Positions 1 to 52,120 of a stretch of DNA of 52,120 nucleotides are shown piece after piece. This stretch comes from Blastomonas sp. AAP53 (GTDB taxonomy: Bacteria > Pseudomonadota > Alphaproteobacteria > Sphingomonadales > Sphingomonadaceae). The stretch is taken from assembly GCF_000331245.1 (NCBI RefSeq), contig NZ_ANFZ01000012.1, forward strand, positions 1 to 52,120. Reading direction: 5' to 3'. The number at the start of each line of letters is the position of its first letter. Within the stretch, counting starts at the first letter, position 1. The position numbers and the translations under genes are program-made. The notes under the pieces were generated by a model. It was given only the letters and a program-made list of their open reading frames with translations. It did not search any database and was not told the origin of the DNA.

Positions 1-1064
1 CCCGCCATATCGGCAGGCTCGGCGTGCCGCTCGCGCGGACCGGGGTGTTCCTCGGTTCGCTGGGCAGCCGCCTCGGCGATATCGTCACGGCCAACGGCGG
101 CACTGTGCTGATGCAGCATGAGGTGATCGAATCGCGCCGCACCACCGGCGGCCTCTGGCAGTCACGTCTGCGCGATTGCACCACGGGCGATGAAAGCGTG
201 ATCCTGTCGCACAACCTGGTCATCGCGACCGGGGGCTATCAGCAGCCCGACGACGTTGCAGCCGCGCAGGTGGCGGGCCAGTCCCTGGATGCGCGCGTCG
301 GCACCCGGCTGCTGGCGTCCGATGCCTTGCTGCGGCGTGGCGGGCTCGATGCCCTGCGCGAACGACTGGCTGCATGTCCGGCCCCGAAGGTGGCCATCGT
401 GGGCGCGTCGACCAGCGCGCTGGCATCGGCGGCCTTGCTGCTCAAATCCGACCTCGCCCTGGGCGAAGGCGCGCTCACCCTGTTGCATCGCACGGCTTTG
501 CGGCCGTTCTATCCCTCCGCCGAAGCCGCACTGGCCGACGGATTTACCGATTTCGGCGAGGACGACATCTGCCCTGTCAGCGGGTTCGTCTATCGGCTGG
601 CGGGATTCCGGCTCGAAGCCCGTGACCTTGTCTTGCGGATGCTGGCTGTGGGCGGTCGCGCGCCCGATCCGCGGATGCGCCTGCACCGGCTGGACAGCGC
701 CACCGATGCGCAGGCTGGCGCCATTCTCGATTCGGCTGATGTGGTGATCGGCGCGCTGGGCTACCGTCCGCATGCCTTGCCGCTGTATGCTGCCGACGGG
801 ATGCGGATAGAGCTTTGCACCGATACGCCGGGGCGCCCGCGGTTGACCGACCAGCAATGCCGCGTGATCGACGCTGCCGGCAAACCCCTGCCCAATGCCT
901 ATGGCATCGGATTGGCGGCAGGCTTCGTCCCCGAAGGACCGCTGGGCGGCGAGCGCAGCTTCAAGGGCAAGGCCAATGGCCTGTGGCTCTGGCAGAACGA
1001 TGTCGGTCAGATGATCGTGAAACAGATCGTCACCGGCCGCCAGCGCAAGCGCAGGGCCGCATGA
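1..1064 (+). CDS. FAD/NAD(P)-binding oxidoreductase, 3' part
   Basis: The open frame runs in from the left edge without a convincing start, so the N-terminal part with the first FAD-binding motif is missing. What is visible is a Rossmann-type segment (VAIVGASTSALASAALLL) about 125 residues into the visible frame, an ATGGY motif before it, and a second strand ending in GALGYRPHALPLY. This is the layout of flavin-dependent monooxygenases and pyridine-nucleotide-disulfide oxidoreductases with a second nucleotide-binding domain. The C-terminal stretch (AYGIGLAAGFVPEGPLGGE) resembles the terminal FAD-contact region of that family. The stop overlaps the start of the following glycosyltransferase (ATGA), so the two are probably co-transcribed. 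The substrate is unknown. Confidence 0.7.
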   Translation, partial: RHIGRLGVPLARTGVFLGSLGSRLGDIVTANGGTVLMQHEVIESRRTTGGLWQSRLRDCTTGDESVILSHNLVIATGGYQQPDDVAAAQVAGQSLDARVGTRLLASDALLRRGGLDALRERLAACPAPKVAIVGASTSALASAALLLKSDLALGEGALTLLHRTALRPFYPSAEAALADGFTDFGEDDICPVSGFVYRLAGFRLEARDLVLRMLAVGGRAPDPRMRLHRLDSATDAQAGAILDSADVVIGALGYRPHALPLYAADGMRIELCTDTPGRPRLTDQQCRVIDAAGKPLPNAYGIGLAAGFVPEGPLGGERSFKGKANGLWLWQNDVGQMIVKQIVTGRQRKRRAA

Positions 1065-2125
1065 CCTCACCGGTGGTCAGCGTCATCATGCCCGCCTATA
1101 ACGGCGCGGGACTGATTGGCGAGACGATCCAGTCCGTCCTGGCGCAGAGCTTCGAGGATTTCGAGCTTGTGATCGTCGACGATTGTTCGACGGACACGAC
1201 CTGGGATGTGCTGCAGGGCTATCGCGACCCTCGCATCCGCTGCCTGAGGGCCCCGGTGAATGGCGGGCCTGTCCAGGCGCGCAACCTGGCGTTCAGCCAG
1301 GCGCGCGGGCGCTATATCGTCGGGCTGGATCAGGATGATCTTTGCACGCCCGACCGCTTTGCCCAGCAAGTGGCGTTTCTCGACGCGCATCCCGATTTCG
1401 CCCTGGTCGCCAGCGCCTGCCGGTTATTGCGGGACGGGCGCGAGCAGGACTGGTCGGGGATGCGCCTGTTCACCCCTGACGCCATCGACTGGCTGCTGAT
1501 GCTGTGCAATCCGCTGGCCTGGTCTTCGGTCATGTTCCGCGCCGAGGCTGCGCGACGGCTCGTCCCGTTCGAACGGCAGGAGGTGCTGTATGCCGAGGAT
1601 TTCGACTTTTACCACCGGATCCGCAAGCATGGCCGGATTGCCCGGATCGATACGCCGCTGCTGGTCTATCGCTGCCACCCCGAGGGCGCATCGAAGAAAT
1701 ATGAAGACGCGATGTGCGCCAGCGCGGCCCGGGTGCTGGGCGATCACTATGGCGCCATCTTCGGCGAGCGGGCGCAGGCCTGCGGCGCGCTGGTCGGCAA
1801 GCATCTGATGCACGGTCTGCCGGTCCCCGATCTGTCGACGCTCAGGCAGGTGGCGGACATCATGGCGACGCTGCACCGTCAGTTTCTCCAGCGCTGCACA
1901 CCCGATGCGGCCAGCCGCCGGATCATTGACCGCGAATATGCCAGGCTGTGGTGGACACTGGTGCGCCCGGCGCTGCGCTGGCGGATCGTCAGCCTGCGCG
2001 ATGTATTGCCGCTGCGCCCCGCCTGTGTGCCGCTGGCACTCACCCAGCCCGACTGGCTGGTCTCGCCGCTGGTCGGGATCGTTCGCGGCGTGATGCGCAA
2101 GGCCATGGCAAGCGAGCTCGCCTAG
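1061..2125 (+). CDS. Family 2 glycosyltransferase
   Basis: The 354-residue protein starts with SVIMPAYNG, the first strand of a GT-A fold. It has VDDCSTD near residues 39-45 for nucleotide-sugar binding and a DQDD motif near 89-92 that serves as the metal-binding DXD site. This is the pattern of inverting GT2 enzymes that transfer a sugar from a nucleotide donor, usually for surface polysaccharide or lipopolysaccharide. The ATG overlaps the TGA of the flavoprotein gene by four bases, which decides the start. The C-terminal third has no transmembrane segment and may bind the acceptor. With the phosphatase next door it suggests an exopolysaccharide locus, but the sugar and acceptor cannot be told. 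Confidence 0.88.
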   Translation: MTSPVVSVIMPAYNGAGLIGETIQSVLAQSFEDFELVIVDDCSTDTTWDVLQGYRDPRIRCLRAPVNGGPVQARNLAFSQARGRYIVGLDQDDLCTPDRFAQQVAFLDAHPDFALVASACRLLRDGREQDWSGMRLFTPDAIDWLLMLCNPLAWSSVMFRAEAARRLVPFERQEVLYAEDFDFYHRIRKHGRIARIDTPLLVYRCHPEGASKKYEDAMCASAARVLGDHYGAIFGERAQACGALVGKHLMHGLPVPDLSTLRQVADIMATLHRQFLQRCTPDAASRRIIDREYARLWWTLVRPALRWRIVSLRDVLPLRPACVPLALTQPDWLVSPLVGIVRGVMRKAMASELA

Positions 2126-2135
2126 ACTCTGGCAA

Positions 2136-2159
2136 GGTCCGCCATACCGCAGGCGGGCC
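2136..2159. terminator. Possible weak terminator hairpin
   Basis: GGTCCGCC and GGCGGGCC form an 8-bp stem with one G-T pair and an 8-base loop, between the convergent glycosyltransferase and phosphatase genes. There is no T-run, so this is a weak call based mostly on position. Confidence 0.3.
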
Positions 2160-2173
2160 CGCCAGGCTCTGCC

Positions 2174-2644
2174 TCACCTCGCAGCATCGAAATGGCGGAG
2201 CACACCATCGGCAATTGCACTGGCATCGGCCCACGTCGCCTCAAAGCCGCTTGCATCGCCATAATAGGGGTCGGCCACCGCCTGGCCGGCGCGCCCTTCG
2301 ACCAGATCGAGCGCCAGGCGAAGCTCGGCGCGAGGGTGTGACGGCGCCATCGCACGCAGCCCGGCCAGGTTATCATGGTCCATCGCCAGGATCAGATCGA
2401 AACGGGTGAAGTCCTCGGCCCGGACTTGGCGTGCGCGCAGCATGGCGATATCGACGCCATGCTGCCGGGCCACGGCAATGGCACGGGGATCGGGCGCATC
2501 GCCGCTGTGCCATCCGCCAGTACCGGCTGAATCGACCGTCCAACCCAGATCACGCTGGCGCACGGCGTGGCGCAGCGCGCCATCTGCCAGCGGCGAACGG
2601 CAGATATTGCCCAGGCACACGAACAGGATCGATGGCGTGGTCAT
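2174..2644 (-). CDS. Low-molecular-weight protein tyrosine phosphatase
   Basis: The 156-residue protein has the P-loop CLGNICRS at residues 10-17 (nucleophile Cys10, Arg16) and the general-acid Asp near 125 in ADPYYGD. Together these define the LMW-PTP family, and the length fits. The ATG at 2644 is chosen because the P-loop normally lies about ten residues from the start; the frame continues upstream without family similarity. Relatives such as Wzb and Etp dephosphorylate tyrosine autokinases that control exopolysaccharide export, which fits the neighbouring glycosyltransferase. No kinase gene is visible, so the partner is inferred. Arsenate reductases share the fold but have a different residue context. 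Confidence 0.9.
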   Translation of the reverse strand: MTTPSILFVCLGNICRSPLADGALRHAVRQRDLGWTVDSAGTGGWHSGDAPDPRAIAVARQHGVDIAMLRARQVRAEDFTRFDLILAMDHDNLAGLRAMAPSHPRAELRLALDLVEGRAGQAVADPYYGDASGFEATWADASAIADGVLRHFDAAR

Positions 2645-2748
2645 GCGTTCTCCGTTGCGATCTCGCTCTGCCGTTTGACGCTTGCGCGCGGGCACGGCTC
2701 TGCTAGCCAAGGCATTCAACAATAACAAGCAACGGGAGAGCCAGCCGC

Positions 2749-4353
2749 ATGTCGGATCCAGTCGAGCAACATGATCCGGCCGCATCCGGCCTTTCGCCCG
2801 CCACCCATGCCAGCCCCTATGCCTGGTATGGTCTGGGCATCCTGTTCCTCGTCTATGTGCTCAATTTCATCGACCGGCAGATCATCACCATCCTGGCGCC
2901 CGACATCAAGGCGGACCTTGGGCTGGACGATGCCGATATCGGCTTTCTGTATGGCACCGCCTTTGCGGTGTTCTACGCCCTGTTCGGCATTCCGCTCGGG
3001 CGGCTGGCCGATAGCTGGAACCGGGTGCGGCTGCTGACCGCAGGCCTTGCGATCTGGTCGGCGATGACCGCGCTGTCCGGCTTTGCCAAGAACGGCACGA
3101 CCCTGGGCCTCGCGCGCATGGGCGTGGGCATCGGCGAGGCGACGGCGAGCCCGTCAGCCTATTCGCTGATCTCCGACATGTTCCCCAAGCGGATGCGCGG
3201 CACGGCGCTGGCGATCTATTCGGCGGGGCTGTATTTCGGCGGCGGCATTTCGCTGATGATCGGCGGATTTATTGTTGCGGGCTGGAACGAGGCCTATCCG
3301 GGCGGTGGCCCGCTCGGGCTGGTTGGCTGGCAGGCGGCGTTCATGGCGGTGGGGCTGCCCGGACTGCTGCTCGCGGCCTGGGTCGCCACCCTGCGCGAGC
3401 CGGTGCGCGGGCTGGTCGACGGCCTGCCGACGCCGCCCACCGCAGAGCCGTTTCGCGGTTTCGTGCAGGAACTGTTTGCCGTCATCCCGCCGTTCACGCT
3501 GATTGCGGCAGCCCAGCGCGGCGCCTCGGCGCTCGTCACCAACGTGGCGGCCGTCGCCATCATCGCGCTCGCTGCCTCCGGACTGATCTGGCTGACCGGG
3601 GCAACGCTGCAATGGATCTGCATCGGCGTGGGCTATTATGCCGTGTTCTCCTGGGCATCCTCGCTCAGGCAGCGCGATTCGGCCACGTTTGCCTTGATCT
3701 GGGGCTCGCCGGCCTTTCTCTACACGATCCTCGGCTATGGCTGCGTCGCGTTCCTGTCTTATGCCTCGACAGCCTTCGGCCCCAGCTATGCCGCGCAGGT
3801 GCTCGGCGAATCGACCGCGCGGATCGGCTTCTGGCTCGGCGGCGGCGGGGCGGCGGGGGGCTTTCTGGGGGTCATCATCGGCGGACGGTTGTCGGACTGG
3901 CTGCGCGGGCGATACGCATCGGGCCGGATCATGGTGATCGCCTTTGGCCTGCTCGCGCCGGTCATCCCGATCTATCTGGCCTTCACAACCGTGTCCGATC
4001 CGGCATCGGACATGGACTTCGTGCGCTTCGCCATCTTCGTATCGCTCGCCAACATGCTGGCAAGTTCGGCGCTGGGGGCAGCGGCGGCCACAACGCAGGA
4101 TCTGGTGATGCCCCGGATGCGCGGCACTGCCACAGCGACCTTCTTTCTGGCGACAACATTGTTCGGGCTGGCGCTGGGTCCGTATCTGGCCGGGCAGATG
4201 TCGGTAATCTCGGGGAGCCTTTCGACAGGCGTGCTCTCGATCCTGGTGATCGTGCCGGTGGGCATCACATTGCTGGTGCTGGCCTATCGCGCCGTGCCGC
4301 TGGCTGAGCGCACGGTGGTCGAACGCGCTCGCGCAGCCGGCGAGGATGTCTGA
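2749..4353 (+). CDS. MFS transporter, spinster-like
   Basis: The 534-residue protein has about twelve hydrophobic segments. The first (YAWYGLGILFLVYVLNFIDRQII) is followed by the MFS loop 2-3 motif GRLADSWNRVRLL. The segment RMGVGIGEATASPSAYSLISDMFPKRMRGTALAIYSAGLYFGGG is typical of the spinster-like MFS subfamily, frequent in sphingomonad degradation loci. A charged 20-residue N-terminus precedes the first helix. The start has a GGGAGA site upstream. The gene diverges from the phosphatase gene with about 100 bases between them. The cargo is unknown; organic acids or small hydrophobic compounds would be usual. Confidence 0.85.
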   Translation: MSDPVEQHDPAASGLSPATHASPYAWYGLGILFLVYVLNFIDRQIITILAPDIKADLGLDDADIGFLYGTAFAVFYALFGIPLGRLADSWNRVRLLTAGLAIWSAMTALSGFAKNGTTLGLARMGVGIGEATASPSAYSLISDMFPKRMRGTALAIYSAGLYFGGGISLMIGGFIVAGWNEAYPGGGPLGLVGWQAAFMAVGLPGLLLAAWVATLREPVRGLVDGLPTPPTAEPFRGFVQELFAVIPPFTLIAAAQRGASALVTNVAAVAIIALAASGLIWLTGATLQWICIGVGYYAVFSWASSLRQRDSATFALIWGSPAFLYTILGYGCVAFLSYASTAFGPSYAAQVLGESTARIGFWLGGGGAAGGFLGVIIGGRLSDWLRGRYASGRIMVIAFGLLAPVIPIYLAFTTVSDPASDMDFVRFAIFVSLANMLASSALGAAAATTQDLVMPRMRGTATATFFLATTLFGLALGPYLAGQMSVISGSLSTGVLSILVIVPVGITLLVLAYRAVPLAERTVVERARAAGEDV

Positions 4354-4359
4354 CAGGCC

Positions 4360-4393
4360 GATCCGGGTGGTGCCGCTGGCACCGCCCCGGATC
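4360..4393. terminator. Bidirectional terminator hairpin
   Basis: GATCCGGGTGGTGCC and GGCACCGCCCCGGATC pair with a three-base loop and a one-base bulge, between the stop codons of the convergent MFS gene and katE. The strong GC stem and its position support a shared terminator; there is no clear T-run. Confidence 0.55.
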
Positions 4394-4405
4394 AGGTGAG
4401 GTCGA

Positions 4406-6484
4406 TCAGGCGAGCATGCGCACGCCCGGCTCGCGATCATAAAAGCGCGTCGATGCAGCCTTGATGAAGTCGTCGCCGATTGCGGTGACGCCTGCATCGG
4501 GTTCGACACCTGCCTTCTCGAGCAGGGGCTTGGCCGCCTTGGTGTGGCCGATCGCCTTCAGATGACCAAAGGCATCCATCGCAAACTGGACTGCCGCGGC
4601 TTCCTTGAGCAGCATCTTGGTGCCGTCCTCCGACAGCACGATCGCCACCGCATCGAACAGCTGGCTCGGGCTACCGGCGAGCTGGCCATCGGCCTTGCGC
4701 ATCTTGCCATCAGAGAGCTTCGCCCCGCCCACCTTGGGTGCGACGATGAACACGGTGGCCCCGGCCTTTTCGATGGCCTTGGTCAGCATATCGAGCTCGC
4801 CTGCATCGGTGCCGTCCGCAATCAGCACGCCGACCTTGCGGCCTTCCAGCGTCGCCTTCATGTTCTTGTGGATCGACAGCGCATCCGAAGCCTTCATGTC
4901 GACCGGCTTGCGCGCGGCCTCGGCCTTGGCGGGCAGTTCGATGTTCAACCCGTCGGCGACCCGTTTGGCGAGGTCTTCATCGACATTGCGCAGATTGGCG
5001 ACCATCCGGGCGGGCACCTGGTCGAGATCGGCGACCTTCGATAGCTCGAACACAAACGATGAGGCGATGTGCGCCTGCTCGTTTGCGGTCTGCGAACGGT
5101 AGAACAGCCGCGCCTGGCTGTAGTGGTCGGCAAATAGCTCTGCCCGCACGCGCAGCTTGTCGCCCGTCTCATTGGGTCCGCTGACAAGGTTGGTGGTGGA
5201 AAAGCCCTTGGCCGCGCTTTCACGCGGGCCTGCTTCCTCGCCATGTTCGGCAAGGCTGTTGGGCTCGTAATTGGCGCGGCCCTTGGGGACCATCGTCTGC
5301 ATCATGCCATCGCGCTGGAAATTGCCGAACGGGCAGCGAGGCGCGTTGACCGGGATCTGGTGGAAGTTGGTCGTTCCCAGCCGCGACTTTTGCGTATCGA
5401 GATAGCTGAACAGCCGTCCCTGCAGCAGCGGATCGTTCGAGAAATCGATTCCCGGAACGATATTGCTCGGCAGGAACGCGACCTGCTCGGTCTCGGCGAA
5501 GAAATTGTCGACATTGCGGTTGAGCGTCATCGTGCCGATGATCCGCACCGGCACATCCTCTTCGGGGATCAGCTTGGTCGCATCGAGCACATCATAAGGC
5601 TGCGCATCGGCAAATGCCTGGTCGAACACCTGGATTCCCAGCTCCCATTCGGGGAAATCACCGCCGGCGATCGCCTCGAACAGGTCGCGGCGATGATAAT
5701 CATTGTCCGCCGCCTGCAGCTTCAAGGCCTCGTCCCAGATCGTCGACTGAAGACCCAGCTTGGGCTTCCAGTGGAACTTGACGAAGCTCGCCTTGCCCTC
5801 GGCATTGACCATCTTGAAGGTGTGAACCCCAAAACCTTCGATCATGCGCAGACTGCGCGGAAGGGTGCGATCGGACATCGCCCACATCAGCATGTGCGTC
5901 GATTCGGGCATCAGCGAGGCCCAGTCCCAGAAGGTGTCGTGTGCGCTGCCGGCCTGCGGATAGCCGCGATCGGCCTCCATCTTCACCGCATGGACCAGAT
6001 CGGGGAACTTGATCGCGTCCTGGATGAAGAACACCGGGATGTTGTTGCCGACGAGGTCCCAATTGCCCTCGCGGGTGTAGAACTTGACCGCAAAGCCGCG
6101 CACGTCGCGCGGGGTATCGACCGAACCGGCGCCGCCTGCGACCGTGGAAAAGCGCACGAACACTTCGGTTTTCTCGCCCTTGGTGAACACGGCTGCCTTG
6201 CTGAGATCCGAGATGTCGTCGGTCGCCTCGAACACGCCGTGCGCGCCGGTGCCGCGCGCGTGGACGATCCGCTCGGGGATCCGCTCATGGTCGAAGTGGA
6301 AGATCTTCTCACGCAGCACGAAATCCTCGAGCAGCGTGGGGCCGCGCGCTCCCGACTTCAGGCTGTTCTGGTTGTCCGAAATCGGCATGCCATGGTTGGT
6401 GGTGAGCACCTGCGCGTCGCCGCTGGCCTGCTGATGGGTTTCACCGCCCTGGCCGGTGCTTGTCTCGTGGGGGGATTTCGTCAT
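4406..6484 (-). CDS. katE: Large-subunit catalase HPII type
   Basis: The 692-residue protein decomposes hydrogen peroxide with heme. The N-terminal catalase core shows [16 protein letters not shown] with the distal His near residue 75, and [16 protein letters not shown] with the catalytic Asn near 147. [14 protein letters not shown] holds the proximal Tyr that ligates the heme iron. Residues from about 540 to the end form the flavodoxin-like (DJ-1/PfpI-type) domain that separates large-subunit catalases (about 700-750 residues) from small ones. The ATG at 6484 is preceded by AGGAG at good spacing; the frame extends 13 residues further up without such a site. It is a single gene, convergent with the MFS gene, and probably under general stress control. 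The link to the catabolic cluster is positional only. Confidence 0.96.
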
Positions 6485-6663
6485 GCGTAGCTCCTGCTGA
6501 TCACAGATCAACGCACGGATCACCGGCCTTTTACTTGCCTGTCACGGTCGCGCGCCAACCAGGCGCACTCGCGCCGTTGCGCCACCTACGCGCCGACGCA
6601 GCATGTGATGCATGCGGTGCAAGAGAATCTGGCGGGCGGGCCGGTTATGGGTTTTGAGAGGCC

Positions 6664-7851
6664 TTACCCCTCCGCTTCGACCGCTCCGCTTGCCAGCAGC
6701 GCCTCGATCCGCGCCGCATCATAGCCCAGCCTCGACAGCACGCTTCTGGTATCCGCGCCCGCCTGCGGCAGCACCGCCTCGGCCGATGGCCGCGCGCCGT
6801 TCATCTCGATCGGCAGGCTGGGCAGCATCGTTGTGCTGCCATCGCTCAAGGTCACCGGTTCCAGCCCGCCACTGGCGAGCAGATGCGGATCGTCGAACAT
6901 GTCCTCGGGCCGACCGATCGGCGCGAAGGGCAAACCGGTGCCTTCGAGCTTGGCGATCAGGTCATCGCGCTTCCAGGTTTGCACCAGCGTGCGGATCTGC
7001 GGCATGATCCGCTCGCGCGCCAGCACGCGCGCGGTGTTCTCGCGGATGCTCTCGTCGGCCCAAAGATCGTCGAGCCCGAACAAGGCGCAGAACTTCTCCC
7101 ATAGCGCATCGGTGACCACGCCGATGAAGATCGGCTTGTCGTCGGCGGTCTCGAACACATCGTAGATCGCCCAGGCGCTGATCCGCGCGGGCATCGGCGC
7201 CGCCGGTTTTCCGGTCACTGCGAGTTGCGCCATATGCTGGCCGATCAGGTAGATCGTCGTTTCGAACAGCGAGCTTTGCACCTTCTGCCCACGCCCGGTG
7301 CGGTGCCGCTCCTCGACCGCTGCGAGGATCGCGATCACGCCGAACATGCCGCCGGTGACATCGATCACGCTCGATCCTGCGCGCAAGGGCCTGCCCGGCG
7401 GTCCGGTCATGTAGGCCAGCCCGCCCATCATCTGCGCGACCTCATCGAGCGCGGTGCGCTCTTCATAGGGGCCGGGAAGAAAGCCCTTCTCGCTGCAATA
7501 GATCAGGCGTTCGTTGGTGGCAGACAGCGCCTGATAGCCCAGCCCCAGCCGGTCCATCGCGCCGGGACGGTAGTTCTCGATCAGGATATCGGCGCTCGAT
7601 GCCAGATCGCGCGCCACCGCCAGCCCGTCCGCCGACTTCAGGTCGAGACAGATGCTCGCCTTGTGCCGGTTATACATTGGGAAATAGCCCGCGCCCGACC
7701 CGATCAGCCGCCGCGTCCGGTCACCACCGATCGGCTCGACGCGCACCACCTCGGCCCCCAGCGAGGCGAGGATCGCGCCCACTGCCGGGCCCATCACCAT
7801 GTGCGTGAACTCGACGACCTTGAGGTTCTTGAGCGGTTGCGGCCCGGTCAT
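6664..7851 (-). CDS. Class III (CaiB/BaiF) CoA-transferase
   Basis: The 395-residue protein has the family N-terminus (LKVVEFTHMVMGPAVGAILASLGAEVVRVEP) and the ENYRPGAMDRLGLGY motif. A region around ALDEVAQMMGGLAY supplies the catalytic Asp. Class III enzymes move CoA between carboxylic acids, for example formyl-CoA to oxalate or succinyl-CoA to citramalate. It is the last gene of operon A and overlaps the lyase gene by four bases (ATGA). That pairing suggests it makes the CoA ester which the lyase then cleaves. It is one of three family members in the window and is not closely similar to the other two. The substrate is unknown. Confidence 0.88.
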   Translation of the reverse strand: MTGPQPLKNLKVVEFTHMVMGPAVGAILASLGAEVVRVEPIGGDRTRRLIGSGAGYFPMYNRHKASICLDLKSADGLAVARDLASSADILIENYRPGAMDRLGLGYQALSATNERLIYCSEKGFLPGPYEERTALDEVAQMMGGLAYMTGPPGRPLRAGSSVIDVTGGMFGVIAILAAVEERHRTGRGQKVQSSLFETTIYLIGQHMAQLAVTGKPAAPMPARISAWAIYDVFETADDKPIFIGVVTDALWEKFCALFGLDDLWADESIRENTARVLARERIMPQIRTLVQTWKRDDLIAKLEGTGLPFAPIGRPEDMFDDPHLLASGGLEPVTLSDGSTTMLPSLPIEMNGARPSAEAVLPQAGADTRSVLSRLGYDAARIEALLASGAVEAEG

Positions 7852-8765
7852 GCCCGTTTCCTTTCAAAGCCGAGCGGCAGCCCCGCATCGGGGGTGAAGC
7901 CGTACAAGGGTTCGCCCGGCAGCGCCTCGGCGAGGATGCTGCGCACCGCAAGCAGCGCGTCGAGATCGATCCCGGTATCCACGCCCATCGCTTCGAGCAT
8001 GAACACCAGATCTTCGGTGACGATGTTGCCCGAAGCCCCTGGCGCGAACGGGCAACCGCCCAGCCCCCCCAGCGACGAATCGAGCGTGGTGATCCCCTCG
8101 TCGAGCCCCGCGAGCGCATTGGCAAGGCCTAGCCCGCGCGTGTTGTGCAGGTGGAGCGTCGTCATCTTGTCCGCGCCGACCTCGGCCTTCACCGCGCGCA
8201 CCAGCCGTCTGACCTGCGCGGGGTTGGCATAGCCGGTGGTGTCCGAGAGGCTGAACTCCTGCGCGCCGGCCTCAGCCGAGGCGACCGCCAGCCGCACCAC
8301 CTGCGCCTCGTCGACCGGACCTTCGATGGTGCAGCCGAACGCGGTCGACAGGCCCACGGCGAAGTGCACGCCGCCTGCCCGTGCCAGCCCCGCGATGGTC
8401 GCGATCTCTTCGAGCATCTGCGCATGGCTCTTGCGCACATTCTTCAGGCTGTGCGTTTCGGACATCGAGAACGGGATCGAGATGGCGTGCGCGCCCGCTT
8501 CGATCGCGCGTGCAGCGCCCTTGGCATTGGGGACGAGCGCGACGACGTTGAGCCCGGGGATGGTGCGCGCGAACGCCACGATCTCGGCGCTGTCGGCCAT
8601 CTGGGGCAGAAGCGACGGCGGCACGAAGCTGCCCACCTCGATCTCGCGCACGCCGGCGGCGGCTTCGGCTGCGATCCAGCGTTTCTTGGCTTCGGTCGGC
8701 ATCACGCGGTCGATGCTCTGCAGGCCATCGCGCGGGCCGACCTCGCTGATCAGCACGTCAGGCAT
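7848..8765 (-). CDS. Hydroxymethylglutaryl-CoA lyase family lyase
   Basis: This 305-residue DRE-TIM protein has EVGPRDGLQ at the N-terminus, with the catalytic Arg and metal-binding Asp. It also has HLHNTRGLGLAN and the active-site Cys loop GLGGCPFAPGASGN that is diagnostic of HMG-CoA lyases. These enzymes split 3-hydroxy-3-methylglutaryl-CoA, or related 3-hydroxy-3-substituted acyl-CoA, into acetyl-CoA and a 3-oxo acid. The ATG at 8765 has a GGAG seven bases upstream; the longer frame to 8825 lies inside the small-subunit gene and is less likely. Its place between an aconitase-type isomerase and a CoA-transferase suggests a substrate other than the leucine-degradation intermediate. Confidence 0.9.
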   Translation of the reverse strand: MPDVLISEVGPRDGLQSIDRVMPTEAKKRWIAAEAAAGVREIEVGSFVPPSLLPQMADSAEIVAFARTIPGLNVVALVPNAKGAARAIEAGAHAISIPFSMSETHSLKNVRKSHAQMLEEIATIAGLARAGGVHFAVGLSTAFGCTIEGPVDEAQVVRLAVASAEAGAQEFSLSDTTGYANPAQVRRLVRAVKAEVGADKMTTLHLHNTRGLGLANALAGLDEGITTLDSSLGGLGGCPFAPGASGNIVTEDLVFMLEAMGVDTGIDLDALLAVRSILAEALPGEPLYGFTPDAGLPLGFERKRA

Positions 8766-9369
8766 GGTTTTGCTCCAGATAGACCCAAGGCCGCTTGGCG
8801 CGGTCGGCAGTTTGGAAGGCGGCAATCGCCTCGCGGTGCTTGAATGTCAGATCGATGGCGTCGAGCCCTTCGAGCAGCATCGCCTTGGCTTCACCCTCGA
8901 TCTCGAACGACCAGACGCCCCCGTCGGCGCTGACGGTCTGCGCGGCCAGATCGACTTCGACCGCCTGCCCCGCCAGCTGCGCGATGACCTCGGGCGGCAG
9001 CACCACCGGCACGATGCCGTTGCGCACGCAATTGCTCTGGAAGATCGGCGCAAAGCTCTGCGCGATGATGCAGCGGATGCCATATTCGGCGAGCGCCCAG
9101 ACGGCATGCTCGCGGCTTGACCCGCAGCCGAAATTGCGCCCGCACAGCAGCAAGGTCGCCGCGCTGAATTGCGGCTGGTTGAGCACGAAATCGGGGTCGG
9201 GCGTGCGCGCCGCCGCATCGAGATAGCGCCAGCCAGCGAACAGCCCACCAGCCAGCCCGGTCTTGCCGGTGCTCTTCATCTCGCGCGAGGGGATCATCGC
9301 ATCGGTATCGATATTGTCGCGCAGCAACGGCGCGGCGATCGAGGTGAGCGTCGTGAAAGGTTCAGCCAC
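8758..9369 (-). CDS. Aconitase-family small subunit (LeuD-like)
   Basis: The 203-residue swivel-domain protein contains DNIDTDAMIPSREMKS, GRNFGCGSSREHAVWAL and AQSFAPIFQSNCVRNGIVPV. These are the signatures of small subunits of 3-isopropylmalate dehydratase and related hydro-lyases. I prefer the GTG start at 9369 because GGGAG lies seven bases upstream; an ATG at 9387 would add six residues. It overlaps the large-subunit gene by eight bases and the lyase gene by eight bases, so translation is coupled. With the large subunit it should form a heterodimer that isomerises or hydrates a branched di- or tricarboxylate. Leucine biosynthesis is unlikely given the neighbours. Confidence 0.88.
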   Translation of the reverse strand: MAEPFTTLTSIAAPLLRDNIDTDAMIPSREMKSTGKTGLAGGLFAGWRYLDAAARTPDPDFVLNQPQFSAATLLLCGRNFGCGSSREHAVWALAEYGIRCIIAQSFAPIFQSNCVRNGIVPVVLPPEVIAQLAGQAVEVDLAAQTVSADGGVWSFEIEGEAKAMLLEGLDAIDLTFKHREAIAAFQTADRAKRPWVYLEQNHA

Positions 9370-10738
9370 CGGCAAGCTCCCGCGCATCAGCGATGGCGCC
9401 TGCTATGGCGCTGGCGGCGACCGTCTCCGGGCTGGCGATATGCGTCTTCACGCGCAGCCCTTGGCGGCTTTCAAAGTTGCGGTTGGTCGATGAAATCACC
9501 CGCGATCCTTCGGCAAAGCTCTCGCCGCCGGCAAAGAAGCACATCGAACAGCCGCTCATCCGCCATTCGAAGCCCGCGTCGAGAAACACCTGGTCGAGCC
9601 CCTCGGCCTCGGCAGCGCGGCGCACCGCGCTTGAACCGGGGACGCAAATCGCGCGGATGCCTGGGGCGACCTTGCACCCCTTGAGCAAGGCTGCGGCGCG
9701 GCGCAGATCGGACAGGCGCGCGTTGGTGCAGCTGCCGATGAACGCGGCATCGATTGGGGTGCCGACTAGCGGCGCACCGGCGGTGAGCGCCATGTAATCG
9801 AGCATTGCGGAGGTCGCGTCCTCGGGGACGCTGCCCGTCACCGCCACGCTCGCCTGCGGGCTGGTGCCCCAGCTGACCATCGGAGCGATGCTGGCCGCGT
9901 CGATCTCGATCTCGGAATCGAACACGGCATCGGCGTCCGAACGCAAGTCCCGCCAACCGGCGCGCGCAGCATCCCAATGCGCACCCTTCGGCGCATAGCG
10001 ACGACCCTTGAGCCAATCAAAGGTCACATCATCGGGCGCGATCAGCCCAGCAAAGGCGGAAAACTCGGTCGCCATGTTGCACAGGGTCATCCGCGCTTCC
10101 ATGTCGAGCGCGGTCACGGCTTGCCCCGCAAACTCGACGACATGCCCTGCCCCGCCGCCCGCGCCATGCGCCGCGATCAAGGCCAGCATCATGTCCTTGG
10201 CCGTCACCCCCGGCGCGAGCGTGCCGGTGAACGTGACGCGCATCGTTTTGGGTCGGGTCAGCCGCAGCGTGCCGGTGGCCATCGCATGCTCGGCCTCGGA
10301 CGATCCGATCCCCCAGGCGAGCGCGCCCAGCGCCCCCTGCGTGCAGGTATGGCTGTCGGGCGCGATCAGCGTGAGGCCGGGCAGCACGATGCCGAGCTCC
10401 GGGCTGACCACATGCATGATGCCCTGATCGGGATCGCCGACATCGAACAATGTGATCCCCGCCGCCTGCGCTGCCGCACGGGTCTCGGTGATGAATGCCT
10501 GACCGCCGGGCATCAATGTCTGGTCGGTGCGGCCCGGCAGCGTATCGACGATATGGTCCATCATCGCGAACACGCGCGCCGGATCGGCGACCGTGCGCCC
10601 CGCCTCGGCGAGTGCATTGAGCGCCGCCGCCCCGGTGCGCTCGTGCAGCAGCACCCGGTCGATCGCGACCAGCGCCGCCCCGCCCGGAAGCGGGGCGACG
10701 ACATGGGCGTCCCAGATGCGATCAAACAGCGTGGTCAC
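9362..10738 (-). CDS. Aconitase-family large subunit (LeuC-like)
   Basis: The 458-residue protein has the family N-terminus (TLFDRIWDAHVV), PDSHTCTQGALGALAWGIGSSEAEHAMATG, the [4Fe-4S] Cys in GSCTNARLSDLRRAA, and the Cys pair in SGCSMCFFAGG. The length matches LeuC (about 466). It carries the iron-sulfur cluster and most of the active site of a hydro-lyase that moves a hydroxyl by dehydration and rehydration. The family also holds homoaconitase, dimethylmaleate hydratase and citraconate hydratase. The gene lies nine bases after the lipocalin-like gene within operon A. No leuA or leuB is present, which argues for a catabolic role on a substituted malate or citrate. The specific substrate is inference only. 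Confidence 0.88.
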   Translation of the reverse strand: MTTLFDRIWDAHVVAPLPGGAALVAIDRVLLHERTGAAALNALAEAGRTVADPARVFAMMDHIVDTLPGRTDQTLMPGGQAFITETRAAAQAAGITLFDVGDPDQGIMHVVSPELGIVLPGLTLIAPDSHTCTQGALGALAWGIGSSEAEHAMATGTLRLTRPKTMRVTFTGTLAPGVTAKDMMLALIAAHGAGGGAGHVVEFAGQAVTALDMEARMTLCNMATEFSAFAGLIAPDDVTFDWLKGRRYAPKGAHWDAARAGWRDLRSDADAVFDSEIEIDAASIAPMVSWGTSPQASVAVTGSVPEDATSAMLDYMALTAGAPLVGTPIDAAFIGSCTNARLSDLRRAAALLKGCKVAPGIRAICVPGSSAVRRAAEAEGLDQVFLDAGFEWRMSGCSMCFFAGGESFAEGSRVISSTNRNFESRQGLRVKTHIASPETVAASAIAGAIADARELAGG

Positions 10739-10747
10739 GACGAGCCT

Positions 10748-11245
10748 TTACGTGCTGGCGTTCATTTCTGCTTCGATCGCACGCCAGTCCTTGCTGACCA
10801 GAGTCTCCTGAATCGCGGTGCGCGTCTCGAGCAAGCCATTGCGGATCCAGTGCCAGGTGCGGCAGCGCGACTGTCCGTCGTCCGAAATCTGGATCATCTC
10901 GTACAGATACAGCGACGGATCGCCCTGGCGTTGCCAGTAGAGCATGATGGTGCGGCTGTATTCGTCGAGCCCAACTTCGGAGGCCCAGCCGACGATCAGC
11001 TCGTTGTCCCACCACACGCGCTTGTCGCGATATTCGGCCGGGAATTCGCGGATTTCCTTGCGGCCATCGGGCCAGGTATAATGGTTGGTCTGGTGATAGA
11101 GATACGGCCCTTCGTCGGGGAAACGGCACAGCAGACGGCTCTGGTGCTCGTCGATCTTCTCTCCGGCAGCATTGTAATAGGTATACACACCGTCCCACAC
11201 GCCTTCGTGCCGCGCCATGATCGGCATGTCCTCGCGAATACCCAT
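10748..11245 (-). CDS. Small lipocalin-like (DUF3598-type) protein, copy 1
   Basis: This 165-residue soluble protein has no signal peptide. It shows HEGVWDGVYTYYNAAGEKIDEHQSR, then Trp- and Tyr-rich strands (NHYTWPDGRKEIREFP, RVWWDNELIVGWASE), and ends with MIQISDDGQSRCRTWHWIRNG. It is clearly paralogous to the protein at 16625-17095, with the same order of motifs including MIQISDDG-SR-RTW-W-R-G. The beta-rich pattern suggests a lipocalin-like barrel of DUF3598 type that binds a hydrophobic ligand, but this assignment is tentative. It sits between the hydrolase and the large-subunit gene with 12- and 9-base gaps, so it belongs to operon A. It may be a binding protein or a small enzyme of the pathway. 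Confidence 0.6.
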   Translation of the reverse strand: MGIREDMPIMARHEGVWDGVYTYYNAAGEKIDEHQSRLLCRFPDEGPYLYHQTNHYTWPDGRKEIREFPAEYRDKRVWWDNELIVGWASEVGLDEYSRTIMLYWQRQGDPSLYLYEMIQISDDGQSRCRTWHWIRNGLLETRTAIQETLVSKDWRAIEAEMNAST

Positions 11246-11257
11246 ATCCGTGTCTCC

Positions 11258-12631
11258 TTATTGACCAATGATCGCCTGATAATATGCCCGCGCCGCTGTC
11301 GCTCGCAGCAATGCGCGATGTTCGCCTGCCAGACATTCCGGCGTGATCTCCACCGGGTCGAAGGGAACTGCATTGGCAGCCGCCACCGCATGATGCGGCG
11401 CAAAGAAATGCCGCGCGCGCACGATCTGCCACGCGCGCACCAGATGCGTGCCGTAGCGATCGGCTGACAGGTCGGGGAACAGCAGCGCCGGATCGCCTTG
11501 CGGCACCTTGGGCAATCGCACCTCGGCCGCTCCGAAATGGCCTGCAATGGCATCGATCACCCGCTGCCATGGCGCCCAGTCGGTGGGCGCTGCGCCCGCC
11601 CAGCCATCGGACAGGCCATGGCCGGGAAGATCGATGGCAAGCGCGCCTGTTGTATCGCGTTGCAATTCCTCGCCGGGACCATGCACGACGAGCACACCTG
11701 ACGCAGGATCGCCCTGCCAGTGGATCAGCCCGGAAAACTCCGGCGTTTCGATGGCGACAAAGCCCGCATCGGCACTCTGTTGCGGAACGACGATATCGCC
11801 CTGCGCCAGACCCTGCAGGAATGCGAGGCTGAGCGCCTGATGATCGGCAGGCGTCGCGCACCGTTCCGCGCGCCAGCGTGCCGGCATGTCGCCCAGCCGG
11901 TCCAGATGCGCCTGCAGCGGATCGCCATCATAGGCGCTGATCAGCACCGGCGGCGTCACCGCATCGGGCGGCGGAATGTCGCGGGGCGCGCGCAGCACTG
12001 CGCCATAGCCTGCGCGATAGGCGCTGCCGGCATCGAGCATCTCGCGCACCGCCATGTCGACGCGCGCGACATCGGCATGCGCACCGGGCAGCCGCGCGGC
12101 ATCGCGGGTATCGAACCAGGGGAAGAACCAGCTCTGTTCCATCATCCGGTTCCACAGCCAGACCAGATGCTCGCCATAAGCCGCCGGTTCGAACGGCGGC
12201 AGATAGGACTGCCCGAACAGCGCCATCTCCTGCGGCGTCCAGATGGCATAGCCGCCGATGGCAAGGCCGGTAAACCGCTGCGGGTGCCGCTTGAGCGCGG
12301 TCACCAGAATGATGCCGCCCGAATGAAAGCCATAAGCCGGACACGGCGTCAGCCCCAGCGCATCCATTGTGGCCACCAGCGCATCAGCGAAATCATCGAT
12401 CTCGGGCTCGCCGGGCAGCGGATCGGACTGGCCGAAACCCGGCGTATCGGGCGCGATGCAGGTGAAGTGCGCAGCCCAGCGTTCCATCAGCGGGGCATAT
12501 TCGCCGCTGTTGCGCGGGCTCTGGTGGATCATCAGCAGCGGCGGCCCACTGCCCGCCTGTCGGTAATGCACGCGGCGGCGCTGGCCGTCTGGCTGCGCTA
12601 CGTCAACATAATGGCGAGTGATGAGAGTCAT
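11258..12631 (-). CDS. Alpha/beta hydrolase, 457 residues, possibly two-domain
   Basis: The N-terminal half is a standard alpha/beta hydrolase: oxyanion region LLMIHQSPRNSGEYAPLM, PDTPGFGQSDP, then the nucleophile elbow GFHSGG with Ser104. The elbow differs from the usual GxSxG, since position -2 is Phe. After about residue 280 comes a second strand set, VLVVHGPGEEL and LAIDLPGHGLSDGW, which looks like the start of another alpha/beta hydrolase domain without an obvious elbow. Family members are usually near 280-300 residues, so this may be a fusion with a degenerate copy. The ATG lies only five bases from the operator palindrome and has GAGG almost touching it, so its mRNA may be nearly leaderless. 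It is the first gene of operon A; an ester, lactone or C-C bond is the likely target. Confidence 0.8.
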   Translation of the reverse strand: MTLITRHYVDVAQPDGQRRRVHYRQAGSGPPLLMIHQSPRNSGEYAPLMERWAAHFTCIAPDTPGFGQSDPLPGEPEIDDFADALVATMDALGLTPCPAYGFHSGGIILVTALKRHPQRFTGLAIGGYAIWTPQEMALFGQSYLPPFEPAAYGEHLVWLWNRMMEQSWFFPWFDTRDAARLPGAHADVARVDMAVREMLDAGSAYRAGYGAVLRAPRDIPPPDAVTPPVLISAYDGDPLQAHLDRLGDMPARWRAERCATPADHQALSLAFLQGLAQGDIVVPQQSADAGFVAIETPEFSGLIHWQGDPASGVLVVHGPGEELQRDTTGALAIDLPGHGLSDGWAGAAPTDWAPWQRVIDAIAGHFGAAEVRLPKVPQGDPALLFPDLSADRYGTHLVRAWQIVRARHFFAPHHAVAAANAVPFDPVEITPECLAGEHRALLRATAARAYYQAIIGQ

Positions 12632-12636
12632 GCCTC

Positions 12637-12654
12637 AATTTGTCCGGACAAATT
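12637..12654. promoter_or_regulatory. Operator palindrome, site 1
   Basis: AATTTGTCCGGACAAATT is a perfect 18-bp palindrome in the divergent gap between operons A and B. The same core recurs at 30558 and 31419. The GT-N4-AC layout fits binding by GntR-family dimers, and a GntR/UTRA gene lies at 36882. A possible -10 (TATTAT, 12678-12683) for operon B follows downstream. Confidence 0.8.
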
Positions 12655-12713
12655 CATCTCGACAAGCCCTTTTTTGCTATTATGCTCTCGAATCGAAAAT
12701 AAACGGAGGAACC

Positions 12714-13394
12714 ATGGAGATTGTCGGCACCCGGATGATCCGCGAGGACAAGACCGCGCGCGAACTGTTCGAGGCGGTGATGGCCAATCCGGCGCGCAAC
12801 AAGTTCGGCTTCGGGCAAAAGCTCGCCATCGTGAATGTCGATGTGCAGCAGGCCTATACCCGGATCGACATGTTCAAGACCGCGTACGAGACCGACCCCC
12901 GGCAGATCGAGCATATCAACACGATCTCGCGGCTCGCGCGCGAAAAGGGCATGCCGGTGATCTGGAGCCGCGTCGCCTACAAGGACGATGCCGCCGACGC
13001 CGGGGTCTGGGGCACTCGCACCGACACCCCCGACAGCCTGCAGAACATCCGCTATGACAGCGAACGCCACGCCTATGACCCGCGCTGCGAGTTCGGCGAA
13101 AACGACCTGCATTATACCAAGCGGATGCCGAGCGCGTTCTTCGAGACGCCGCTCGCGAGCTATCTCAACTTCCACCGCGTCGATACCGTGGTCGTCACCG
13201 GCGGCAGCACCTCGGGCTGCGTCCGCGCGACGGCGGTCGATGCGCTGAGCCACGGCTATCGCACCATCGTCCCGATCGAGACCTGCGCCGACAAGCACGA
13301 GAGCTATCACTTCGCCAACTTGACCGACCTGCAGCTGAAATATGCCGATGTCGAACCGGTGCAGACAGTGATCGAATGGCTGGAGGGGAAGTGA
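12714..13394 (+). CDS. Isochorismatase-family cysteine hydrolase
   Basis: The 226-residue protein has the family triad: Asp43 in AIVNVDVQQAYT, Lys136 in HYTKRMPSAFF and Cys169 in GGSTSGCVRATAVDA, the last with the cis-peptide loop. The nucleophilic Cys marks the amidohydrolase branch (N-carbamoylsarcosine amidase, ureidoacrylate amidase, nicotinamidase, maleamate amidase) rather than the aryl-ether isochorismatases. The ATG at 12714 is preceded by GGAGGA; the frame further up crosses the operator and is not used. It is the first gene of operon B and its stop overlaps the next start. It probably hydrolyses an amide or carbamoyl group freed by the two following PuuE-type hydrolases. Confidence 0.9.
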   Translation: MEIVGTRMIREDKTARELFEAVMANPARNKFGFGQKLAIVNVDVQQAYTRIDMFKTAYETDPRQIEHINTISRLAREKGMPVIWSRVAYKDDAADAGVWGTRTDTPDSLQNIRYDSERHAYDPRCEFGENDLHYTKRMPSAFFETPLASYLNFHRVDTVVVTGGSTSGCVRATAVDALSHGYRTIVPIETCADKHESYHFANLTDLQLKYADVEPVQTVIEWLEGK

Positions 13395-14287
13395 TGGAGG
13401 CGGTGCACGTCGACCCGCAACTCTACGACTTTTCCCCCTGGCGCGGCCGCCCCAAGGTGCGCTGGCCGGGCGGCAAGAGCTGCGCCGTCTGGGTCGCGCC
13501 TAATCTCGAGTTCTACGAGCTCGACCCGCCCGCCAACCCGCACCGCAAGAGCTGGACCAAGCCGCATCCCGATGTCGTCGGCTATGCGCACCGCGACCAT
13601 GCCAACCGCGTCGGCCACTGGCGGATGGCCGATGTGATGACGCGGCACGGCTTTCCCGGATCGGTCAGCCTGTCGGTCGCCTTGTGCGATCACATTCCCG
13701 AGGTGGTCGAGGACGCGCGCCAGCGCGGCTGGGAGTTCTTCAGCCACGGCATCTACAACACCCGCTACAGCTATGGCATGGACGAGGCGCAGGAGCGCAG
13801 CATCATCGAGGACAGCATCGCGACGGTGCAGCGCGCGACCGGCCAGCGGATCCGCGGCTGGCTTGCGCCTGCGCTCACGCATACGCCGCGCACGCTCGAT
13901 CTGATCGCCGAATACGGGCTCGACTATACCTGCGACCTCTATCACGACGACCAGCCGACCGATGTGAAGACCGCATCGGGGCGGCTGACCGCGATCCCCT
14001 ATAGCCTCGAGGTCAACGACCATTATGGCTTCTTCATCTACAACATGAGCCCGCGCGACTATGCCGATACGCTGATCCGCCAGTTCGAGCGGCTCGCGAA
14101 AGAGGGCGAGGCGCAAGACGGCCCCGGCGGAACGGTGATGTGCATCCCGCTGCACAGCTATCTGATCGGCCAGCCGCACCGCATCGGCCCCTTCGAGGAG
14201 GTGCTGCGTCACATCGCCAATGATGGCCGCGCCTGGATCGCGACCGCGGGCGAGATTGTCGATGCCTGGCGGGAGCAGCAGCCATGA
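13394..14287 (+). CDS. NodB-fold (polysaccharide deacetylase/PuuE-like) hydrolase 1
   Basis: This 297-residue protein has the NodB-type barrel, with strands CAVWVAPNLEFYEL and GFPGSVSLSVA and the motif WEFFSHGIYNTRYSYGMDEAQE. The TFDDG and HxxxH zinc motifs of true chitin deacetylases are replaced by NLEF and SHGIYN. That pattern fits the subgroup with PuuE allantoinase and cyclic imide hydrolase better than sugar deacetylases. There is no signal peptide, so it acts in the cytoplasm, again unlike cell-wall deacetylases. The ATG overlaps the stop of the isochorismatase-type gene and has GGAGGGG upstream. A ring-opening amide or imide hydrolase is the best guess. Confidence 0.78.
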   Translation: MEAVHVDPQLYDFSPWRGRPKVRWPGGKSCAVWVAPNLEFYELDPPANPHRKSWTKPHPDVVGYAHRDHANRVGHWRMADVMTRHGFPGSVSLSVALCDHIPEVVEDARQRGWEFFSHGIYNTRYSYGMDEAQERSIIEDSIATVQRATGQRIRGWLAPALTHTPRTLDLIAEYGLDYTCDLYHDDQPTDVKTASGRLTAIPYSLEVNDHYGFFIYNMSPRDYADTLIRQFERLAKEGEAQDGPGGTVMCIPLHSYLIGQPHRIGPFEEVLRHIANDGRAWIATAGEIVDAWREQQP

Positions 14288-15207
14288 GCCTTGACCCCAG
14301 CTATCTCGAATATCCGCACCGCCGCCCGGGCATGGACCATGCGCTGTACCCGTACAGCAACCTGTTCACGCGCCCGCCCATCGCCTGGCCTGCGGGCAAG
14401 AGCGTCGCAATCTGGCCGGTGATCAGCCTCGAATGGTTCCCGATGGTCCCATCCGACACGCCGTTTCGCGCGCCGGGGCATATGCAGACCGCGTATCCCG
14501 ACTACCGCCATTATACCGCGCGCGAATATGGCACGCGGATCGGGCTTTTCCGGCTGCTCGATGCGTTCGAGGCGGTCGGGGCCAAGGTCTCGGTCGCGTG
14601 CAACGGTGCGATTGCGACCCGCTACCCCGCGATCATCGAGGCATTGCAGGCAGGCGGGCACGAGATCATCGCGCACTCGACCGACATGAACGGCACGATC
14701 GCCTCGGGCCTCGCCGAAGGCGAGGAAAGCGCGCTGATCGCAGGCTCGCTCGATGCGCTCGAAGCGGCGAGCGGCACGCGCCCGCGCGGCTGGCTGTCAA
14801 TCGCGCGCTCGCAGTCGTTCAACACCCCCCGGCTGCTCGCCGAGGCTGGCGTTGCCTATATGTGCGACTGGGTGAACGACGAGCTGCCTTATGCGATGAG
14901 CACCGAGGCGGGCGCCATCGTCAACGTGCCGCTCAACCATGAGCTGTCCGACCGGCAGATCATCAACGTCCAGCAGCAATCGGTCGACAGCTATGCGCAG
15001 CAGATGCGCGATGCCTATGGCTGGCTGGCGAACGAGGCGCAAACGCATGGCGGGCGGATGCTGCCGCTGCATCTGACGCCGTACATCATGGGGCTTCCCT
15101 ATCGCATCGACGCGTTCGAGGGGCTGGTGCGCTGGCTGGCCGAACAGCCGGGCGCGTGGTTTGCCACCGGCAGCGACATCCTCGATCACTGGAGCGCGCA
15201 AGAGTGA
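14284..15207 (+). CDS. NodB-fold (polysaccharide deacetylase/PuuE-like) hydrolase 2
   Basis: This 307-residue paralog of the preceding protein shares the opening pattern (PHRRPGMDHALYPYSNLFTRPPIAWPAGKSVAIWPVISLEWFPM). At the second motif it has HEIIAHSTDMNGTIASGLAEGEE, and later RGWLSIARSQSFNTPRLLAEAGVAYMCDW. Metal ligands of the classical NodB sites are not conserved. It lacks a signal peptide. Its start overlaps the upstream stop by four bases and its stop overlaps the GTG of the aldehyde dehydrogenase. The two tandem copies may form a heteromer or act on successive substrates; the sequences are too different for a recent duplication. Confidence 0.78.
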   Translation: MSLDPSYLEYPHRRPGMDHALYPYSNLFTRPPIAWPAGKSVAIWPVISLEWFPMVPSDTPFRAPGHMQTAYPDYRHYTAREYGTRIGLFRLLDAFEAVGAKVSVACNGAIATRYPAIIEALQAGGHEIIAHSTDMNGTIASGLAEGEESALIAGSLDALEAASGTRPRGWLSIARSQSFNTPRLLAEAGVAYMCDWVNDELPYAMSTEAGAIVNVPLNHELSDRQIINVQQQSVDSYAQQMRDAYGWLANEAQTHGGRMLPLHLTPYIMGLPYRIDAFEGLVRWLAEQPGAWFATGSDILDHWSAQE

Positions 15208-16628
15208 AAGTGATCAATCCGCGCACTGGCGAGGCGGATTATACGATCGCGCCGCTCGATGCTGGCGCAGTGCAGGCTGAAGCTGCGCGACTGCGGGCGG
15301 CGCAACCGGCCTGGGCGGCGATGGAGCCGGCGGCACGCTCAGCGATCCTGCTTCGCTGGGCCGATGCGGTGGTGGCGCACCGCGAACCCTTGCTCACCGC
15401 GCTGATGCTCGATACCGGGCGGCAGCGGATTTCCGAGATCGAGATCGACGGGCTGCCCGGCACCATCCGCCGCTGGGCCGATCTTGCCCCCCGTCTGATC
15501 GCCGAACACAGCCGCTGCGACATGCCCAGCGCGCACCCGACCGTGCGCAATTCGACGCGGCTGGTGCCCTATGCGCTGTTCGGGGCGATCGCGCCGTGGA
15601 ATTTCCCGGTCGTGCTCTCGACCATCGATGCGATCCCCGCGCTCGCCGCAGGTTGCGCGGCGTTGGTCAAACCTTCCGAGGTGACCCCGCGCTTTATCGC
15701 ACCTTTGCGCGAAACGATCGCGCAGGTCCCCGAACTCGCCGCCGTCCTGAGCTTCATCGAAGGCGATGCTGCGACCGGCCAGGCCTTGGTCGAGGCGGTC
15801 GATTACGTCTGCTTTACCGGATCGGTCGCAACCGGGCGCAAGGTGGCCGAGGCCGCCGCACGCGCGTTCATCCCCGCCAATCTGGAGCTGGGCGGCAAGG
15901 ACCCGATGATCGTGCTGGCCAGCGCCGATCCCGTCGCCGCCGCGCAATTGGCCCTGCGCGCGAGCATCGTCGCCACCGGCCAGGCGTGCCAGTCGATCGA
16001 GCGCATTTACGTCGCGCGCAGCATCTACCAGCCGTTCCTCGATGCGCTGGTCGAGGCGGCGAACAAGGTCCGGCTCAACTATCCCGACATAGCGGTGGGC
16101 GATATCGGCCCGTTCATCTTCGGACCCCAGGGCGCCAAGGTGCAGGCGCAGATTGACGAAGCTGTGGCGATGGGCGCATGCGTGCTCACCGGCGGGACCA
16201 TCGAATCGCTCGGCGGAGGCCAGTATCTGAGGCCCACCGTCATCGCCGATGCCACATCGAAGATGGCCGTGGTGCGCGACGAGACCTTCGGACCCGTTTT
16301 GCCGGTGATCGCGTTCGACGATGTCGAAGATGCGATTCGACAGGCCAATGACAGCCTCTACGGCCTGTCCGCCGCTGTGGTCGCCGCAAGCGCGCAAGAG
16401 GCCGAGGCCGTGGCAGTGCGGCTCGAAGCGGGCGCGGTGTCGATCAACGATGGTTCGATGACCTCGATGGTCTGGGATGCGGAGAACAGCTCGTTCAAGC
16501 TTTCGGGGCTTGGCCCCTCGCGCATGGGAGAGAGCGGGCTGCTGCGCTTTTTCCGCAAGCAGGCGCTGATCCGCCAGACCGCCGCCCCGCTCCCGCTCGC
16601 CTCTTATGCCGAGGATGCCCCCCGATGA
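15204..16628 (+). CDS. NAD(P)-dependent aldehyde dehydrogenase
   Basis: The 474-residue protein oxidises an aldehyde to an acid. It shows PWNFPVVLSTIDAIPALAAGCAALVKPSE, the cofactor-binding FTGSVATGRKVA, the catalytic Glu in NLELGGKDP and the nucleophilic Cys in TGQACQSIERIYV. Near the C-terminus are FGPVLPVIAFDDVEDAI and SGLGPSRMGE. The GTG at 15204 overlaps the TGA of the previous gene (GTGA) and gives the usual family length; the longer frame to 15156 lies in the previous gene. It is in operon B, so its substrate is probably an aldehyde formed after the hydrolase steps. Semialdehyde dehydrogenases of this size are the nearest type. Confidence 0.93.
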   Translation: MKVINPRTGEADYTIAPLDAGAVQAEAARLRAAQPAWAAMEPAARSAILLRWADAVVAHREPLLTALMLDTGRQRISEIEIDGLPGTIRRWADLAPRLIAEHSRCDMPSAHPTVRNSTRLVPYALFGAIAPWNFPVVLSTIDAIPALAAGCAALVKPSEVTPRFIAPLRETIAQVPELAAVLSFIEGDAATGQALVEAVDYVCFTGSVATGRKVAEAAARAFIPANLELGGKDPMIVLASADPVAAAQLALRASIVATGQACQSIERIYVARSIYQPFLDALVEAANKVRLNYPDIAVGDIGPFIFGPQGAKVQAQIDEAVAMGACVLTGGTIESLGGGQYLRPTVIADATSKMAVVRDETFGPVLPVIAFDDVEDAIRQANDSLYGLSAAVVAASAQEAEAVAVRLEAGAVSINDGSMTSMVWDAENSSFKLSGLGPSRMGESGLLRFFRKQALIRQTAAPLPLASYAEDAPR

Positions 16629-17095
16629 GAGACACGCTTACCAACGCCATGCCCGCGCTGTTCGCGCACGAGGGGCTGTGGGACGGCACCTATCGCCATA
16701 TCGATGCAGAGGGCCAGCTAATCGACCAGCACCGCATGCGCACTCGCTGCGAATTTCCCGCGACAGGCGAATTTGCCTATATCCAGCACAACCACCTGAT
16801 CTGGCCCGATGGCCGCGAGCAACGCTTGAGCTTTGGCGGCGTGTTCCGCGATGGACGGCTGTGGTGGGATACTGACCGCTTCCATGGCCACGGCTGGGAG
16901 ACGCTCGACAACGTGCTGATGCTCACCCTGCACCGCAAGGACGATCCGGGCGTGCGCTTTACCGAGATGATCCAGATTTCCGATGATGGCGAATCGCGCG
17001 CGCGCACCTGGCAGTGGTTTCGCGATGGCACGCCGTTCAAGCGGACCTTGTGCGATGAAAGGCGCGTCTCGCGCGATCCGGAGGCTGAACTGTGA
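16625..17095 (+). CDS. Small lipocalin-like (DUF3598-type) protein, copy 2
   Basis: This 156-residue paralog of the protein at 10748-11245 shows HEGLWDGTYRHIDAEGQLIDQHRMR, HLIWPDGREQRLSFGG, LWWDTDRF and MIQISDDGESRARTWQWFRDG. No signal peptide or metal motif is obvious. It overlaps the aldehyde dehydrogenase gene by four bases. One copy in each arm of the divergent operons A and B suggests that the two proteins act on related ligands, or together. The function is unknown; a beta-barrel ligand binder or small isomerase is possible. Confidence 0.6.
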   Translation: MRDTLTNAMPALFAHEGLWDGTYRHIDAEGQLIDQHRMRTRCEFPATGEFAYIQHNHLIWPDGREQRLSFGGVFRDGRLWWDTDRFHGHGWETLDNVLMLTLHRKDDPGVRFTEMIQISDDGESRARTWQWFRDGTPFKRTLCDERRVSRDPEAEL

Positions 17096-17559
17096 TGTCC
17101 CCCCTGCTGATGATGCCTGCCGCGAGCGAAGGCACCTCGACCACCGCTCCGCCAAGCGATTCGCCGGTGGTGATAGTCGTCGCCGGCCCCACCCACGACC
17201 GCGAGCGAATGGCCGCCTATGGCAAGGCGATCGCCGAGAGTAGATTGTACGAAAGGCTCGGCGGCTATTATATCAACGTGCCGCGCCCGCTCGCGACGTT
17301 CGAGGGCACGCCGCCTGCGGGCTATACCGTGCTGATGATCCGCTTCCCGAGCCTCGCCAATGCGCAAGCCTTCTGGAACTCGAAGGAGTATCAGGAAAAG
17401 ATCAAGCCGCTGCGGCAGGACCCGTCGGCGGGCGATTATATCGTCACCGTCTATCCCGAAGCGCCCTTGCGCGCCGATCTGGCGGGCAAGGTGGGCGACA
17501 ATGGCTATACGGCGGACTTCGATCCATCGGGTGTCGAGCAGATCCAGCCCAGGCCTTAG
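17092..17559 (+). CDS. DUF1330-type dimeric alpha/beta-barrel protein
   Basis: The core of this 155-residue protein (VVIVVAGPTHDRERMAAYGKAIAESRLYERLGGYYINVPRPLATFEG, then TVLMIRFPSLANAQAFWNSKEYQEKIKPLRQ) matches the ferredoxin-like DUF1330/EthD fold. The FPS-AQAFWNS-EYQ pattern is typical of DUF1330. A flexible 25-residue N-terminus and a C-terminal tail flank it. The GTG at 17092 has GGAGG seven bases upstream; an ATG follows directly at 17095. It is the last gene of operon B, and its 3' end overlaps the convergent RES toxin gene by four bases. Such proteins are often small monooxygenases, isomerases or accessory proteins in aromatic and polyketide pathways. Confidence 0.68.
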   Translation: MMSPLLMMPAASEGTSTTAPPSDSPVVIVVAGPTHDRERMAAYGKAIAESRLYERLGGYYINVPRPLATFEGTPPAGYTVLMIRFPSLANAQAFWNSKEYQEKIKPLRQDPSAGDYIVTVYPEAPLRADLAGKVGDNGYTADFDPSGVEQIQPRP

Positions 17560-18050
17560 GACTTGCGCAAACCCAGCCGGTCGTCGTCATCGACCAGCGT
17601 GATCCGCCCGTCCCAGTTCCACAGTACCAGGTTGAGCGCTTCTGCCGGGGCTCCGCGCGCATAGCTTGGCACAATGATCCCGGCATAGCCCTGCGCGATC
17701 GCGGCTTCCGCCAGCTGCTGGGTCGGGGCCGGTTTGCCCGATAGCATAGAATCGCGCCATGCCGGATCGGCAAGGTTTATTGGAGTGAGATTGAACGGCT
17801 GCAATGCAGCCGCATCCCGGCCATCGAGCAGCGGCCCGATATCGGCCTGGTACGCGACGAGCGTGATGGGCTGCAGCGTGCCGACCTGATTGGCCTCGCG
17901 CAGCGCCGTCTCGGGGGCAAGCGAGGTATAGAGCGCAGGCCGCCCGATCCGGTTGAAGCGTCCACCAAATCGCGCCGCGCCCTCGCCCGACAGCGACGTG
18001 CAGTACCAGACCGGATTGTGGGCACGATAGAGCAGCCCCCTATAATGCAT
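17556..18050 (-). CDS. RES-domain toxin
   Basis: The 164-residue protein has the RES family layout: RFGGRFNRIGRPALYTSLAPETALREA supplies the Arg and Glu, and YAGIIVPSYARGA the Ser. Known RES toxins (MbcT, ParT, Res) consume or transfer NAD+, which is a fold-based inference here. It lies 16 bases after the Xre/MbcA-type antitoxin gene, in the usual antitoxin-first order. It is convergent with operon B with overlapping 3' ends. Confidence 0.88.
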   Translation of the reverse strand: MHYRGLLYRAHNPVWYCTSLSGEGAARFGGRFNRIGRPALYTSLAPETALREANQVGTLQPITLVAYQADIGPLLDGRDAAALQPFNLTPINLADPAWRDSMLSGKPAPTQQLAEAAIAQGYAGIIVPSYARGAPAEALNLVLWNWDGRITLVDDDDRLGLRKS

Positions 18051-18066
18051 GATCTAATGCACGGCC

Positions 18067-18417
18067 CTATGCGTGGACGCCGGCGTCGACCGCATCGATA
18101 TAGCTTAGCACATCGTCTGCCCGGTTGCCTTGCACCAGTTGCATCGCGGTCTGGCCGGAAAAGCCGGGCAGCGGTTCGGAGCGATACCAGGCATAAGCCA
18201 GCAGCGCCGAACCGAAGCGCGGCTCGACCTTGTTGAGCACTTCGACCATCTGGCGGATGCGGCGCTGGGTGCGGTCCGACGCGATCCGGTCCTTGCGCTG
18301 GATCGCGTCCTTGCCAAGGCCCAGCGAGCGGGCCAGTTCGTCGCTGGTCGTGCGCAGCGCCTCGATGATCTTGCGCGGGGCAAAGGCCCCATGTTCGGCA
18401 TAATTCTGGATCGGCAT
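18067..18417 (-). CDS. Xre/MbcA/ParS-type antitoxin
   Basis: The 116-residue protein has an N-terminal helix-turn-helix-like segment (RTTSDELARSLGLGKDAIQRKDRI) and the C-terminal antitoxin domain (FGSALLAYAWYRSEPLPGFSGQTAMQLVQGNRADDVLSYIDAVDAGVHA). It should bind and block the adjacent RES toxin through its C-terminus and repress the operon through its N-terminus. GGAGA precedes the ATG. A strong palindrome overlaps its promoter. Confidence 0.88.
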   Translation of the reverse strand: MPIQNYAEHGAFAPRKIIEALRTTSDELARSLGLGKDAIQRKDRIASDRTQRRIRQMVEVLNKVEPRFGSALLAYAWYRSEPLPGFSGQTAMQLVQGNRADDVLSYIDAVDAGVHA

Positions 18418-18432
18418 CGGAAATCTCCGCGA

Positions 18433-18472
18433 TATCTGACGCTGTATAACGTCAGATAGTGCGGCAAATCAA
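18433..18472 (-). promoter_or_regulatory. Promoter and operator of the Xre/RES module
   Basis: Read on the minus strand, TTGATT (18472-18467) and TTATAC (18449-18444) are a -35 and -10 pair with a 17-base spacer, ahead of the antitoxin ATG. The -10 is embedded in a perfect 9-bp inverted repeat, TATCTGACG at 18433-18441 and CGTCAGATA at 18450-18458. This fits autorepression by the antitoxin. Confidence 0.72.
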
Positions 18473-18473
18473 G

Positions 18474-18590
18474 TCAGCGCTCCAGCTCGACCAGTTCGTA
18501 GCGGCACAGCATGCCGCCATCGATGGCACCATAGACGAAGATCGAATCGTCATCTGCCGTGACCCACATGTCATAGGTCGGGTGCGTCTT
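18474..18590 (-). pseudogene. 3' remnant of a paralog of the gene at 21363-22091
   Basis: Translated on the minus strand this stretch reads KTHPTYDMWVTADDDSIF and continues to RYELVELER and a stop. It matches the last 38 or so residues of the intact protein at 21363-22091 with about six substitutions. The match ends abruptly at 18590. The last 29 bases before that edge (18562-18590) are identical to 21454-21482. No start or upstream coding remains. Confidence 0.75.
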
Positions 18591-18981
18591 AGTTCATCAT
18601 GGCGACCGTGAACCGCAATATGCGTTCGTAAACTACCCTGAACGCCTCACCAAAGCTGGTATCAAGTCATCAGTCGGCAGCGTCGGGACAGCCATGACTT
18701 TAGAAAGAGGCGCGCTGACTGGAGGGACTGACCCCTGCTTACGACTGTCCACGTATCATCAGGTTGATCTGTCGTCCTTAAAGACTGCATCCTGGACGTC
18801 GCGACACGTGACACAATGGAAGCCTGATGAAATGCAGTCGCATCGCATTCCTGTCGGCAGCACCTGTGACGCCGCACATGATATCCGCAACACTCGTTCT
18901 GGGGTGGACATCTCGGCGAGTGCTGTTTTGTGGCGGTTCATGAGGACGATATAGCTCCTGGCCGCCCGGTGGCCAAAGCCG
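18591..18981. other. Stretch without a recognisable gene
   Basis: About 390 bases between the broken paralog and hipA. Short frames exist on both strands, but none has a family pattern, a convincing ribosome binding site or neighbour coupling. Composition looks somewhat less GC-rich than the flanking operons. It is probably decayed or imported DNA. Confidence 0.4.
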
Positions 18982-20316
18982 TCATTGGGCGAGTGGTTTG
19001 TCGCCGACGTCGCGCGCCGTTGGCACCCTGGCGGCTGTGACCTCATCAACCAGCCTTAGTGAGCAGAGCCTTGCAAGGATCTTTTCCGCCCGCTCATCGC
19101 CGAGCAACGCTGGGGCAGCTTCGGGCCAAAGGTCGATCGCCCGTCTTACTGTTCTGACGACCTCGCCCACCAGCTGTTTCGGGTCTAGGTCCAGATATTT
19201 TGCGACGCGCTCGAAACGGTGCAGGTTAACGATGTCAAAATCGTTGGTGCCAACAAATTTAAGCGCCATCCTATCGCGCGGCTGGAACAGGATTGTCGGC
19301 ACGATATCATAAGCCGGCGACAAGCGGATTTCGCCAGGCCCTGGAAATCGAAATGACCAGTTCTTGAGGTGATTGTCGCCGTTGCCGATCAGGATATCTG
19401 CAACGACGCGGCGGACCGCCTCGAGAATATCAAAGCGGCGGTCAGTACTGAACCTGCCGACCATGCGAATGATCGTCTCGGTTGTTGCCATGGTATATTT
19501 TCGTTCGCCCAGCGCGCCGAATATCTGCGCGGCATCCTCGATGTGCACGCGAAGGCCTGCGGCGGTTCGATCGAAACGATCGACCACGAGCACAGTATCA
19601 TTGTGGGCAAGGAGGTCTTCCGGAATGCCATCTATCTGCGCGCGCGGAACGAGCCGACAGTCGGCGGTGTTTACACCGATCAGCTTCGCCAGCTGCATCG
19701 CACCATATTCGGCCTCGGGAAGGCCCGGGTAGCGTTGGGTCCCGACCTTGATGATGCAGCGTCCGGTCTCCCCGCGGCCCGGCACGGTCAGCTTGTCGGC
19801 ATGCGGATTGGCCGTGAATTTGAGCTGGACCCCAGCCAGCGAGAATTTGACCATACCGCCAGGGACGGCCGCCTCGAAACCAGCGACATCCATCAGATCG
19901 AGAGGACCGACCGACGGAGGCGTATCGGTCTCGGGAATGATCAGCACGGCGCCCGGTAAATCGGCGCCCAGCCGGGTCAGGACGTCGAATTCGTCGTGGT
20001 TCCCAGGTCCCATTTCGGTGAGCACCAGCTCTCTTAAAGATCCTTCGGGCAAGAGGCCAGCGAACCATGGCGGGAGCGAGCCATTGACCCCGATCTTGTC
20101 ATTGCGCGCGCCCATGCGGGCGATGCTCTGTGCGTTTGATTCCGGGACATACCAGGCGAGGCTCAGGATGGGGCGTTCAGTGTCGCGGACATAGGTTTCC
20201 GACGGGTTGAACGCGACGGCACCGTCGCCATCGCGTGTGATGGTGCCGACGCGGACGGGCCGGCGATCGCCATCGAAGAGATGGACGCCGAGAATGGCGG
20301 GAGCCTTGCTCGTCAT
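18982..20316 (-). CDS. hipA: HipA-family Ser/Thr kinase toxin
   Basis: The 444-residue protein has the HipA N-terminal subdomain and the kinase core. It shows FSLAGVQLKF (nucleotide-binding loop), CIIKVGT with the ATP-binding Lys, VVDRFDR, the catalytic loop ADILIGNGDNHLKNWSF, and LSPAYDIVPT in place of DFG. HipA kinases phosphorylate glutamyl-tRNA synthetase or other targets and cause growth arrest; the target here is not known. The ATG overlaps the hipB stop by one base. All key residues are present, so it looks active. Confidence 0.93.
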   Translation of the reverse strand: MTSKAPAILGVHLFDGDRRPVRVGTITRDGDGAVAFNPSETYVRDTERPILSLAWYVPESNAQSIARMGARNDKIGVNGSLPPWFAGLLPEGSLRELVLTEMGPGNHDEFDVLTRLGADLPGAVLIIPETDTPPSVGPLDLMDVAGFEAAVPGGMVKFSLAGVQLKFTANPHADKLTVPGRGETGRCIIKVGTQRYPGLPEAEYGAMQLAKLIGVNTADCRLVPRAQIDGIPEDLLAHNDTVLVVDRFDRTAAGLRVHIEDAAQIFGALGERKYTMATTETIIRMVGRFSTDRRFDILEAVRRVVADILIGNGDNHLKNWSFRFPGPGEIRLSPAYDIVPTILFQPRDRMALKFVGTNDFDIVNLHRFERVAKYLDLDPKQLVGEVVRTVRRAIDLWPEAAPALLGDERAEKILARLCSLRLVDEVTAARVPTARDVGDKPLAQ

Positions 20317-20666
20317 CAGAGGCCATCCTCGTCATTATCGCCGAGATCGACGAACAAATCGTCGAATGCCGAACCAGGCGCTTCGGAGGAATGGACGTGT
20401 TTGGTGCTTGCGCCGATAATGTCGCGCACACTCATCGCCCGTTCTTGCGGGACTAGAATGGGTACAACGCCCAGCGCATCGCACATTTCGGCAAATAGCG
20501 TCAGACGATCTCGACCCCATCGCACGTTCAACAGATCGCGCTCCAATTCGGAAATACGAGCAGGGCTGCGGCCGACGCGGCTGGCCATATCGGGCTGGGT
20601 CCAGTCGCGCTGCTCCCGCAGGATGCGCAACTGGCGGCCTAAATCGGAAAATATGGCCTGATTCAT
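20316..20666 (-). CDS. hipB: HipB-like helix-turn-helix antitoxin
   Basis: The 116-residue protein has an Xre-type DNA-binding domain near residues 6-70 (LGRQLRILREQRDWTQPDMASRVGRSPARISELERDLLNVRWGRDRLTLFAEMCDALGV). An acidic C-terminal tail follows (FDDLFVDLGDNDEDGL). The tail is longer than in E. coli HipB and could contact HipA. It precedes hipA with a one-base overlap. Four related palindromic sites lie just upstream. Confidence 0.88.
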   Translation of the reverse strand: MNQAIFSDLGRQLRILREQRDWTQPDMASRVGRSPARISELERDLLNVRWGRDRLTLFAEMCDALGVVPILVPQERAMSVRDIIGASTKHVHSSEAPGSAFDDLFVDLGDNDEDGL

Positions 20667-20775
20667 ACGCTATTCCGTATTTTATGTTCTTAAAAGACGG
20701 AATTTCGTAAGACATTGCCATGCAATGTCAACCGGAATATCGTAAGCCTTAGCCAAAACTTACGATATTCCGTAA
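20665..20775 (-). promoter_or_regulatory. Array of four HipB-type operators
   Basis: Four copies of a motif close to TTACGNNATTCCGTAA lie upstream of and over the hipB start. They are ATACGCTATTCCGTAT (20665-20680), ACGGAATTTCGTAA (20697-20710, reverse), CCGGAATATCGTAA (20732-20745, reverse) and TTACGATATTCCGTAA (20760-20775). The last two form a perfect 13-bp inverted repeat (20734-20746 with 20759-20771). Autoregulation by HipB is inferred. Confidence 0.72.
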
Positions 20776-20830
20776 TGCACCTGAGCAAAAGTGCGTTTGG
20801 TTGCCCACTTGAGCCTGCTCCCCGGTGGAT

Positions 20831-21067
20831 CTAGGCAGCCGCCACGGCCACGGTTGTTCTGCCCGGGTTATGAAAAAGGACGACCCAGTGATAGGCATCA
20901 TCATCAAAACGATCGCGCCAGACATCCATCTTAGGCAATGCGCTCGTGCGCGCGCGCCAGGCGTTGGCGCGCCCGCACAGGATCCTGAGCCGAGGACGGA
21001 GTGCTGTCGAGGCCATAGAATTGTTTTGGGCCAAGACGATCTCGAAGGTGATCTCGCTCAACGCCAC
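20831..21067 (-). pseudogene. Possible GNAT-like acyltransferase fragment
   Basis: The minus-strand frame reads EITFEIVLAQNN, then ALRPRLRILCGRANAWR, then DRFDDDAYHWVVLFHNPGR. This resembles the first half of a GNAT or autoinducer-synthase-like fold and then stops after about 78 residues. The acetyl-CoA-binding half is absent. The call rests on pattern only. Confidence 0.35.
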
Positions 21068-21139
21068 CTCGGAAATCAGACCAGCCAGACGGGCAGGTCG
21101 CCATCAGGCTCCGGCAAACGGCTGGGCAAGATCGCAGCG

Positions 21140-21358
21140 CTAGGCAAAGACTACGATATCGCTTCCTTCGGTGATACAGTGCTGGAAAGTGCAGACTTCT
21201 TCTGCTGCCGATATGCCGGCCCGCTGGAAACTTTCAGCCAATGCAACGTCGCCTGCGTATTCATCGCTGCCCTCGCGCAGCTCGCAGCCAAGCTTGACAT
21301 CGAGTCCCTATCGCTGGCAATGCGCCTGCTCGCGAACGCTGGCGCGCGTTGTACGCGC
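21140..21358 (-). pseudogene. Decayed reading frame, family unknown
   Basis: On the minus strand a frame with protein-like content (GLDVKLGCELREGSDEYAG and VALAESFQRAGISAAEEV) runs to a stop at 21140. It is interrupted by an in-frame stop at 21308-21310 and has no start. I do not recognise it. Together with the neighbouring fragments it marks degenerate DNA around hipBA. Confidence 0.35.
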
Positions 21359-21362
21359 CGGA

Positions 21363-22091
21363 CTAAGGACGTTGAAACTCGACCAGCTCATAGCGGGCCA
21401 TCATTCCGCCATCGATGGCGCCATAGACAAACACCGAATCCACATCCGCCGTAACCCACATGTCATAGGTCGGGTGCGTCTTGCCGCCCATTCCGGGACC
21501 GAGATCGTCGATATAGCGGTAGTGGCGGCAGGCGAACGTGCCCGCCTCGACGGTCATTTCCTCCTCGCCGACATATTCGAGGCCGATGAGAACTTCCGCG
21601 ATCATCGGCGGTGTTGCGCCGCGATGGTCGGGTGAGGGCAGGAAGCAGCGGACATTGCGCCGGTGCGGGCCTTTGCTCACGTCCATCACGCGGGTCATGA
21701 ACCCGTCGCCCGCGATCGGGTGCGTGCCGAAGCCGTCAAATGCGCCGCCCACCGCGACACGCTGCGACACGCGGCCGATCGACGGGCCAAAGCTTTCGCA
21801 TTCGATCACGCCGGCGGCGGCATCGTGCCGCATCCAGCCCGATCCCATGAACGTGTCATCCACGGTGAGGTGCACATGCAGATGTTCGGGTACCATGTTC
21901 GGACCGATGCCGTAGACGATGTCGCGCAGCACCTTGGGCTCGGGCTCCTCGATCTCGCAGCGCGCGCGCATGATCGTGCGGCCGTCGCTGTGATGGGTGA
22001 AGCTGAACCATTCGCGCCCGCGCTCCTGGTCCATGATCTCGGGCTTCTTGCTGGTGTAGCGGATCTTGCCACTGATGGTGCGGTGTTCCAT
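21363..22091 (-). CDS. Conserved protein of unknown function, last gene of operon C
   Basis: This soluble 242-residue protein has no signal peptide. It starts MEHRTISGKIRYTSKKPEI and contains HLHVHLTVDDTFMGSGWMRHD, RNVRCFLPSPDHRGATPPM, and EEMTVEAGTFACRHYRYIDD followed by KTHPTYDMWVTADVDS. The pattern EAGTFACRHYRY-DD resembles beta-rich lipid- or ligand-binding folds in which a carrier's properties are reported, but I cannot place it. Its ATG overlaps the stop of the upstream gene by one base, so it belongs to operon C. A truncated paralog lies at 18474-18590. Confidence 0.6.
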   Translation of the reverse strand: MEHRTISGKIRYTSKKPEIMDQERGREWFSFTHHSDGRTIMRARCEIEEPEPKVLRDIVYGIGPNMVPEHLHVHLTVDDTFMGSGWMRHDAAAGVIECESFGPSIGRVSQRVAVGGAFDGFGTHPIAGDGFMTRVMDVSKGPHRRNVRCFLPSPDHRGATPPMIAEVLIGLEYVGEEEMTVEAGTFACRHYRYIDDLGPGMGGKTHPTYDMWVTADVDSVFVYGAIDGGMMARYELVEFQRP

Positions 22092-22450
22092 TAGAGGTCC
22101 TTCAGTTCGCGGCTGAGCTCTTCGACCGGCTTGTCGTCGGCCTGCATGGCTTCCATCATCTGCTGCGGCCCGCGCATGACGCGCGCGATATATTCGCGGA
22201 TCATCGCGGCGCGCTCATAGCCCGCCTCACGATCGGGCCTGTAGCCCTCGATATCGGCGCGGCTGATCGTGCCCTTGGCCTCGAGCAGACGTTCGATGGT
22301 GTCCATCCGCTCGCGCATCACCGACACCTCGCCGATCACCGCCATCAGCATCGAAAGCATGCGTTCCTTGTCGGGATCACCCAGGAAGTCGGGGCGCTTG
22401 CCCTTGGCACGCGCATTGGCGCGGATCATCCAGTCGACGGGTTCGGTCAC
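22091..22450 (-). CDS. Small helical protein of unknown function
   Basis: The 119-residue protein starts TEPVDWMIRANARAKGKRPDFLGDP and has a heptad-like segment (DKERMLSMLMAVIGEVSVMRERMDTIERLLEAKG) that could form a coiled coil. The rest (RADIEGYRPDREAGYERAAMIREYIARVMRGPQQMM) is also helical. I choose the GTG at 22450 because GGAG lies just upstream and this start leaves a short gap after the methyltransferase stop. It is coupled to the next gene by a TAATG overlap. It may be a subunit or chaperone for one of its neighbours. Confidence 0.55.
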   Translation of the reverse strand: MTEPVDWMIRANARAKGKRPDFLGDPDKERMLSMLMAVIGEVSVMRERMDTIERLLEAKGTISRADIEGYRPDREAGYERAAMIREYIARVMRGPQQMMEAMQADDKPVEELSRELKDL

Positions 22451-22470
22451 TTCATTCTCCGTTGGAAAGG

Positions 22471-23682
22471 TCACGCGGGCCGTCCGCCCTTCCAGGCGCC
22501 ATAGGCATTCCACACGGCGGCGCGGCCGTGGTCCTCTTCCTTCTCGTCGCCCGCGGACGGGAAGATATCGGTATCGACCACCGCGCGCACGCCGGTGACG
22601 AACAGGTCGTCGGGGGCAAAACCGGCGTCCTTGAGGATCGACTTGAGATCGAGCGCATGCATCGCCGACCAGAACGGCTCGTTGTTGTTGAACGCGTCCC
22701 AGTCGCGGATGAACTGCTCGTACAGCGGCATCGCATCCGAATATTGCGGCTGTTCCAGATGCAGCATCAGCCCGCCCGGTTTGAGCACACGAAATCCCTC
22801 GCGGATGATGCGCGGCAGCGCGGTGCCGCTAGTCTCGTGCAGGAACATCGTCGTCTGCACCCAGTCGAAGCTCTCGTCGGCATAGCGCGACAGGTCCTCG
22901 GCATTGGCCTGGACGAAACGGATGTTGGTCGCGCCCAAAGACTGCGCGCGCGCATGCGCATAGCGCAAGGAAGGCGCGGCGGTGTCGATCGCGATGACCT
23001 CGCAGTCGGGGAAGGCGAGCGCCAGCGGCACGATATTGTGCCCGACAGTGCAGCCGATATCGAGGATGCGCTGCGGCTGCCAGCCGGGGCGCTGTTCGCG
23101 CGCCCATTTGACCAAGGCCTGGCCGCCGCCATCCGACAGCGCGCCCAGCCCGCCTGCGGTGGTCGCGAAGATGCCGCAGTCATAGTTCGCCCCGGCGGAA
23201 ACATCGCCTGGCACTTCCTCGCCATGATAGCTGCCGGGCATGCAGTGGATGTCGATCGCGCTCTGGTAGCGCGGCACCGCGACATCGGGGTTCAACTCGA
23301 GCGTGTTGCGGCCCTCGTTATACTGGCGCGCCTTGGCGTTCAGTTCGTCGAGCTGGCGCAGCACCATCGCGCGGCCGTTCTGCTGGCGCATTTCCATGCT
23401 GTTGCGCTTGAGCGCCGACCAAAAGCGGTGATGCGGATCGCGGTTCATCGCATGGCGAATCTCGAACCGGTCCTTGGGCTCGCGGCCATGCTCGGCGACA
23501 AAGCCCGGCAGTACGCGCGTGTCATACGCCTGCTTGTTGCCCGGGCCGAGCTTACCGGAAAGGTACTTGTTGAGGTTCGCCAGAAAGTCGAACCGCGCGG
23601 CCTCGTCATGGCTGGGCTGCGGCGATACGCCGTGCAGCGCCACGGCGGTGTAGGGCGGTGCGACATCGAATTGGTGCGTCAT
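22471..23682 (-). CDS. SAM-dependent methyltransferase
   Basis: In this 403-residue protein the class I core lies in the C-terminal half: motif I ILDIGCTVGHNIVPLAL, the acidic end of strand 2 VIAIDTAAPSL, FVQANAEDLSRYADESFDWVQTTMFLHE, and EGFRVLKPGGLMLHLEQPQ. The extra N-terminal 170 residues are helical, with a His- and Asp-rich stretch, and may form a substrate lid. The ATG at 23682 has AAGGA upstream; the longer frame would enter the repeat at 23764. Gene order in operon C is after the nitrilase-fold gene. The substrate may be an O- or C-methyl acceptor in the imported compound. Confidence 0.82.
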   Translation of the reverse strand: MTHQFDVAPPYTAVALHGVSPQPSHDEAARFDFLANLNKYLSGKLGPGNKQAYDTRVLPGFVAEHGREPKDRFEIRHAMNRDPHHRFWSALKRNSMEMRQQNGRAMVLRQLDELNAKARQYNEGRNTLELNPDVAVPRYQSAIDIHCMPGSYHGEEVPGDVSAGANYDCGIFATTAGGLGALSDGGGQALVKWAREQRPGWQPQRILDIGCTVGHNIVPLALAFPDCEVIAIDTAAPSLRYAHARAQSLGATNIRFVQANAEDLSRYADESFDWVQTTMFLHETSGTALPRIIREGFRVLKPGGLMLHLEQPQYSDAMPLYEQFIRDWDAFNNNEPFWSAMHALDLKSILKDAGFAPDDLFVTGVRAVVDTDIFPSAGDEKEEDHGRAAVWNAYGAWKGGRPA

Positions 23683-23763
23683 GTCTTCATCCTTCTTTAC
23701 TGCCGCATTCCGTGTTCCCGAGCCCTTCGGCTGGCTGGCAAGCCAGCCGCTCAGGGTAAACGA

Positions 23764-23810
23764 AAGTCGAGGGACGTTTCGCAAACCTTGCCGCATACGT
23801 CCCTCGACTT
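23764..23810. repeat. Palindromic repeat element (14-bp inverted repeat)
   Basis: AAGTCGAGGGACGT (23764-23777) and ACGTCCCTCGACTT (23797-23810) are exact inverted copies with a 19-base loop. A second small palindrome, GGCTGGCTGGC then AAGCCAGCC, lies just to the left. The CCCTCGACTTCGCTCGGGAC style is that of dispersed intergenic REP-like repeats in sphingomonads. It fills the gap between the nitrilase-fold and methyltransferase genes and could form an mRNA hairpin in operon C. Confidence 0.6.
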
Positions 23811-23846
23811 CGCTCGGGACAAACGGGGGTGGGTGGCTAATTGTTG

Positions 23847-24986
23847 TTAGATCAGCCCGTCCTTCACCATCCGTTCGATAACCTCTTCCTGCACGCGCTT
23901 GAAATAGTCGCGGTCAGGCACTTTCACGGCCCCATCTTCGAGCATGCCGTCGGCCGGATGACGGACAGTCCCGTAGGCCGCTGCGAACAGCTCGAGCCGC
24001 TGGCGCGCGAGATAGTTGGTCATGCCGGGCGTCCGCCGCGCGGTGCGCAATGCACCCAAATCAATGTCGGCAAAGGCGGTGAAGGTCTCGCCGCTGTTCG
24101 ATTCGGCGAGAACGCGGCCCTTGTAGTCGACGATCTGGCTGTTGCCGTCAGCGCTGGCGAGCGGCAGGCCGGTGCCCTCGATGCCTGCCGTGTTGGCCGA
24201 CACCACATAGGCCATGTTCTCGAAAGCCCGCGCCCGCTTGGCGATCGCCTTGTTGGTATCGATTGGCGATCCGACCTCGCTCGACGAGTGCAGGAAGATC
24301 TCCGCCCCGCGCAGCGCGTGCGCGCGGGCGATCTCGGGATAGAGGATTTCCTCCGACGCGATCGCGGCCATGTTGCCGATTTCGGTGCGCGCCACGGGGA
24401 AGACGCCATCAATGCCATAGACGTCGAGATATTTGCTCCACACATCGTGCGGCGTCGGCGCGAACATCGAGTTGAGGCGGCGATAGCGCAGCACGACATC
24501 GCCCGAGGGCGCGATCAGGAAGCTCGCCTGGAAATACAGGCCGGGAAAGTTGGGATCGACCTCATAGGCGTTACCCGCAAGGAACAGGTTGAGCTTCTGC
24601 GCGACCTGGCCCAGCGCCTCGTATTCTTCGCCCTGCATCTCGAACGCAGCGAGTGCGGCGAAATCGGGGATCGAGATGCGGCCGGGATAGCTGGTGAACA
24701 GATACTCGGGCAGCACGGCGAGCCTGACCGGATGGCCGCCATATTGCTCGATGAAGATTCGCGACGACCGGATCTTGGCCTCGACCTCGCCGACCATGGC
24801 GAGCACCTGCGCGCTCGCGGCTGCGCGATCGGGCGCGCGCTCGATCGAGCGGGCGGCGAGTTGCATCGCAACCGCGGCAAAAGGCGCGGACTCAGCCACC
24901 GGCGGCTCCGCAGCGGCAAGCGCCGCATCCAGTGGCAGCGCGCTGGCGATCATCGCGGCGAGCAGCGTGCGGCGTTCGAGGTCCAT
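23847..24986 (-). CDS. Exported nitrilase-fold protein with altered triad
   Basis: This 379-residue protein begins with a signal-like segment, MDLERRTLLAAMIASALPLDAALAAA. It has twin Arg followed by a hydrophobic core and AxA, so Tat export is possible. The carbon-nitrogen hydrolase fold follows. The Glu of the triad is in VLPEYLF (Glu94). The Lys position reads RYRRLN (Arg170). The Cys position in the pattern C-x-x-x-x-(F/Y)-P-E reads ASEEILYPEIAR (Ser211). Two of three catalytic residues therefore differ from the family, so amidase activity is doubtful unless the chemistry has changed. It is in operon C, seven bases after the FAD-oxidase gene. Confidence 0.78.
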   Translation of the reverse strand: MDLERRTLLAAMIASALPLDAALAAAEPPVAESAPFAAVAMQLAARSIERAPDRAAASAQVLAMVGEVEAKIRSSRIFIEQYGGHPVRLAVLPEYLFTSYPGRISIPDFAALAAFEMQGEEYEALGQVAQKLNLFLAGNAYEVDPNFPGLYFQASFLIAPSGDVVLRYRRLNSMFAPTPHDVWSKYLDVYGIDGVFPVARTEIGNMAAIASEEILYPEIARAHALRGAEIFLHSSSEVGSPIDTNKAIAKRARAFENMAYVVSANTAGIEGTGLPLASADGNSQIVDYKGRVLAESNSGETFTAFADIDLGALRTARRTPGMTNYLARQRLELFAAAYGTVRHPADGMLEDGAVKVPDRDYFKRVQEEVIERMVKDGLI

Positions 24987-24992
24987 CTGCGC

Positions 24993-26558
24993 TCATTCCA
25001 GCCCCAGGCTCCCAGGGTTCATCAGCCCGTTGGGATCGACTGCGCGCTTGAGCGCGGTCAGAATGTCCCAGGCGGCGGGATCGTGCGCGGCCTTGAGCGG
25101 ATAGGTCCGCGCGATCTGCACGTGCACCGATTCGAGCGAACGGAAGATCGCGATGATACCGCCGCGCAGTTCCGCCACCAGCGCACGCGCCTCCGGCCCC
25201 TCGGGAAAGCCCTTGAGCTTCTTGAGGTGGTCGGGCTCGACGGCGGCGCGGTGCAGCGAGTTCATCGCATCGGGCCAGAAGAACACCGGCTCGATCAGGC
25301 AGGCCGAGCGGCTGACAGCGGCGAGCATCGCGCCGGCATTGACGTCGAGCCGCGTCATGATTTCGGCGTGCTGCGCATAGAGCGCCTCGATCCGCTCCCA
25401 GGCTTCGACCAGCCGCGAGTGCGGCAGGAAGCCATGCACCGGCACCCAGCGCTCGCCATCCGGGCCGAGCATCGAATTGGGCGGCGGGAACGGATTGGCG
25501 CGCAGGATCTTGGGGATCGAATTCTCGATCGCCGTGCCGCCGTGCGCGGCGATGATCCTGCCAATCTCGGCCATCTCGGCATCCACGGCACCTTGATGTC
25601 GCCCTTCGGCGATGGTGTGGAGCGAGAACGGCACGTCCTTGAGGAACGAGCGCCCCGCGGTGACCACCTTGGCGCCTTCCTTGATCGCCTTCCATGCCGA
25701 GCCTTGCGACTTCATCATGTTGAGCAGCGACTTGGCGTCCTTGGCCAGGCTGTCGCGCTTCATCCGCTGCGATTGCAGATAGGGATCGAACGCGAAATTT
25801 TCCGCCGCCAGCCCCTCGCGCGCGATCGCGCTCATCGATCCCAGCAGGCCGTTGTGGTCGGGCAGCGAGAACGAGCCATAAGCAAAGGCGGTTGCCTCTT
25901 TCACCAACCGCAGCGTCACCCGCGCCTTGACCCCGAACGCGCCGGTGTCGGCAGCGAACAGCCCGGTGATATCGGGCCCGAACGGGCGGAAGAACGCGCT
26001 GCCGGTGCTGACGATCCGACCATCGGCGAGCACGACGTCGAAGCTCAATGCACTGTCGACCACCGATCCCTGGCGCGCACCCCAGAAGGTGCCGTTCTGG
26101 CTCATCCCTCCGCCAATCGCCGCGCGCAGGCCCGACAATGTGCCCCAGCTGGGGCAACGCAGGCCCAATGGTTTCAGCGTATCGTGCAGCTTGGCCCAGG
26201 TGCAGCCGGCCTCGACCGTCACCGTCATGTCGGTGGGGTTGATGTCGACGATGGCATCGAGCGCGGAGGTATCGACCAGCACGAAACCGCCGCCCGAATA
26301 CAGATAGCCGCCGGTATAGCTCATGCCGCCGCCGCGCGGGACGATGGCAAGGCCGTGCGCGGTCGCAGCGGCAATGCCGCGCGCCAGCTGATCGACGGTG
26401 GCGGGACGCAGCACGGCCAAGGGCGGCTGTCCCGAGCTGTAGACATCGTGCGAAACGAAATCGCGCGTGCCGGAATCGGTCAGCACCGCATCGGCCCCGG
26501 CCGCCGCGATCAGCGAGTCGATTGCGCCGGTGTCGTCTTTCACGAGTGTGGCCATCAT
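24993..26558 (-). CDS. FAD-linked oxidase/dehydrogenase (PCMH-type)
   Basis: The 521-residue protein has a PCMH-type FAD domain near residues 40-220: VLRPATVDQLARGIAAATAHGLAIVPRGGGMSYTGGY, TVEAGCTWAKLHDTL and GTLSGLRAAIGGGMSQNGTFWGARQGSVVD. The C-terminal FAD-linked oxidase domain ends in VDPNGLMNPGSLGL, typical of glycolate oxidase GlcD, D-lactate dehydrogenase and vanillyl-alcohol oxidase relatives. It should oxidise a hydroxy acid or a phenolic alcohol. The ATG at 26558 has GGAG five bases upstream and overlaps the MFS stop. No Fe-S partner subunit is nearby, which points to a single-subunit type. Confidence 0.85.
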   Translation of the reverse strand: MMATLVKDDTGAIDSLIAAAGADAVLTDSGTRDFVSHDVYSSGQPPLAVLRPATVDQLARGIAAATAHGLAIVPRGGGMSYTGGYLYSGGGFVLVDTSALDAIVDINPTDMTVTVEAGCTWAKLHDTLKPLGLRCPSWGTLSGLRAAIGGGMSQNGTFWGARQGSVVDSALSFDVVLADGRIVSTGSAFFRPFGPDITGLFAADTGAFGVKARVTLRLVKEATAFAYGSFSLPDHNGLLGSMSAIAREGLAAENFAFDPYLQSQRMKRDSLAKDAKSLLNMMKSQGSAWKAIKEGAKVVTAGRSFLKDVPFSLHTIAEGRHQGAVDAEMAEIGRIIAAHGGTAIENSIPKILRANPFPPPNSMLGPDGERWVPVHGFLPHSRLVEAWERIEALYAQHAEIMTRLDVNAGAMLAAVSRSACLIEPVFFWPDAMNSLHRAAVEPDHLKKLKGFPEGPEARALVAELRGGIIAIFRSLESVHVQIARTYPLKAAHDPAAWDILTALKRAVDPNGLMNPGSLGLE

Positions 26559-27862
26559 GCAGTCTCCATGTCCGGGGCGGCAGGCGCAGGCCCGCTCGCC
26601 GGGGCCTCGGTCAACACCGGATAGCGGCCGAGCAGCATCAGCAACGCGCCGCCAATGATATATCCGAAGATCGCGATGAACAGCACCTGGTCATAGCTGC
26701 CGGTCGCATCGCGAACCGAGGAATAGATGAGCGGCGAGATCGCCGAAAACACGCCGAAGGGCATGTAGAGCATGCCGTAGATCTTGCCGTAATGCGCCAT
26801 GCCGAAATAGCGGCCGGTGAGATACGCGATCAGGTCACTCTCCGCGCCTGCGGCAAAGCCCAGCAGAAAGCCCGACAGCGCCGCCAGCGTGAAGCCGGGC
26901 GCGGGATCGAGCAGGATCCAGCTCGACATCGCCGGCAGGCACAATAGCGGAAACGCAACGAAGCCTGCCCAGAAGCGATCGAGCAGCAGCCCGGTGATGA
27001 TCCGTCCGGACAGGATGCCCAGCCCCACGATGCCCATCACCGATGCCGCGCCCTGCGCCGGGATGCCCCGGTCTGCCAGCATCGCGGGCATGTTGATGAA
27101 CGCGCCGCCAAAGGTCAGCGCGATGAAGAAGATCGACGCCCAGATCAGCCAGAAGCGATAGTCGCGCAGCGCCTGGCCCAAGGTCACGCCGGTCAGCGCG
27201 CCGCTTGCGGTCTTGATGCCGCGCGGCTGCTCTTCGGGGCGTGGCTCGCGAAACAGCCAGACGCACACCGGCAGCGCGACCAGCAGCGGCACCATGCCGA
27301 CGATAGCGAACATCGCGCGCCAGCCATGGACCTCGATCGCCCAGACCGCGATCTTGGGAACAGTGAGCGCCGCCAGGCTGGTTCCCAGCAGCAGCAGGCC
27401 CAGCGCCAGCCCGCGGCTCTTGTAGAACCACATGTTGATCGCGCGGCTCCAGGTAACAGGCGTCGATCCGATGCCGACCAGCCCGACCATCAGCCACAGC
27501 GCATAATAGGCCCACAGCACCGGCGGCGTGAGCGACAGCGCGGCAAAGGTCACGCCAAAGCCGAACAGCGACCACAAGGCGATGCGGCGCACGCCATAGG
27601 TATCGGCCAGCCAGCCGAACACCGGCGCGAGCAGGGCTGCGACCACGCCGAAGATGGTGATGGGGGTGAGGATTTCGGTGGTGGTCCAGCCGAATTCCTG
27701 CGTCAGCGGCGCAATCGTGAAGCCGATGACATTGAACGGGATCGGCGATGCGCCGCAGGCAACCCCGATGATGCCGGCCAGCAGCACCTTCCACCCGAGC
27801 GAAAATTCGCCGCGCGCGGGCGTCCCTGCGCCTGTCACCAGTTCGTCTGCCTTAGTCGCCAA
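26555..27862 (-). CDS. MFS transporter, organic-anion type
   Basis: The 435-residue protein has twelve predicted membrane segments in two halves. The loop 2-3 motif is GWLADTYGVRRIALW. SRAINMWFYKSRGLALGLLLLGTSLA is typical of the monocarboxylate/oxalate-formate antiporter branch of MFS. The central loop (REPRPEEQPRGIKTASGALTG) is cytoplasmic. It lies after the TonB receptor in operon C, so the receptor would bring the compound into the periplasm and this carrier would take it, or a product, across the inner membrane. The exact cargo is unknown. Confidence 0.85.
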   Translation of the reverse strand: MATKADELVTGAGTPARGEFSLGWKVLLAGIIGVACGASPIPFNVIGFTIAPLTQEFGWTTTEILTPITIFGVVAALLAPVFGWLADTYGVRRIALWSLFGFGVTFAALSLTPPVLWAYYALWLMVGLVGIGSTPVTWSRAINMWFYKSRGLALGLLLLGTSLAALTVPKIAVWAIEVHGWRAMFAIVGMVPLLVALPVCVWLFREPRPEEQPRGIKTASGALTGVTLGQALRDYRFWLIWASIFFIALTFGGAFINMPAMLADRGIPAQGAASVMGIVGLGILSGRIITGLLLDRFWAGFVAFPLLCLPAMSSWILLDPAPGFTLAALSGFLLGFAAGAESDLIAYLTGRYFGMAHYGKIYGMLYMPFGVFSAISPLIYSSVRDATGSYDQVLFIAIFGYIIGGALLMLLGRYPVLTEAPASGPAPAAPDMETA

Positions 27863-27916
27863 CGCGCTGCTCCCGGTTATCGTCTGCCTGATTGGAAATC
27901 ATGCGCCGGGTGAGAA

Positions 27917-27940
27917 GCATCGCACAAGGATGTGCGATGC
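27917..27940 (-). terminator. Intercistronic hairpin after the TonB receptor gene
   Basis: GCATCGCACA and TGTGCGATGC form a perfect 10-bp stem with the loop AGGA. They lie between the receptor stop and the MFS start. There is no T-run, so it may be an attenuator or an mRNA-stabilising hairpin that gives more receptor than downstream product. Confidence 0.55.
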
Positions 27941-27969
27941 TCCATCCGCCAGACGGCAAAAACGTGCGC

Positions 27970-30495
27970 TCAGAAATTGTAGCGCGCACGCACCGTCCAC
28001 ATCATCGGCTGGTTGAGATAGCTGTAGTTCGACAGCGACGACTGGATGAACTCCTCGTTGAAGCAGTTGGTGCATTCCACCGCGAGCTGCCAGGCGTTGT
28101 CGGGGCCGTTGAGCGCGAGCCCCGCATTGACCAGCCATGCTGCCGGGCTCTCCGACCCGGTGATGAACGCGCCATCGCCGAACGGGTTGGCAGGCGTGGT
28201 GCGCCCGCCGCGCGTGACCGGTGCGTTGTAGATCGACAGGTTGGCGATCGCGACCTCCTGGGCAGAGCGATAGCTGGCGTTGACTGAGGGAACCAGGGTC
28301 AGGCCGCTGTCGCCCAGCGGCGCACGATAGCTGCCGCCGATGGCCAGCGACCAGTCGGGCGTGCGCACCGGGGTTGAGATTGTGCCATTGGCGGTGACGA
28401 TCCCGGCAGCGCAGGCAGGCGCGTTGTTGACCGGCGTACCGGCGAGCGCCGAGTTGGAGCTGCCCGGAATCTGCCCCGCAGCCAGCTGCGTCCGGCAGGC
28501 CGCAAGCTGTGCCTGCACGTTCTGGATGCCGTAGATGTCGTTGCCCGCCGGCGCATCGGGCACGCGATACTTGTCATCCTGGTAGCCGACATTGGCATAG
28601 AGCGTCAGGCCGGTGACCGGGGCCACGGTCAGCTCCGCCTCGATCCCCTTGTTGCGATAGTCGGCGAAGTTGCGGGTGAGAAAGGTGATCGCGCCGGTGG
28701 CCGGGTTGAGCAGACCGGCGAGGATCTGCAGGTCGCTGACATCCATCCAGAAGGCCGTGATGTTGGCGCGCACCCTGCGATCGAAGAACTCGGTCTTCAG
28801 GCCCGCCTCATAGCTCCACACCTTTTCCTCGTCGAACGGCAGGAACTGCGCCGGCGACGTGGCACGCGCATTCCAGCCGCCCGACTTGAAACCCTTGGTG
28901 GCCGAGGCGAACAGCAGGATATCCTCGTTCGGCTTGAAGTTGAGCGCGAAGCGGGGCGTCCAGATCTTGGCGGTCTGGCTGGTCGGAATGATCACGCCGT
29001 TGCTGGCGCGCAGGTTCGCATCGACCATGCAGGTCACCTCGACCGTGCCGTCGTTGCACGAGGGACGGTTGTCGGAGATCGACAGCGTCTTGGTCTCGTC
29101 GGTGTAGCGGACGCCTGCGGTCAGCTTGAGCTGCTCGGTGATGTTGAGATCGGCCTGGACATAGCCTGCATAGGCTTCGGTCCGGTTGCGGACGATCCGG
29201 TCGCCCAGCAGCAGCGAGGTGGCCGGCGAAATCGAGAACACATCGGCCAGGTTGGTGCGGTTGCGTTCATCGATGTAGAAAAAGCCCGCGACATAATCGA
29301 TCAGGCCATTGCCCAGGCTGCCGTCGAGCTTGATTTCCTGCGTGAACTGCTGGTGGCTGCCATCATTGACGATGGTGAAGCCGCCGCGTGCATAGCGCTG
29401 CACGGTGGGGAACGGCACGCTGACCGAAGGCCCGCCGCGGCCATCGAAGAAGTCGAGCGCGAACTGCTGGGTCAGGCTGACATAGCCGGTGATCAGGCTG
29501 AGCGTCGTCTTGTCGGCGATGTCGAAGGCCAGGTTCGACGTGATGATGTCGGTGTCGGCCTTCTGGCCATTGCCATAGCCTGCCTTGCGGCCCTGGATCA
29601 CCAGCGGCGCAAACGGCGTGGCGCTCTGGGGATTTTCCCTCAGACCCGTGGTGGAAAAGCGTCCCTTGCAATCGGTAGGATTGACCGGGTTGCAGGTGAA
29701 GTTGAGCGTGTTTTCGCCTTCGGACACGACATGTGCATAGCTTGCCCGCCAGCGCGCCCAGGGGGCCAGCTCACCCTTGATGCCCAGCCGCACGCCCCAG
29801 CCATCGTCGTCGTTGAGCCGCTCGCCGGTGGTGACATTCTTCACATAGCCGTCGTCATCCTGCCAATAGCCCGAGACCTTAATCGCGAAACTGTCCGCCA
29901 GCGGCAGGTCGATCGATCCGCGCACCATCTTCTTGTCATAGCGACCATAGCCGACCTCGGCATAGCCGCCGATCGTGTCGCCAGGTTCCGCCATGATCAC
30001 GTTGATCGCGCCGCCGGTGGTGTTGCGACCGAACAGGGTGCCCTGCGGACCGCGCAGCACCTCGACCCGCGCGACATCGAACAGCGCGAGGTTGTTGGCG
30101 TTCTGGCGCGAAAGGTAGATGTCGTCGACATAGGTGCCGACCGGCGGGTCGAACGTCGCGATCGTCTCGGTCGAGCCCAGGCCGCGCAGGAAGTAGGCGT
30201 TGGCCGAACCGATGCCGGTATTGTTCTGCGCCACCAGATTGGGGACATACTGTCCCAGCTGCAACGTGTTCGATACCCCCTGGTCGCGCAGCTGTTCGGC
30301 GCTGAACGCGCTGATCGCGATTGGAACGTCCTGCACGCTTTCCTGACGGCGCTGGGCGGTGACGATGATCTCGCTCAGCCCCTCCTGAGCCTGCGACTCG
30401 CCAGTGCCCGCCTGTTCGCCGTTCTGGGCGTAGGCAGGGGCGGCGAGTGCAACCGCGAGCGCCGATACGGCAGTGGCCATATGTAATTTGATCAT
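27970..30495 (-). CDS. TonB-dependent outer-membrane receptor
   Basis: The 841-residue protein starts with a signal peptide, MIKLHMATAVSALAVALAAPAYAQ. A TonB box-like segment (EIIVTAQRRQESVQDVPIAISAF) and the plug domain follow, with VEVLRGPQGTLFGRNTTGGAINVI. The 22-strand barrel ends in Phe (YNF), as needed for assembly by BAM. The ATG at 30495 has AGGGAG at good spacing; the longer frame enters the operator region. It is the first gene of operon C. The subtype is the one sphingomonads use for aromatic, terpenoid or glycosidic compounds rather than siderophores, as far as sequence style can tell. Confidence 0.95.
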   Translation of the reverse strand: MIKLHMATAVSALAVALAAPAYAQNGEQAGTGESQAQEGLSEIIVTAQRRQESVQDVPIAISAFSAEQLRDQGVSNTLQLGQYVPNLVAQNNTGIGSANAYFLRGLGSTETIATFDPPVGTYVDDIYLSRQNANNLALFDVARVEVLRGPQGTLFGRNTTGGAINVIMAEPGDTIGGYAEVGYGRYDKKMVRGSIDLPLADSFAIKVSGYWQDDDGYVKNVTTGERLNDDDGWGVRLGIKGELAPWARWRASYAHVVSEGENTLNFTCNPVNPTDCKGRFSTTGLRENPQSATPFAPLVIQGRKAGYGNGQKADTDIITSNLAFDIADKTTLSLITGYVSLTQQFALDFFDGRGGPSVSVPFPTVQRYARGGFTIVNDGSHQQFTQEIKLDGSLGNGLIDYVAGFFYIDERNRTNLADVFSISPATSLLLGDRIVRNRTEAYAGYVQADLNITEQLKLTAGVRYTDETKTLSISDNRPSCNDGTVEVTCMVDANLRASNGVIIPTSQTAKIWTPRFALNFKPNEDILLFASATKGFKSGGWNARATSPAQFLPFDEEKVWSYEAGLKTEFFDRRVRANITAFWMDVSDLQILAGLLNPATGAITFLTRNFADYRNKGIEAELTVAPVTGLTLYANVGYQDDKYRVPDAPAGNDIYGIQNVQAQLAACRTQLAAGQIPGSSNSALAGTPVNNAPACAAGIVTANGTISTPVRTPDWSLAIGGSYRAPLGDSGLTLVPSVNASYRSAQEVAIANLSIYNAPVTRGGRTTPANPFGDGAFITGSESPAAWLVNAGLALNGPDNAWQLAVECTNCFNEEFIQSSLSNYSYLNQPMMWTVRARYNF

Positions 30496-30557
30496 GTTGA
30501 AACTCCCTGAATGTCCGGTTGTGGCGGTCCGCCTGACGTTCATTTTTTTCTTGCAAA

Positions 30558-30569
30558 TTGTCCGGACAA
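30558..30569. promoter_or_regulatory. Operator palindrome, site 2
   Basis: TTGTCCGGACAA is a perfect 12-bp palindrome with partial extension on both sides. It lies midway in the 123-base divergent gap between the TonB receptor gene and the membrane protein gene. The core is the same as at 12637 and 31419. Confidence 0.8.
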
Positions 30570-30618
30570 ATCTGCATTGTCAATTGGCTTTGTGGAACAT
30601 TCGTGCGGGAGACGCTCA

Positions 30619-31302
30619 TTGGCATGGTCTGAAATTGCGTACCCCTCGCTGGTGTACGTGCATCTGTTACTGTTCGTTTTGTGGCTGGGGGCAGACGTCG
30701 GCGTGTTCCTGCTGGGCCAGCATTTCCGCAAGCGGCATGTCTATTCGCTCGACCAGCGGATCGCACTTCTGAAGCTGCTCGTGCTGGTCGACATGACCCC
30801 GCGCAGCGCTTGGGCGCTGATGGTTCCGGTTTCGCTTTCGGTGCTCAAGATGGGCGGCTGGTGGGATCTGCCGGTGGCACTTCTCGCGGCGGCCTGGGCC
30901 ATCGGAGGGGTCTGGCTGTGGCTGGTGTGGGATGCGCACACTCACGACCAGACGCCGCGTGCAGCACGCGACCGGTTCTACGAGAACGGCCTGAAATACG
31001 CGCTCACCGCGTTCTACCTGTGGCTGGGCGGCCAGTCGGTGCTGACCGGCGCGCCGCTGGCGCCGGGCTGGCTGGCGTGGAAGGCGATGCTGTTCGGCGG
31101 CATTTTCGTCGCCGCGATCGGCATCGACCTGTCCTTCAAGCCGGTGGGGCCACAGCTGGTCAGGCTGCTCACCGAAGGGTCGAGCGATGCCACCGAGGTG
31201 CCGCTGCGCCGCACGATGGACCGCACCCGCATCTGGGTGATGGCAATCTACGTCCTGCTGGTTGTCACGTCATGGCTGGGCGCGGTGAAACCCGGCTTCT
31301 GA
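30619..31302 (+). CDS. Integral membrane protein, CopD/HemJ-like style
   Basis: The 227-residue protein has about five or six membrane segments (SLVYVHLLLFVLWLGADVGVFLLG, SAWALMVPVSLSVLKMGG, LPVALLAAAWAIGGVWLWLVW, ALTAFYLWLGGQSVLTGA, MLFGGIFVAAIGIDLSF, IWVMAIYVLLVVTSWLGA). A His in helix 1 (VHLLLFVLWLG) recalls the heme- or copper-linked CopD/HemJ families, but the match is loose. I choose the TTG at 30619 because GGGAG lies seven bases upstream; a GTG at 30592 lacks such a site. It diverges from the TonB receptor with the shared operator between, so it should be co-regulated and may serve uptake or electron transfer for the oxidase. Confidence 0.6.
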   Translation: MAWSEIAYPSLVYVHLLLFVLWLGADVGVFLLGQHFRKRHVYSLDQRIALLKLLVLVDMTPRSAWALMVPVSLSVLKMGGWWDLPVALLAAAWAIGGVWLWLVWDAHTHDQTPRAARDRFYENGLKYALTAFYLWLGGQSVLTGAPLAPGWLAWKAMLFGGIFVAAIGIDLSFKPVGPQLVRLLTEGSSDATEVPLRRTMDRTRIWVMAIYVLLVVTSWLGAVKPGF

Positions 31303-31418
31303 TGCGCGCTGGCGCCAAAGCTGATGGGGGCGGCAACCCAAAAGCCTGTCGAAGCGAGCGTTCCGACACGCAAAAGCGTGCTCGCGACATGATGATTGCC
31401 ATTTGTGCTTGACTTTGG

Positions 31419-31434
31419 ATTTGTCCGGACAAAT
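31419..31434. promoter_or_regulatory. Operator palindrome, site 3
   Basis: ATTTGTCCGGACAAAT is a perfect 16-bp palindrome upstream of the CitE-type gene. A possible -35 (TTGACT, 31409-31414) lies directly to its left, so the site would cover the promoter spacer and -10 of operon D. This is a usual position for repression. Confidence 0.8.
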
Positions 31435-31477
31435 TGTGAGCCATATCTATCCGTCTACAAAGGGGTTTTGGTCAAAC

Positions 31478-32323
31478 ATGCTATTCGCTGCCAACAGCAT
31501 CCTGTTCGTGCCGGGGTCCAGAGCGGACCGTATCGGCAAGGCACTTGCCAGCGCTGCAGACCTTGTCTGCATCGATCTGGAAGACGCCGTTGCCGCGCCC
31601 GACAAGGACACCGCACGCGCCACGGTGATAGAAGGCCTCGCCGGTTTCGACCGCGCGCGCACCGCCGTGCGGATCAACGGGACCATGACCCGGGCAGGCA
31701 TCAAGGACATGATCGCATTTGCCGAATCCGCCGCCGCGCCTTCACTGGTGTTCGTGCCGATGGTCGAGCACGCCAGCGAGATCGCGCAGGTTGCGCGCGT
31801 GCTCGACAACCCCGCCATCGGCCTGGTTCCGCTGATCGAGACCGCCAGGGGCCTGCGCGAGGCGCACCGCATCGCGGGCCAGCCGGGCGTTGCCGCGATG
31901 ATGTTCGGCGGCGGCGATCTATCGGCACAGCTGGGCGTAGACCTTGCCTTCGATCCGCTGCTGGTTGCGCGCGGCCAGTTCATCATGGCCTGCGCCGATG
32001 CGGGCGTGCCGGCGATCGATGTGCCGTTCGTCAAGCTCGACGATGCCGATGGCCTTGCCGACGAGTGCCGCAAGGTGCGCAGCCTGGGCTTTGCCGCCAA
32101 GGCCGCGATCCACCCGGCGCAGGTGGCTGCGATCAACGCCGCGTTCGGCGCGGATGAGGCCGCGATTGCCGAAGCGAAGGACGCGATTGCGGCCTATGAA
32201 GCGGCAGGCGGCATGGCAATCCGCCATAACGGAAAGATGCTCGAGGCACCGATCGTGGCGCGGATGCGCGCGATGCTGGCCCGCGAGGCCCAGAAGGACA
32301 ACAGGGAGACAATCGATGCGTGA
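31478..32323 (+). CDS. HpcH/HpaI-CitE family CoA-ester lyase
   Basis: The 281-residue TIM-barrel protein has SILFVPGSRADRIGKALASAADLVCIDLEDAVAAPDK, with the Asp/Glu that bind the metal. It also has IGLVPLIETARGLREAHRIAG, with the second metal-binding Glu, and MMFGGGDLSAQLG. Malyl-, beta-methylmalyl- and citramalyl-CoA lyases share these features. They split a 3-hydroxy dicarboxyl-CoA into acetyl- or propionyl-CoA and a 2-oxo acid. The ATG at 31478 lies after the operator; the longer frame crosses it. It overlaps the MaoC-type gene by eight bases, the pairing known from mesaconyl- and itaconyl-CoA metabolism. Confidence 0.9.
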   Translation: MLFAANSILFVPGSRADRIGKALASAADLVCIDLEDAVAAPDKDTARATVIEGLAGFDRARTAVRINGTMTRAGIKDMIAFAESAAAPSLVFVPMVEHASEIAQVARVLDNPAIGLVPLIETARGLREAHRIAGQPGVAAMMFGGGDLSAQLGVDLAFDPLLVARGQFIMACADAGVPAIDVPFVKLDDADGLADECRKVRSLGFAAKAAIHPAQVAAINAAFGADEAAIAEAKDAIAAYEAAGGMAIRHNGKMLEAPIVARMRAMLAREAQKDNRETIDA

Positions 32324-32825
32324 TGGAGCAGTGGAAGTATCGCCGGGCCGCTTTCGCGAGACCTTTGGCCGCGCTTACGAGGATTTCGTCGTCGGCCACA
32401 TCTACGAACACCGCCCCGGCCGCACCATCACCGATGCCGACAACGTGTGGTTCACATTGCTGACGATGAACACCCACCCGGCGCATTTCGATTACGAATA
32501 CGCCAAGAAGACCGAATTCGGCAAACCTCTGGTCGCCTCGCCGCTCACCGTCGCGATGATGGTGGGGATGAGCGTGTCCGACGTCAGCCAGAAGGCGGTG
32601 GCGAACCTGGGCTGGGATAATATCCGCCTGACGAACCCCCTGTTCCCTGGCGACACGCTTTATGCCGAGAGCGAGGTACTCGAAAAGCGCGAGTCCTCCT
32701 CGCGCCCCGAACAGGGCATTGTCACGGTCAAGACCATCGGCAAGAATCAGCATGGGCAGGTGGTGTGCACCTTCAGCCGCACCATGCTGATCTGGAAGCG
32801 CGGTTTCGGCCCGTCCGACGATTGA
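32316..32825 (+). CDS. MaoC-family enoyl-CoA hydratase
   Basis: This 169-residue single hot-dog protein has the hydratase-2 motif region TITDADNVWFTLLTMNTHPAHFDYEYAKKTEFGKPLVASPLTVAMMVG, with the catalytic Asp and His. NPLFPGDTLYAESEV follows. The preceding GGGAG is at good distance. MaoC-type hydratases next to a CitE-type lyase usually hydrate a branched unsaturated dicarboxyl-CoA (mesaconyl- or itaconyl-CoA) to the lyase substrate. I infer the same logic here, with a related but unknown acid. Confidence 0.88.
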   Translation: MRDGAVEVSPGRFRETFGRAYEDFVVGHIYEHRPGRTITDADNVWFTLLTMNTHPAHFDYEYAKKTEFGKPLVASPLTVAMMVGMSVSDVSQKAVANLGWDNIRLTNPLFPGDTLYAESEVLEKRESSSRPEQGIVTVKTIGKNQHGQVVCTFSRTMLIWKRGFGPSDD

Positions 32826-32903
32826 GCGGGGACGCTCACCAACAGAATTGATCCTCGCCGCCCTATGGGGGGCAGCGAGCAGAAGAACCGGAGTGACCCA
32901 AGC

Positions 32904-34082
32904 ATGGCAAGCCTGCCAATCGAAGATATCCGCACGATCGATGCGGATGAGGAAGCAGCATTTCTCGACGCGATCGACCGCTGGATCGAGCGCGAGGTCA
33001 AGCCCGTCGCGATGCACCACGACCACACCGACACCTGGCCTGCGGATCTGGTGGCGCAGATGGCCGAGATGGGCCTGTTCGGCGCGACCATCGGCCATGA
33101 ATACGGCGGCCTCGGCCTACCGGCGACCACCTATGCCAAGATCGTCGCGCGCATCTCGTCCTACTGGATGGCGATCACCGGCATCTTCAATTCGCACCTG
33201 ATCATGGCCTGCGCGGTCGAACGCTTCGGCACGCCTGCGCAAAAGGCCTTGTGGCTGCCCAAGTTCGCCAGCGGCGAGATCCGCGGTGGCCTTGCGCTCA
33301 CCGAGCCCAATGCTGGCACCGACCTCCAGGCGATCCGCACCACGGCAGTTCGCGATGGCGACGACTATGTCATCAACGGCACCAAGACCTGGATCTCGAA
33401 CGCCATCAAGGGCAGCTGCTTTGCACTGCTGGTCAAGACCGACCCCAAGGCGGACCCGCGCTACAAGGGCATGAGCCTGTTCATCGCACCCAAGCAGGAT
33501 GGCTTCACCGTCGGCAAGAAGTTCGACAAGATGGGCTACAAGGCGATCGACAGCGCCGAGCTGATCTTCGACAACTATCGCCTGCCCGCCGCCAACCTGA
33601 TCGGCGGCGTCGAGGGCCAGGGCTTTTTCCAGGCCACCGGCGGGCTGGAACTGGGCCGCATCAACGTGGCTGCGCGCGGCGTGGGCCTGGCCGATGGGTC
33701 ACTGCGCCTCGCGACCGAATATGCGCAGCTGCGCCAGACGATGGGCAAGCCGATTGCCGACCATCAGGCGATCCAGCTCAAGATCGGCGAAATGGTCACC
33801 CGCGCCCGCGCCGCGCGCCTTCTGACGCTGGATGCTGCCGAAGCCTATGACCGCGGCGAACGCTGCGACATGGAAGCGGGCATGGCGAAATACTTCTCGT
33901 CCGAGGCTGCGGTGCGCAATTCCGAAGAGGCGATGCGCATCCATGGCGGCTATGCCTATTCCAAGGAATACGAGATCGAACGCTATTACCGCGACGCCCT
34001 GCTGATGTGCATCGGCGAAGGCACCAACGAAATGCAGCGCATGATCATCTCGAAGCAATGGGTCAAGCGGAACCCGGCGTGA
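32904..34082 (+). CDS. Acyl-CoA dehydrogenase
   Basis: The 392-residue flavoprotein has the full fold: LALTEPNAGTDLQAIRTTAVRDGDDYVINGTKTWISNA (FAD contact), GRINVAARGVGLADGSLRLATEYAQLRQTMGKPIADHQ, and AMRIHGGYAYSKEYEIERYYRDALLMCIGEGTNEMQRMII. The Glu in GEGT is the usual catalytic base. The ATG at 32904 is chosen over the ATG at 32883 region because of GGAG about ten bases upstream and typical length. It should introduce an alpha-beta double bond into a CoA ester for the MaoC- or crotonase-type hydratase. Confidence 0.93.
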   Translation: MASLPIEDIRTIDADEEAAFLDAIDRWIEREVKPVAMHHDHTDTWPADLVAQMAEMGLFGATIGHEYGGLGLPATTYAKIVARISSYWMAITGIFNSHLIMACAVERFGTPAQKALWLPKFASGEIRGGLALTEPNAGTDLQAIRTTAVRDGDDYVINGTKTWISNAIKGSCFALLVKTDPKADPRYKGMSLFIAPKQDGFTVGKKFDKMGYKAIDSAELIFDNYRLPAANLIGGVEGQGFFQATGGLELGRINVAARGVGLADGSLRLATEYAQLRQTMGKPIADHQAIQLKIGEMVTRARAARLLTLDAAEAYDRGERCDMEAGMAKYFSSEAAVRNSEEAMRIHGGYAYSKEYEIERYYRDALLMCIGEGTNEMQRMIISKQWVKRNPA

Positions 34083-34582
34083 CGAGCGAGCATCCTTTAC
34101 CCCTCTCCCTCCAGGGTAGAGGGACAGGCGCGCAGCGCCAGGGAGAGGGGCCGCTGCGTCGCGGCAAAACCCCCGACCTGCTGCTGAATCGTGCCCGAGG
34201 GATGCGAAGTGAACCGACCGAGGCGGAAGCAAAGCTCTGGTCCGGATTGCGCGCCGGTCGACTGAACGGAGCGAAATTCCGCAGGCAGGTCCCGATCGGC
34301 AATTACATCGCCGACTTCGTCTGCCCAGCTGCGAAGCTGATCGTCGAACTCGACGGCAGTCAGCACGCGGACCAGCAGAGCTATGATACGCGCCGGACGG
34401 AATTTCTGGTGAGTGAAGGATACCGGGTGATCCGGTTCTGGAACCATGATGTCTTGAGGAGTTGTTCCGACGTGCTTGAATCAATCTTGCGGCATGTTGA
34501 CGTTGCAACCCCTCTCCCTGGCGCTTTGCGCCTTTCCCTCTCCCCTACAGGGAGAGGGGTTTTTGAGGAGATTTCCGCATGA
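34079..34582 (+). CDS. DUF559-domain endonuclease-like protein
   Basis: The core domain begins near LLLNRARGMRSEPTEAEAKLWSGLRAGRLNGAKFRRQVPIGNYIADFV and continues CPAAKLIVELDGSQHADQQ, then SEGYRVIRFWNHDVL. The Asp in IADF and the ELD motif fit a PD-(D/E)XK nuclease of the Vsr/DUF559 group. The GTG at 34079 overlaps the dehydrogenase stop and gives 167 residues, but the first 40 would be encoded by the left repeat. The ATG at 34202 gives 126 residues and contains less of the domain. The last 25 residues are read through the right repeat, and the TGA overlaps the next ATG. It is unrelated to catabolism by function and is probably cargo of a repeat element. Confidence 0.78.
   Translation: MTSEHPLPLSLQGRGTGAQRQGEGPLRRGKTPDLLLNRARGMRSEPTEAEAKLWSGLRAGRLNGAKFRRQVPIGNYIADFVCPAAKLIVELDGSQHADQQSYDTRRTEFLVSEGYRVIRFWNHDVLRSCSDVLESILRHVDVATPLPGALRLSLSPTGRGVFEEISA
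34100..34559. mobile_element. DUF559 cassette with 51-bp inverted terminal repeats
   Basis: Positions 34100-34150 and the reverse complement of 34509-34559 agree at 45 of 51 bases, counted by eye. Each end starts CCCCTCTCCCT and finishes AGGGAGAGGGG, so each end is itself foldable. The DUF559 gene lies between. The unit is inserted between the dehydrogenase and CoA-transferase genes of operon D, without breaking either. Confidence 0.65.
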
Positions 34583-35781
34583 GGCTGCCGCTCACCGGCT
34601 ATCGCGTGCTGTCTGCCGAGCAATATGGTGCGGGGCCGTATGGCACCATGTTCCTCGCGCAGATGGGGGCGGAGGTCATCAAGATCGAACCCCCCAGTAA
34701 GCCTGGCCAGCCGGGCGGCGACACCGCGCGCGCGGTGGGTCCTCATTTCCTGCGTGAGAATGAAAGCCTGTATTTCCAGAGCTTCAATCTCAACAAGAAA
34801 TCGCTGACGCTCGATCTGCAAAGCGAACGCGGGCGCGAGATTTTGCGCACGCTGGCGGCAAGCTCGCACGCGATGGTCAACAACCTGCGCGGCGACCTGC
34901 CCGCCCGGCTGGGCCTCGATTATGCCGCGTTGGCGGACATCAACCCGGCGATCGTCTGCGCGCATCTGTCCGCCTATGGCCGCGACAACGAACGCGCCAA
35001 ATGGCCGGGCTATGACTATCTGATGCAGGCCGAGGCCGGTTTTCTGTCTCTGACCGGAGAGCCCGATGGCCTGCCGGTGCGCTTTGGCCTGTCGATCGTC
35101 GATTTCATGACCGGAACGCAGATGGCGGTCGGCCTGCTCGCCGCGATGCTCGATGCGCAGCGCTCGGGGATCGGCTGCGATATCGATGTCGATCTGATGT
35201 CGGTTGCCGCGCACCAGATGACTTACCCTGCCGTCTGGTACCTCAACGAAGGCGATGTCACCCCGCGCGCGCCGCGCTCGGCGCATCCCTCGGTCACGCC
35301 CAGCCAGATGTTCCGCTCCGCCGATGGCTGGATGTTCGTGATGGCGCAGCTACCCAAATTCTGGTCGATCCTGGTCGATGCCATCGGGCAGGGCCAGCTC
35401 AAGGGCGATCCGCGCTTCAAGACGCCCGCCGACCGGCTCGCCAACCGCGATACGCTGACACAGGTGCTCGATACGGTGTTCGGCACGCAGCCTACGCAGC
35501 ATTGGGTCGATCTGCTCTCGGGCAAGGTGCCGGTCGCACCGGTGCATGACCTCGCCAGCGCAATGGACAGCCCGTATCTCGTCGAAACCGGCATGATGCA
35601 GACCGTCGCGCATCCCGACCGCGAACACTTGCGCGTGCTCGCGAGCCCCATCCGCGTCGATGGGCAACGCCTGCCCGCCCGCGCCGGGCCGCTGCTGGGT
35701 GCGGACAATGACGGCGTGCTGGCCGATATCGGGCTTTCCGAAGCCGAGATTGCAGACCTCAAACGCGACGGAATCATCTGA
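34579..35781 (+). CDS. Class III (CaiB/BaiF) CoA-transferase 2
   Basis: The 400-residue protein has LTGYRVLSAEQYGAGPYGTMFLAQMGAEVIKIEPP, NNLRGDLPARLGLDYAAL, and a catalytic Asp in GYDYLMQAEAGFLSLTG. The ligand loop VRFGLSIVDFMTG follows. GAGGAGA lies about seven bases upstream of the ATG, just after the right repeat of the DUF559 cassette. The next CoA-transferase gene begins three bases after its stop. Adjacent pairs of such genes can encode heteromeric enzymes, as with succinyl-CoA:benzylsuccinate CoA-transferase, so a two-subunit enzyme is possible. The acid is unknown. Confidence 0.87.
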   Translation: MRLPLTGYRVLSAEQYGAGPYGTMFLAQMGAEVIKIEPPSKPGQPGGDTARAVGPHFLRENESLYFQSFNLNKKSLTLDLQSERGREILRTLAASSHAMVNNLRGDLPARLGLDYAALADINPAIVCAHLSAYGRDNERAKWPGYDYLMQAEAGFLSLTGEPDGLPVRFGLSIVDFMTGTQMAVGLLAAMLDAQRSGIGCDIDVDLMSVAAHQMTYPAVWYLNEGDVTPRAPRSAHPSVTPSQMFRSADGWMFVMAQLPKFWSILVDAIGQGQLKGDPRFKTPADRLANRDTLTQVLDTVFGTQPTQHWVDLLSGKVPVAPVHDLASAMDSPYLVETGMMQTVAHPDREHLRVLASPIRVDGQRLPARAGPLLGADNDGVLADIGLSEAEIADLKRDGII

Positions 35782-35784
35782 CTT

Positions 35785-36873
35785 ATGGGCAAGCTATCGG
35801 GCATCACGGTGATCGACCTGTCGCAGTTCCTGCCGGGGCCGATGCTGACGCTGATGATGGCCGACCAGGGCGCCGACGTCATCAAGATCGAACCGAAGAC
35901 CGGTGACCCTGCGCGCCAGATGGCCCCCTTCGAGCAGGACCAGTCGGTCTGGTTCCGCAATCTCAATCGCGGCAAACAGGCACAGGTGATCGACCTCAAG
36001 AGCGATGCAGGGCGTGCGTGGCTGACAGAGCTGATCGCGACCGCCGATGTCTTCGTCGAGGGCTTTCGCCCCGGTGTGATGCAGCGGCTTGGCTTCGACT
36101 ATCCGGCGGTGCGCGCGATCAACCCGAAAATCATCTATTGCTCGATCTCCGCCTTCGGGCAGAGCGGGCCACTGGCGCACCATCCCGCACACGATCTTGC
36201 GGTGCAGGCGCTCTCGGGCTTCCTATCGGTCAACGATGCGACCGATGGCACACCGGTGGTGCCGGGCGTGCCGTCTGCCGACATGGCCGCAGGATTGACC
36301 GGGCTGTCGGCGGTGCTGATGGCGCTGATCGGGCGCGAGCGCACCGGCGAGGGCGACTATGTCGACATCGCGATGTTCGACAGCATGCTGCCGTGGTGCG
36401 CGCATATCGCCGGCAGCGCGATCGCGGGCGGCGAGGCTCCGCGCTCGGCGACGCAGCGCTCGCTGGGCGGCGCGGGCTTCTATCAGGTGTACGAGACGCG
36501 CGACGGCCGCCATGTCGCGCTCGGCGGGCGTGAGATGAAGTTCGTGACGGTGCTGCTGACTGCCTTGGACCGTGCAGACCTGATCCCGCTGGGCGAAGCT
36601 GACGCTGGCCCCGCGCAGGCCCCGCTGGTCGCGTTCCTGCGCGAGACGTTCGCGACGCGCACGCGCGACGAATGGGTGGCGTGGTTCGAGGACAAGGACG
36701 TCGCGTTCTCACCCGTGCTCGATTTTGCCGAAGCCTTTGCCAGCGAGCACGTTGAAACGCGTGGCCTGCTGGTCGAAGCGGGCGGTGCGCACCACATCGC
36801 GCCTGCGATCCGCTTTGCCGGCGAGCCCGATTGGCAGCCGCAAGACGCTCCCGAGCTGGGAAGCGCTCAATGA
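35785..36873 (+). CDS. Class III (CaiB/BaiF) CoA-transferase 3
   Basis: The 362-residue protein opens LSGITVIDLSQFLPGPMLTLMMADQGADVIKIEPKTGDPAR and continues with EGFRPGVMQRLGFDYPAVRAINPKIIYCSISAFGQSGPLAHHPAHDLAVQALSG. The Asp of HDLAVQ matches the catalytic position. It resembles the alpha-methylacyl-CoA racemase side of the family in length and motifs, so it may epimerise a 2-methyl acyl-CoA instead of transferring CoA. It is the last gene of operon D and runs towards the convergent regulator gene, with an 8-base gap. Confidence 0.86.
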   Translation: MGKLSGITVIDLSQFLPGPMLTLMMADQGADVIKIEPKTGDPARQMAPFEQDQSVWFRNLNRGKQAQVIDLKSDAGRAWLTELIATADVFVEGFRPGVMQRLGFDYPAVRAINPKIIYCSISAFGQSGPLAHHPAHDLAVQALSGFLSVNDATDGTPVVPGVPSADMAAGLTGLSAVLMALIGRERTGEGDYVDIAMFDSMLPWCAHIAGSAIAGGEAPRSATQRSLGGAGFYQVYETRDGRHVALGGREMKFVTVLLTALDRADLIPLGEADAGPAQAPLVAFLRETFATRTRDEWVAWFEDKDVAFSPVLDFAEAFASEHVETRGLLVEAGGAHHIAPAIRFAGEPDWQPQDAPELGSAQ

Positions 36874-36881
36874 GCGGGGTG

Positions 36882-37709
36882 TTACCCCTCGACGTCGATG
36901 TGCATCGAGTAGGCGAAGCTGTCGCCAGGATGGTGGCTGACCGACATTTCGAACATCCGCCCGTCCTGATCGTGATAGCAGCGCAGGATGCGCAGGCACG
37001 CAGAGCGGCGGGGAATGTCGAGCGCGGCCGCGACTTCGGCGCTCGCGGGGACTGCCTGGATATCCTGCGTCACCCGCGACATCGACAGGCCCGCCGCATT
37101 GCTGATAATCTGGAACAAGGTGTCGCTGCCCGGATTGATGGTCTGGTCGGCGGCATCGGCGGGCGGCAGGATCTCGGCGACCGCGTCGGCAAGGTCGGCA
37201 ATGACATACGCTTCGGTCAGCGCGATCGGCTGGCCGTCGGTGACCTGGCGGCGCACCCCGCGAAACCGAAACCATTTGTCGCTGACCGGCATCGCGATCT
37301 GCACCGCGATCGCCTTGGGCAGCGACTGCATCCCCAGATGGTCGTAGGCGATGCGGGTATCGCGCGCATATTGCAGAATTTCGCCGACGTTGGACAGCGG
37401 CTGGTGCAGCGCGCCACCGCGCGCCGCCGCCGGTTGCACCACGGTGCCCGACCCGCGCCTGCGCGCGATCAGGCCTTCGTTCTGCAGACGGCGCAGCGCC
37501 TCGCGCACGGTAAAGCGGCTGACGCCATATTCGGCGCACAGGACGCTTTCGGTGGGGAAGCTCGTCGTCCCCGCCAGCTCGCCCGAGAGAATTCGCGCGC
37601 GCAATTCATCGGCCAGCTGCTGGTACCGGGGCTTGTCGACGGTCTTGTCGGACGAACGGTCTGGCGCCTTGTCGATCAGGGGTTCGGCGGCCTCTGCGGG
37701 GCTGTTCAA
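36882..37709 (-). CDS. GntR-family regulator with UTRA domain
   Basis: The 275-residue protein has a winged helix at about residues 28-92 (RYQQLADELRARILSGELAG, FPTESVLCAEYGVSRFTVREALRRLQNEGLIARRRGSGTVV). A UTRA ligand domain (about 115-268) includes WFRFRGVRRQVTDGQPIALTEAYV and RILRCYHDQDGRMFEMSVSHHPGD. The HutC/UTRA type usually represses and is released by a small pathway metabolite. The start is TTG at 37709 with AGGAG about six bases upstream; no ATG is available nearby. I infer that it binds the TTGTCCGGACAA palindromes at 12637, 30558 and 31419. No such site is present at its own 41-base divergent promoter gap. Confidence 0.9.
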   Translation of the reverse strand: MNSPAEAAEPLIDKAPDRSSDKTVDKPRYQQLADELRARILSGELAGTTSFPTESVLCAEYGVSRFTVREALRRLQNEGLIARRRGSGTVVQPAAARGGALHQPLSNVGEILQYARDTRIAYDHLGMQSLPKAIAVQIAMPVSDKWFRFRGVRRQVTDGQPIALTEAYVIADLADAVAEILPPADAADQTINPGSDTLFQIISNAAGLSMSRVTQDIQAVPASAEVAAALDIPRRSACLRILRCYHDQDGRMFEMSVSHHPGDSFAYSMHIDVEG

Positions 37710-37750
37710 CGCGTGCTCCTGCTCCAGGTTCGCTCTGCGGATTTCGGTGC

Positions 37751-39091
37751 ATGACCGCCGCGAGCCTCATCCAGCGGCTTAGCGCACATTTGGCCCGTTC
37801 GCCAAATGAAAGCGACCGCGCGCGCGCGCGGCTGCACCTGCTCGACTGGCTGGCCTGCGTGGCTGGCGCGCGGCAATCGCCGGTCGCCGCCGTCGCGCGG
37901 ATGGCCGAACCCGACATCCTCACCCGCGCCGCGTTGCTGGGCAATGTGCTCGAGATGGACGATGTCCACCGCACCGCCCTGCTCCACCCCGGTCCGGTGA
38001 TCTGGCCATCAGCACTGTCCGCCGCGCGACAGGAAAAGTGCGACATGGATGCGATGCTTGATGGCGCGGTGCGCGGCTATGAGGCGATGATCGCGGTCGG
38101 CGCGACCTTCGATGCGCACCATTATGCGCACTTCCACCCGACCTCGACCGCAGGCGGCTTTGGTGGCGCGGCAGCCGCAGCCTCGATCTTCGGGCTCGAT
38201 GAGTCCGCGACCGGCTGGGCGCTGGGCAATGCCGCATCGGTCACCGGTGGGTTGTGGCGGATGCGGCACGAGGACGTGATGACCAAGGCGATGCACGCCG
38301 CGCGCGCAGCCTTGGAAGGGCTGTGGATCGCACGGTTGGCGCGGCAGGGCTTTACCGGACCGGTTGCGGCGCTCGAGGGCGAACAGGGCCTGTACGCGGC
38401 GATGGTGCGCGAGCCCAAGCCAATGGTGCTGGGCGAAGACTGGCTGATCCACGCGGTCAGTTTCAAGCCCTGGGCCGCGTGCCGCCATGCGCATGCGGCG
38501 ATCGACTGCGCGATGGAACTGCGCGCGCGCGGCGCACTGACATTGCCGGTGACGGTCGAGACCTATGCCGACGCGCTGAAATTCTGCGACCGCCCGCACC
38601 CGGCCACCGAACTTGACGCCAAGTTCTCGATCCAGCACGCGGTCGCGGTGATTGCCGATGGCCGCAATGCAACGCCGGAGGACTTCACGCCCGAGGCTAT
38701 CGCTGCGCTCGCGGACAAACGCGCCCTCGTGACGGTGCGCGAGACGGCGGAGTTCACCGATCGTTACCCCGAACATTTCGGCGCGCGTGTCCTTTGCGCG
38801 CCCCTCCCTGGCCAGGGAGGGGCCGGGGGTGGGTCGACTGCGCCAACCTTGCATCCAGCCGCCAACCCACCCCTAACCCCTCCCTTGCAGGGAGGGGAAC
38901 AGGTCACATTGATCGACACGCGAGGCGACCCCGAGCGCCCGGCAAGCCCGCAGATGCTGCGCGCGAAGCTCGACAGCCTGGTTCGCTGGGGCGGGTTGAA
39001 GCCGGTCGAGGCCGATCGCGCCGAAGAGATCGCGCTCAACGGCACCAGCATCGGCCCGCTGCTCGCGTTGCTCGAGGACTGGCTGGAATGA
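37751..39091 (+). CDS. MmgE/PrpD-family protein with in-frame repeat insertion
   Basis: The 446-residue protein shows family features: LLDWLACVAGA, GNVLEMDDVHRTALLHPGPVIWPSAL, HYAHFHPTSTAGGFGGAAAAASIFGLDE, FKPWAACRHAHAAID, KFSIQHAVAV and GDPERPAS. The family covers 2-methylcitrate dehydratase, cis-aconitate decarboxylase and epimerases of iminodisuccinate. Residues about 351-383 (PLPGQGGAGGGST and on to PPLTPPLQGGE) are encoded by a palindromic repeat and have no counterpart in the family. The frame is kept across it, and the insertion falls in the predicted hairpin before the VTLIDTRGDPERP strand. It is the first gene of operon E. Confidence 0.85.
   Translation: MTAASLIQRLSAHLARSPNESDRARARLHLLDWLACVAGARQSPVAAVARMAEPDILTRAALLGNVLEMDDVHRTALLHPGPVIWPSALSAARQEKCDMDAMLDGAVRGYEAMIAVGATFDAHHYAHFHPTSTAGGFGGAAAAASIFGLDESATGWALGNAASVTGGLWRMRHEDVMTKAMHAARAALEGLWIARLARQGFTGPVAALEGEQGLYAAMVREPKPMVLGEDWLIHAVSFKPWAACRHAHAAIDCAMELRARGALTLPVTVETYADALKFCDRPHPATELDAKFSIQHAVAVIADGRNATPEDFTPEAIAALADKRALVTVRETAEFTDRYPEHFGARVLCAPLPGQGGAGGGSTAPTLHPAANPPLTPPLQGGEQVTLIDTRGDPERPASPQMLRAKLDSLVRWGGLKPVEADRAEEIALNGTSIGPLLALLEDWLE
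38801..38897. repeat. Palindrome-ended repeat inside a coding region
   Basis: A 97-base element begins CCCCTCCCTGGCCAGGGAGG and ends with the reverse-complement type end (CCCCTCCCTTGCAGGGAGGGG). Inner arms GGGGGTGGGT and ACCCACCCC are also inverted. It closely matches the element at 41786-41889 at both ends, with an unrelated centre. Confidence 0.8.
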
Positions 39092-40392
39092 GCGCGACCG
39101 GCGACCTGATCGATTTTGTCCGCGCACGCCATGTGCTGCCCGCGCCAGTGCGCGAAGCCGCTTTGCATCTGCTCGGCGATACGCTTGCCGTGGGCGCGGC
39201 GGGCGCGACGGCTCCGGGGGCCGATGGCGTGCTTGCCGCCGCACGCGGCTGGGGTGCGGGCGACGACGCGCGGCTGATCGGATCGGACGAGCGGCTCCCC
39301 GCTGCATCCGCCGCCTTCGTCAACGGCTTTCGCATCCATTGCTTGGAATGGGACGCGGTGCACGAACCGGCGGTGGTGCACGCACTGTCGGTGGTCACCG
39401 CCGCGCTGGGAGCCAGCATCGACCGGATGGGGGGCTGCGATCCGGATGACGCGCTCACCGCGCTCGCGGTTGGCGTCGATATCGCCGCAGGCCTTGGGCT
39501 GGCCGCGACCAGCCCGCTTTCGTTCTTCCGCCCCGCGACCGCAGGCTGCATCGGCGCGGCGCTCGCCGTGGCGCGGATCGAAGGCGTCGAACCGCTCGAA
39601 GACGTGCTCGGCCTCGCCTATTCCTCGCTCGCCGGCACGATGCAGGCGCATGTCGAAGGATCGATCGCGCTGCCGCTGCAGATCGCCAACGCAGCGCGCG
39701 CCGCGATCGCTGCGGTCGATCTGGTCAAGGCGGGGCTCAGCGGACCGCATGACGCGCTCGAAGGGCCGTTCGGATATTTCCAGCTGTTCGATTCGGGCAA
39801 TCTCGCCAGCTACACAGCTGATCTGGGCAAGATCTGGCGGATCGCCGAGATCAGCGTGAAGCCCTATCCTTCGGGCCGCGCCAGCCATGCGGTGCTCGGC
39901 ACGCTTGCCGATCTGCAGCTCGACCCCGGTTCGCTGGAAGCTATCGAAGCTTCTGTCCCACCGCTGATCGCGCGGCTGGTGGGCCGTCCGGTGATCGCCG
40001 ACATGACGCCCGCCTATGCGCGGCTGTGCCTGCCGATGCTCGCCGCGCTGATGATCACCGATGGCCGGATCGACCCTCGACGCTTTGCGCCCGAGACATT
40101 GGCCGACCCTGCGACCCAGGGGCTGGCGCACAAGCTCGCCTTCACCGTCGATGCAAATCCCGATCCCAACGCGCTGTTCCCGCAACGGCTGATCGTGCGC
40201 CTCACCGATGGCAGCGTGATCGAACGCGCGATCCCGCACACCTTGGGCAGCCCCGATGCGCCGCTCTCAGCCCATGCCACCGCCGCCAAGCGCGCGCTCG
40301 CCCGCGAGCTGGCGGGGGAAGTGCCCGATGCGCGGCTGTTCGACGATCCGCTCGCCTATTTCACTCAACCCCGTGGCAGGGAGCCGCAATGA
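39088..40392 (+). CDS. MmgE/PrpD-family protein 2
   Basis: The 434-residue protein has LLGDTLAVGAAGATAPGADGVLAAARGWG, AAFVNGFRIHCLEWDAVHEPAVVHALSVV, RPATAGCIGAALAVARIEG, AGTMQAHVEGS and KPYPSGRASHAVLGTL. It lacks the insertion present in the preceding paralog and shows the normal family length (about 430-480). The start overlaps the upstream TGA (ATGA) and its stop overlaps the ligase start. Two adjacent members may form a heteromer or act on successive dehydration or decarboxylation steps on a tricarboxylate-like acid. Confidence 0.85.
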   Translation: MSATGDLIDFVRARHVLPAPVREAALHLLGDTLAVGAAGATAPGADGVLAAARGWGAGDDARLIGSDERLPAASAAFVNGFRIHCLEWDAVHEPAVVHALSVVTAALGASIDRMGGCDPDDALTALAVGVDIAAGLGLAATSPLSFFRPATAGCIGAALAVARIEGVEPLEDVLGLAYSSLAGTMQAHVEGSIALPLQIANAARAAIAAVDLVKAGLSGPHDALEGPFGYFQLFDSGNLASYTADLGKIWRIAEISVKPYPSGRASHAVLGTLADLQLDPGSLEAIEASVPPLIARLVGRPVIADMTPAYARLCLPMLAALMITDGRIDPRRFAPETLADPATQGLAHKLAFTVDANPDPNALFPQRLIVRLTDGSVIERAIPHTLGSPDAPLSAHATAAKRALARELAGEVPDARLFDDPLAYFTQPRGREPQ

Positions 40393-41768
40393 CCTTCCCC
40401 AGCTATTTCGAAGCCTTTGATGCGAAACAGATGCTCGCCGACTATCCGGTCGGCGATGCGTTCACGCAGCGTTACACCGGCATGAGCCGCGATGAGCTGT
40501 TCAGCATCCAGGACCGCCAGTTCCGCCGCCTGATGCAGCGCGGCTGGCAGATCCCGTTCTACCAGCGGTTGTGGGGCAATGCCGGGCTCGAGCCGGGGGA
40601 TATCAACGGCCTGGCCGATATCACCAAGGTGCCGGTGTACGACAAATCGGACCTGATGGCCTCGATCGCCGACCATCCGCCGTTCGGCGACTTTGCCGGG
40701 CTGAACATGCAGGACCCTGCCCGCGCGCCGTCGATCTTCCACACCACATCAGGCACCACCGGCCGCCCGCAGGCGTTGCTGTTCGGACCCAAGGGACGCG
40801 AGGTCACCAACCTGCTGGTCGGGCGCATGTACCGCTGGCAGGGGCTCGAAGCCTCGGACGTCATCCAGTCGGTCTACGGCCATGGCATGATCAACGGCGG
40901 CCACTACATCCGCGAGGCGGTGACCCATTTCACCAACTCGCTGTTCCTTTCCGCCGGCACCGGAATCGAAACGCGTTCGCTGGGTCAGGTCAATCTGATG
41001 GCCGATTTCGGCGTCACCGTGCTGGTTGGCTTCGTCGACTACATCCGCAAGCTCGCCGATACCGCCGCAGCCGAGCAGCTGCTCGACAGGATCAACATCC
41101 GCATGATCGTCGGGCACCTCGGCACCGAAGACCGCGCCTCGGTCGAAGCCGCCTGGGGCGGAGCGAAGGCGTTCGACTGGTATGGCGTCGGCGATACCGG
41201 ATCGATTGCGGGCGAAGGGCCCGAGCGCGACGGCCTGTATGTCTGGGAGGACGCGCAGTATCTCGAGCTACTCGATATCGATTCGGGCCACCCGGTCGCC
41301 CCCGGAGAGACCGGCGATATGGTGGTGACCTGTCTGTTCAAGGACGATATCGCGCCGTGCATCCGGTTCAACACGCATGACATCACGCATGAACTGACCG
41401 GCACCAACGCCACCGGCATGGCGTTCAAGCGGATCGCGGGCTTCAAGGGGCGCAGCGACAACATGGTCAAGCTGCGCGGCATCAACGTCTTCCCGCACGC
41501 CATCGGCGCGCTGATCGAGAACCGCGCCGACCTGACCGGCGAGTTCGTCTGCCGCCTGGTGCGCGACCCTGCCAGCCAGCGCGACGACATGACCGTGACG
41601 CTCGAAAGCCGCGGTGGGACGGACATCGGCGAACTTGCGGAACTGCTGCGCCGCGGACTGGGCGTCGAGGTCCAGATCGACCTTGTCGCACCCGGCGGCA
41701 CCGCACCGCTGACGCAGATCGAGGTACGGCAAAAGCCGATCCGCCTGATCGACGAGCGGGGGCTATGA
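40389..41768 (+). CDS. AMP-forming CoA ligase, phenylacetate-CoA ligase type
   Basis: The 459-residue protein has the adenylate-forming motif HTTSGTTGRPQALLFG near residue 120, the PaaK-like DWYGVGDTGSIAGEGPERDGLYV, and RFNTHDITHEL. The C-terminal hinge region GRSDNMVKLRGINVFPHAIG is also present. The length fits the PaaK subgroup (about 430-460), which activates aryl-acetic and related acids with ATP and CoA. The usual RTGD-type motif is changed to FNTHDIT, so substrate range may differ. It lies in operon E, overlapping the PrpD gene by four bases, and probably activates an acid freed by hydrolysis. Confidence 0.87.
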   Translation: MTFPSYFEAFDAKQMLADYPVGDAFTQRYTGMSRDELFSIQDRQFRRLMQRGWQIPFYQRLWGNAGLEPGDINGLADITKVPVYDKSDLMASIADHPPFGDFAGLNMQDPARAPSIFHTTSGTTGRPQALLFGPKGREVTNLLVGRMYRWQGLEASDVIQSVYGHGMINGGHYIREAVTHFTNSLFLSAGTGIETRSLGQVNLMADFGVTVLVGFVDYIRKLADTAAAEQLLDRINIRMIVGHLGTEDRASVEAAWGGAKAFDWYGVGDTGSIAGEGPERDGLYVWEDAQYLELLDIDSGHPVAPGETGDMVVTCLFKDDIAPCIRFNTHDITHELTGTNATGMAFKRIAGFKGRSDNMVKLRGINVFPHAIGALIENRADLTGEFVCRLVRDPASQRDDMTVTLESRGGTDIGELAELLRRGLGVEVQIDLVAPGGTAPLTQIEVRQKPIRLIDERGL

Positions 41769-41785
41769 AGTCTACCTATCTTGCT

Positions 41786-41889
41786 CCCCTCCCTGGACAG
41801 GGAGGGGCTGGGGGTGGGTCGCGGTGCAGCGCGCCGAGGTTCGTATGCTCCCGCCTACCCACCCCTAACCCCTCCCTTGCAGGGAGGGG
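41786..41889. repeat. Palindrome-ended repeat between ligase and amidase genes
   Basis: A 104-base element with ends CCCCTCCCTGGACAGGGAGG (left) and CCCCTCCCTTGCAGGGAGGGG (right). It is nearly identical to the element at 38801 except for its centre. Its right end stops three bases before the GTG of the amidase gene, and its GGGAGGGG serves as the ribosome binding site. Confidence 0.8.
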
Positions 41890-41892
41890 AGC

Positions 41893-43053
41893 GTGACTCT
41901 CGATCCCTTCAACGCACTCGTCGAACGCGCACCCGATACGCTACCGGCGACCGGCCCTCTCGCCGGCATCACCATCGGCGTGAAGGCCAATATTGCCGTC
42001 TCCGGGATGCACTGGACCGCCGGCATGGCGCTGTTCCGCGACCGCATCGCCAAACAGGATGCCGAGGTTGTGGCCAGACTGCGAGCCGCAGGCGCCAGCA
42101 TCACCGGCGTGCTCAACATGGAGGAAGCCGCTTTAGGCGCGAAGACAGACAACCCCTGGTTCGGCGCGACGCACAATCCGCACTCGCCCGGCCACACCCC
42201 CGGCGGCTCGTCGGGCGGCAGCGGGGCTGCCGTGGCGGCAGGGCTGTGCGATGCGGCGCTCGGCACCGACACGATGGGATCGATCCGCATCCCGGCGGCC
42301 TATTGCGGCGTCTATGGCTTCAAGCCCGCGCCCGGCCGTGTCAGCCAGCACGGGCTCGAGCTTGCCGAACCCGGCTTCGACGCAATCGGCCCGCTCGCAC
42401 GCTCGCTCGACCTGCTCGAACGTGTCGCGCGCGTTATCTCGGACGTTGGCGATGAAGAACCCCCGCAAGGCTGCGCGACGCTCGCCGACCTTGGCGGTGT
42501 CGAATGCGACGCAAGCGTGCTGCAAGGCTTCGACGCCGCAAAAGCCGCGATGGGCGAGGTCGCCGAATTCACCCTGCCCCATCCACTCGCGCGCGTCCGC
42601 TTTGCCGGTTTCATCCGGACGGTGCGCTTCATGGCCGCGCAGTTTGCCGATGCCGACCCGGCGCTGTTGTCCGATCACCTCAAACGCCTGATCGCTTATG
42701 GCCCGCGTCGGTCGGATGTCGATTGGGCCGAGGACCAGCGCATCCTCGCTGAGACCGCCGACGCACTGCAGGCGGCGCTGGCCCGCCACGGCACCTTGCT
42801 GTTGCCCACTGCGCCGCAGACCGCCTTTGCGCACTCTGCAACAGCGCCTGCCAACCAGGCCGATTTCACCTGCCTCGCCAATGTCGCAGGCCTGCCCGCG
42901 CTCAGCCTGCCTGCGGGCATGAGTGCCGAGGGCCTGCCCATCGGCGTGCAGCTGATCGGCTTGCCCGGTCAGGAAACCGCATTGTTCGCCCGCGCCCGCA
43001 TGCTCGACACTGCGCTCGCCGGCTATCATCCGCCCGTTGCCCACAAGGAGTAA
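41893..43053 (+). CDS. Amidase-signature family hydrolase
   Basis: The 386-residue protein has the Ser-cisSer-Lys triad: Lys in ITIGVKANIAVSG, the cis-Ser loop GHTPGGSSGGSGAAVAAG, and the nucleophile in LGTDTMGSIRIPAAYCGVYGFKP. It is shorter than usual (about 450-500) because the central helical insertion is reduced, as in AtzF- or GatA-like small forms. It should cleave a carboxamide. The GTG start is preceded at once by GGAGGGG supplied by the repeat. It may act with the PuuE-type and isochorismatase-type hydrolases on nitrogen groups of the substrate. Confidence 0.9.
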   Translation: MTLDPFNALVERAPDTLPATGPLAGITIGVKANIAVSGMHWTAGMALFRDRIAKQDAEVVARLRAAGASITGVLNMEEAALGAKTDNPWFGATHNPHSPGHTPGGSSGGSGAAVAAGLCDAALGTDTMGSIRIPAAYCGVYGFKPAPGRVSQHGLELAEPGFDAIGPLARSLDLLERVARVISDVGDEEPPQGCATLADLGGVECDASVLQGFDAAKAAMGEVAEFTLPHPLARVRFAGFIRTVRFMAAQFADADPALLSDHLKRLIAYGPRRSDVDWAEDQRILAETADALQAALARHGTLLLPTAPQTAFAHSATAPANQADFTCLANVAGLPALSLPAGMSAEGLPIGVQLIGLPGQETALFARARMLDTALAGYHPPVAHKE

Positions 43054-43058
43054 CCCCC

Positions 43059-43364
43059 ATGAAGATCATCGTGCTGTTCAACCTGAAGCCCGGCGTTTCG
43101 GCATCCGATTACGAGGCATGGGCGCGCACCCGCGACATTCCGGGGGTCAATGCGCTGTCCTCGGTCAGCAGCTTCACCGTCCACCGCGCGACCGGGCTGT
43201 TCGGATCGGATGCCGCCTCGCCATATGACTATGTCGAGATCATCGACATCACCGGCATGGATCCGTTCGTGGCCGATATCAGCACGCCCGAGTTCCAGGC
43301 GATGGCCGCGCCGTTCCAGGATTATGCCGACAACCCGCAGTTCATCCTCACCGAGGACCTGTGA
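43059..43364 (+). CDS. RedY/HapK-like dimeric alpha/beta-barrel protein
   Basis: This small 101-residue protein reads MKIIVLFNLKPGVSASDYEAWARTRDIPGVNALSSVSSF, with YDYVEIIDITGMDPFVADISTPEFQAMAAPFQDYADNPQFILTEDL after it. This is the pattern of REDY-like proteins, including HapK, known from prodigiosin-type loci. The ferredoxin-like fold forms dimers with a small active-site pocket. It lies five bases after the amidase gene and one base overlaps the SDR start. The role in this pathway is unknown; a small isomerase, cyclase or monooxygenase is possible. Confidence 0.65.
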   Translation: MKIIVLFNLKPGVSASDYEAWARTRDIPGVNALSSVSSFTVHRATGLFGSDAASPYDYVEIIDITGMDPFVADISTPEFQAMAAPFQDYADNPQFILTEDL

Positions 43365-44161
43365 TGCGCCGCTTCGCAGGCAAGACGATCGTCGTTACCG
43401 GCTCGGGCAAGCACAAGGGGCTGGGCCAAGCGATCCTGCAGCGCTTTGCAGATGAAGGCGCAAACTGCGTGCTCTCCGACCTCGTCATCGACGCCGAGGC
43501 CGATGAGGTCGCGGAAGACCTGCGCGGGCGCGGCGCGAAGGTCGAGGCGATCGCGTGCAATGTCGCCAAGGTGGACGAGTGCCGCGCGCTGGTCGATGGC
43601 GCGGTCGCTACGTTCGGATCGGTCGATGTCTTCGTCAACAATGCCGGGATCGGCTTCATGATGAAGCCGCTGCTCGATGTCGATCCGGCCGATTGGGACC
43701 AGGTGCTTTCCGTCAACCTGTCGGGCGCGTTCTACTGCACGCAGGCCGCCGCCAAGGCGATGATCGCAGGGGGGCGCGGCGGGCGGATCATCAACATCGC
43801 CAGCCAGGCCGCCAAGACCGGCTTTCCGCACCTGCCCGCCTATGTCAGCTCCAAGCACGGCATGGTCGGGCTGACGCGCGCGAGCGCGGTGGAACTCGGC
43901 GCGCACGGCATCACCGTCAACGCGGTCTGCCCCAACCATGTCACCACGGGCCTGGGCGCACAGCAGAACGAATATTTCTCCAAGCTCCTGGGCTTCGCCA
44001 GTGTCGAGGCGTATCTCGCCAACATGAAGGCGAAGAACCCGATGGGACGCCCGGGCCTGGCCAGCGACACCGCGTCTGCTTGCGCGTGGCTGGCGAGCGA
44101 CGATAGTTTTTACATAACCGGCGAGGCGCTCAACGTGAGCGGCGGCGAGGAGATGCATTGA
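43364..44161 (+). CDS. Short-chain dehydrogenase/reductase
   Basis: The 265-residue SDR has the cofactor loop VVTGSGKHKGLGQAI, one residue longer than the classical TGxxxGxG. NNAGIGF, IINIASQ with the catalytic Ser, YVSSKHGMVGLTRA with Tyr and Lys, and GEALNVSGGEEMH also fit the family. DLVID after strand 2 points to NAD(H). I take the ATG at 43364 (AGGA six bases away) over the GTG directly before it. In operon E it would oxidise a 3-hydroxyacyl-CoA or another secondary alcohol. Confidence 0.92.
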   Translation: MRRFAGKTIVVTGSGKHKGLGQAILQRFADEGANCVLSDLVIDAEADEVAEDLRGRGAKVEAIACNVAKVDECRALVDGAVATFGSVDVFVNNAGIGFMMKPLLDVDPADWDQVLSVNLSGAFYCTQAAAKAMIAGGRGGRIINIASQAAKTGFPHLPAYVSSKHGMVGLTRASAVELGAHGITVNAVCPNHVTTGLGAQQNEYFSKLLGFASVEAYLANMKAKNPMGRPGLASDTASACAWLASDDSFYITGEALNVSGGEEMH

Positions 44162-44162
44162 G

Positions 44163-45029
44163 ATGATCGAAGAGCGAATGGACTGGCCGAACGGCGCGAA
44201 GATGGCCTTGAGCGTCGTCGTCAATGTCGAGGAAGGCAGCGAGATGACGATCGCGCGCGGCGACCGGGGGATGGAGCCGGTCGACGAGCTGGGCGTGTTC
44301 GTGAAGTCCGCCATCCGCAACTATGGCAACGAGAGCAACTATCTCTACGGGATCAAGGCGGGCGCGCCGCGCGTGGTCAAACTGCTCAAGCGCTATGACA
44401 TCCTGGCGAGCTGGACCGTGGCCGCGATGGCGCTCGAGAACCATCCCGAGATTGCTGAGGCCATCGTCGAGCTGGGCCACGAGCCGGTCAGCCATGGCTG
44501 GCGCTGGGTGCACCAGTTCAAGATGGACGAGGCGACCGAGCGCGAGTTCATCCAGAAAGCGGTCGCATCGATCGAGAAGACCACCGGCACGCGGCCCTAT
44601 GGCTGGCTGTCGCGCTATCTGCACACCGACAACACCCGCCGCCTGCTGAGTGAGGCGGGGTTTGAATACCATATGGACGACTACTCAGGCGATATTCCCT
44701 ATTGGGACACCGCGACGGTGCCCGGCAAACCGATGGTCATCATGCCCTATCAGCTCGATACCAACGACATGAAGATGTGGACCGACCCGGCGATGACGCC
44801 GAACCAATGGCTCGATTACGCGGTGCGCTGCTTCGATCAGGTCTATGCCGAAGGCGAGGAGGGCAATCCCAAGATGATGTCGCTGGGGCTGCACCTGCGC
44901 ATCATCGGCCGGCCGGGCCGCATCTGGGCGCTCGAGGAGTTCTTCCGCCATGTCCGCAGCAAGCCTGATGTGTGGGTGACGACACGCCGCGCCATCGCCA
45001 GCCACTTCGCTGCAACGGTGCCAGCGTGA
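44163..45029 (+). CDS. PuuE-like NodB-fold hydrolase 3
   Basis: This 288-residue protein is closer to PuuE allantoinase than the two copies in operon B. It has ALSVVVNVEEGSEMTIARGD, AGAPRVVKLLKRYDILASWTVAAMALENHPEIAEAIVELGHEPVSHGWRWVHQFKMDE, and RPYGWLSRYLHTDNTRRLLSEAGFEYHMDDYSGDIPYWD. The SHGWRW motif replaces the zinc-binding HxxxH of NodB. There is no signal peptide. PuuE opens the allantoin ring and related proteins open cyclic imides, so a cyclic amide or ureide ring is a reasonable substrate guess. The ATG lies one base after the SDR stop. Confidence 0.82.
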   Translation: MIEERMDWPNGAKMALSVVVNVEEGSEMTIARGDRGMEPVDELGVFVKSAIRNYGNESNYLYGIKAGAPRVVKLLKRYDILASWTVAAMALENHPEIAEAIVELGHEPVSHGWRWVHQFKMDEATEREFIQKAVASIEKTTGTRPYGWLSRYLHTDNTRRLLSEAGFEYHMDDYSGDIPYWDTATVPGKPMVIMPYQLDTNDMKMWTDPAMTPNQWLDYAVRCFDQVYAEGEEGNPKMMSLGLHLRIIGRPGRIWALEEFFRHVRSKPDVWVTTRRAIASHFAATVPA

Positions 45030-45048
45030 GGGGGTTCGCGATATCCTC

Positions 45049-45209
45049 CTCTCCCCCCGAGGGAGAGGGTTGCGCAGACTTGGCGGCTTGGCCGCCTAGT
45101 CGAAGCTGGGAGAGGGGGCAGCGGCGGTTGCGCTGCATAAAGCCCTCTCCAAGGCTTGCTAGGCAGCAAGCTGCCAAGCCAAGCCTGTCCTCTCCCGTAA
45201 AGGGAGAGG
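45049..45209. repeat. Palindrome-ended repeat between hydrolase and enoyl-CoA hydratase genes
   Basis: Two imperfect inverted halves (about 45049-45117 and 45146-45209) each carry CCTCTCCC at the outside, a middle palindrome (TTGGCGGCTTGGCCGCC in one, TTGGCAGCTTGCTGCC in the other) and GAGAGGG inside. The right end provides GGGAG for the GTG start at 45214. The architecture is like that of the elements at 34100, 38801 and 41786. Confidence 0.7.
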
Positions 45210-45213
45210 AGAT

Positions 45214-45975
45214 GTGACCCTCTCCCTCACCCTCGATGGGGCAATCGCGCACCTCGTCATCGACCGGCCCGACAAGCGCAATGCCTTCACTCAAGCGATG
45301 TGGGAGGCGCTGCCCGGCCTGATCGACCAGGCGATGATCAACCCCGATGTGCGCGTGATGATCCTGCGCGCGAGTACGCCAGGGGCGTTCTGCGCCGGGG
45401 CGGACATCGCCGAGTTCGGGGCGGGCGCGCAGGATCCCGATTGGCGCATCCGCAACCAGGCCGCGATCCGCCGCGCGATGGAGACGCTCGCGCGCGCGCC
45501 CAAGCCGGTGATCGCACAGATCGAGGGCGATTGCATCGGCGGCGGCTGCGGACTGTCGCTCGCCTGCGATTTTCGCATCGCGACATCGGCCGCGCGGTTC
45601 GGCATCACGCCGGCCAAGCTTGGCCTCGTCTATTCGCTGCACGATACCAAGCTGCTGGTCGATCTGGTCGGCCCCTCGGCGGCCAAGCGCATCCTGTTCA
45701 CCGCTGGGCTGGTCGACGCCAGCGAGGCGTTCCGCATCGGCCTGATCGACGAGATCGCCGACGATGCAGCTGCCGCCGCCGGGGCGCTCGCGGCGCAGAT
45801 CGCCAGCGTCTCGCCGCACAGCGTGCGCGCGAGCAAGGCGATGATTGCGCGCATCGTGCACGGCCAGGCAGAGGATGACCCCAATACGCTCGCGCAGTTC
45901 GCCGATGCCTTTGACGGCCCCGATTTCCGCGAAGGGGTCAAAGCGTTTCTGGGCAAGCGCAAACCGGAGTTCTGA
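45214..45975 (+). CDS. Enoyl-CoA hydratase/isomerase family protein
   Basis: This 253-residue crotonase-fold protein has IDRPDKRNAFTQAMWEAL, SAFCAGADI-type text (GAFCAGADIAEFGAG) and QIEGDCIGGGCGLSLACDFRIATSAARFGITPAKLGLVYS. The first oxyanion loop and GGGCGLSL are intact. The usual second Glu region reads KLGLVYSLHDTK, so a hydratase, isomerase or hydrolase outcome cannot be decided. The GTG at 45214 is set by the repeat-derived GGGAG. It lies five bases before the alpha/beta hydrolase gene. Confidence 0.88.
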   Translation: MTLSLTLDGAIAHLVIDRPDKRNAFTQAMWEALPGLIDQAMINPDVRVMILRASTPGAFCAGADIAEFGAGAQDPDWRIRNQAAIRRAMETLARAPKPVIAQIEGDCIGGGCGLSLACDFRIATSAARFGITPAKLGLVYSLHDTKLLVDLVGPSAAKRILFTAGLVDASEAFRIGLIDEIADDAAAAAGALAAQIASVSPHSVRASKAMIARIVHGQAEDDPNTLAQFADAFDGPDFREGVKAFLGKRKPEF

Positions 45976-45979
45976 GGCG

Positions 45980-46858
45980 ATGGCTGAGACCCTCCCCGTC
46001 CGCCGCCACTATGTCGATGGCCCGTTCGGCCAGTTACATGTCCGCGAATCGGGCACGGCCAGCGCATACAGGGCCAGCCTCGCCTGCTTCCACATGAGCC
46101 CGATGACCGGACGCACATTCGAAGCGTTCATGGGCGTGCTGGCAGCGATTAGCGGCAGGCATGTGCTGGCGTTCGACACGCCGGGCTTCGGCATGTCCGA
46201 CGCGCCGCCCAATGCGCCATCGATCGCCGATTATGCCGACGCGCTGCTGGCGGGAATCGCCGCGTGCGGCGTCACCGGGCCTGTTGACCTGATGGGCTAT
46301 CACACCGGATCGATGATCGCCTGCCAGCTGGCGGCGGAGCATCCCGATCTCGTGCGACGGCTGGTGCTGATCTCCGCCCCGGTGTTCAGCGCAGACGATC
46401 TCGCCGCGATGCGCGCCGAGTACCAGCATCGCGCACCGCAAGCCGATGGCAGCCACATCCTGCACCGCTGGCAGCGCTTCCACCATCATTTTGCAGCGGG
46501 CGGCCTGTCGCTCGACGCGATCAACGCGGCGTTCCCCGACGGGCTGATGGGCCGTAATATCGAGCATTGGGGCCATGATGCCGCGTTCGGCTTCGTCCCC
46601 GGCATGCGGCTCGAAGAGGTCACCCAGCCGGTGCTGCTGCTGAACCCTGAGGATGATCTGCGCGACCATAGCATGCCAGCGCCCGCGCTGCTCAAGCACG
46701 CGCGCATGGTCATGCTCGATGGCTGGGGCCATGGTTTTCTCGACCTGCATGCGCTGGAAGCTGCAGCCCTGGTCGAGAGCTTCCTTGGCGCATCTGCCGA
46801 CCCCTTTGGCGCATTGGCCTTGCCCGAATGCGCCAATGCCCCCGTCCTGTCTGCCTAA
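45980..46858 (+). CDS. Alpha/beta hydrolase 2
   Basis: This 292-residue single-domain protein has LACFHMSPMTGRTFEAFM (oxyanion region), LAFDTPGFGMSDAP, and the elbow VDLMGYHTGSMIACQLAAEHPD. Here the nucleophile position holds Thr, or the neighbouring Ser two residues on. The acid is probably in LLLNPEDDLRD and the base in GWGHGFLD. The elbow G-Y-H-T-G-S parallels G-F-H-S-G-G in the hydrolase of operon A, so the two belong to one subgroup. The ATG lies four bases after the hydratase stop. An ester, lactone or carbon-carbon substrate is possible. Confidence 0.83.
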   Translation: MAETLPVRRHYVDGPFGQLHVRESGTASAYRASLACFHMSPMTGRTFEAFMGVLAAISGRHVLAFDTPGFGMSDAPPNAPSIADYADALLAGIAACGVTGPVDLMGYHTGSMIACQLAAEHPDLVRRLVLISAPVFSADDLAAMRAEYQHRAPQADGSHILHRWQRFHHHFAAGGLSLDAINAAFPDGLMGRNIEHWGHDAAFGFVPGMRLEEVTQPVLLLNPEDDLRDHSMPAPALLKHARMVMLDGWGHGFLDLHALEAAALVESFLGASADPFGALALPECANAPVLSA

Positions 46859-46874
46859 CCCGAAAGGTCCGATC

Positions 46875-47783
46875 ATGTCGCATCACCTGAAGCACGGAAC
46901 GATCATGGGCGGCGTTGTCGTCACGCCCGACCTCACCGCCTCGCTCGCCGATTATCAGGGGCGGCTGGGGCTCGATCTGGTCGAGCAAGGCCCGCTGCCC
47001 GCCGATCTCGCCGCCGCCTGGGGCTGCCCGGAAAGCGCAGGCGCGCCTTATGCGATGCTGCGCCCGACCAGCGGCGCGCATTGCTTCATCCGGCTGGTCG
47101 AGCAGGCAGACCACCCCGATTTCCGTCCGACGCGCACCTATGGCTGGGCGGCCTATGAGCTGACCGTCAAGGATGTGTTCGGCTGGCCCGATCGGCTCGA
47201 CGGCAGCGGCTTTCGCGTCATCGGCCCGCCCAGGGAGATTGCAGGCCTGCCCTATTTCATCCCGATGCAGGTGCTGGGGCGCGGCGACGAGATGATCTAT
47301 CTCAACGAGGTGGCAATGGACACGCCCTCGTCAGACCTGCCCAAGGCGCAGAGCCTTACCGACCATATCTTCATCGTCATCCTCGCAGCGCAGGACCGCA
47401 TGGCCTCGGTCGACTGGTACCGCCACGCGCTGCGGCTCGATGAGGGCGAGAGCTACACGCTCGAATACACGATGATCAATGCGGCGTTCGGCAAGCCTGC
47501 AGGCACGCAGTCAGTCATCACCATGGTGCAGAACGAGCGGCTGCCGATCCTCGAGATCGACGATTACCCCGCAGAGGCGACCGAGCGGCCTGCCCATCTC
47601 GGCATGCTGCCGCCGGGCAACGCGCTGGTGACGCTGGCAGTCGAGAGCTTTGAAGACCTCGATGTCGAATTCATTACGCCCCCGGTATTGCGCCATGGCG
47701 ACCTGTACATGGGCAACATGGCAGCAACGGTGCGCGGCCCCTCGGGTGAACTGGTCGAGCTGATCGAGACCGGGCTGTCCTGA
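46875..47783 (+). CDS. VOC-superfamily (glyoxalase/dioxygenase fold) protein
   Basis: The 302-residue protein contains two or more betaalphabetabetabeta repeats: GTIMGGVVVTPDLTASLADYQGRLGLDLVEQGP, then LTDHIFIVILAAQDRMASVDWYRHALRLDEGESYTLEY. It ends VRGPSGELVELIETG. The first repeat lacks the His metal ligand near the start (HGTIMGG has one His just before), and the second has TDHIFIV. A Glu at the end (ELVELIE) could ligand a metal. The length suggests an extradiol-dioxygenase- or epimerase-like protein. GAAAGG precedes the ATG, and the stop overlaps the next start. Confidence 0.72.
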   Translation: MSHHLKHGTIMGGVVVTPDLTASLADYQGRLGLDLVEQGPLPADLAAAWGCPESAGAPYAMLRPTSGAHCFIRLVEQADHPDFRPTRTYGWAAYELTVKDVFGWPDRLDGSGFRVIGPPREIAGLPYFIPMQVLGRGDEMIYLNEVAMDTPSSDLPKAQSLTDHIFIVILAAQDRMASVDWYRHALRLDEGESYTLEYTMINAAFGKPAGTQSVITMVQNERLPILEIDDYPAEATERPAHLGMLPPGNALVTLAVESFEDLDVEFITPPVLRHGDLYMGNMAATVRGPSGELVELIETGLS

Positions 47784-48568
47784 TGCGGATCGGGCTGATC
47801 GGAACGCCGCACAATCCGCTGGTGCTTGGCGGGCCTGCGCCCGAGCTGGCGGCGCTGTTTCCCGGTGTCGAACTGATCGCGTTCCCCTCGCGCGTGCCGG
47901 CCTTCCCTTATACCCCGCTCGAACAGGCGATGCAGGCGCTGGGCCATGCCGAAGCTGCGTTGACCGCCGCCGAGCAGGGCTGCGAGAGGCTCGTGATCGA
48001 CAGCGTCGGCGATTATGGCCTTGCCGCGATGCGCGCGATGCTGCCCATTCCGGTGGTGGGATCAGGCGAGGCGGGCCTCGCCAAGGCGGCGCGCGGCGGA
48101 CGCCCGTTCGGCATCGTCAGCGTGTGGCCCGAATCGATGAACTTCATCCTTACAGAACGGCTGCAGGCGTGCGGCGTCACCGGATCGTGCGTTGGTATCG
48201 TCAATGTCGGCGAGGATGCCGACACTGAACTGCTCTCCGGCCCGGATGGCTATCTCTCGCAGGTCCGTGAAGGTCGCGCGGCGGTGGTCGGCAAGGTGTT
48301 GGCAGGCGTGACAGACCTCGCGGCGCGCGGTGCAGAGGCGGTTCTGCTGGGCTGCACGTGCATGTCGGGCATGGCCGATACGATTGCGAGCGCCGCCAGC
48401 GTACCCATCGTCAATCCGCTCGCCGCCGGGGTGCGCGCCGCTCTGGCCGCTCCGCCGCTCACCCAGGTTCCGCAGACCCGCGACGGCCGTCCGGCCCTGC
48501 TCCGCGCGATGGTGGACGCAGTGGCAGGCGAGGTGGCCGAAGACTGCCCGGTGTGCATCGCCTCCTGA
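47783..48568 (+). CDS. Asp/Glu racemase-fold protein with one catalytic Cys
   Basis: The 261-residue protein has the family frame: MRIGLIGTPHNPLVLGG, RLVIDSVGDYGLAAMR and AVLLGCTCMSGMADTI. Racemases use two Cys. Here the first position reads Ser74 in DSVGDYGL, where the family has Cys (CFGDPGL type), and the second is Cys191 in LGCTC. A single Cys is the state of arylmalonate decarboxylase, which has Gly at 74 and Cys at 188. Decarboxylation of a disubstituted malonate or a lyase reaction is therefore more likely than racemisation. It is the last gene of operon E, followed by a hairpin. Confidence 0.78.
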   Translation: MRIGLIGTPHNPLVLGGPAPELAALFPGVELIAFPSRVPAFPYTPLEQAMQALGHAEAALTAAEQGCERLVIDSVGDYGLAAMRAMLPIPVVGSGEAGLAKAARGGRPFGIVSVWPESMNFILTERLQACGVTGSCVGIVNVGEDADTELLSGPDGYLSQVREGRAAVVGKVLAGVTDLAARGAEAVLLGCTCMSGMADTIASAASVPIVNPLAAGVRAALAAPPLTQVPQTRDGRPALLRAMVDAVAGEVAEDCPVCIAS

Positions 48569-48574
48569 GCGCAT

Positions 48575-48601
48575 CCGGTCCCCTGCACTGCAGGAGACCG
48601 G
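48575..48601. terminator. Bidirectional terminator hairpin
   Basis: CCGGTCCCCTGCA and TGCAGGAGACCGG pair around a one-base centre with one mismatch, between the convergent racemase-fold and quinone oxidoreductase genes. No T-run is seen; the position supports the call. Confidence 0.5.
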
Positions 48602-48611
48602 CATCTCCGCG

Positions 48612-49592
48612 TTACGGCAGCAGCACCGTCGAGCCGCTGGTTGCGCGCGATTCAAGATCACGGTGCGCCTGCTCGGCCTGTTCTAGCGGATAGGTCTGGC
48701 CGATCGTGACCTTGACCTTGCCCGATGCGATCATCTCCCACAGCCGTGCCGCGCCTGCAGCGCGTTCGGCGGGGTCGGTGTAATAATCAAACAGCGTGGG
48801 GCGCGTGTTGAACAGCGAGCCCTTGGTGGCGAGCACGCCCAGGCTGATACCGGTCACCGGCGCGCTGGCATTGCCATACGAGACGATCAGCCCGCGCTTG
48901 CCAGTGCTGTCGAGCGAGGCCTCCCAGGTGTCGAGCCCGACGCCGTCGAACACCACGCGCACACCCGCGCCGCCGGTGAGTTCGCGGACCCGCTTGGCCG
49001 TGTCCTCGCGGGTGTAGAACACGATATGGTCGGCCCCGGCTTCGCGCGCGAGCGCGGCCTTCTCCTCGCTGCTCACCGTCCCGATGACGGTCGCGCCCAC
49101 GGCCTTGAGCCATTGCACCAGCAGCAGCCCAACGCCGCCCGCTGCTGCATGCACCAGCACCGCCTGGCCGGGTTCGACCTTGGCGCAGCGCTCGACCAGA
49201 AACTCGGTGGTGCAGCCCTTGAGAAGAGCGGCAGCGGCGACGTCGTCAGAAATGGCATCGGGCAGCTTGAACAGGCTGCTGGCCGCGACATTGCGGATAT
49301 CGGCATAAGCCCCGCGCGCCGGCCCAAAGGTCGCGACCCGGTCACCGACGCTCAGTCCCTCGACACCGTCTCCCACCGCTTCCACGATGCCGGCGGCTTC
49401 CAGCCCCAGCCCGCTCGGCAAATCGACCGGATAGATGCCGCGCCGGTGATAGGTGTCAATATAGTTGAGCCCAACCGCGGTCTGCTTGAGCGTCACCTCT
49501 CCTGCACCCGGCGCGGGCACATCGACAGTCTGCCACTCGATCACCTCGGGACCACCGGTGCGCGTGAAAATCGCCTGGCGTGCCTGCATCAT
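48612..49592 (-). CDS. NADPH:quinone oxidoreductase-like MDR protein
   Basis: This 326-residue zinc-free medium-chain reductase has QAIFTRTGGPEVIEWQTVDVPAPGAGEVTLKQTAVGLNYIDTYHRRGIYP, GLEAAGIVEAVGDGV, the cofactor loop VHAAAGGVGLLLVQWLKAVGATVIGTVSSEEK, and RVVFDGVG. These match Qor/crystallin-zeta type enzymes in order and length (about 325). Structural zinc Cys are absent. The start is ATGATG at 49592 or 49589 with AAGGA upstream. It is a single gene convergent with operon E, so it may be unrelated to the pathway or act on quinones formed from it. Confidence 0.9.
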   Translation of the reverse strand: MMQARQAIFTRTGGPEVIEWQTVDVPAPGAGEVTLKQTAVGLNYIDTYHRRGIYPVDLPSGLGLEAAGIVEAVGDGVEGLSVGDRVATFGPARGAYADIRNVAASSLFKLPDAISDDVAAAALLKGCTTEFLVERCAKVEPGQAVLVHAAAGGVGLLLVQWLKAVGATVIGTVSSEEKAALAREAGADHIVFYTREDTAKRVRELTGGAGVRVVFDGVGLDTWEASLDSTGKRGLIVSYGNASAPVTGISLGVLATKGSLFNTRPTLFDYYTDPAERAAGAARLWEMIASGKVKVTIGQTYPLEQAEQAHRDLESRATSGSTVLLP

Positions 49593-50018
49593 ATCGTTCC
49601 TTTTCAAACTGCCGCTGGCAAACGTCCAGCGTGGATTGGCGATCACGCCGATTTGAACCGACCGGCTACGCCCAGAAGCCGCCGGAAGGCGCATATATCG
49701 GTGGGCTTTAGCATACAGCACCGTACAAAACTGGTTAGATTTCGGCGCAGGTACGACCGCAATACGGATATGCCTAACGGCAAACAAGGCAAGTTGTGCA
49801 GCGTGGATCCAGGGTCAACCGCCTCAGGAGTATACCGGCGCAGGCGGCGTAAAACCGTGCCGTTTGCCCAGTGCAGCAGCTGGACAGCCCGTTGAAGAAG
49901 GACCTTCGACGGACTGATCAGGTCTAGTTCGGACCTATTGTGCAATGCGGCAAACGCTGGTATGCGCCGACACAGAACGGGTGCAAACAATGTGTCTTAC
50001 TGGAGTCCATTCGCCATC
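49593..50018. other. Intergenic region without a recognisable gene
   Basis: About 425 bases between the oxidoreductase and the sugar transferase genes, which diverge. A minus-strand frame of about 115 codons (49643-49990) has no family pattern or ribosome binding site and is rejected as a gene. Promoters for both flanking genes must lie here, but I cannot name them with confidence. Confidence 0.45.
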
Positions 50019-51479
50019 ATGAAGACTGCAAAGTTTCCCGCCAAAGCCACGCCTGCACTGCTGACTGGCCAAGATCTCGATCCTTCGCCGATCCAGACAG
50101 GTGGTCCGCAACCCGATTTCGAAGCGCTGAATCGTCTCGACCGGCTGAAGGGCCTGAAGCGATTCCGCTCGATGCTCTCGGTGTGGTCGATCGTGGCCGA
50201 TACGGCGTCGATCATCATCGGGTTTTACGCTGCGAGCATCATCTATCTTGGCGGCGCGCCGGGCGAGCACGCTCCCAACATGGTGGCGGTTTGCGTCCCC
50301 CTGTTCCTGATCTTCTCGCTCAACAATAACGCGCATAACGTGCGTAAGCTGGGCAATCTGTGGTCCGGCATCGGGGCTGCTAGCGGCGCCTTCATGATGG
50401 CCACTGGCAGCCTTTTGCTGATTGCGTTCTTCCTGAAGGTCGGTGCGGAATTTTCGCGCGGTGTTTTCTTTCTTGGTATTGTCTTGAGCCTGACCACGAT
50501 CATCACCGTGCGCACGATTACCCGCCTATGCCTCCGCAAACGCCTCCAGCAAGGCATTTACGCGATCTTGTGCGTGTATGACGGTATTCCGATGGGCGCG
50601 AACCCTGGTCCCGGCGCCGTCGATGCACGGGTGATGGGTCTGCATCCCGATCTGTCCAGCGCTGTCGGTGTCAATCGGCTGGGTGGGCTTGCCAAGGGCA
50701 TGGATCGGGTCGTGGTGCATTGTGCACCGCAGGCCCGCCAGGCATGGGCGCTCGCTCTCAAGACTTTGGACGTGAGGTGCGAAATCGTGGTTCCTGAGCT
50801 TGACCATTTCGCGGCATTGAGTATTTCCAAGCGCTCCGGTCACACCAGCCTTCTGCTTAACAGCGGTCGCTTGGCGTGGAACCAGCAGCTAGTGAAGAGG
50901 TCCTTCGATCTAGTACTGTCGCTTTCTGCGATGCCGCTACTCCTACCCCTCTTCGTGCTTGTCGGAATCTTGATCAAGCTCGACAGCAAGGGGCCGGTAT
51001 TCTTCAAGCAGGAGCGCATCGGCCTGGGCAACCGTCCGTTCATGATCTGGAAATTCCGGACAATGCGCACCGAGATGTGCGACGCTCAGGCTTCCCGTCT
51101 GACATCCAGGAACGATGATCGCGTGACCCGTCTCGGCAATATCCTGCGCAAGACGAGCATCGACGAGCTGCCCCAGATCATCAACGTCGTTCTGGGGGAT
51201 ATGAGTCTTGTCGGGCCGCGCCCGCACGCTTTGGGCGCGCGCGCCGGAACACTGCTGTACTGGGATGTCGATGAGCGCTATTGGGAACGCCACGTGGTCA
51301 AGCCTGGCCTGACCGGCCTTGCGCAAGTCAGAGGTTTCCGCGGTGCCACCGAGCAGGAAATGGATTTGACCATGCGCCTGCAGTCGGATCTGGAATATGT
51401 GTCCGATTGGCATTTGCGGTCGGACCTTCGCATTCTGGTGGGGACGCTGGCAGTCCTTTTCCACAAGAACGCCTTTTGA
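50019..51479 (+). CDS. Polyprenyl-phosphate sugar (glycosylphospho)transferase
   Basis: The 486-residue membrane protein has about four N-terminal membrane segments ([73 protein letters not shown]) and a soluble middle part. The bacterial sugar-transferase domain follows, with [81 protein letters not shown] and [12 protein letters not shown]. Such proteins start exopolysaccharide repeat units by moving a hexose phosphate to undecaprenyl phosphate. The ATG at 50019 has only a distant GGAG, so the start is less certain. Confidence 0.93.
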
Positions 51480-51800
51480 GGGTCCGCATTCGCTGTCGAT
51501 TTCTTTCACGATCGTCCGCTTCACCTGAGCTTGCTGCTATCCGCATTGCAGACTCACGCAACGGTACCGGTTGAAAAGCTCTGGTTGCCTAGGCGATATT
51601 GCATCCTTTTCACGAAATCCTCACCGGGTTGCCAGTACGTGCTCCGCCCGGACGGTGCGTACCATCTGTCGGCGGCTCGGAGCGTTGGCGCGTACGCAAA
51701 CCGATTGAGTTTCCCATTTTTTGCCAGTACTGCGAGCCGGCGGCATCGCACCGTTAAACGTCACTTATTGACCGACTTTATTCCGTAAGAGTTTTTTCCT
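51480..51800. other. Intergenic region without a recognisable gene
   Basis: About 320 bases between the sugar transferase gene and the phosphohexomutase gene, visibly less GC-rich than the coding DNA. Short frames on both strands have no family pattern. It probably holds the mutase promoter. Confidence 0.45.
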
Positions 51801-52120
51801 ATGGCACACGAGTTTCACCCCACCACCTTGCGTGAATATGACATCCGGGGGATTATCGACGAGACGCTGGGCGAGGCCGATGCCTATGCCATCGGTCGCG
51901 GATTTGCGACGCTGATCGCGCGCTCTGGCGGCGCCTGCGTGGTGGTGGGCTATGATGGCCGCGTCAGCTCGCCGGTGCTCGAGGCTGCGCTGATCAAGGG
52001 GCTGAACGACAGCGGCATCAATGCGATAAGCGTCGGCATGGGGCCGACCCCGATGCTCTATTACGCCGAAGCCGTTCTAGAAGAGGCTGATGGCGGCATT
52101 CAGATAACCGGCAGCCATAA
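51801..52120 (+). CDS. Phosphomannomutase/phosphoglucomutase, 5' part
   Basis: The frame opens at 51801 and runs off the right edge (106 codons seen). It reads MAHEFHPTTLREYDIRGIIDETLGEADAYAIGRGFATLI, then VVVGYDGRVSSPVLEAALIKGLNDSGINAISVGMGPTPMLYYA, and ends at GGIQITGSH. YDIRG, GYDGR and the start of the phosphoserine loop TGSHN are the marks of the AlgC/ManB alpha-D-phosphohexomutases. The enzyme interconverts hexose 6-phosphate and 1-phosphate to make sugar nucleotides, which fits the sugar transferase upstream. Confidence 0.93.
   Translation, partial: MAHEFHPTTLREYDIRGIIDETLGEADAYAIGRGFATLIARSGGACVVVGYDGRVSSPVLEAALIKGLNDSGINAISVGMGPTPMLYYAEAVLEEADGGIQITGSH

Follow-up and report, generated by a model that had tools for sequence, protein, structure and literature searches.

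The locus examined here raises the question of what kind of compound is degraded by a long run of genes from Blastomonas sp. AAP53, and whether these genes act together. The run lies between positions 6664 and 48568 of a 52,120-nt stretch of contig NZ_ANFZ01000012.1; this whole stretch is referred to as the window, and all coordinates are positions in it. In a preliminary description, the run had been read as one large cluster. Each gene named there was found, and each matched a Pfam or NCBIfam family. Additionally, genes for a MaoC hydratase, an acyl-CoA dehydrogenase, an aldehyde dehydrogenase, a FAD oxidase, a nitrilase-fold protein, a methyltransferase-like protein, an MFS transporter, a GntR regulator, an SDR, an enoyl-CoA hydratase, a VOC protein, a HapK/REDY-like protein, and two DUF3598-like proteins were recognized. 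The run looks like one catabolic system of nested modules for a nitrogen-containing compound. Judging from the enzyme families, a small nitrogen ring is probably opened and the released branched acid then split.

The core of the system consists of an isochorismatase-family protein (ISO), PuuEa, PuuEb, LeuCD, CaiB1, and an HMG-CoA lyase, encoded at 6664-10738 and 12714-15207:

6664..7851, minus strand: CaiB1, class III CoA-transferase (PF02515, 4e-102)
7848..8765, minus strand: HMG-CoA-lyase family protein (NF004283, 280.5 bits, above the cut-off of 246)
8758..9387, minus strand: LeuD-like small subunit (NF002458, above cut-off)
9362..10738, minus strand: LeuC-like large subunit (PF00330, 3.7e-148; NF009116, above cut-off)
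12714..13394, plus strand: ISO, isochorismatase-family amidohydrolase (PF00857)
13394..14287, plus strand: PuuEa (PF01522; TIGR03212, 107 bits)
14284..15207, plus strand: PuuEb (PF01522; TIGR03212, 108 bits)

Allantoinase is among the solved relatives of the PuuE proteins. An identity as allantoinase PuuE was rejected for all three copies in the run, as their TIGR03212 scores (PuuEa 107, PuuEb 108, PuuEc 249 bits) fall far below the cut-off of 424.6. PuuEa matched HpPgdA (3qbu) at 1e-7; an excerpt of PMC9304392 names HpPgdA as a structural homologue of the fungal imidase HxnM and places cyclic imidases among the PuuE relatives. In PuuEb the active-site pattern is partly altered, with no His aligned at one conserved position. 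The closest solved structures to ISO are the N-carbamoylsarcosine amidohydrolases 26st and 1nba, and its motif SGC[VI]R is retained in 92/92 relatives.

Both iron-sulphur motifs, GSCTN and GCSMC, are present in the LeuC translation and occur in 72/73 and 55/73 members of its cluster, respectively; together with LeuD they place the pair in the 3-isopropylmalate dehydratase family. The idea that this pair is the sole LeuC-type enzyme of the genome, serving leucine biosynthesis, was discarded in view of two more LeuC-like genes, on C18 (50%) and C5 (49%). Alignment to PDB entries revealed that the HMG-CoA lyase retains the catalytic motifs PRDGLQ, HLHNT, and GGLGGCP..GN, of which HLHNT is found in all 79 of 79 relatives. 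A 41% paralogue encoded elsewhere in the genome is a candidate for the HMG-CoA lyase of leucine catabolism.

The reading favored here, held tentatively and at slightly less than even confidence, is that of a modular catabolic system whose core converts a cyclic imide of the alkyl-maleimide or alkyl-succinimide type to an alkylmalate, which is then cleaved. Based on the enzyme families, the PuuEa/PuuEb pair would open the imide, and ISO would remove the remaining amide nitrogen as ammonia to leave a vicinal cis-dicarboxylate. Addition of water by LeuC/LeuD would yield a 2-alkyl- or 2,3-dialkylmalate, from which CaiB1 would form the CoA ester; cleavage of this ester by the HMG-CoA-lyase protein would release an acyl-CoA together with a 2-oxo acid, which would be pyruvate in the case of a methyl substituent. 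The branched dicarboxylate chemistry proposed in the preliminary description is supported by these family assignments, as is a nitrogen step on a cyclic-imide-like moiety.

The alkylmalate intermediate is indicated by the finding that the hydratase is combined with either of two lyases that are not homologous to each other. In two distant genomes (L202 and L205; 20 kb read for each distant locus, homologues by tblastn at E ≤ 1e-12), ISO, PuuEa, PuuEb, and LeuCD occur with a PEP-mutase/PrpB-type lyase and a FAD-dependent fumarate-reductase-type protein. Neither HMG lyase nor CaiB was detected there at that threshold within the 20 kb, and a gene of the PrpB/dimethylmalate-lyase type occupies their place. 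Similarly, a second cluster on contig C5 of the AAP53 genome combines LeuCD with a PrpB/petal-death-protein-type lyase, the closest solved relatives of which include petal death protein and 2,3-dimethylmalate lyase. LeuCD or a lyase accompanies the ISO-PuuE-PuuE trio in most neighborhoods read; neither was seen near the trio genes at L201, L206, L207, and L210, nor was ISO at L206 and L207.

The core is flanked by, and followed by, the genes below; those at 21363-30480 form a middle block that would serve the uptake and oxidation of a larger substrate:

10748..11245, minus strand: DUF3598-like calycin-fold protein a (PF12204, 21.6 bits against a cut-off of 22)
11258..12532, minus strand: alpha/beta hydrolase 1 (PF00561)
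15204..16628, plus strand: aldehyde dehydrogenase (PF00171)
16625..17095, plus strand: DUF3598-like protein b (without Pfam match; clusters with protein a)
17095..17559, plus strand: DUF1330 protein (PF07045)
18982-20316: HipA, inside the run
21363..22091, minus strand: u242, beta-barrel protein (model pLDDT 91.9)
22091..22474, minus strand: u127, small protein (without Pfam match; conserved pair with the methyltransferase-like protein)
22471..23682, minus strand: SAM-methyltransferase-like protein (PF13649)
23847..24986, minus strand: nitrilase-fold protein, Ser replacing the catalytic Cys (PF00795)
24993..26558, minus strand: FADox, VAO/GlcD-type FAD oxidase (PF01565; PDB neighbors)
26555..27862, minus strand: MFS transporter (PF07690)
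27970..30480, minus strand: TonB-dependent receptor (PF00593, PF07715)
30652..31302, plus strand: u216, conserved 216-aa protein (no Pfam match; conserved neighbor)

The start of alpha/beta hydrolase 1 may lie farther upstream, up to 12631, where the open reading frame is longer. Protein a was modeled with a pLDDT of 94.5 and matches calycin folds; for the small calycin-fold proteins, the best structural matches of the models include bilin-lyase folds. The model of u242 has DUF1849 (6ntr, E 4e-7) as its nearest solved fold. The nitrilase-fold protein lacks the catalytic cysteine of nitrilase superfamily enzymes, as Ser occupies this place, assigned visually with the YPE motif as a guide, in the protein and its relatives (43/43).

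The right-hand block, 31478-48568, contains the following genes:

31478..32323, plus strand: CitE/RipC(Ccl)-like lyase (NF038242, 206.9 bits against a cut-off of 375)
32313..32825, plus strand: MaoC, RipB(Ich)-like hydratase (NF038241, 241.5 bits against a cut-off of 340; PDB 8hgn)
32904..34082, plus strand: acyl-CoA dehydrogenase (PF00441 and others)
34579..35781, plus strand: CaiB2, class III CoA-transferase (PF02515)
35785..36873, plus strand: CaiB3, class III CoA-transferase (PF02515)
36882..37709, minus strand: GntR/UTRA regulator (PF00392, PF07702)
37751..39091, plus strand: PrpD1, family motifs retained in the alignment (PF03972)
39088..40392, plus strand: PrpD2, family motifs not retained in the alignment (PF03972)
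40389..41768, plus strand: PaaK-type CoA ligase (TIGR02155, 154 bits against a cut-off of 646)
41893..43053, plus strand: amidase-signature amidase (PF01425)
43059..43364, plus strand: HapK/REDY-like protein (PF11639, 4e-13)
43364..44161, plus strand: SDR oxidoreductase (PF13561)
44163..45029, plus strand: PuuEc (TIGR03212, 248.7 bits against a cut-off of 424.6)
45214..45975, plus strand: enoyl-CoA hydratase (PF00378)
45980..46858, plus strand: alpha/beta hydrolase 2 (PF00561)
46875..47783, plus strand: VOC-fold protein, 302 residues (PF00903)
47783..48568, plus strand: Asp/Glu/hydantoin-racemase family protein, first Cys replaced by Ser (PF01177; alignment to 3qvj)

This block would process another branched acid along a route similar to that for itaconate/methylsuccinate, involving the CoA-transferases, acyl-CoA dehydrogenase, MaoC hydratase, CitE lyase, and PrpD isomerase, with the ligase, amidase, and further hydrolases preparing that acid. 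The racemase-family protein could be a decarboxylase. Excerpts of PMC12290011 and PMC9875883 describe an itaconate-methylsuccinate cluster for Pseudomonas aeruginosa (PA0878-PA0886) and Cupriavidus necator, with an ich-type hydratase, an acyl-CoA dehydrogenase, MmgE/PrpD, a class III CoA-transferase, and a CitE-type lyase. The ich, mcd, mmgE/PrpD, ict, and ccl families are all present at 31478-40392. The view that no described pathway has this gene set held for the core, for which keyword searches in an open-access library gave no description among the matches listed, but not for the right-hand block, where this resemblance explains part of what had appeared unfamiliar. In contrast to the described cluster, two CoA-transferases and two PrpD proteins are encoded here, joined to ligase, amidase, PuuE, SDR, HapK-like, VOC, and racemase-family genes and tied to the imide core by co-occurrence; the VOC protein has 302 residues compared to 127 for PA0880 in the excerpt of PMC9875883. 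The curated cut-offs exceed the RipB and RipC scores (241.5/340 and 206.9/375 bits) as well as that of PaaK, and the right-hand block may thus act on substrates other than itaconate. None of the three RipC-like matches in the genome surpasses the NF038242 cut-off.

Other known systems share single stages with the core. Like the cyclic imide hydrolase/half-amidase route (P. putida YZ-26 imidase, HxnM-HxnN), as far as excerpts describe it, the core pairs a PuuE-related ring opener with a subsequent amidase; it differs in its tandem PuuE paralogues, isochorismatase-type amidase, and continuation by LeuCD and a lyase. The methylcitrate cycle ends with an aconitase and PrpB, and nicotinate fermenters use dimethylmaleate hydratase and dimethylmalate lyase. 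Both resemble the core in that a hydratase of the aconitase family precedes the cleavage of a tertiary 2-hydroxy acid, and the PrpB-like lyase recurs in some relatives of the cluster, whereas here CaiB and an HMG-CoA lyase are present and the input would come from imide-type hydrolases. The lumichrome/riboflavin cluster of Nocardioides is likewise a large cluster for a nitrogen heterocycle, but the P450, thiamin-dependent decarboxylase, xanthine-oxidase-type, and Rieske enzymes given in its excerpt are absent from the scanned proteins.

The blocks were traced in 249 genomes of the family, counting PuuEa at ≥58% and FADox at ≥50% identity. PuuEa was found in 46/249 genomes and the cluster HMG-CoA lyase in 43 (about 17%), always with PuuEa (43/43). 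The PaaK ligase occurred in 30 genomes, 29 of them with PuuEa, and FADox in 25, each with both PuuEa and PaaK. Accessory blocks thus occur almost only with the core. Of the 29 genomes with PuuEa and PaaK, 24 have the HMG lyase and 18 have PaaK no more than 60 kb from PuuEa; the association thus does not depend on close linkage. In a congener (G095), the gene order from CaiB1 to u216 (6664-31302) is conserved at 74-97% identity, HipA excepted, which is absent there; its PaaK gene is located about 32 kb downstream of its PuuEa, and the stretch compared stops before the right-hand block. The togetherness of the blocks, given the G095 order and the co-occurrence in the 249 genomes (the Fisher values for which disregard shared ancestry), exceeds chance.

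PuuEa and parts of the core were also found in other classes and on plasmids. Plasmids pJE1, pTomTYG65b, and one from Acidiphilium JZ-6 carry ISO-PuuE-PuuE, LeuCD, CaiB, and HMG lyase together, and in Tistrella mobilis plasmid pTM2, GntR, PrpD, an amidase, and a ligase of 59% identity are encoded next to one another. At L204, from another class of the phylum, HapK, SDR, PuuEc, CitE, MaoC, ACAD, CaiB2, and CaiB3 adjoin ISO-PuuE-PuuE, with no LeuCD within the 20 kb read. The single large cluster proposed earlier thus stands as one catabolic system on the grounds of families, order, and co-occurrence, though not as a single pathway; it is a mobile core with accessory blocks.

Other substrates would suit part of these data. 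Hydantoinase A/B genes lie close to the core in some genomes, and a distant PuuE pair (44 and 38% identity) adjoins a Mo-hydroxylase in Arthrobacter crystallopoietes, so that six-membered rings or hydantoins would fit too. The PuuE pair might open a carboxylated 2,6-dihydroxypyridine (a glutaconimide tautomer) to an aconitamide-like acid, with ISO removing nitrogen, LeuCD acting as aconitase, and CaiB plus the HMG-type lyase cleaving a citryl-CoA-like ester. Aromatic-hydroxylase-type flavin monooxygenases in the second cluster of the genome agree with this, as does HxnM, which opens a six-membered imide according to the excerpt of PMC9304392. We consider it rather unlikely, since plain aconitate would need no dedicated lyase beyond the citric acid cycle, the PrpB- and HMG-type lyases indicate a tertiary alcohol, and no Mo-hydroxylase was present among the scanned proteins of the stretch. 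If PuuE instead opened a hydantoin- or allantoin-like ring and ISO hydrolyzed the N-carbamoyl product, the solved relatives of PuuE (allantoinase) and ISO (the ureide-acting N-carbamoylsarcosine amidases), the adjoining hydantoinase genes, and the alignment of the racemase-family protein with hydantoin racemase 3qvj would be accounted for. Such a ureide route appears improbable, because its product, an amino acid, would not feed into LeuCD and a lyase of the alkylmalate type, one or the other of which accompanies the trio in most neighborhoods.

The run could also consist of an imide operon, an operon for itaconate/methylsuccinate, and unrelated genes that are mere neighbors and share no substrate. 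The blocks do occur separately (PuuEa without PaaK in 17/46 genomes, PaaK without PuuEa in 1/30), yet nested co-occurrence persists where they are unlinked, right-hand genes again stand beside the trio at L204, and HipA, a non-member inside the run, matched in 3/105 genomes of a smaller sample, the AAP53 genome included; chance adjacency is therefore distinctly improbable. HapK/REDY-like and methyltransferase-like families are known from biosynthesis, and both are present, but production of a maleimide- or pyrrole-like natural product is hardly credible given the predominance of a TonB receptor, hydrolases, and CoA-dependent lyases and the absence of assembly-line or condensing enzymes among the scanned proteins.

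Within the favored cyclic-imide reading, one source of substrate deserves mention, although we regard it as unlikely: tetrapyrrole-derived material such as bilins or chlorophyll or haem fragments. Pyrrole rings of tetrapyrroles give rise to 2,3-dialkylmaleimides, namely methylethylmaleimide, methylvinylmaleimide, and haematinic imide. Maleimides with differing side chains would explain the several PuuE/amidase sets, the up to three dicarboxylate cleavage routes within a single genome (CaiB with HMG lyase, CitE, and the C5 LeuCD with a PrpB-type lyase), and the calycin-fold proteins with bilin-lyase-fold matches. We know of no earlier genetic route for mineralizing the monopyrrole leftovers of the commonest pigments. 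Among the literature matches listed, titles and opening lines of abstracts revealed no gene cluster for the breakdown of tetrapyrrole-derived maleimides; according to an excerpt of PMC8669743, porphyrins are converted by bacteria to products with a single pyrrole, and no gene cluster is mentioned there. If true, the tetrapyrrole assignment would provide the first such route known to us and fill in a missing part of what becomes of the carbon in chlorophyll, haem, and bilins. The combination of imide-type nitrogen release, an aconitase-type hydratase, and an exchangeable lyase would furthermore offer enzymes for branched dicarboxylates and cyclic imides. With PuuEa and the HMG lyase in 43 of 249 genomes of the family, in addition to other classes and plasmids, an uncharacterized nutrient route seems to be common among these bacteria.

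The window is contig C12 within a 3.6-Mb genome of 28 contigs. Gene calls, together with Pfam and NCBIfam scans, placed all genes listed in the preliminary description at their coordinates. They added further enzymes (MaoC, acyl-CoA dehydrogenase, aldehyde dehydrogenase, FAD oxidase, SDR, and enoyl-CoA hydratase) and other genes (nitrilase-fold, methyltransferase-like, MFS, GntR, VOC, HapK-like, and two DUF3598-like). The labels IclR, GntR (k143/k144), DUF1838, luciferase-like, and cupin were assigned by eye. Three blocks are distinguished:

6664-10738 and 12714-15207: core, with an isochorismatase-family protein (ISO), PuuEa, PuuEb, LeuCD, CaiB1, and HMG lyase; the first three form the trio
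21363-30480: middle block, with u242, methyltransferase-like, nitrilase-fold, FAD oxidase, MFS, and TonB receptor genes
31478-48568: right-hand block, with CitE, MaoC, acyl-CoA dehydrogenase (ACAD), CaiB2, CaiB3, GntR, PrpD1, PrpD2, PaaK, amidase, HapK-like, SDR, and PuuEc genes, among others

In tblastn searches of neighborhoods of about 35-40 kb, PuuEb was close to PuuEa in 30 of 30, and ISO adjoined the PuuE pair in 26 of 30 (exceptions G121, G236b, G173, and G038). Single-linkage clustering at 45% identity of 80 genome-record loci, many of them shortened by contig ends and two without an ORF passing the caller, recovered PuuEa in 71, PuuEb in 71, ISO in 70, HMG lyase in 55, CaiB1 in 47, LeuC in 46, and LeuD in 44. 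PuuEa and PuuEb were immediate neighbors in 67 of the 80 loci, and ISO-PuuEa-PuuEb were three consecutive genes in 62.

The closest named matches of PuuEa were Blastomonas records (95 and 94% identity), which makes Blastomonas the probable host genus. PuuEa was found in 41 of 246 genomes of the order (E ≤ 1e-80; sample including the family) and in 10 of 398 phylum genomes (E ≤ 1e-70), the window's own and one further family member included. The core was also found on plasmids pJE1 (Sphingomonas sp. JE1) and pTomTYG65b. A conjugative plasmid from Acidiphilium multivorum JZ-6 carries it beside transposase genes, together with LeuCD, an FAD oxidoreductase, and a porin. A PuuEa relative (86%) lies on a 3.1-kb contig (L097) of a bin labelled Verrucomicrobiota, perhaps mis-binned.

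Within the family, PuuEa had matches at E ≤ 1e-30 in 51 of 249 genomes; the counts below use the 46 with 58-100% identity and leave out five with only 30-35% PuuE matches. The cluster HMG lyase occurred in 43 of the 249 genomes, every one among the 46; the three of the 46 lacking a match were G022 (67% complete), G082 (66% complete), and G121. PaaK was present in 30 genomes, 29 of them with PuuEa (exception G226). FAD oxidase at ≥50% identity was present in 25, all within both the PuuEa and the PaaK sets, after 15 of 40 genomes with matches solely under 50% were left out. Fisher tests against PuuEa over the 249 genomes, ignoring shared ancestry, gave 4e-45 for HMG lyase, 8e-25 for PaaK, and 5e-22 for FAD oxidase. 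Within the genus, the set of four is complete in G095, G207, and G246 and wholly missing from G001 and G157. The linkage check covered the 29 genomes that carry PuuEa together with PaaK, in place of all 46. There, PuuEa lay ≤60 kb from PaaK in 18 and from HMG lyase in 24; FAD oxidase was equally close (≤60 kb) in 19 of the 25 genomes having it. The unlinked blocks of G246 may reflect a contig break. Distant blocks thus still co-occur, and the blocks are kept together even when they are not neighbors. HipA, inside the run, had matches in 3 of 105 genomes (a smaller control sample than the 249 used for the blocks) and none in the congener G095. The stretch separating the left from the middle block (17556-20316) contains the HipA-like gene and a RES/Xre toxin-antitoxin pair, which is retained at the same place in G095, G246, and G207.

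Passages of PMC9304392 place cyclic imidases, namely HxnM and a P. putida enzyme, among the PuuE relatives. ISO is an isochorismatase-type amidase whose closest solved relatives are N-carbamoylsarcosine amidohydrolases. The LeuCD family requires two vicinal carboxylates in the cis form. Ring opening and deamidation of a maleimide would yield such a vicinal cis dicarboxylate for LeuCD directly; a six-membered imide would give a LeuCD-type substrate only if it bore an additional carboxyl group. Chemical logic, which is not proof, argues for a five-membered imide as the ring. The PuuE pair may be used on more than one ring, because the trio or the pair also occurs without LeuCD or lyase: among 20 distant or plasmid loci compared, these were not nearby at several PuuE-pair loci (e.g., L201, L206, L207, and L210). 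Such loci count against the five-membered imide.

Both the SHG and the PLH motif of PuuEa are intact throughout its relatives (90 of 90), as counted on our own ORF calls, some of them truncated (the LeuC group in these counts is a mix of paralogues). In PuuEb a Thr is aligned to the second His, with a His mostly two residues earlier. PrpD1 retains the HPTST and TKxMH motifs, both lost in PrpD2. It is a speculation that PuuEa-PuuEb or PrpD1-PrpD2 could form a heteromer. The changed active sites of PuuEb and PrpD2 count against the overall catabolic reading.

The cleaving step is exchangeable. L202 and L205, two loci from a single family belonging to a different class of the phylum, combine the trio and LeuCD with a fumarate-reductase/TcuA-type FAD protein and a PEP-mutase/PrpB-type lyase; neither HMG lyase nor CaiB was found there within the 20 kb read (tblastn, E ≤ 1e-12). 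A locus on Burkholderia plantarii p1 is similar, but CaiB is present at greater distance. Since one hydratase pairs with either of two unrelated cleaving systems, the substrate cleaved is best explained as an alkylmalate-type tertiary 2-hydroxy acid.

A second, related cluster lies on contig C5 of the same genome (about 14.8-43.5 kb, L182-L184). It holds a further PuuE, a second LeuCD, and a PrpB/petal-death-protein-type lyase, as well as two flavin monooxygenases, an AMDase/EutA-like protein, a second FAD oxidase, and a TonB-receptor-like gene. Among solved structures, the lyase is closest to 4iqd, petal death protein (8.5e-49), methylisocitrate lyase, and 2,3-dimethylmalate lyase (7e-43); its nearest NCBIfam model, PrpB, scored 245 bits, below the cut-off of 354. 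Among the 249 family genomes the lyase was present in 16, and 13 of these also carry PuuEa (Fisher 2e-8, ancestry ignored); the three without PuuEa count against the overall catabolic reading.

The right-hand block resembles the itaconate-methylsuccinate cluster in family make-up (MaoC, CitE, acyl-CoA dehydrogenase, two CoA-transferases, and PrpD1). According to passages on that cluster (PMC12290011, PMC9875883), its PrpD protein acts as methylsuccinate isomerase and its dehydrogenase as methylsuccinyl-CoA dehydrogenase. The best solved match of MaoC is 8hgn, a beta-methylmalyl-CoA dehydratase. Plain itaconate degradation was rejected as the full answer: CitE scored 207 bits against the RipC model (cut-off 375) and MaoC 241.5 bits against RipB (cut-off 340), and the core and middle blocks would be unaccounted for. 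At L204, in another class, HapK-SDR-PuuEc-CitE-MaoC-ACAD-CaiB2-CaiB3 adjoin the trio, with no LeuCD found within the 20 kb read, and on Tistrella mobilis pTM2, GntR, PrpD, a ligase of 59% identity, and an amidase are grouped; the wider set is therefore a recurring unit.

Inside the CoA-transferase operon, a DUF559 (endonuclease-like) gene occupies 34193-34582. A pair of 62-base inverted repeats (34099-34160 / 34499-34560, 84%) nearly encloses the gene and overlaps it, an arrangement like that of a small mobile element. Palindromic GC-rich repeats occur at two sites, each on both strands, against an expectation of 0 from shuffles: copies at 38801-38897 lie within the PrpD1 reading frame and are apparently translated, and one at 41869-41889 precedes the amidase gene.

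The TonB receptor of the middle block points to a larger substrate. In the nitrilase-fold protein (23847-24986), Ser stands where the catalytic Cys would be, as it does across the relatives compared (43 of 43). The protein may serve in binding or catalyze another reaction; its N-terminus looks twin-arginine-like by eye. The predicted model of u242 (pLDDT 91.9) matches a DUF1849 structure (4e-7). Several of these clusters contain diverged paralogues of the methyltransferase-like and small-protein pair (22091-23682), again as pairs, so it may have a shared, unrecognized role.

Biosynthetic-leucine or leucine-catabolic roles for LeuCD and HMG lyase are unlikely, as paralogues are present elsewhere in the genome. 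The riboflavin/lumichrome cluster was rejected since the P450, thiamin-dependent, Rieske, and xanthine-oxidase-type enzymes named in the excerpts on it are absent among the scanned window proteins. Degradation of tetrapyrrole remains would suit the several imide/amide sets and as many as three dicarboxylate cleavage routes within a single genome, as well as larger-molecule uptake and bilin-lyase-like folds. A predicted DUF3598-like model (28 sequences, pLDDT 94.5) matches Ycf58 (3.4e-6), BFA1, and the phycobiliprotein lyase CpeS (2.3e-5), and also a DUF3598 structure and nitrobindins (about 3e-3); it hints weakly at tetrapyrroles, because all matches are at 10-14% identity and the fold binds many ligands. 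Bacteria are reported to convert porphyrins to single-pyrrole products, the passages found in PMC8669743 giving no gene cluster. We consider the tetrapyrrole explanation improbable because no tetrapyrrole ring-opening enzyme was recognized in the window.

The preliminary description knew of no pathway with this gene set. This holds for the core, for which titles and abstract starts among the matches listed from one open-access library gave no description; it does not hold for the right-hand block, given its itaconate-methylsuccinate make-up. The matches listed on isonicotinate/citrazinate looked irrelevant, and those listed on dimethylmalate and petal death showed nothing on this pathway in titles and abstract starts. 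The REDY/HapK literature held nothing usable among the matches listed. Of the matches listed for the strains (JZ-6, pJE1, TomTYG65), the tomato saponin paper alone deals with one of them by its title, and it mentions neither isochorismatase nor isopropylmalate. The enzyme families are known one by one; their combination, nesting, and spread look new.
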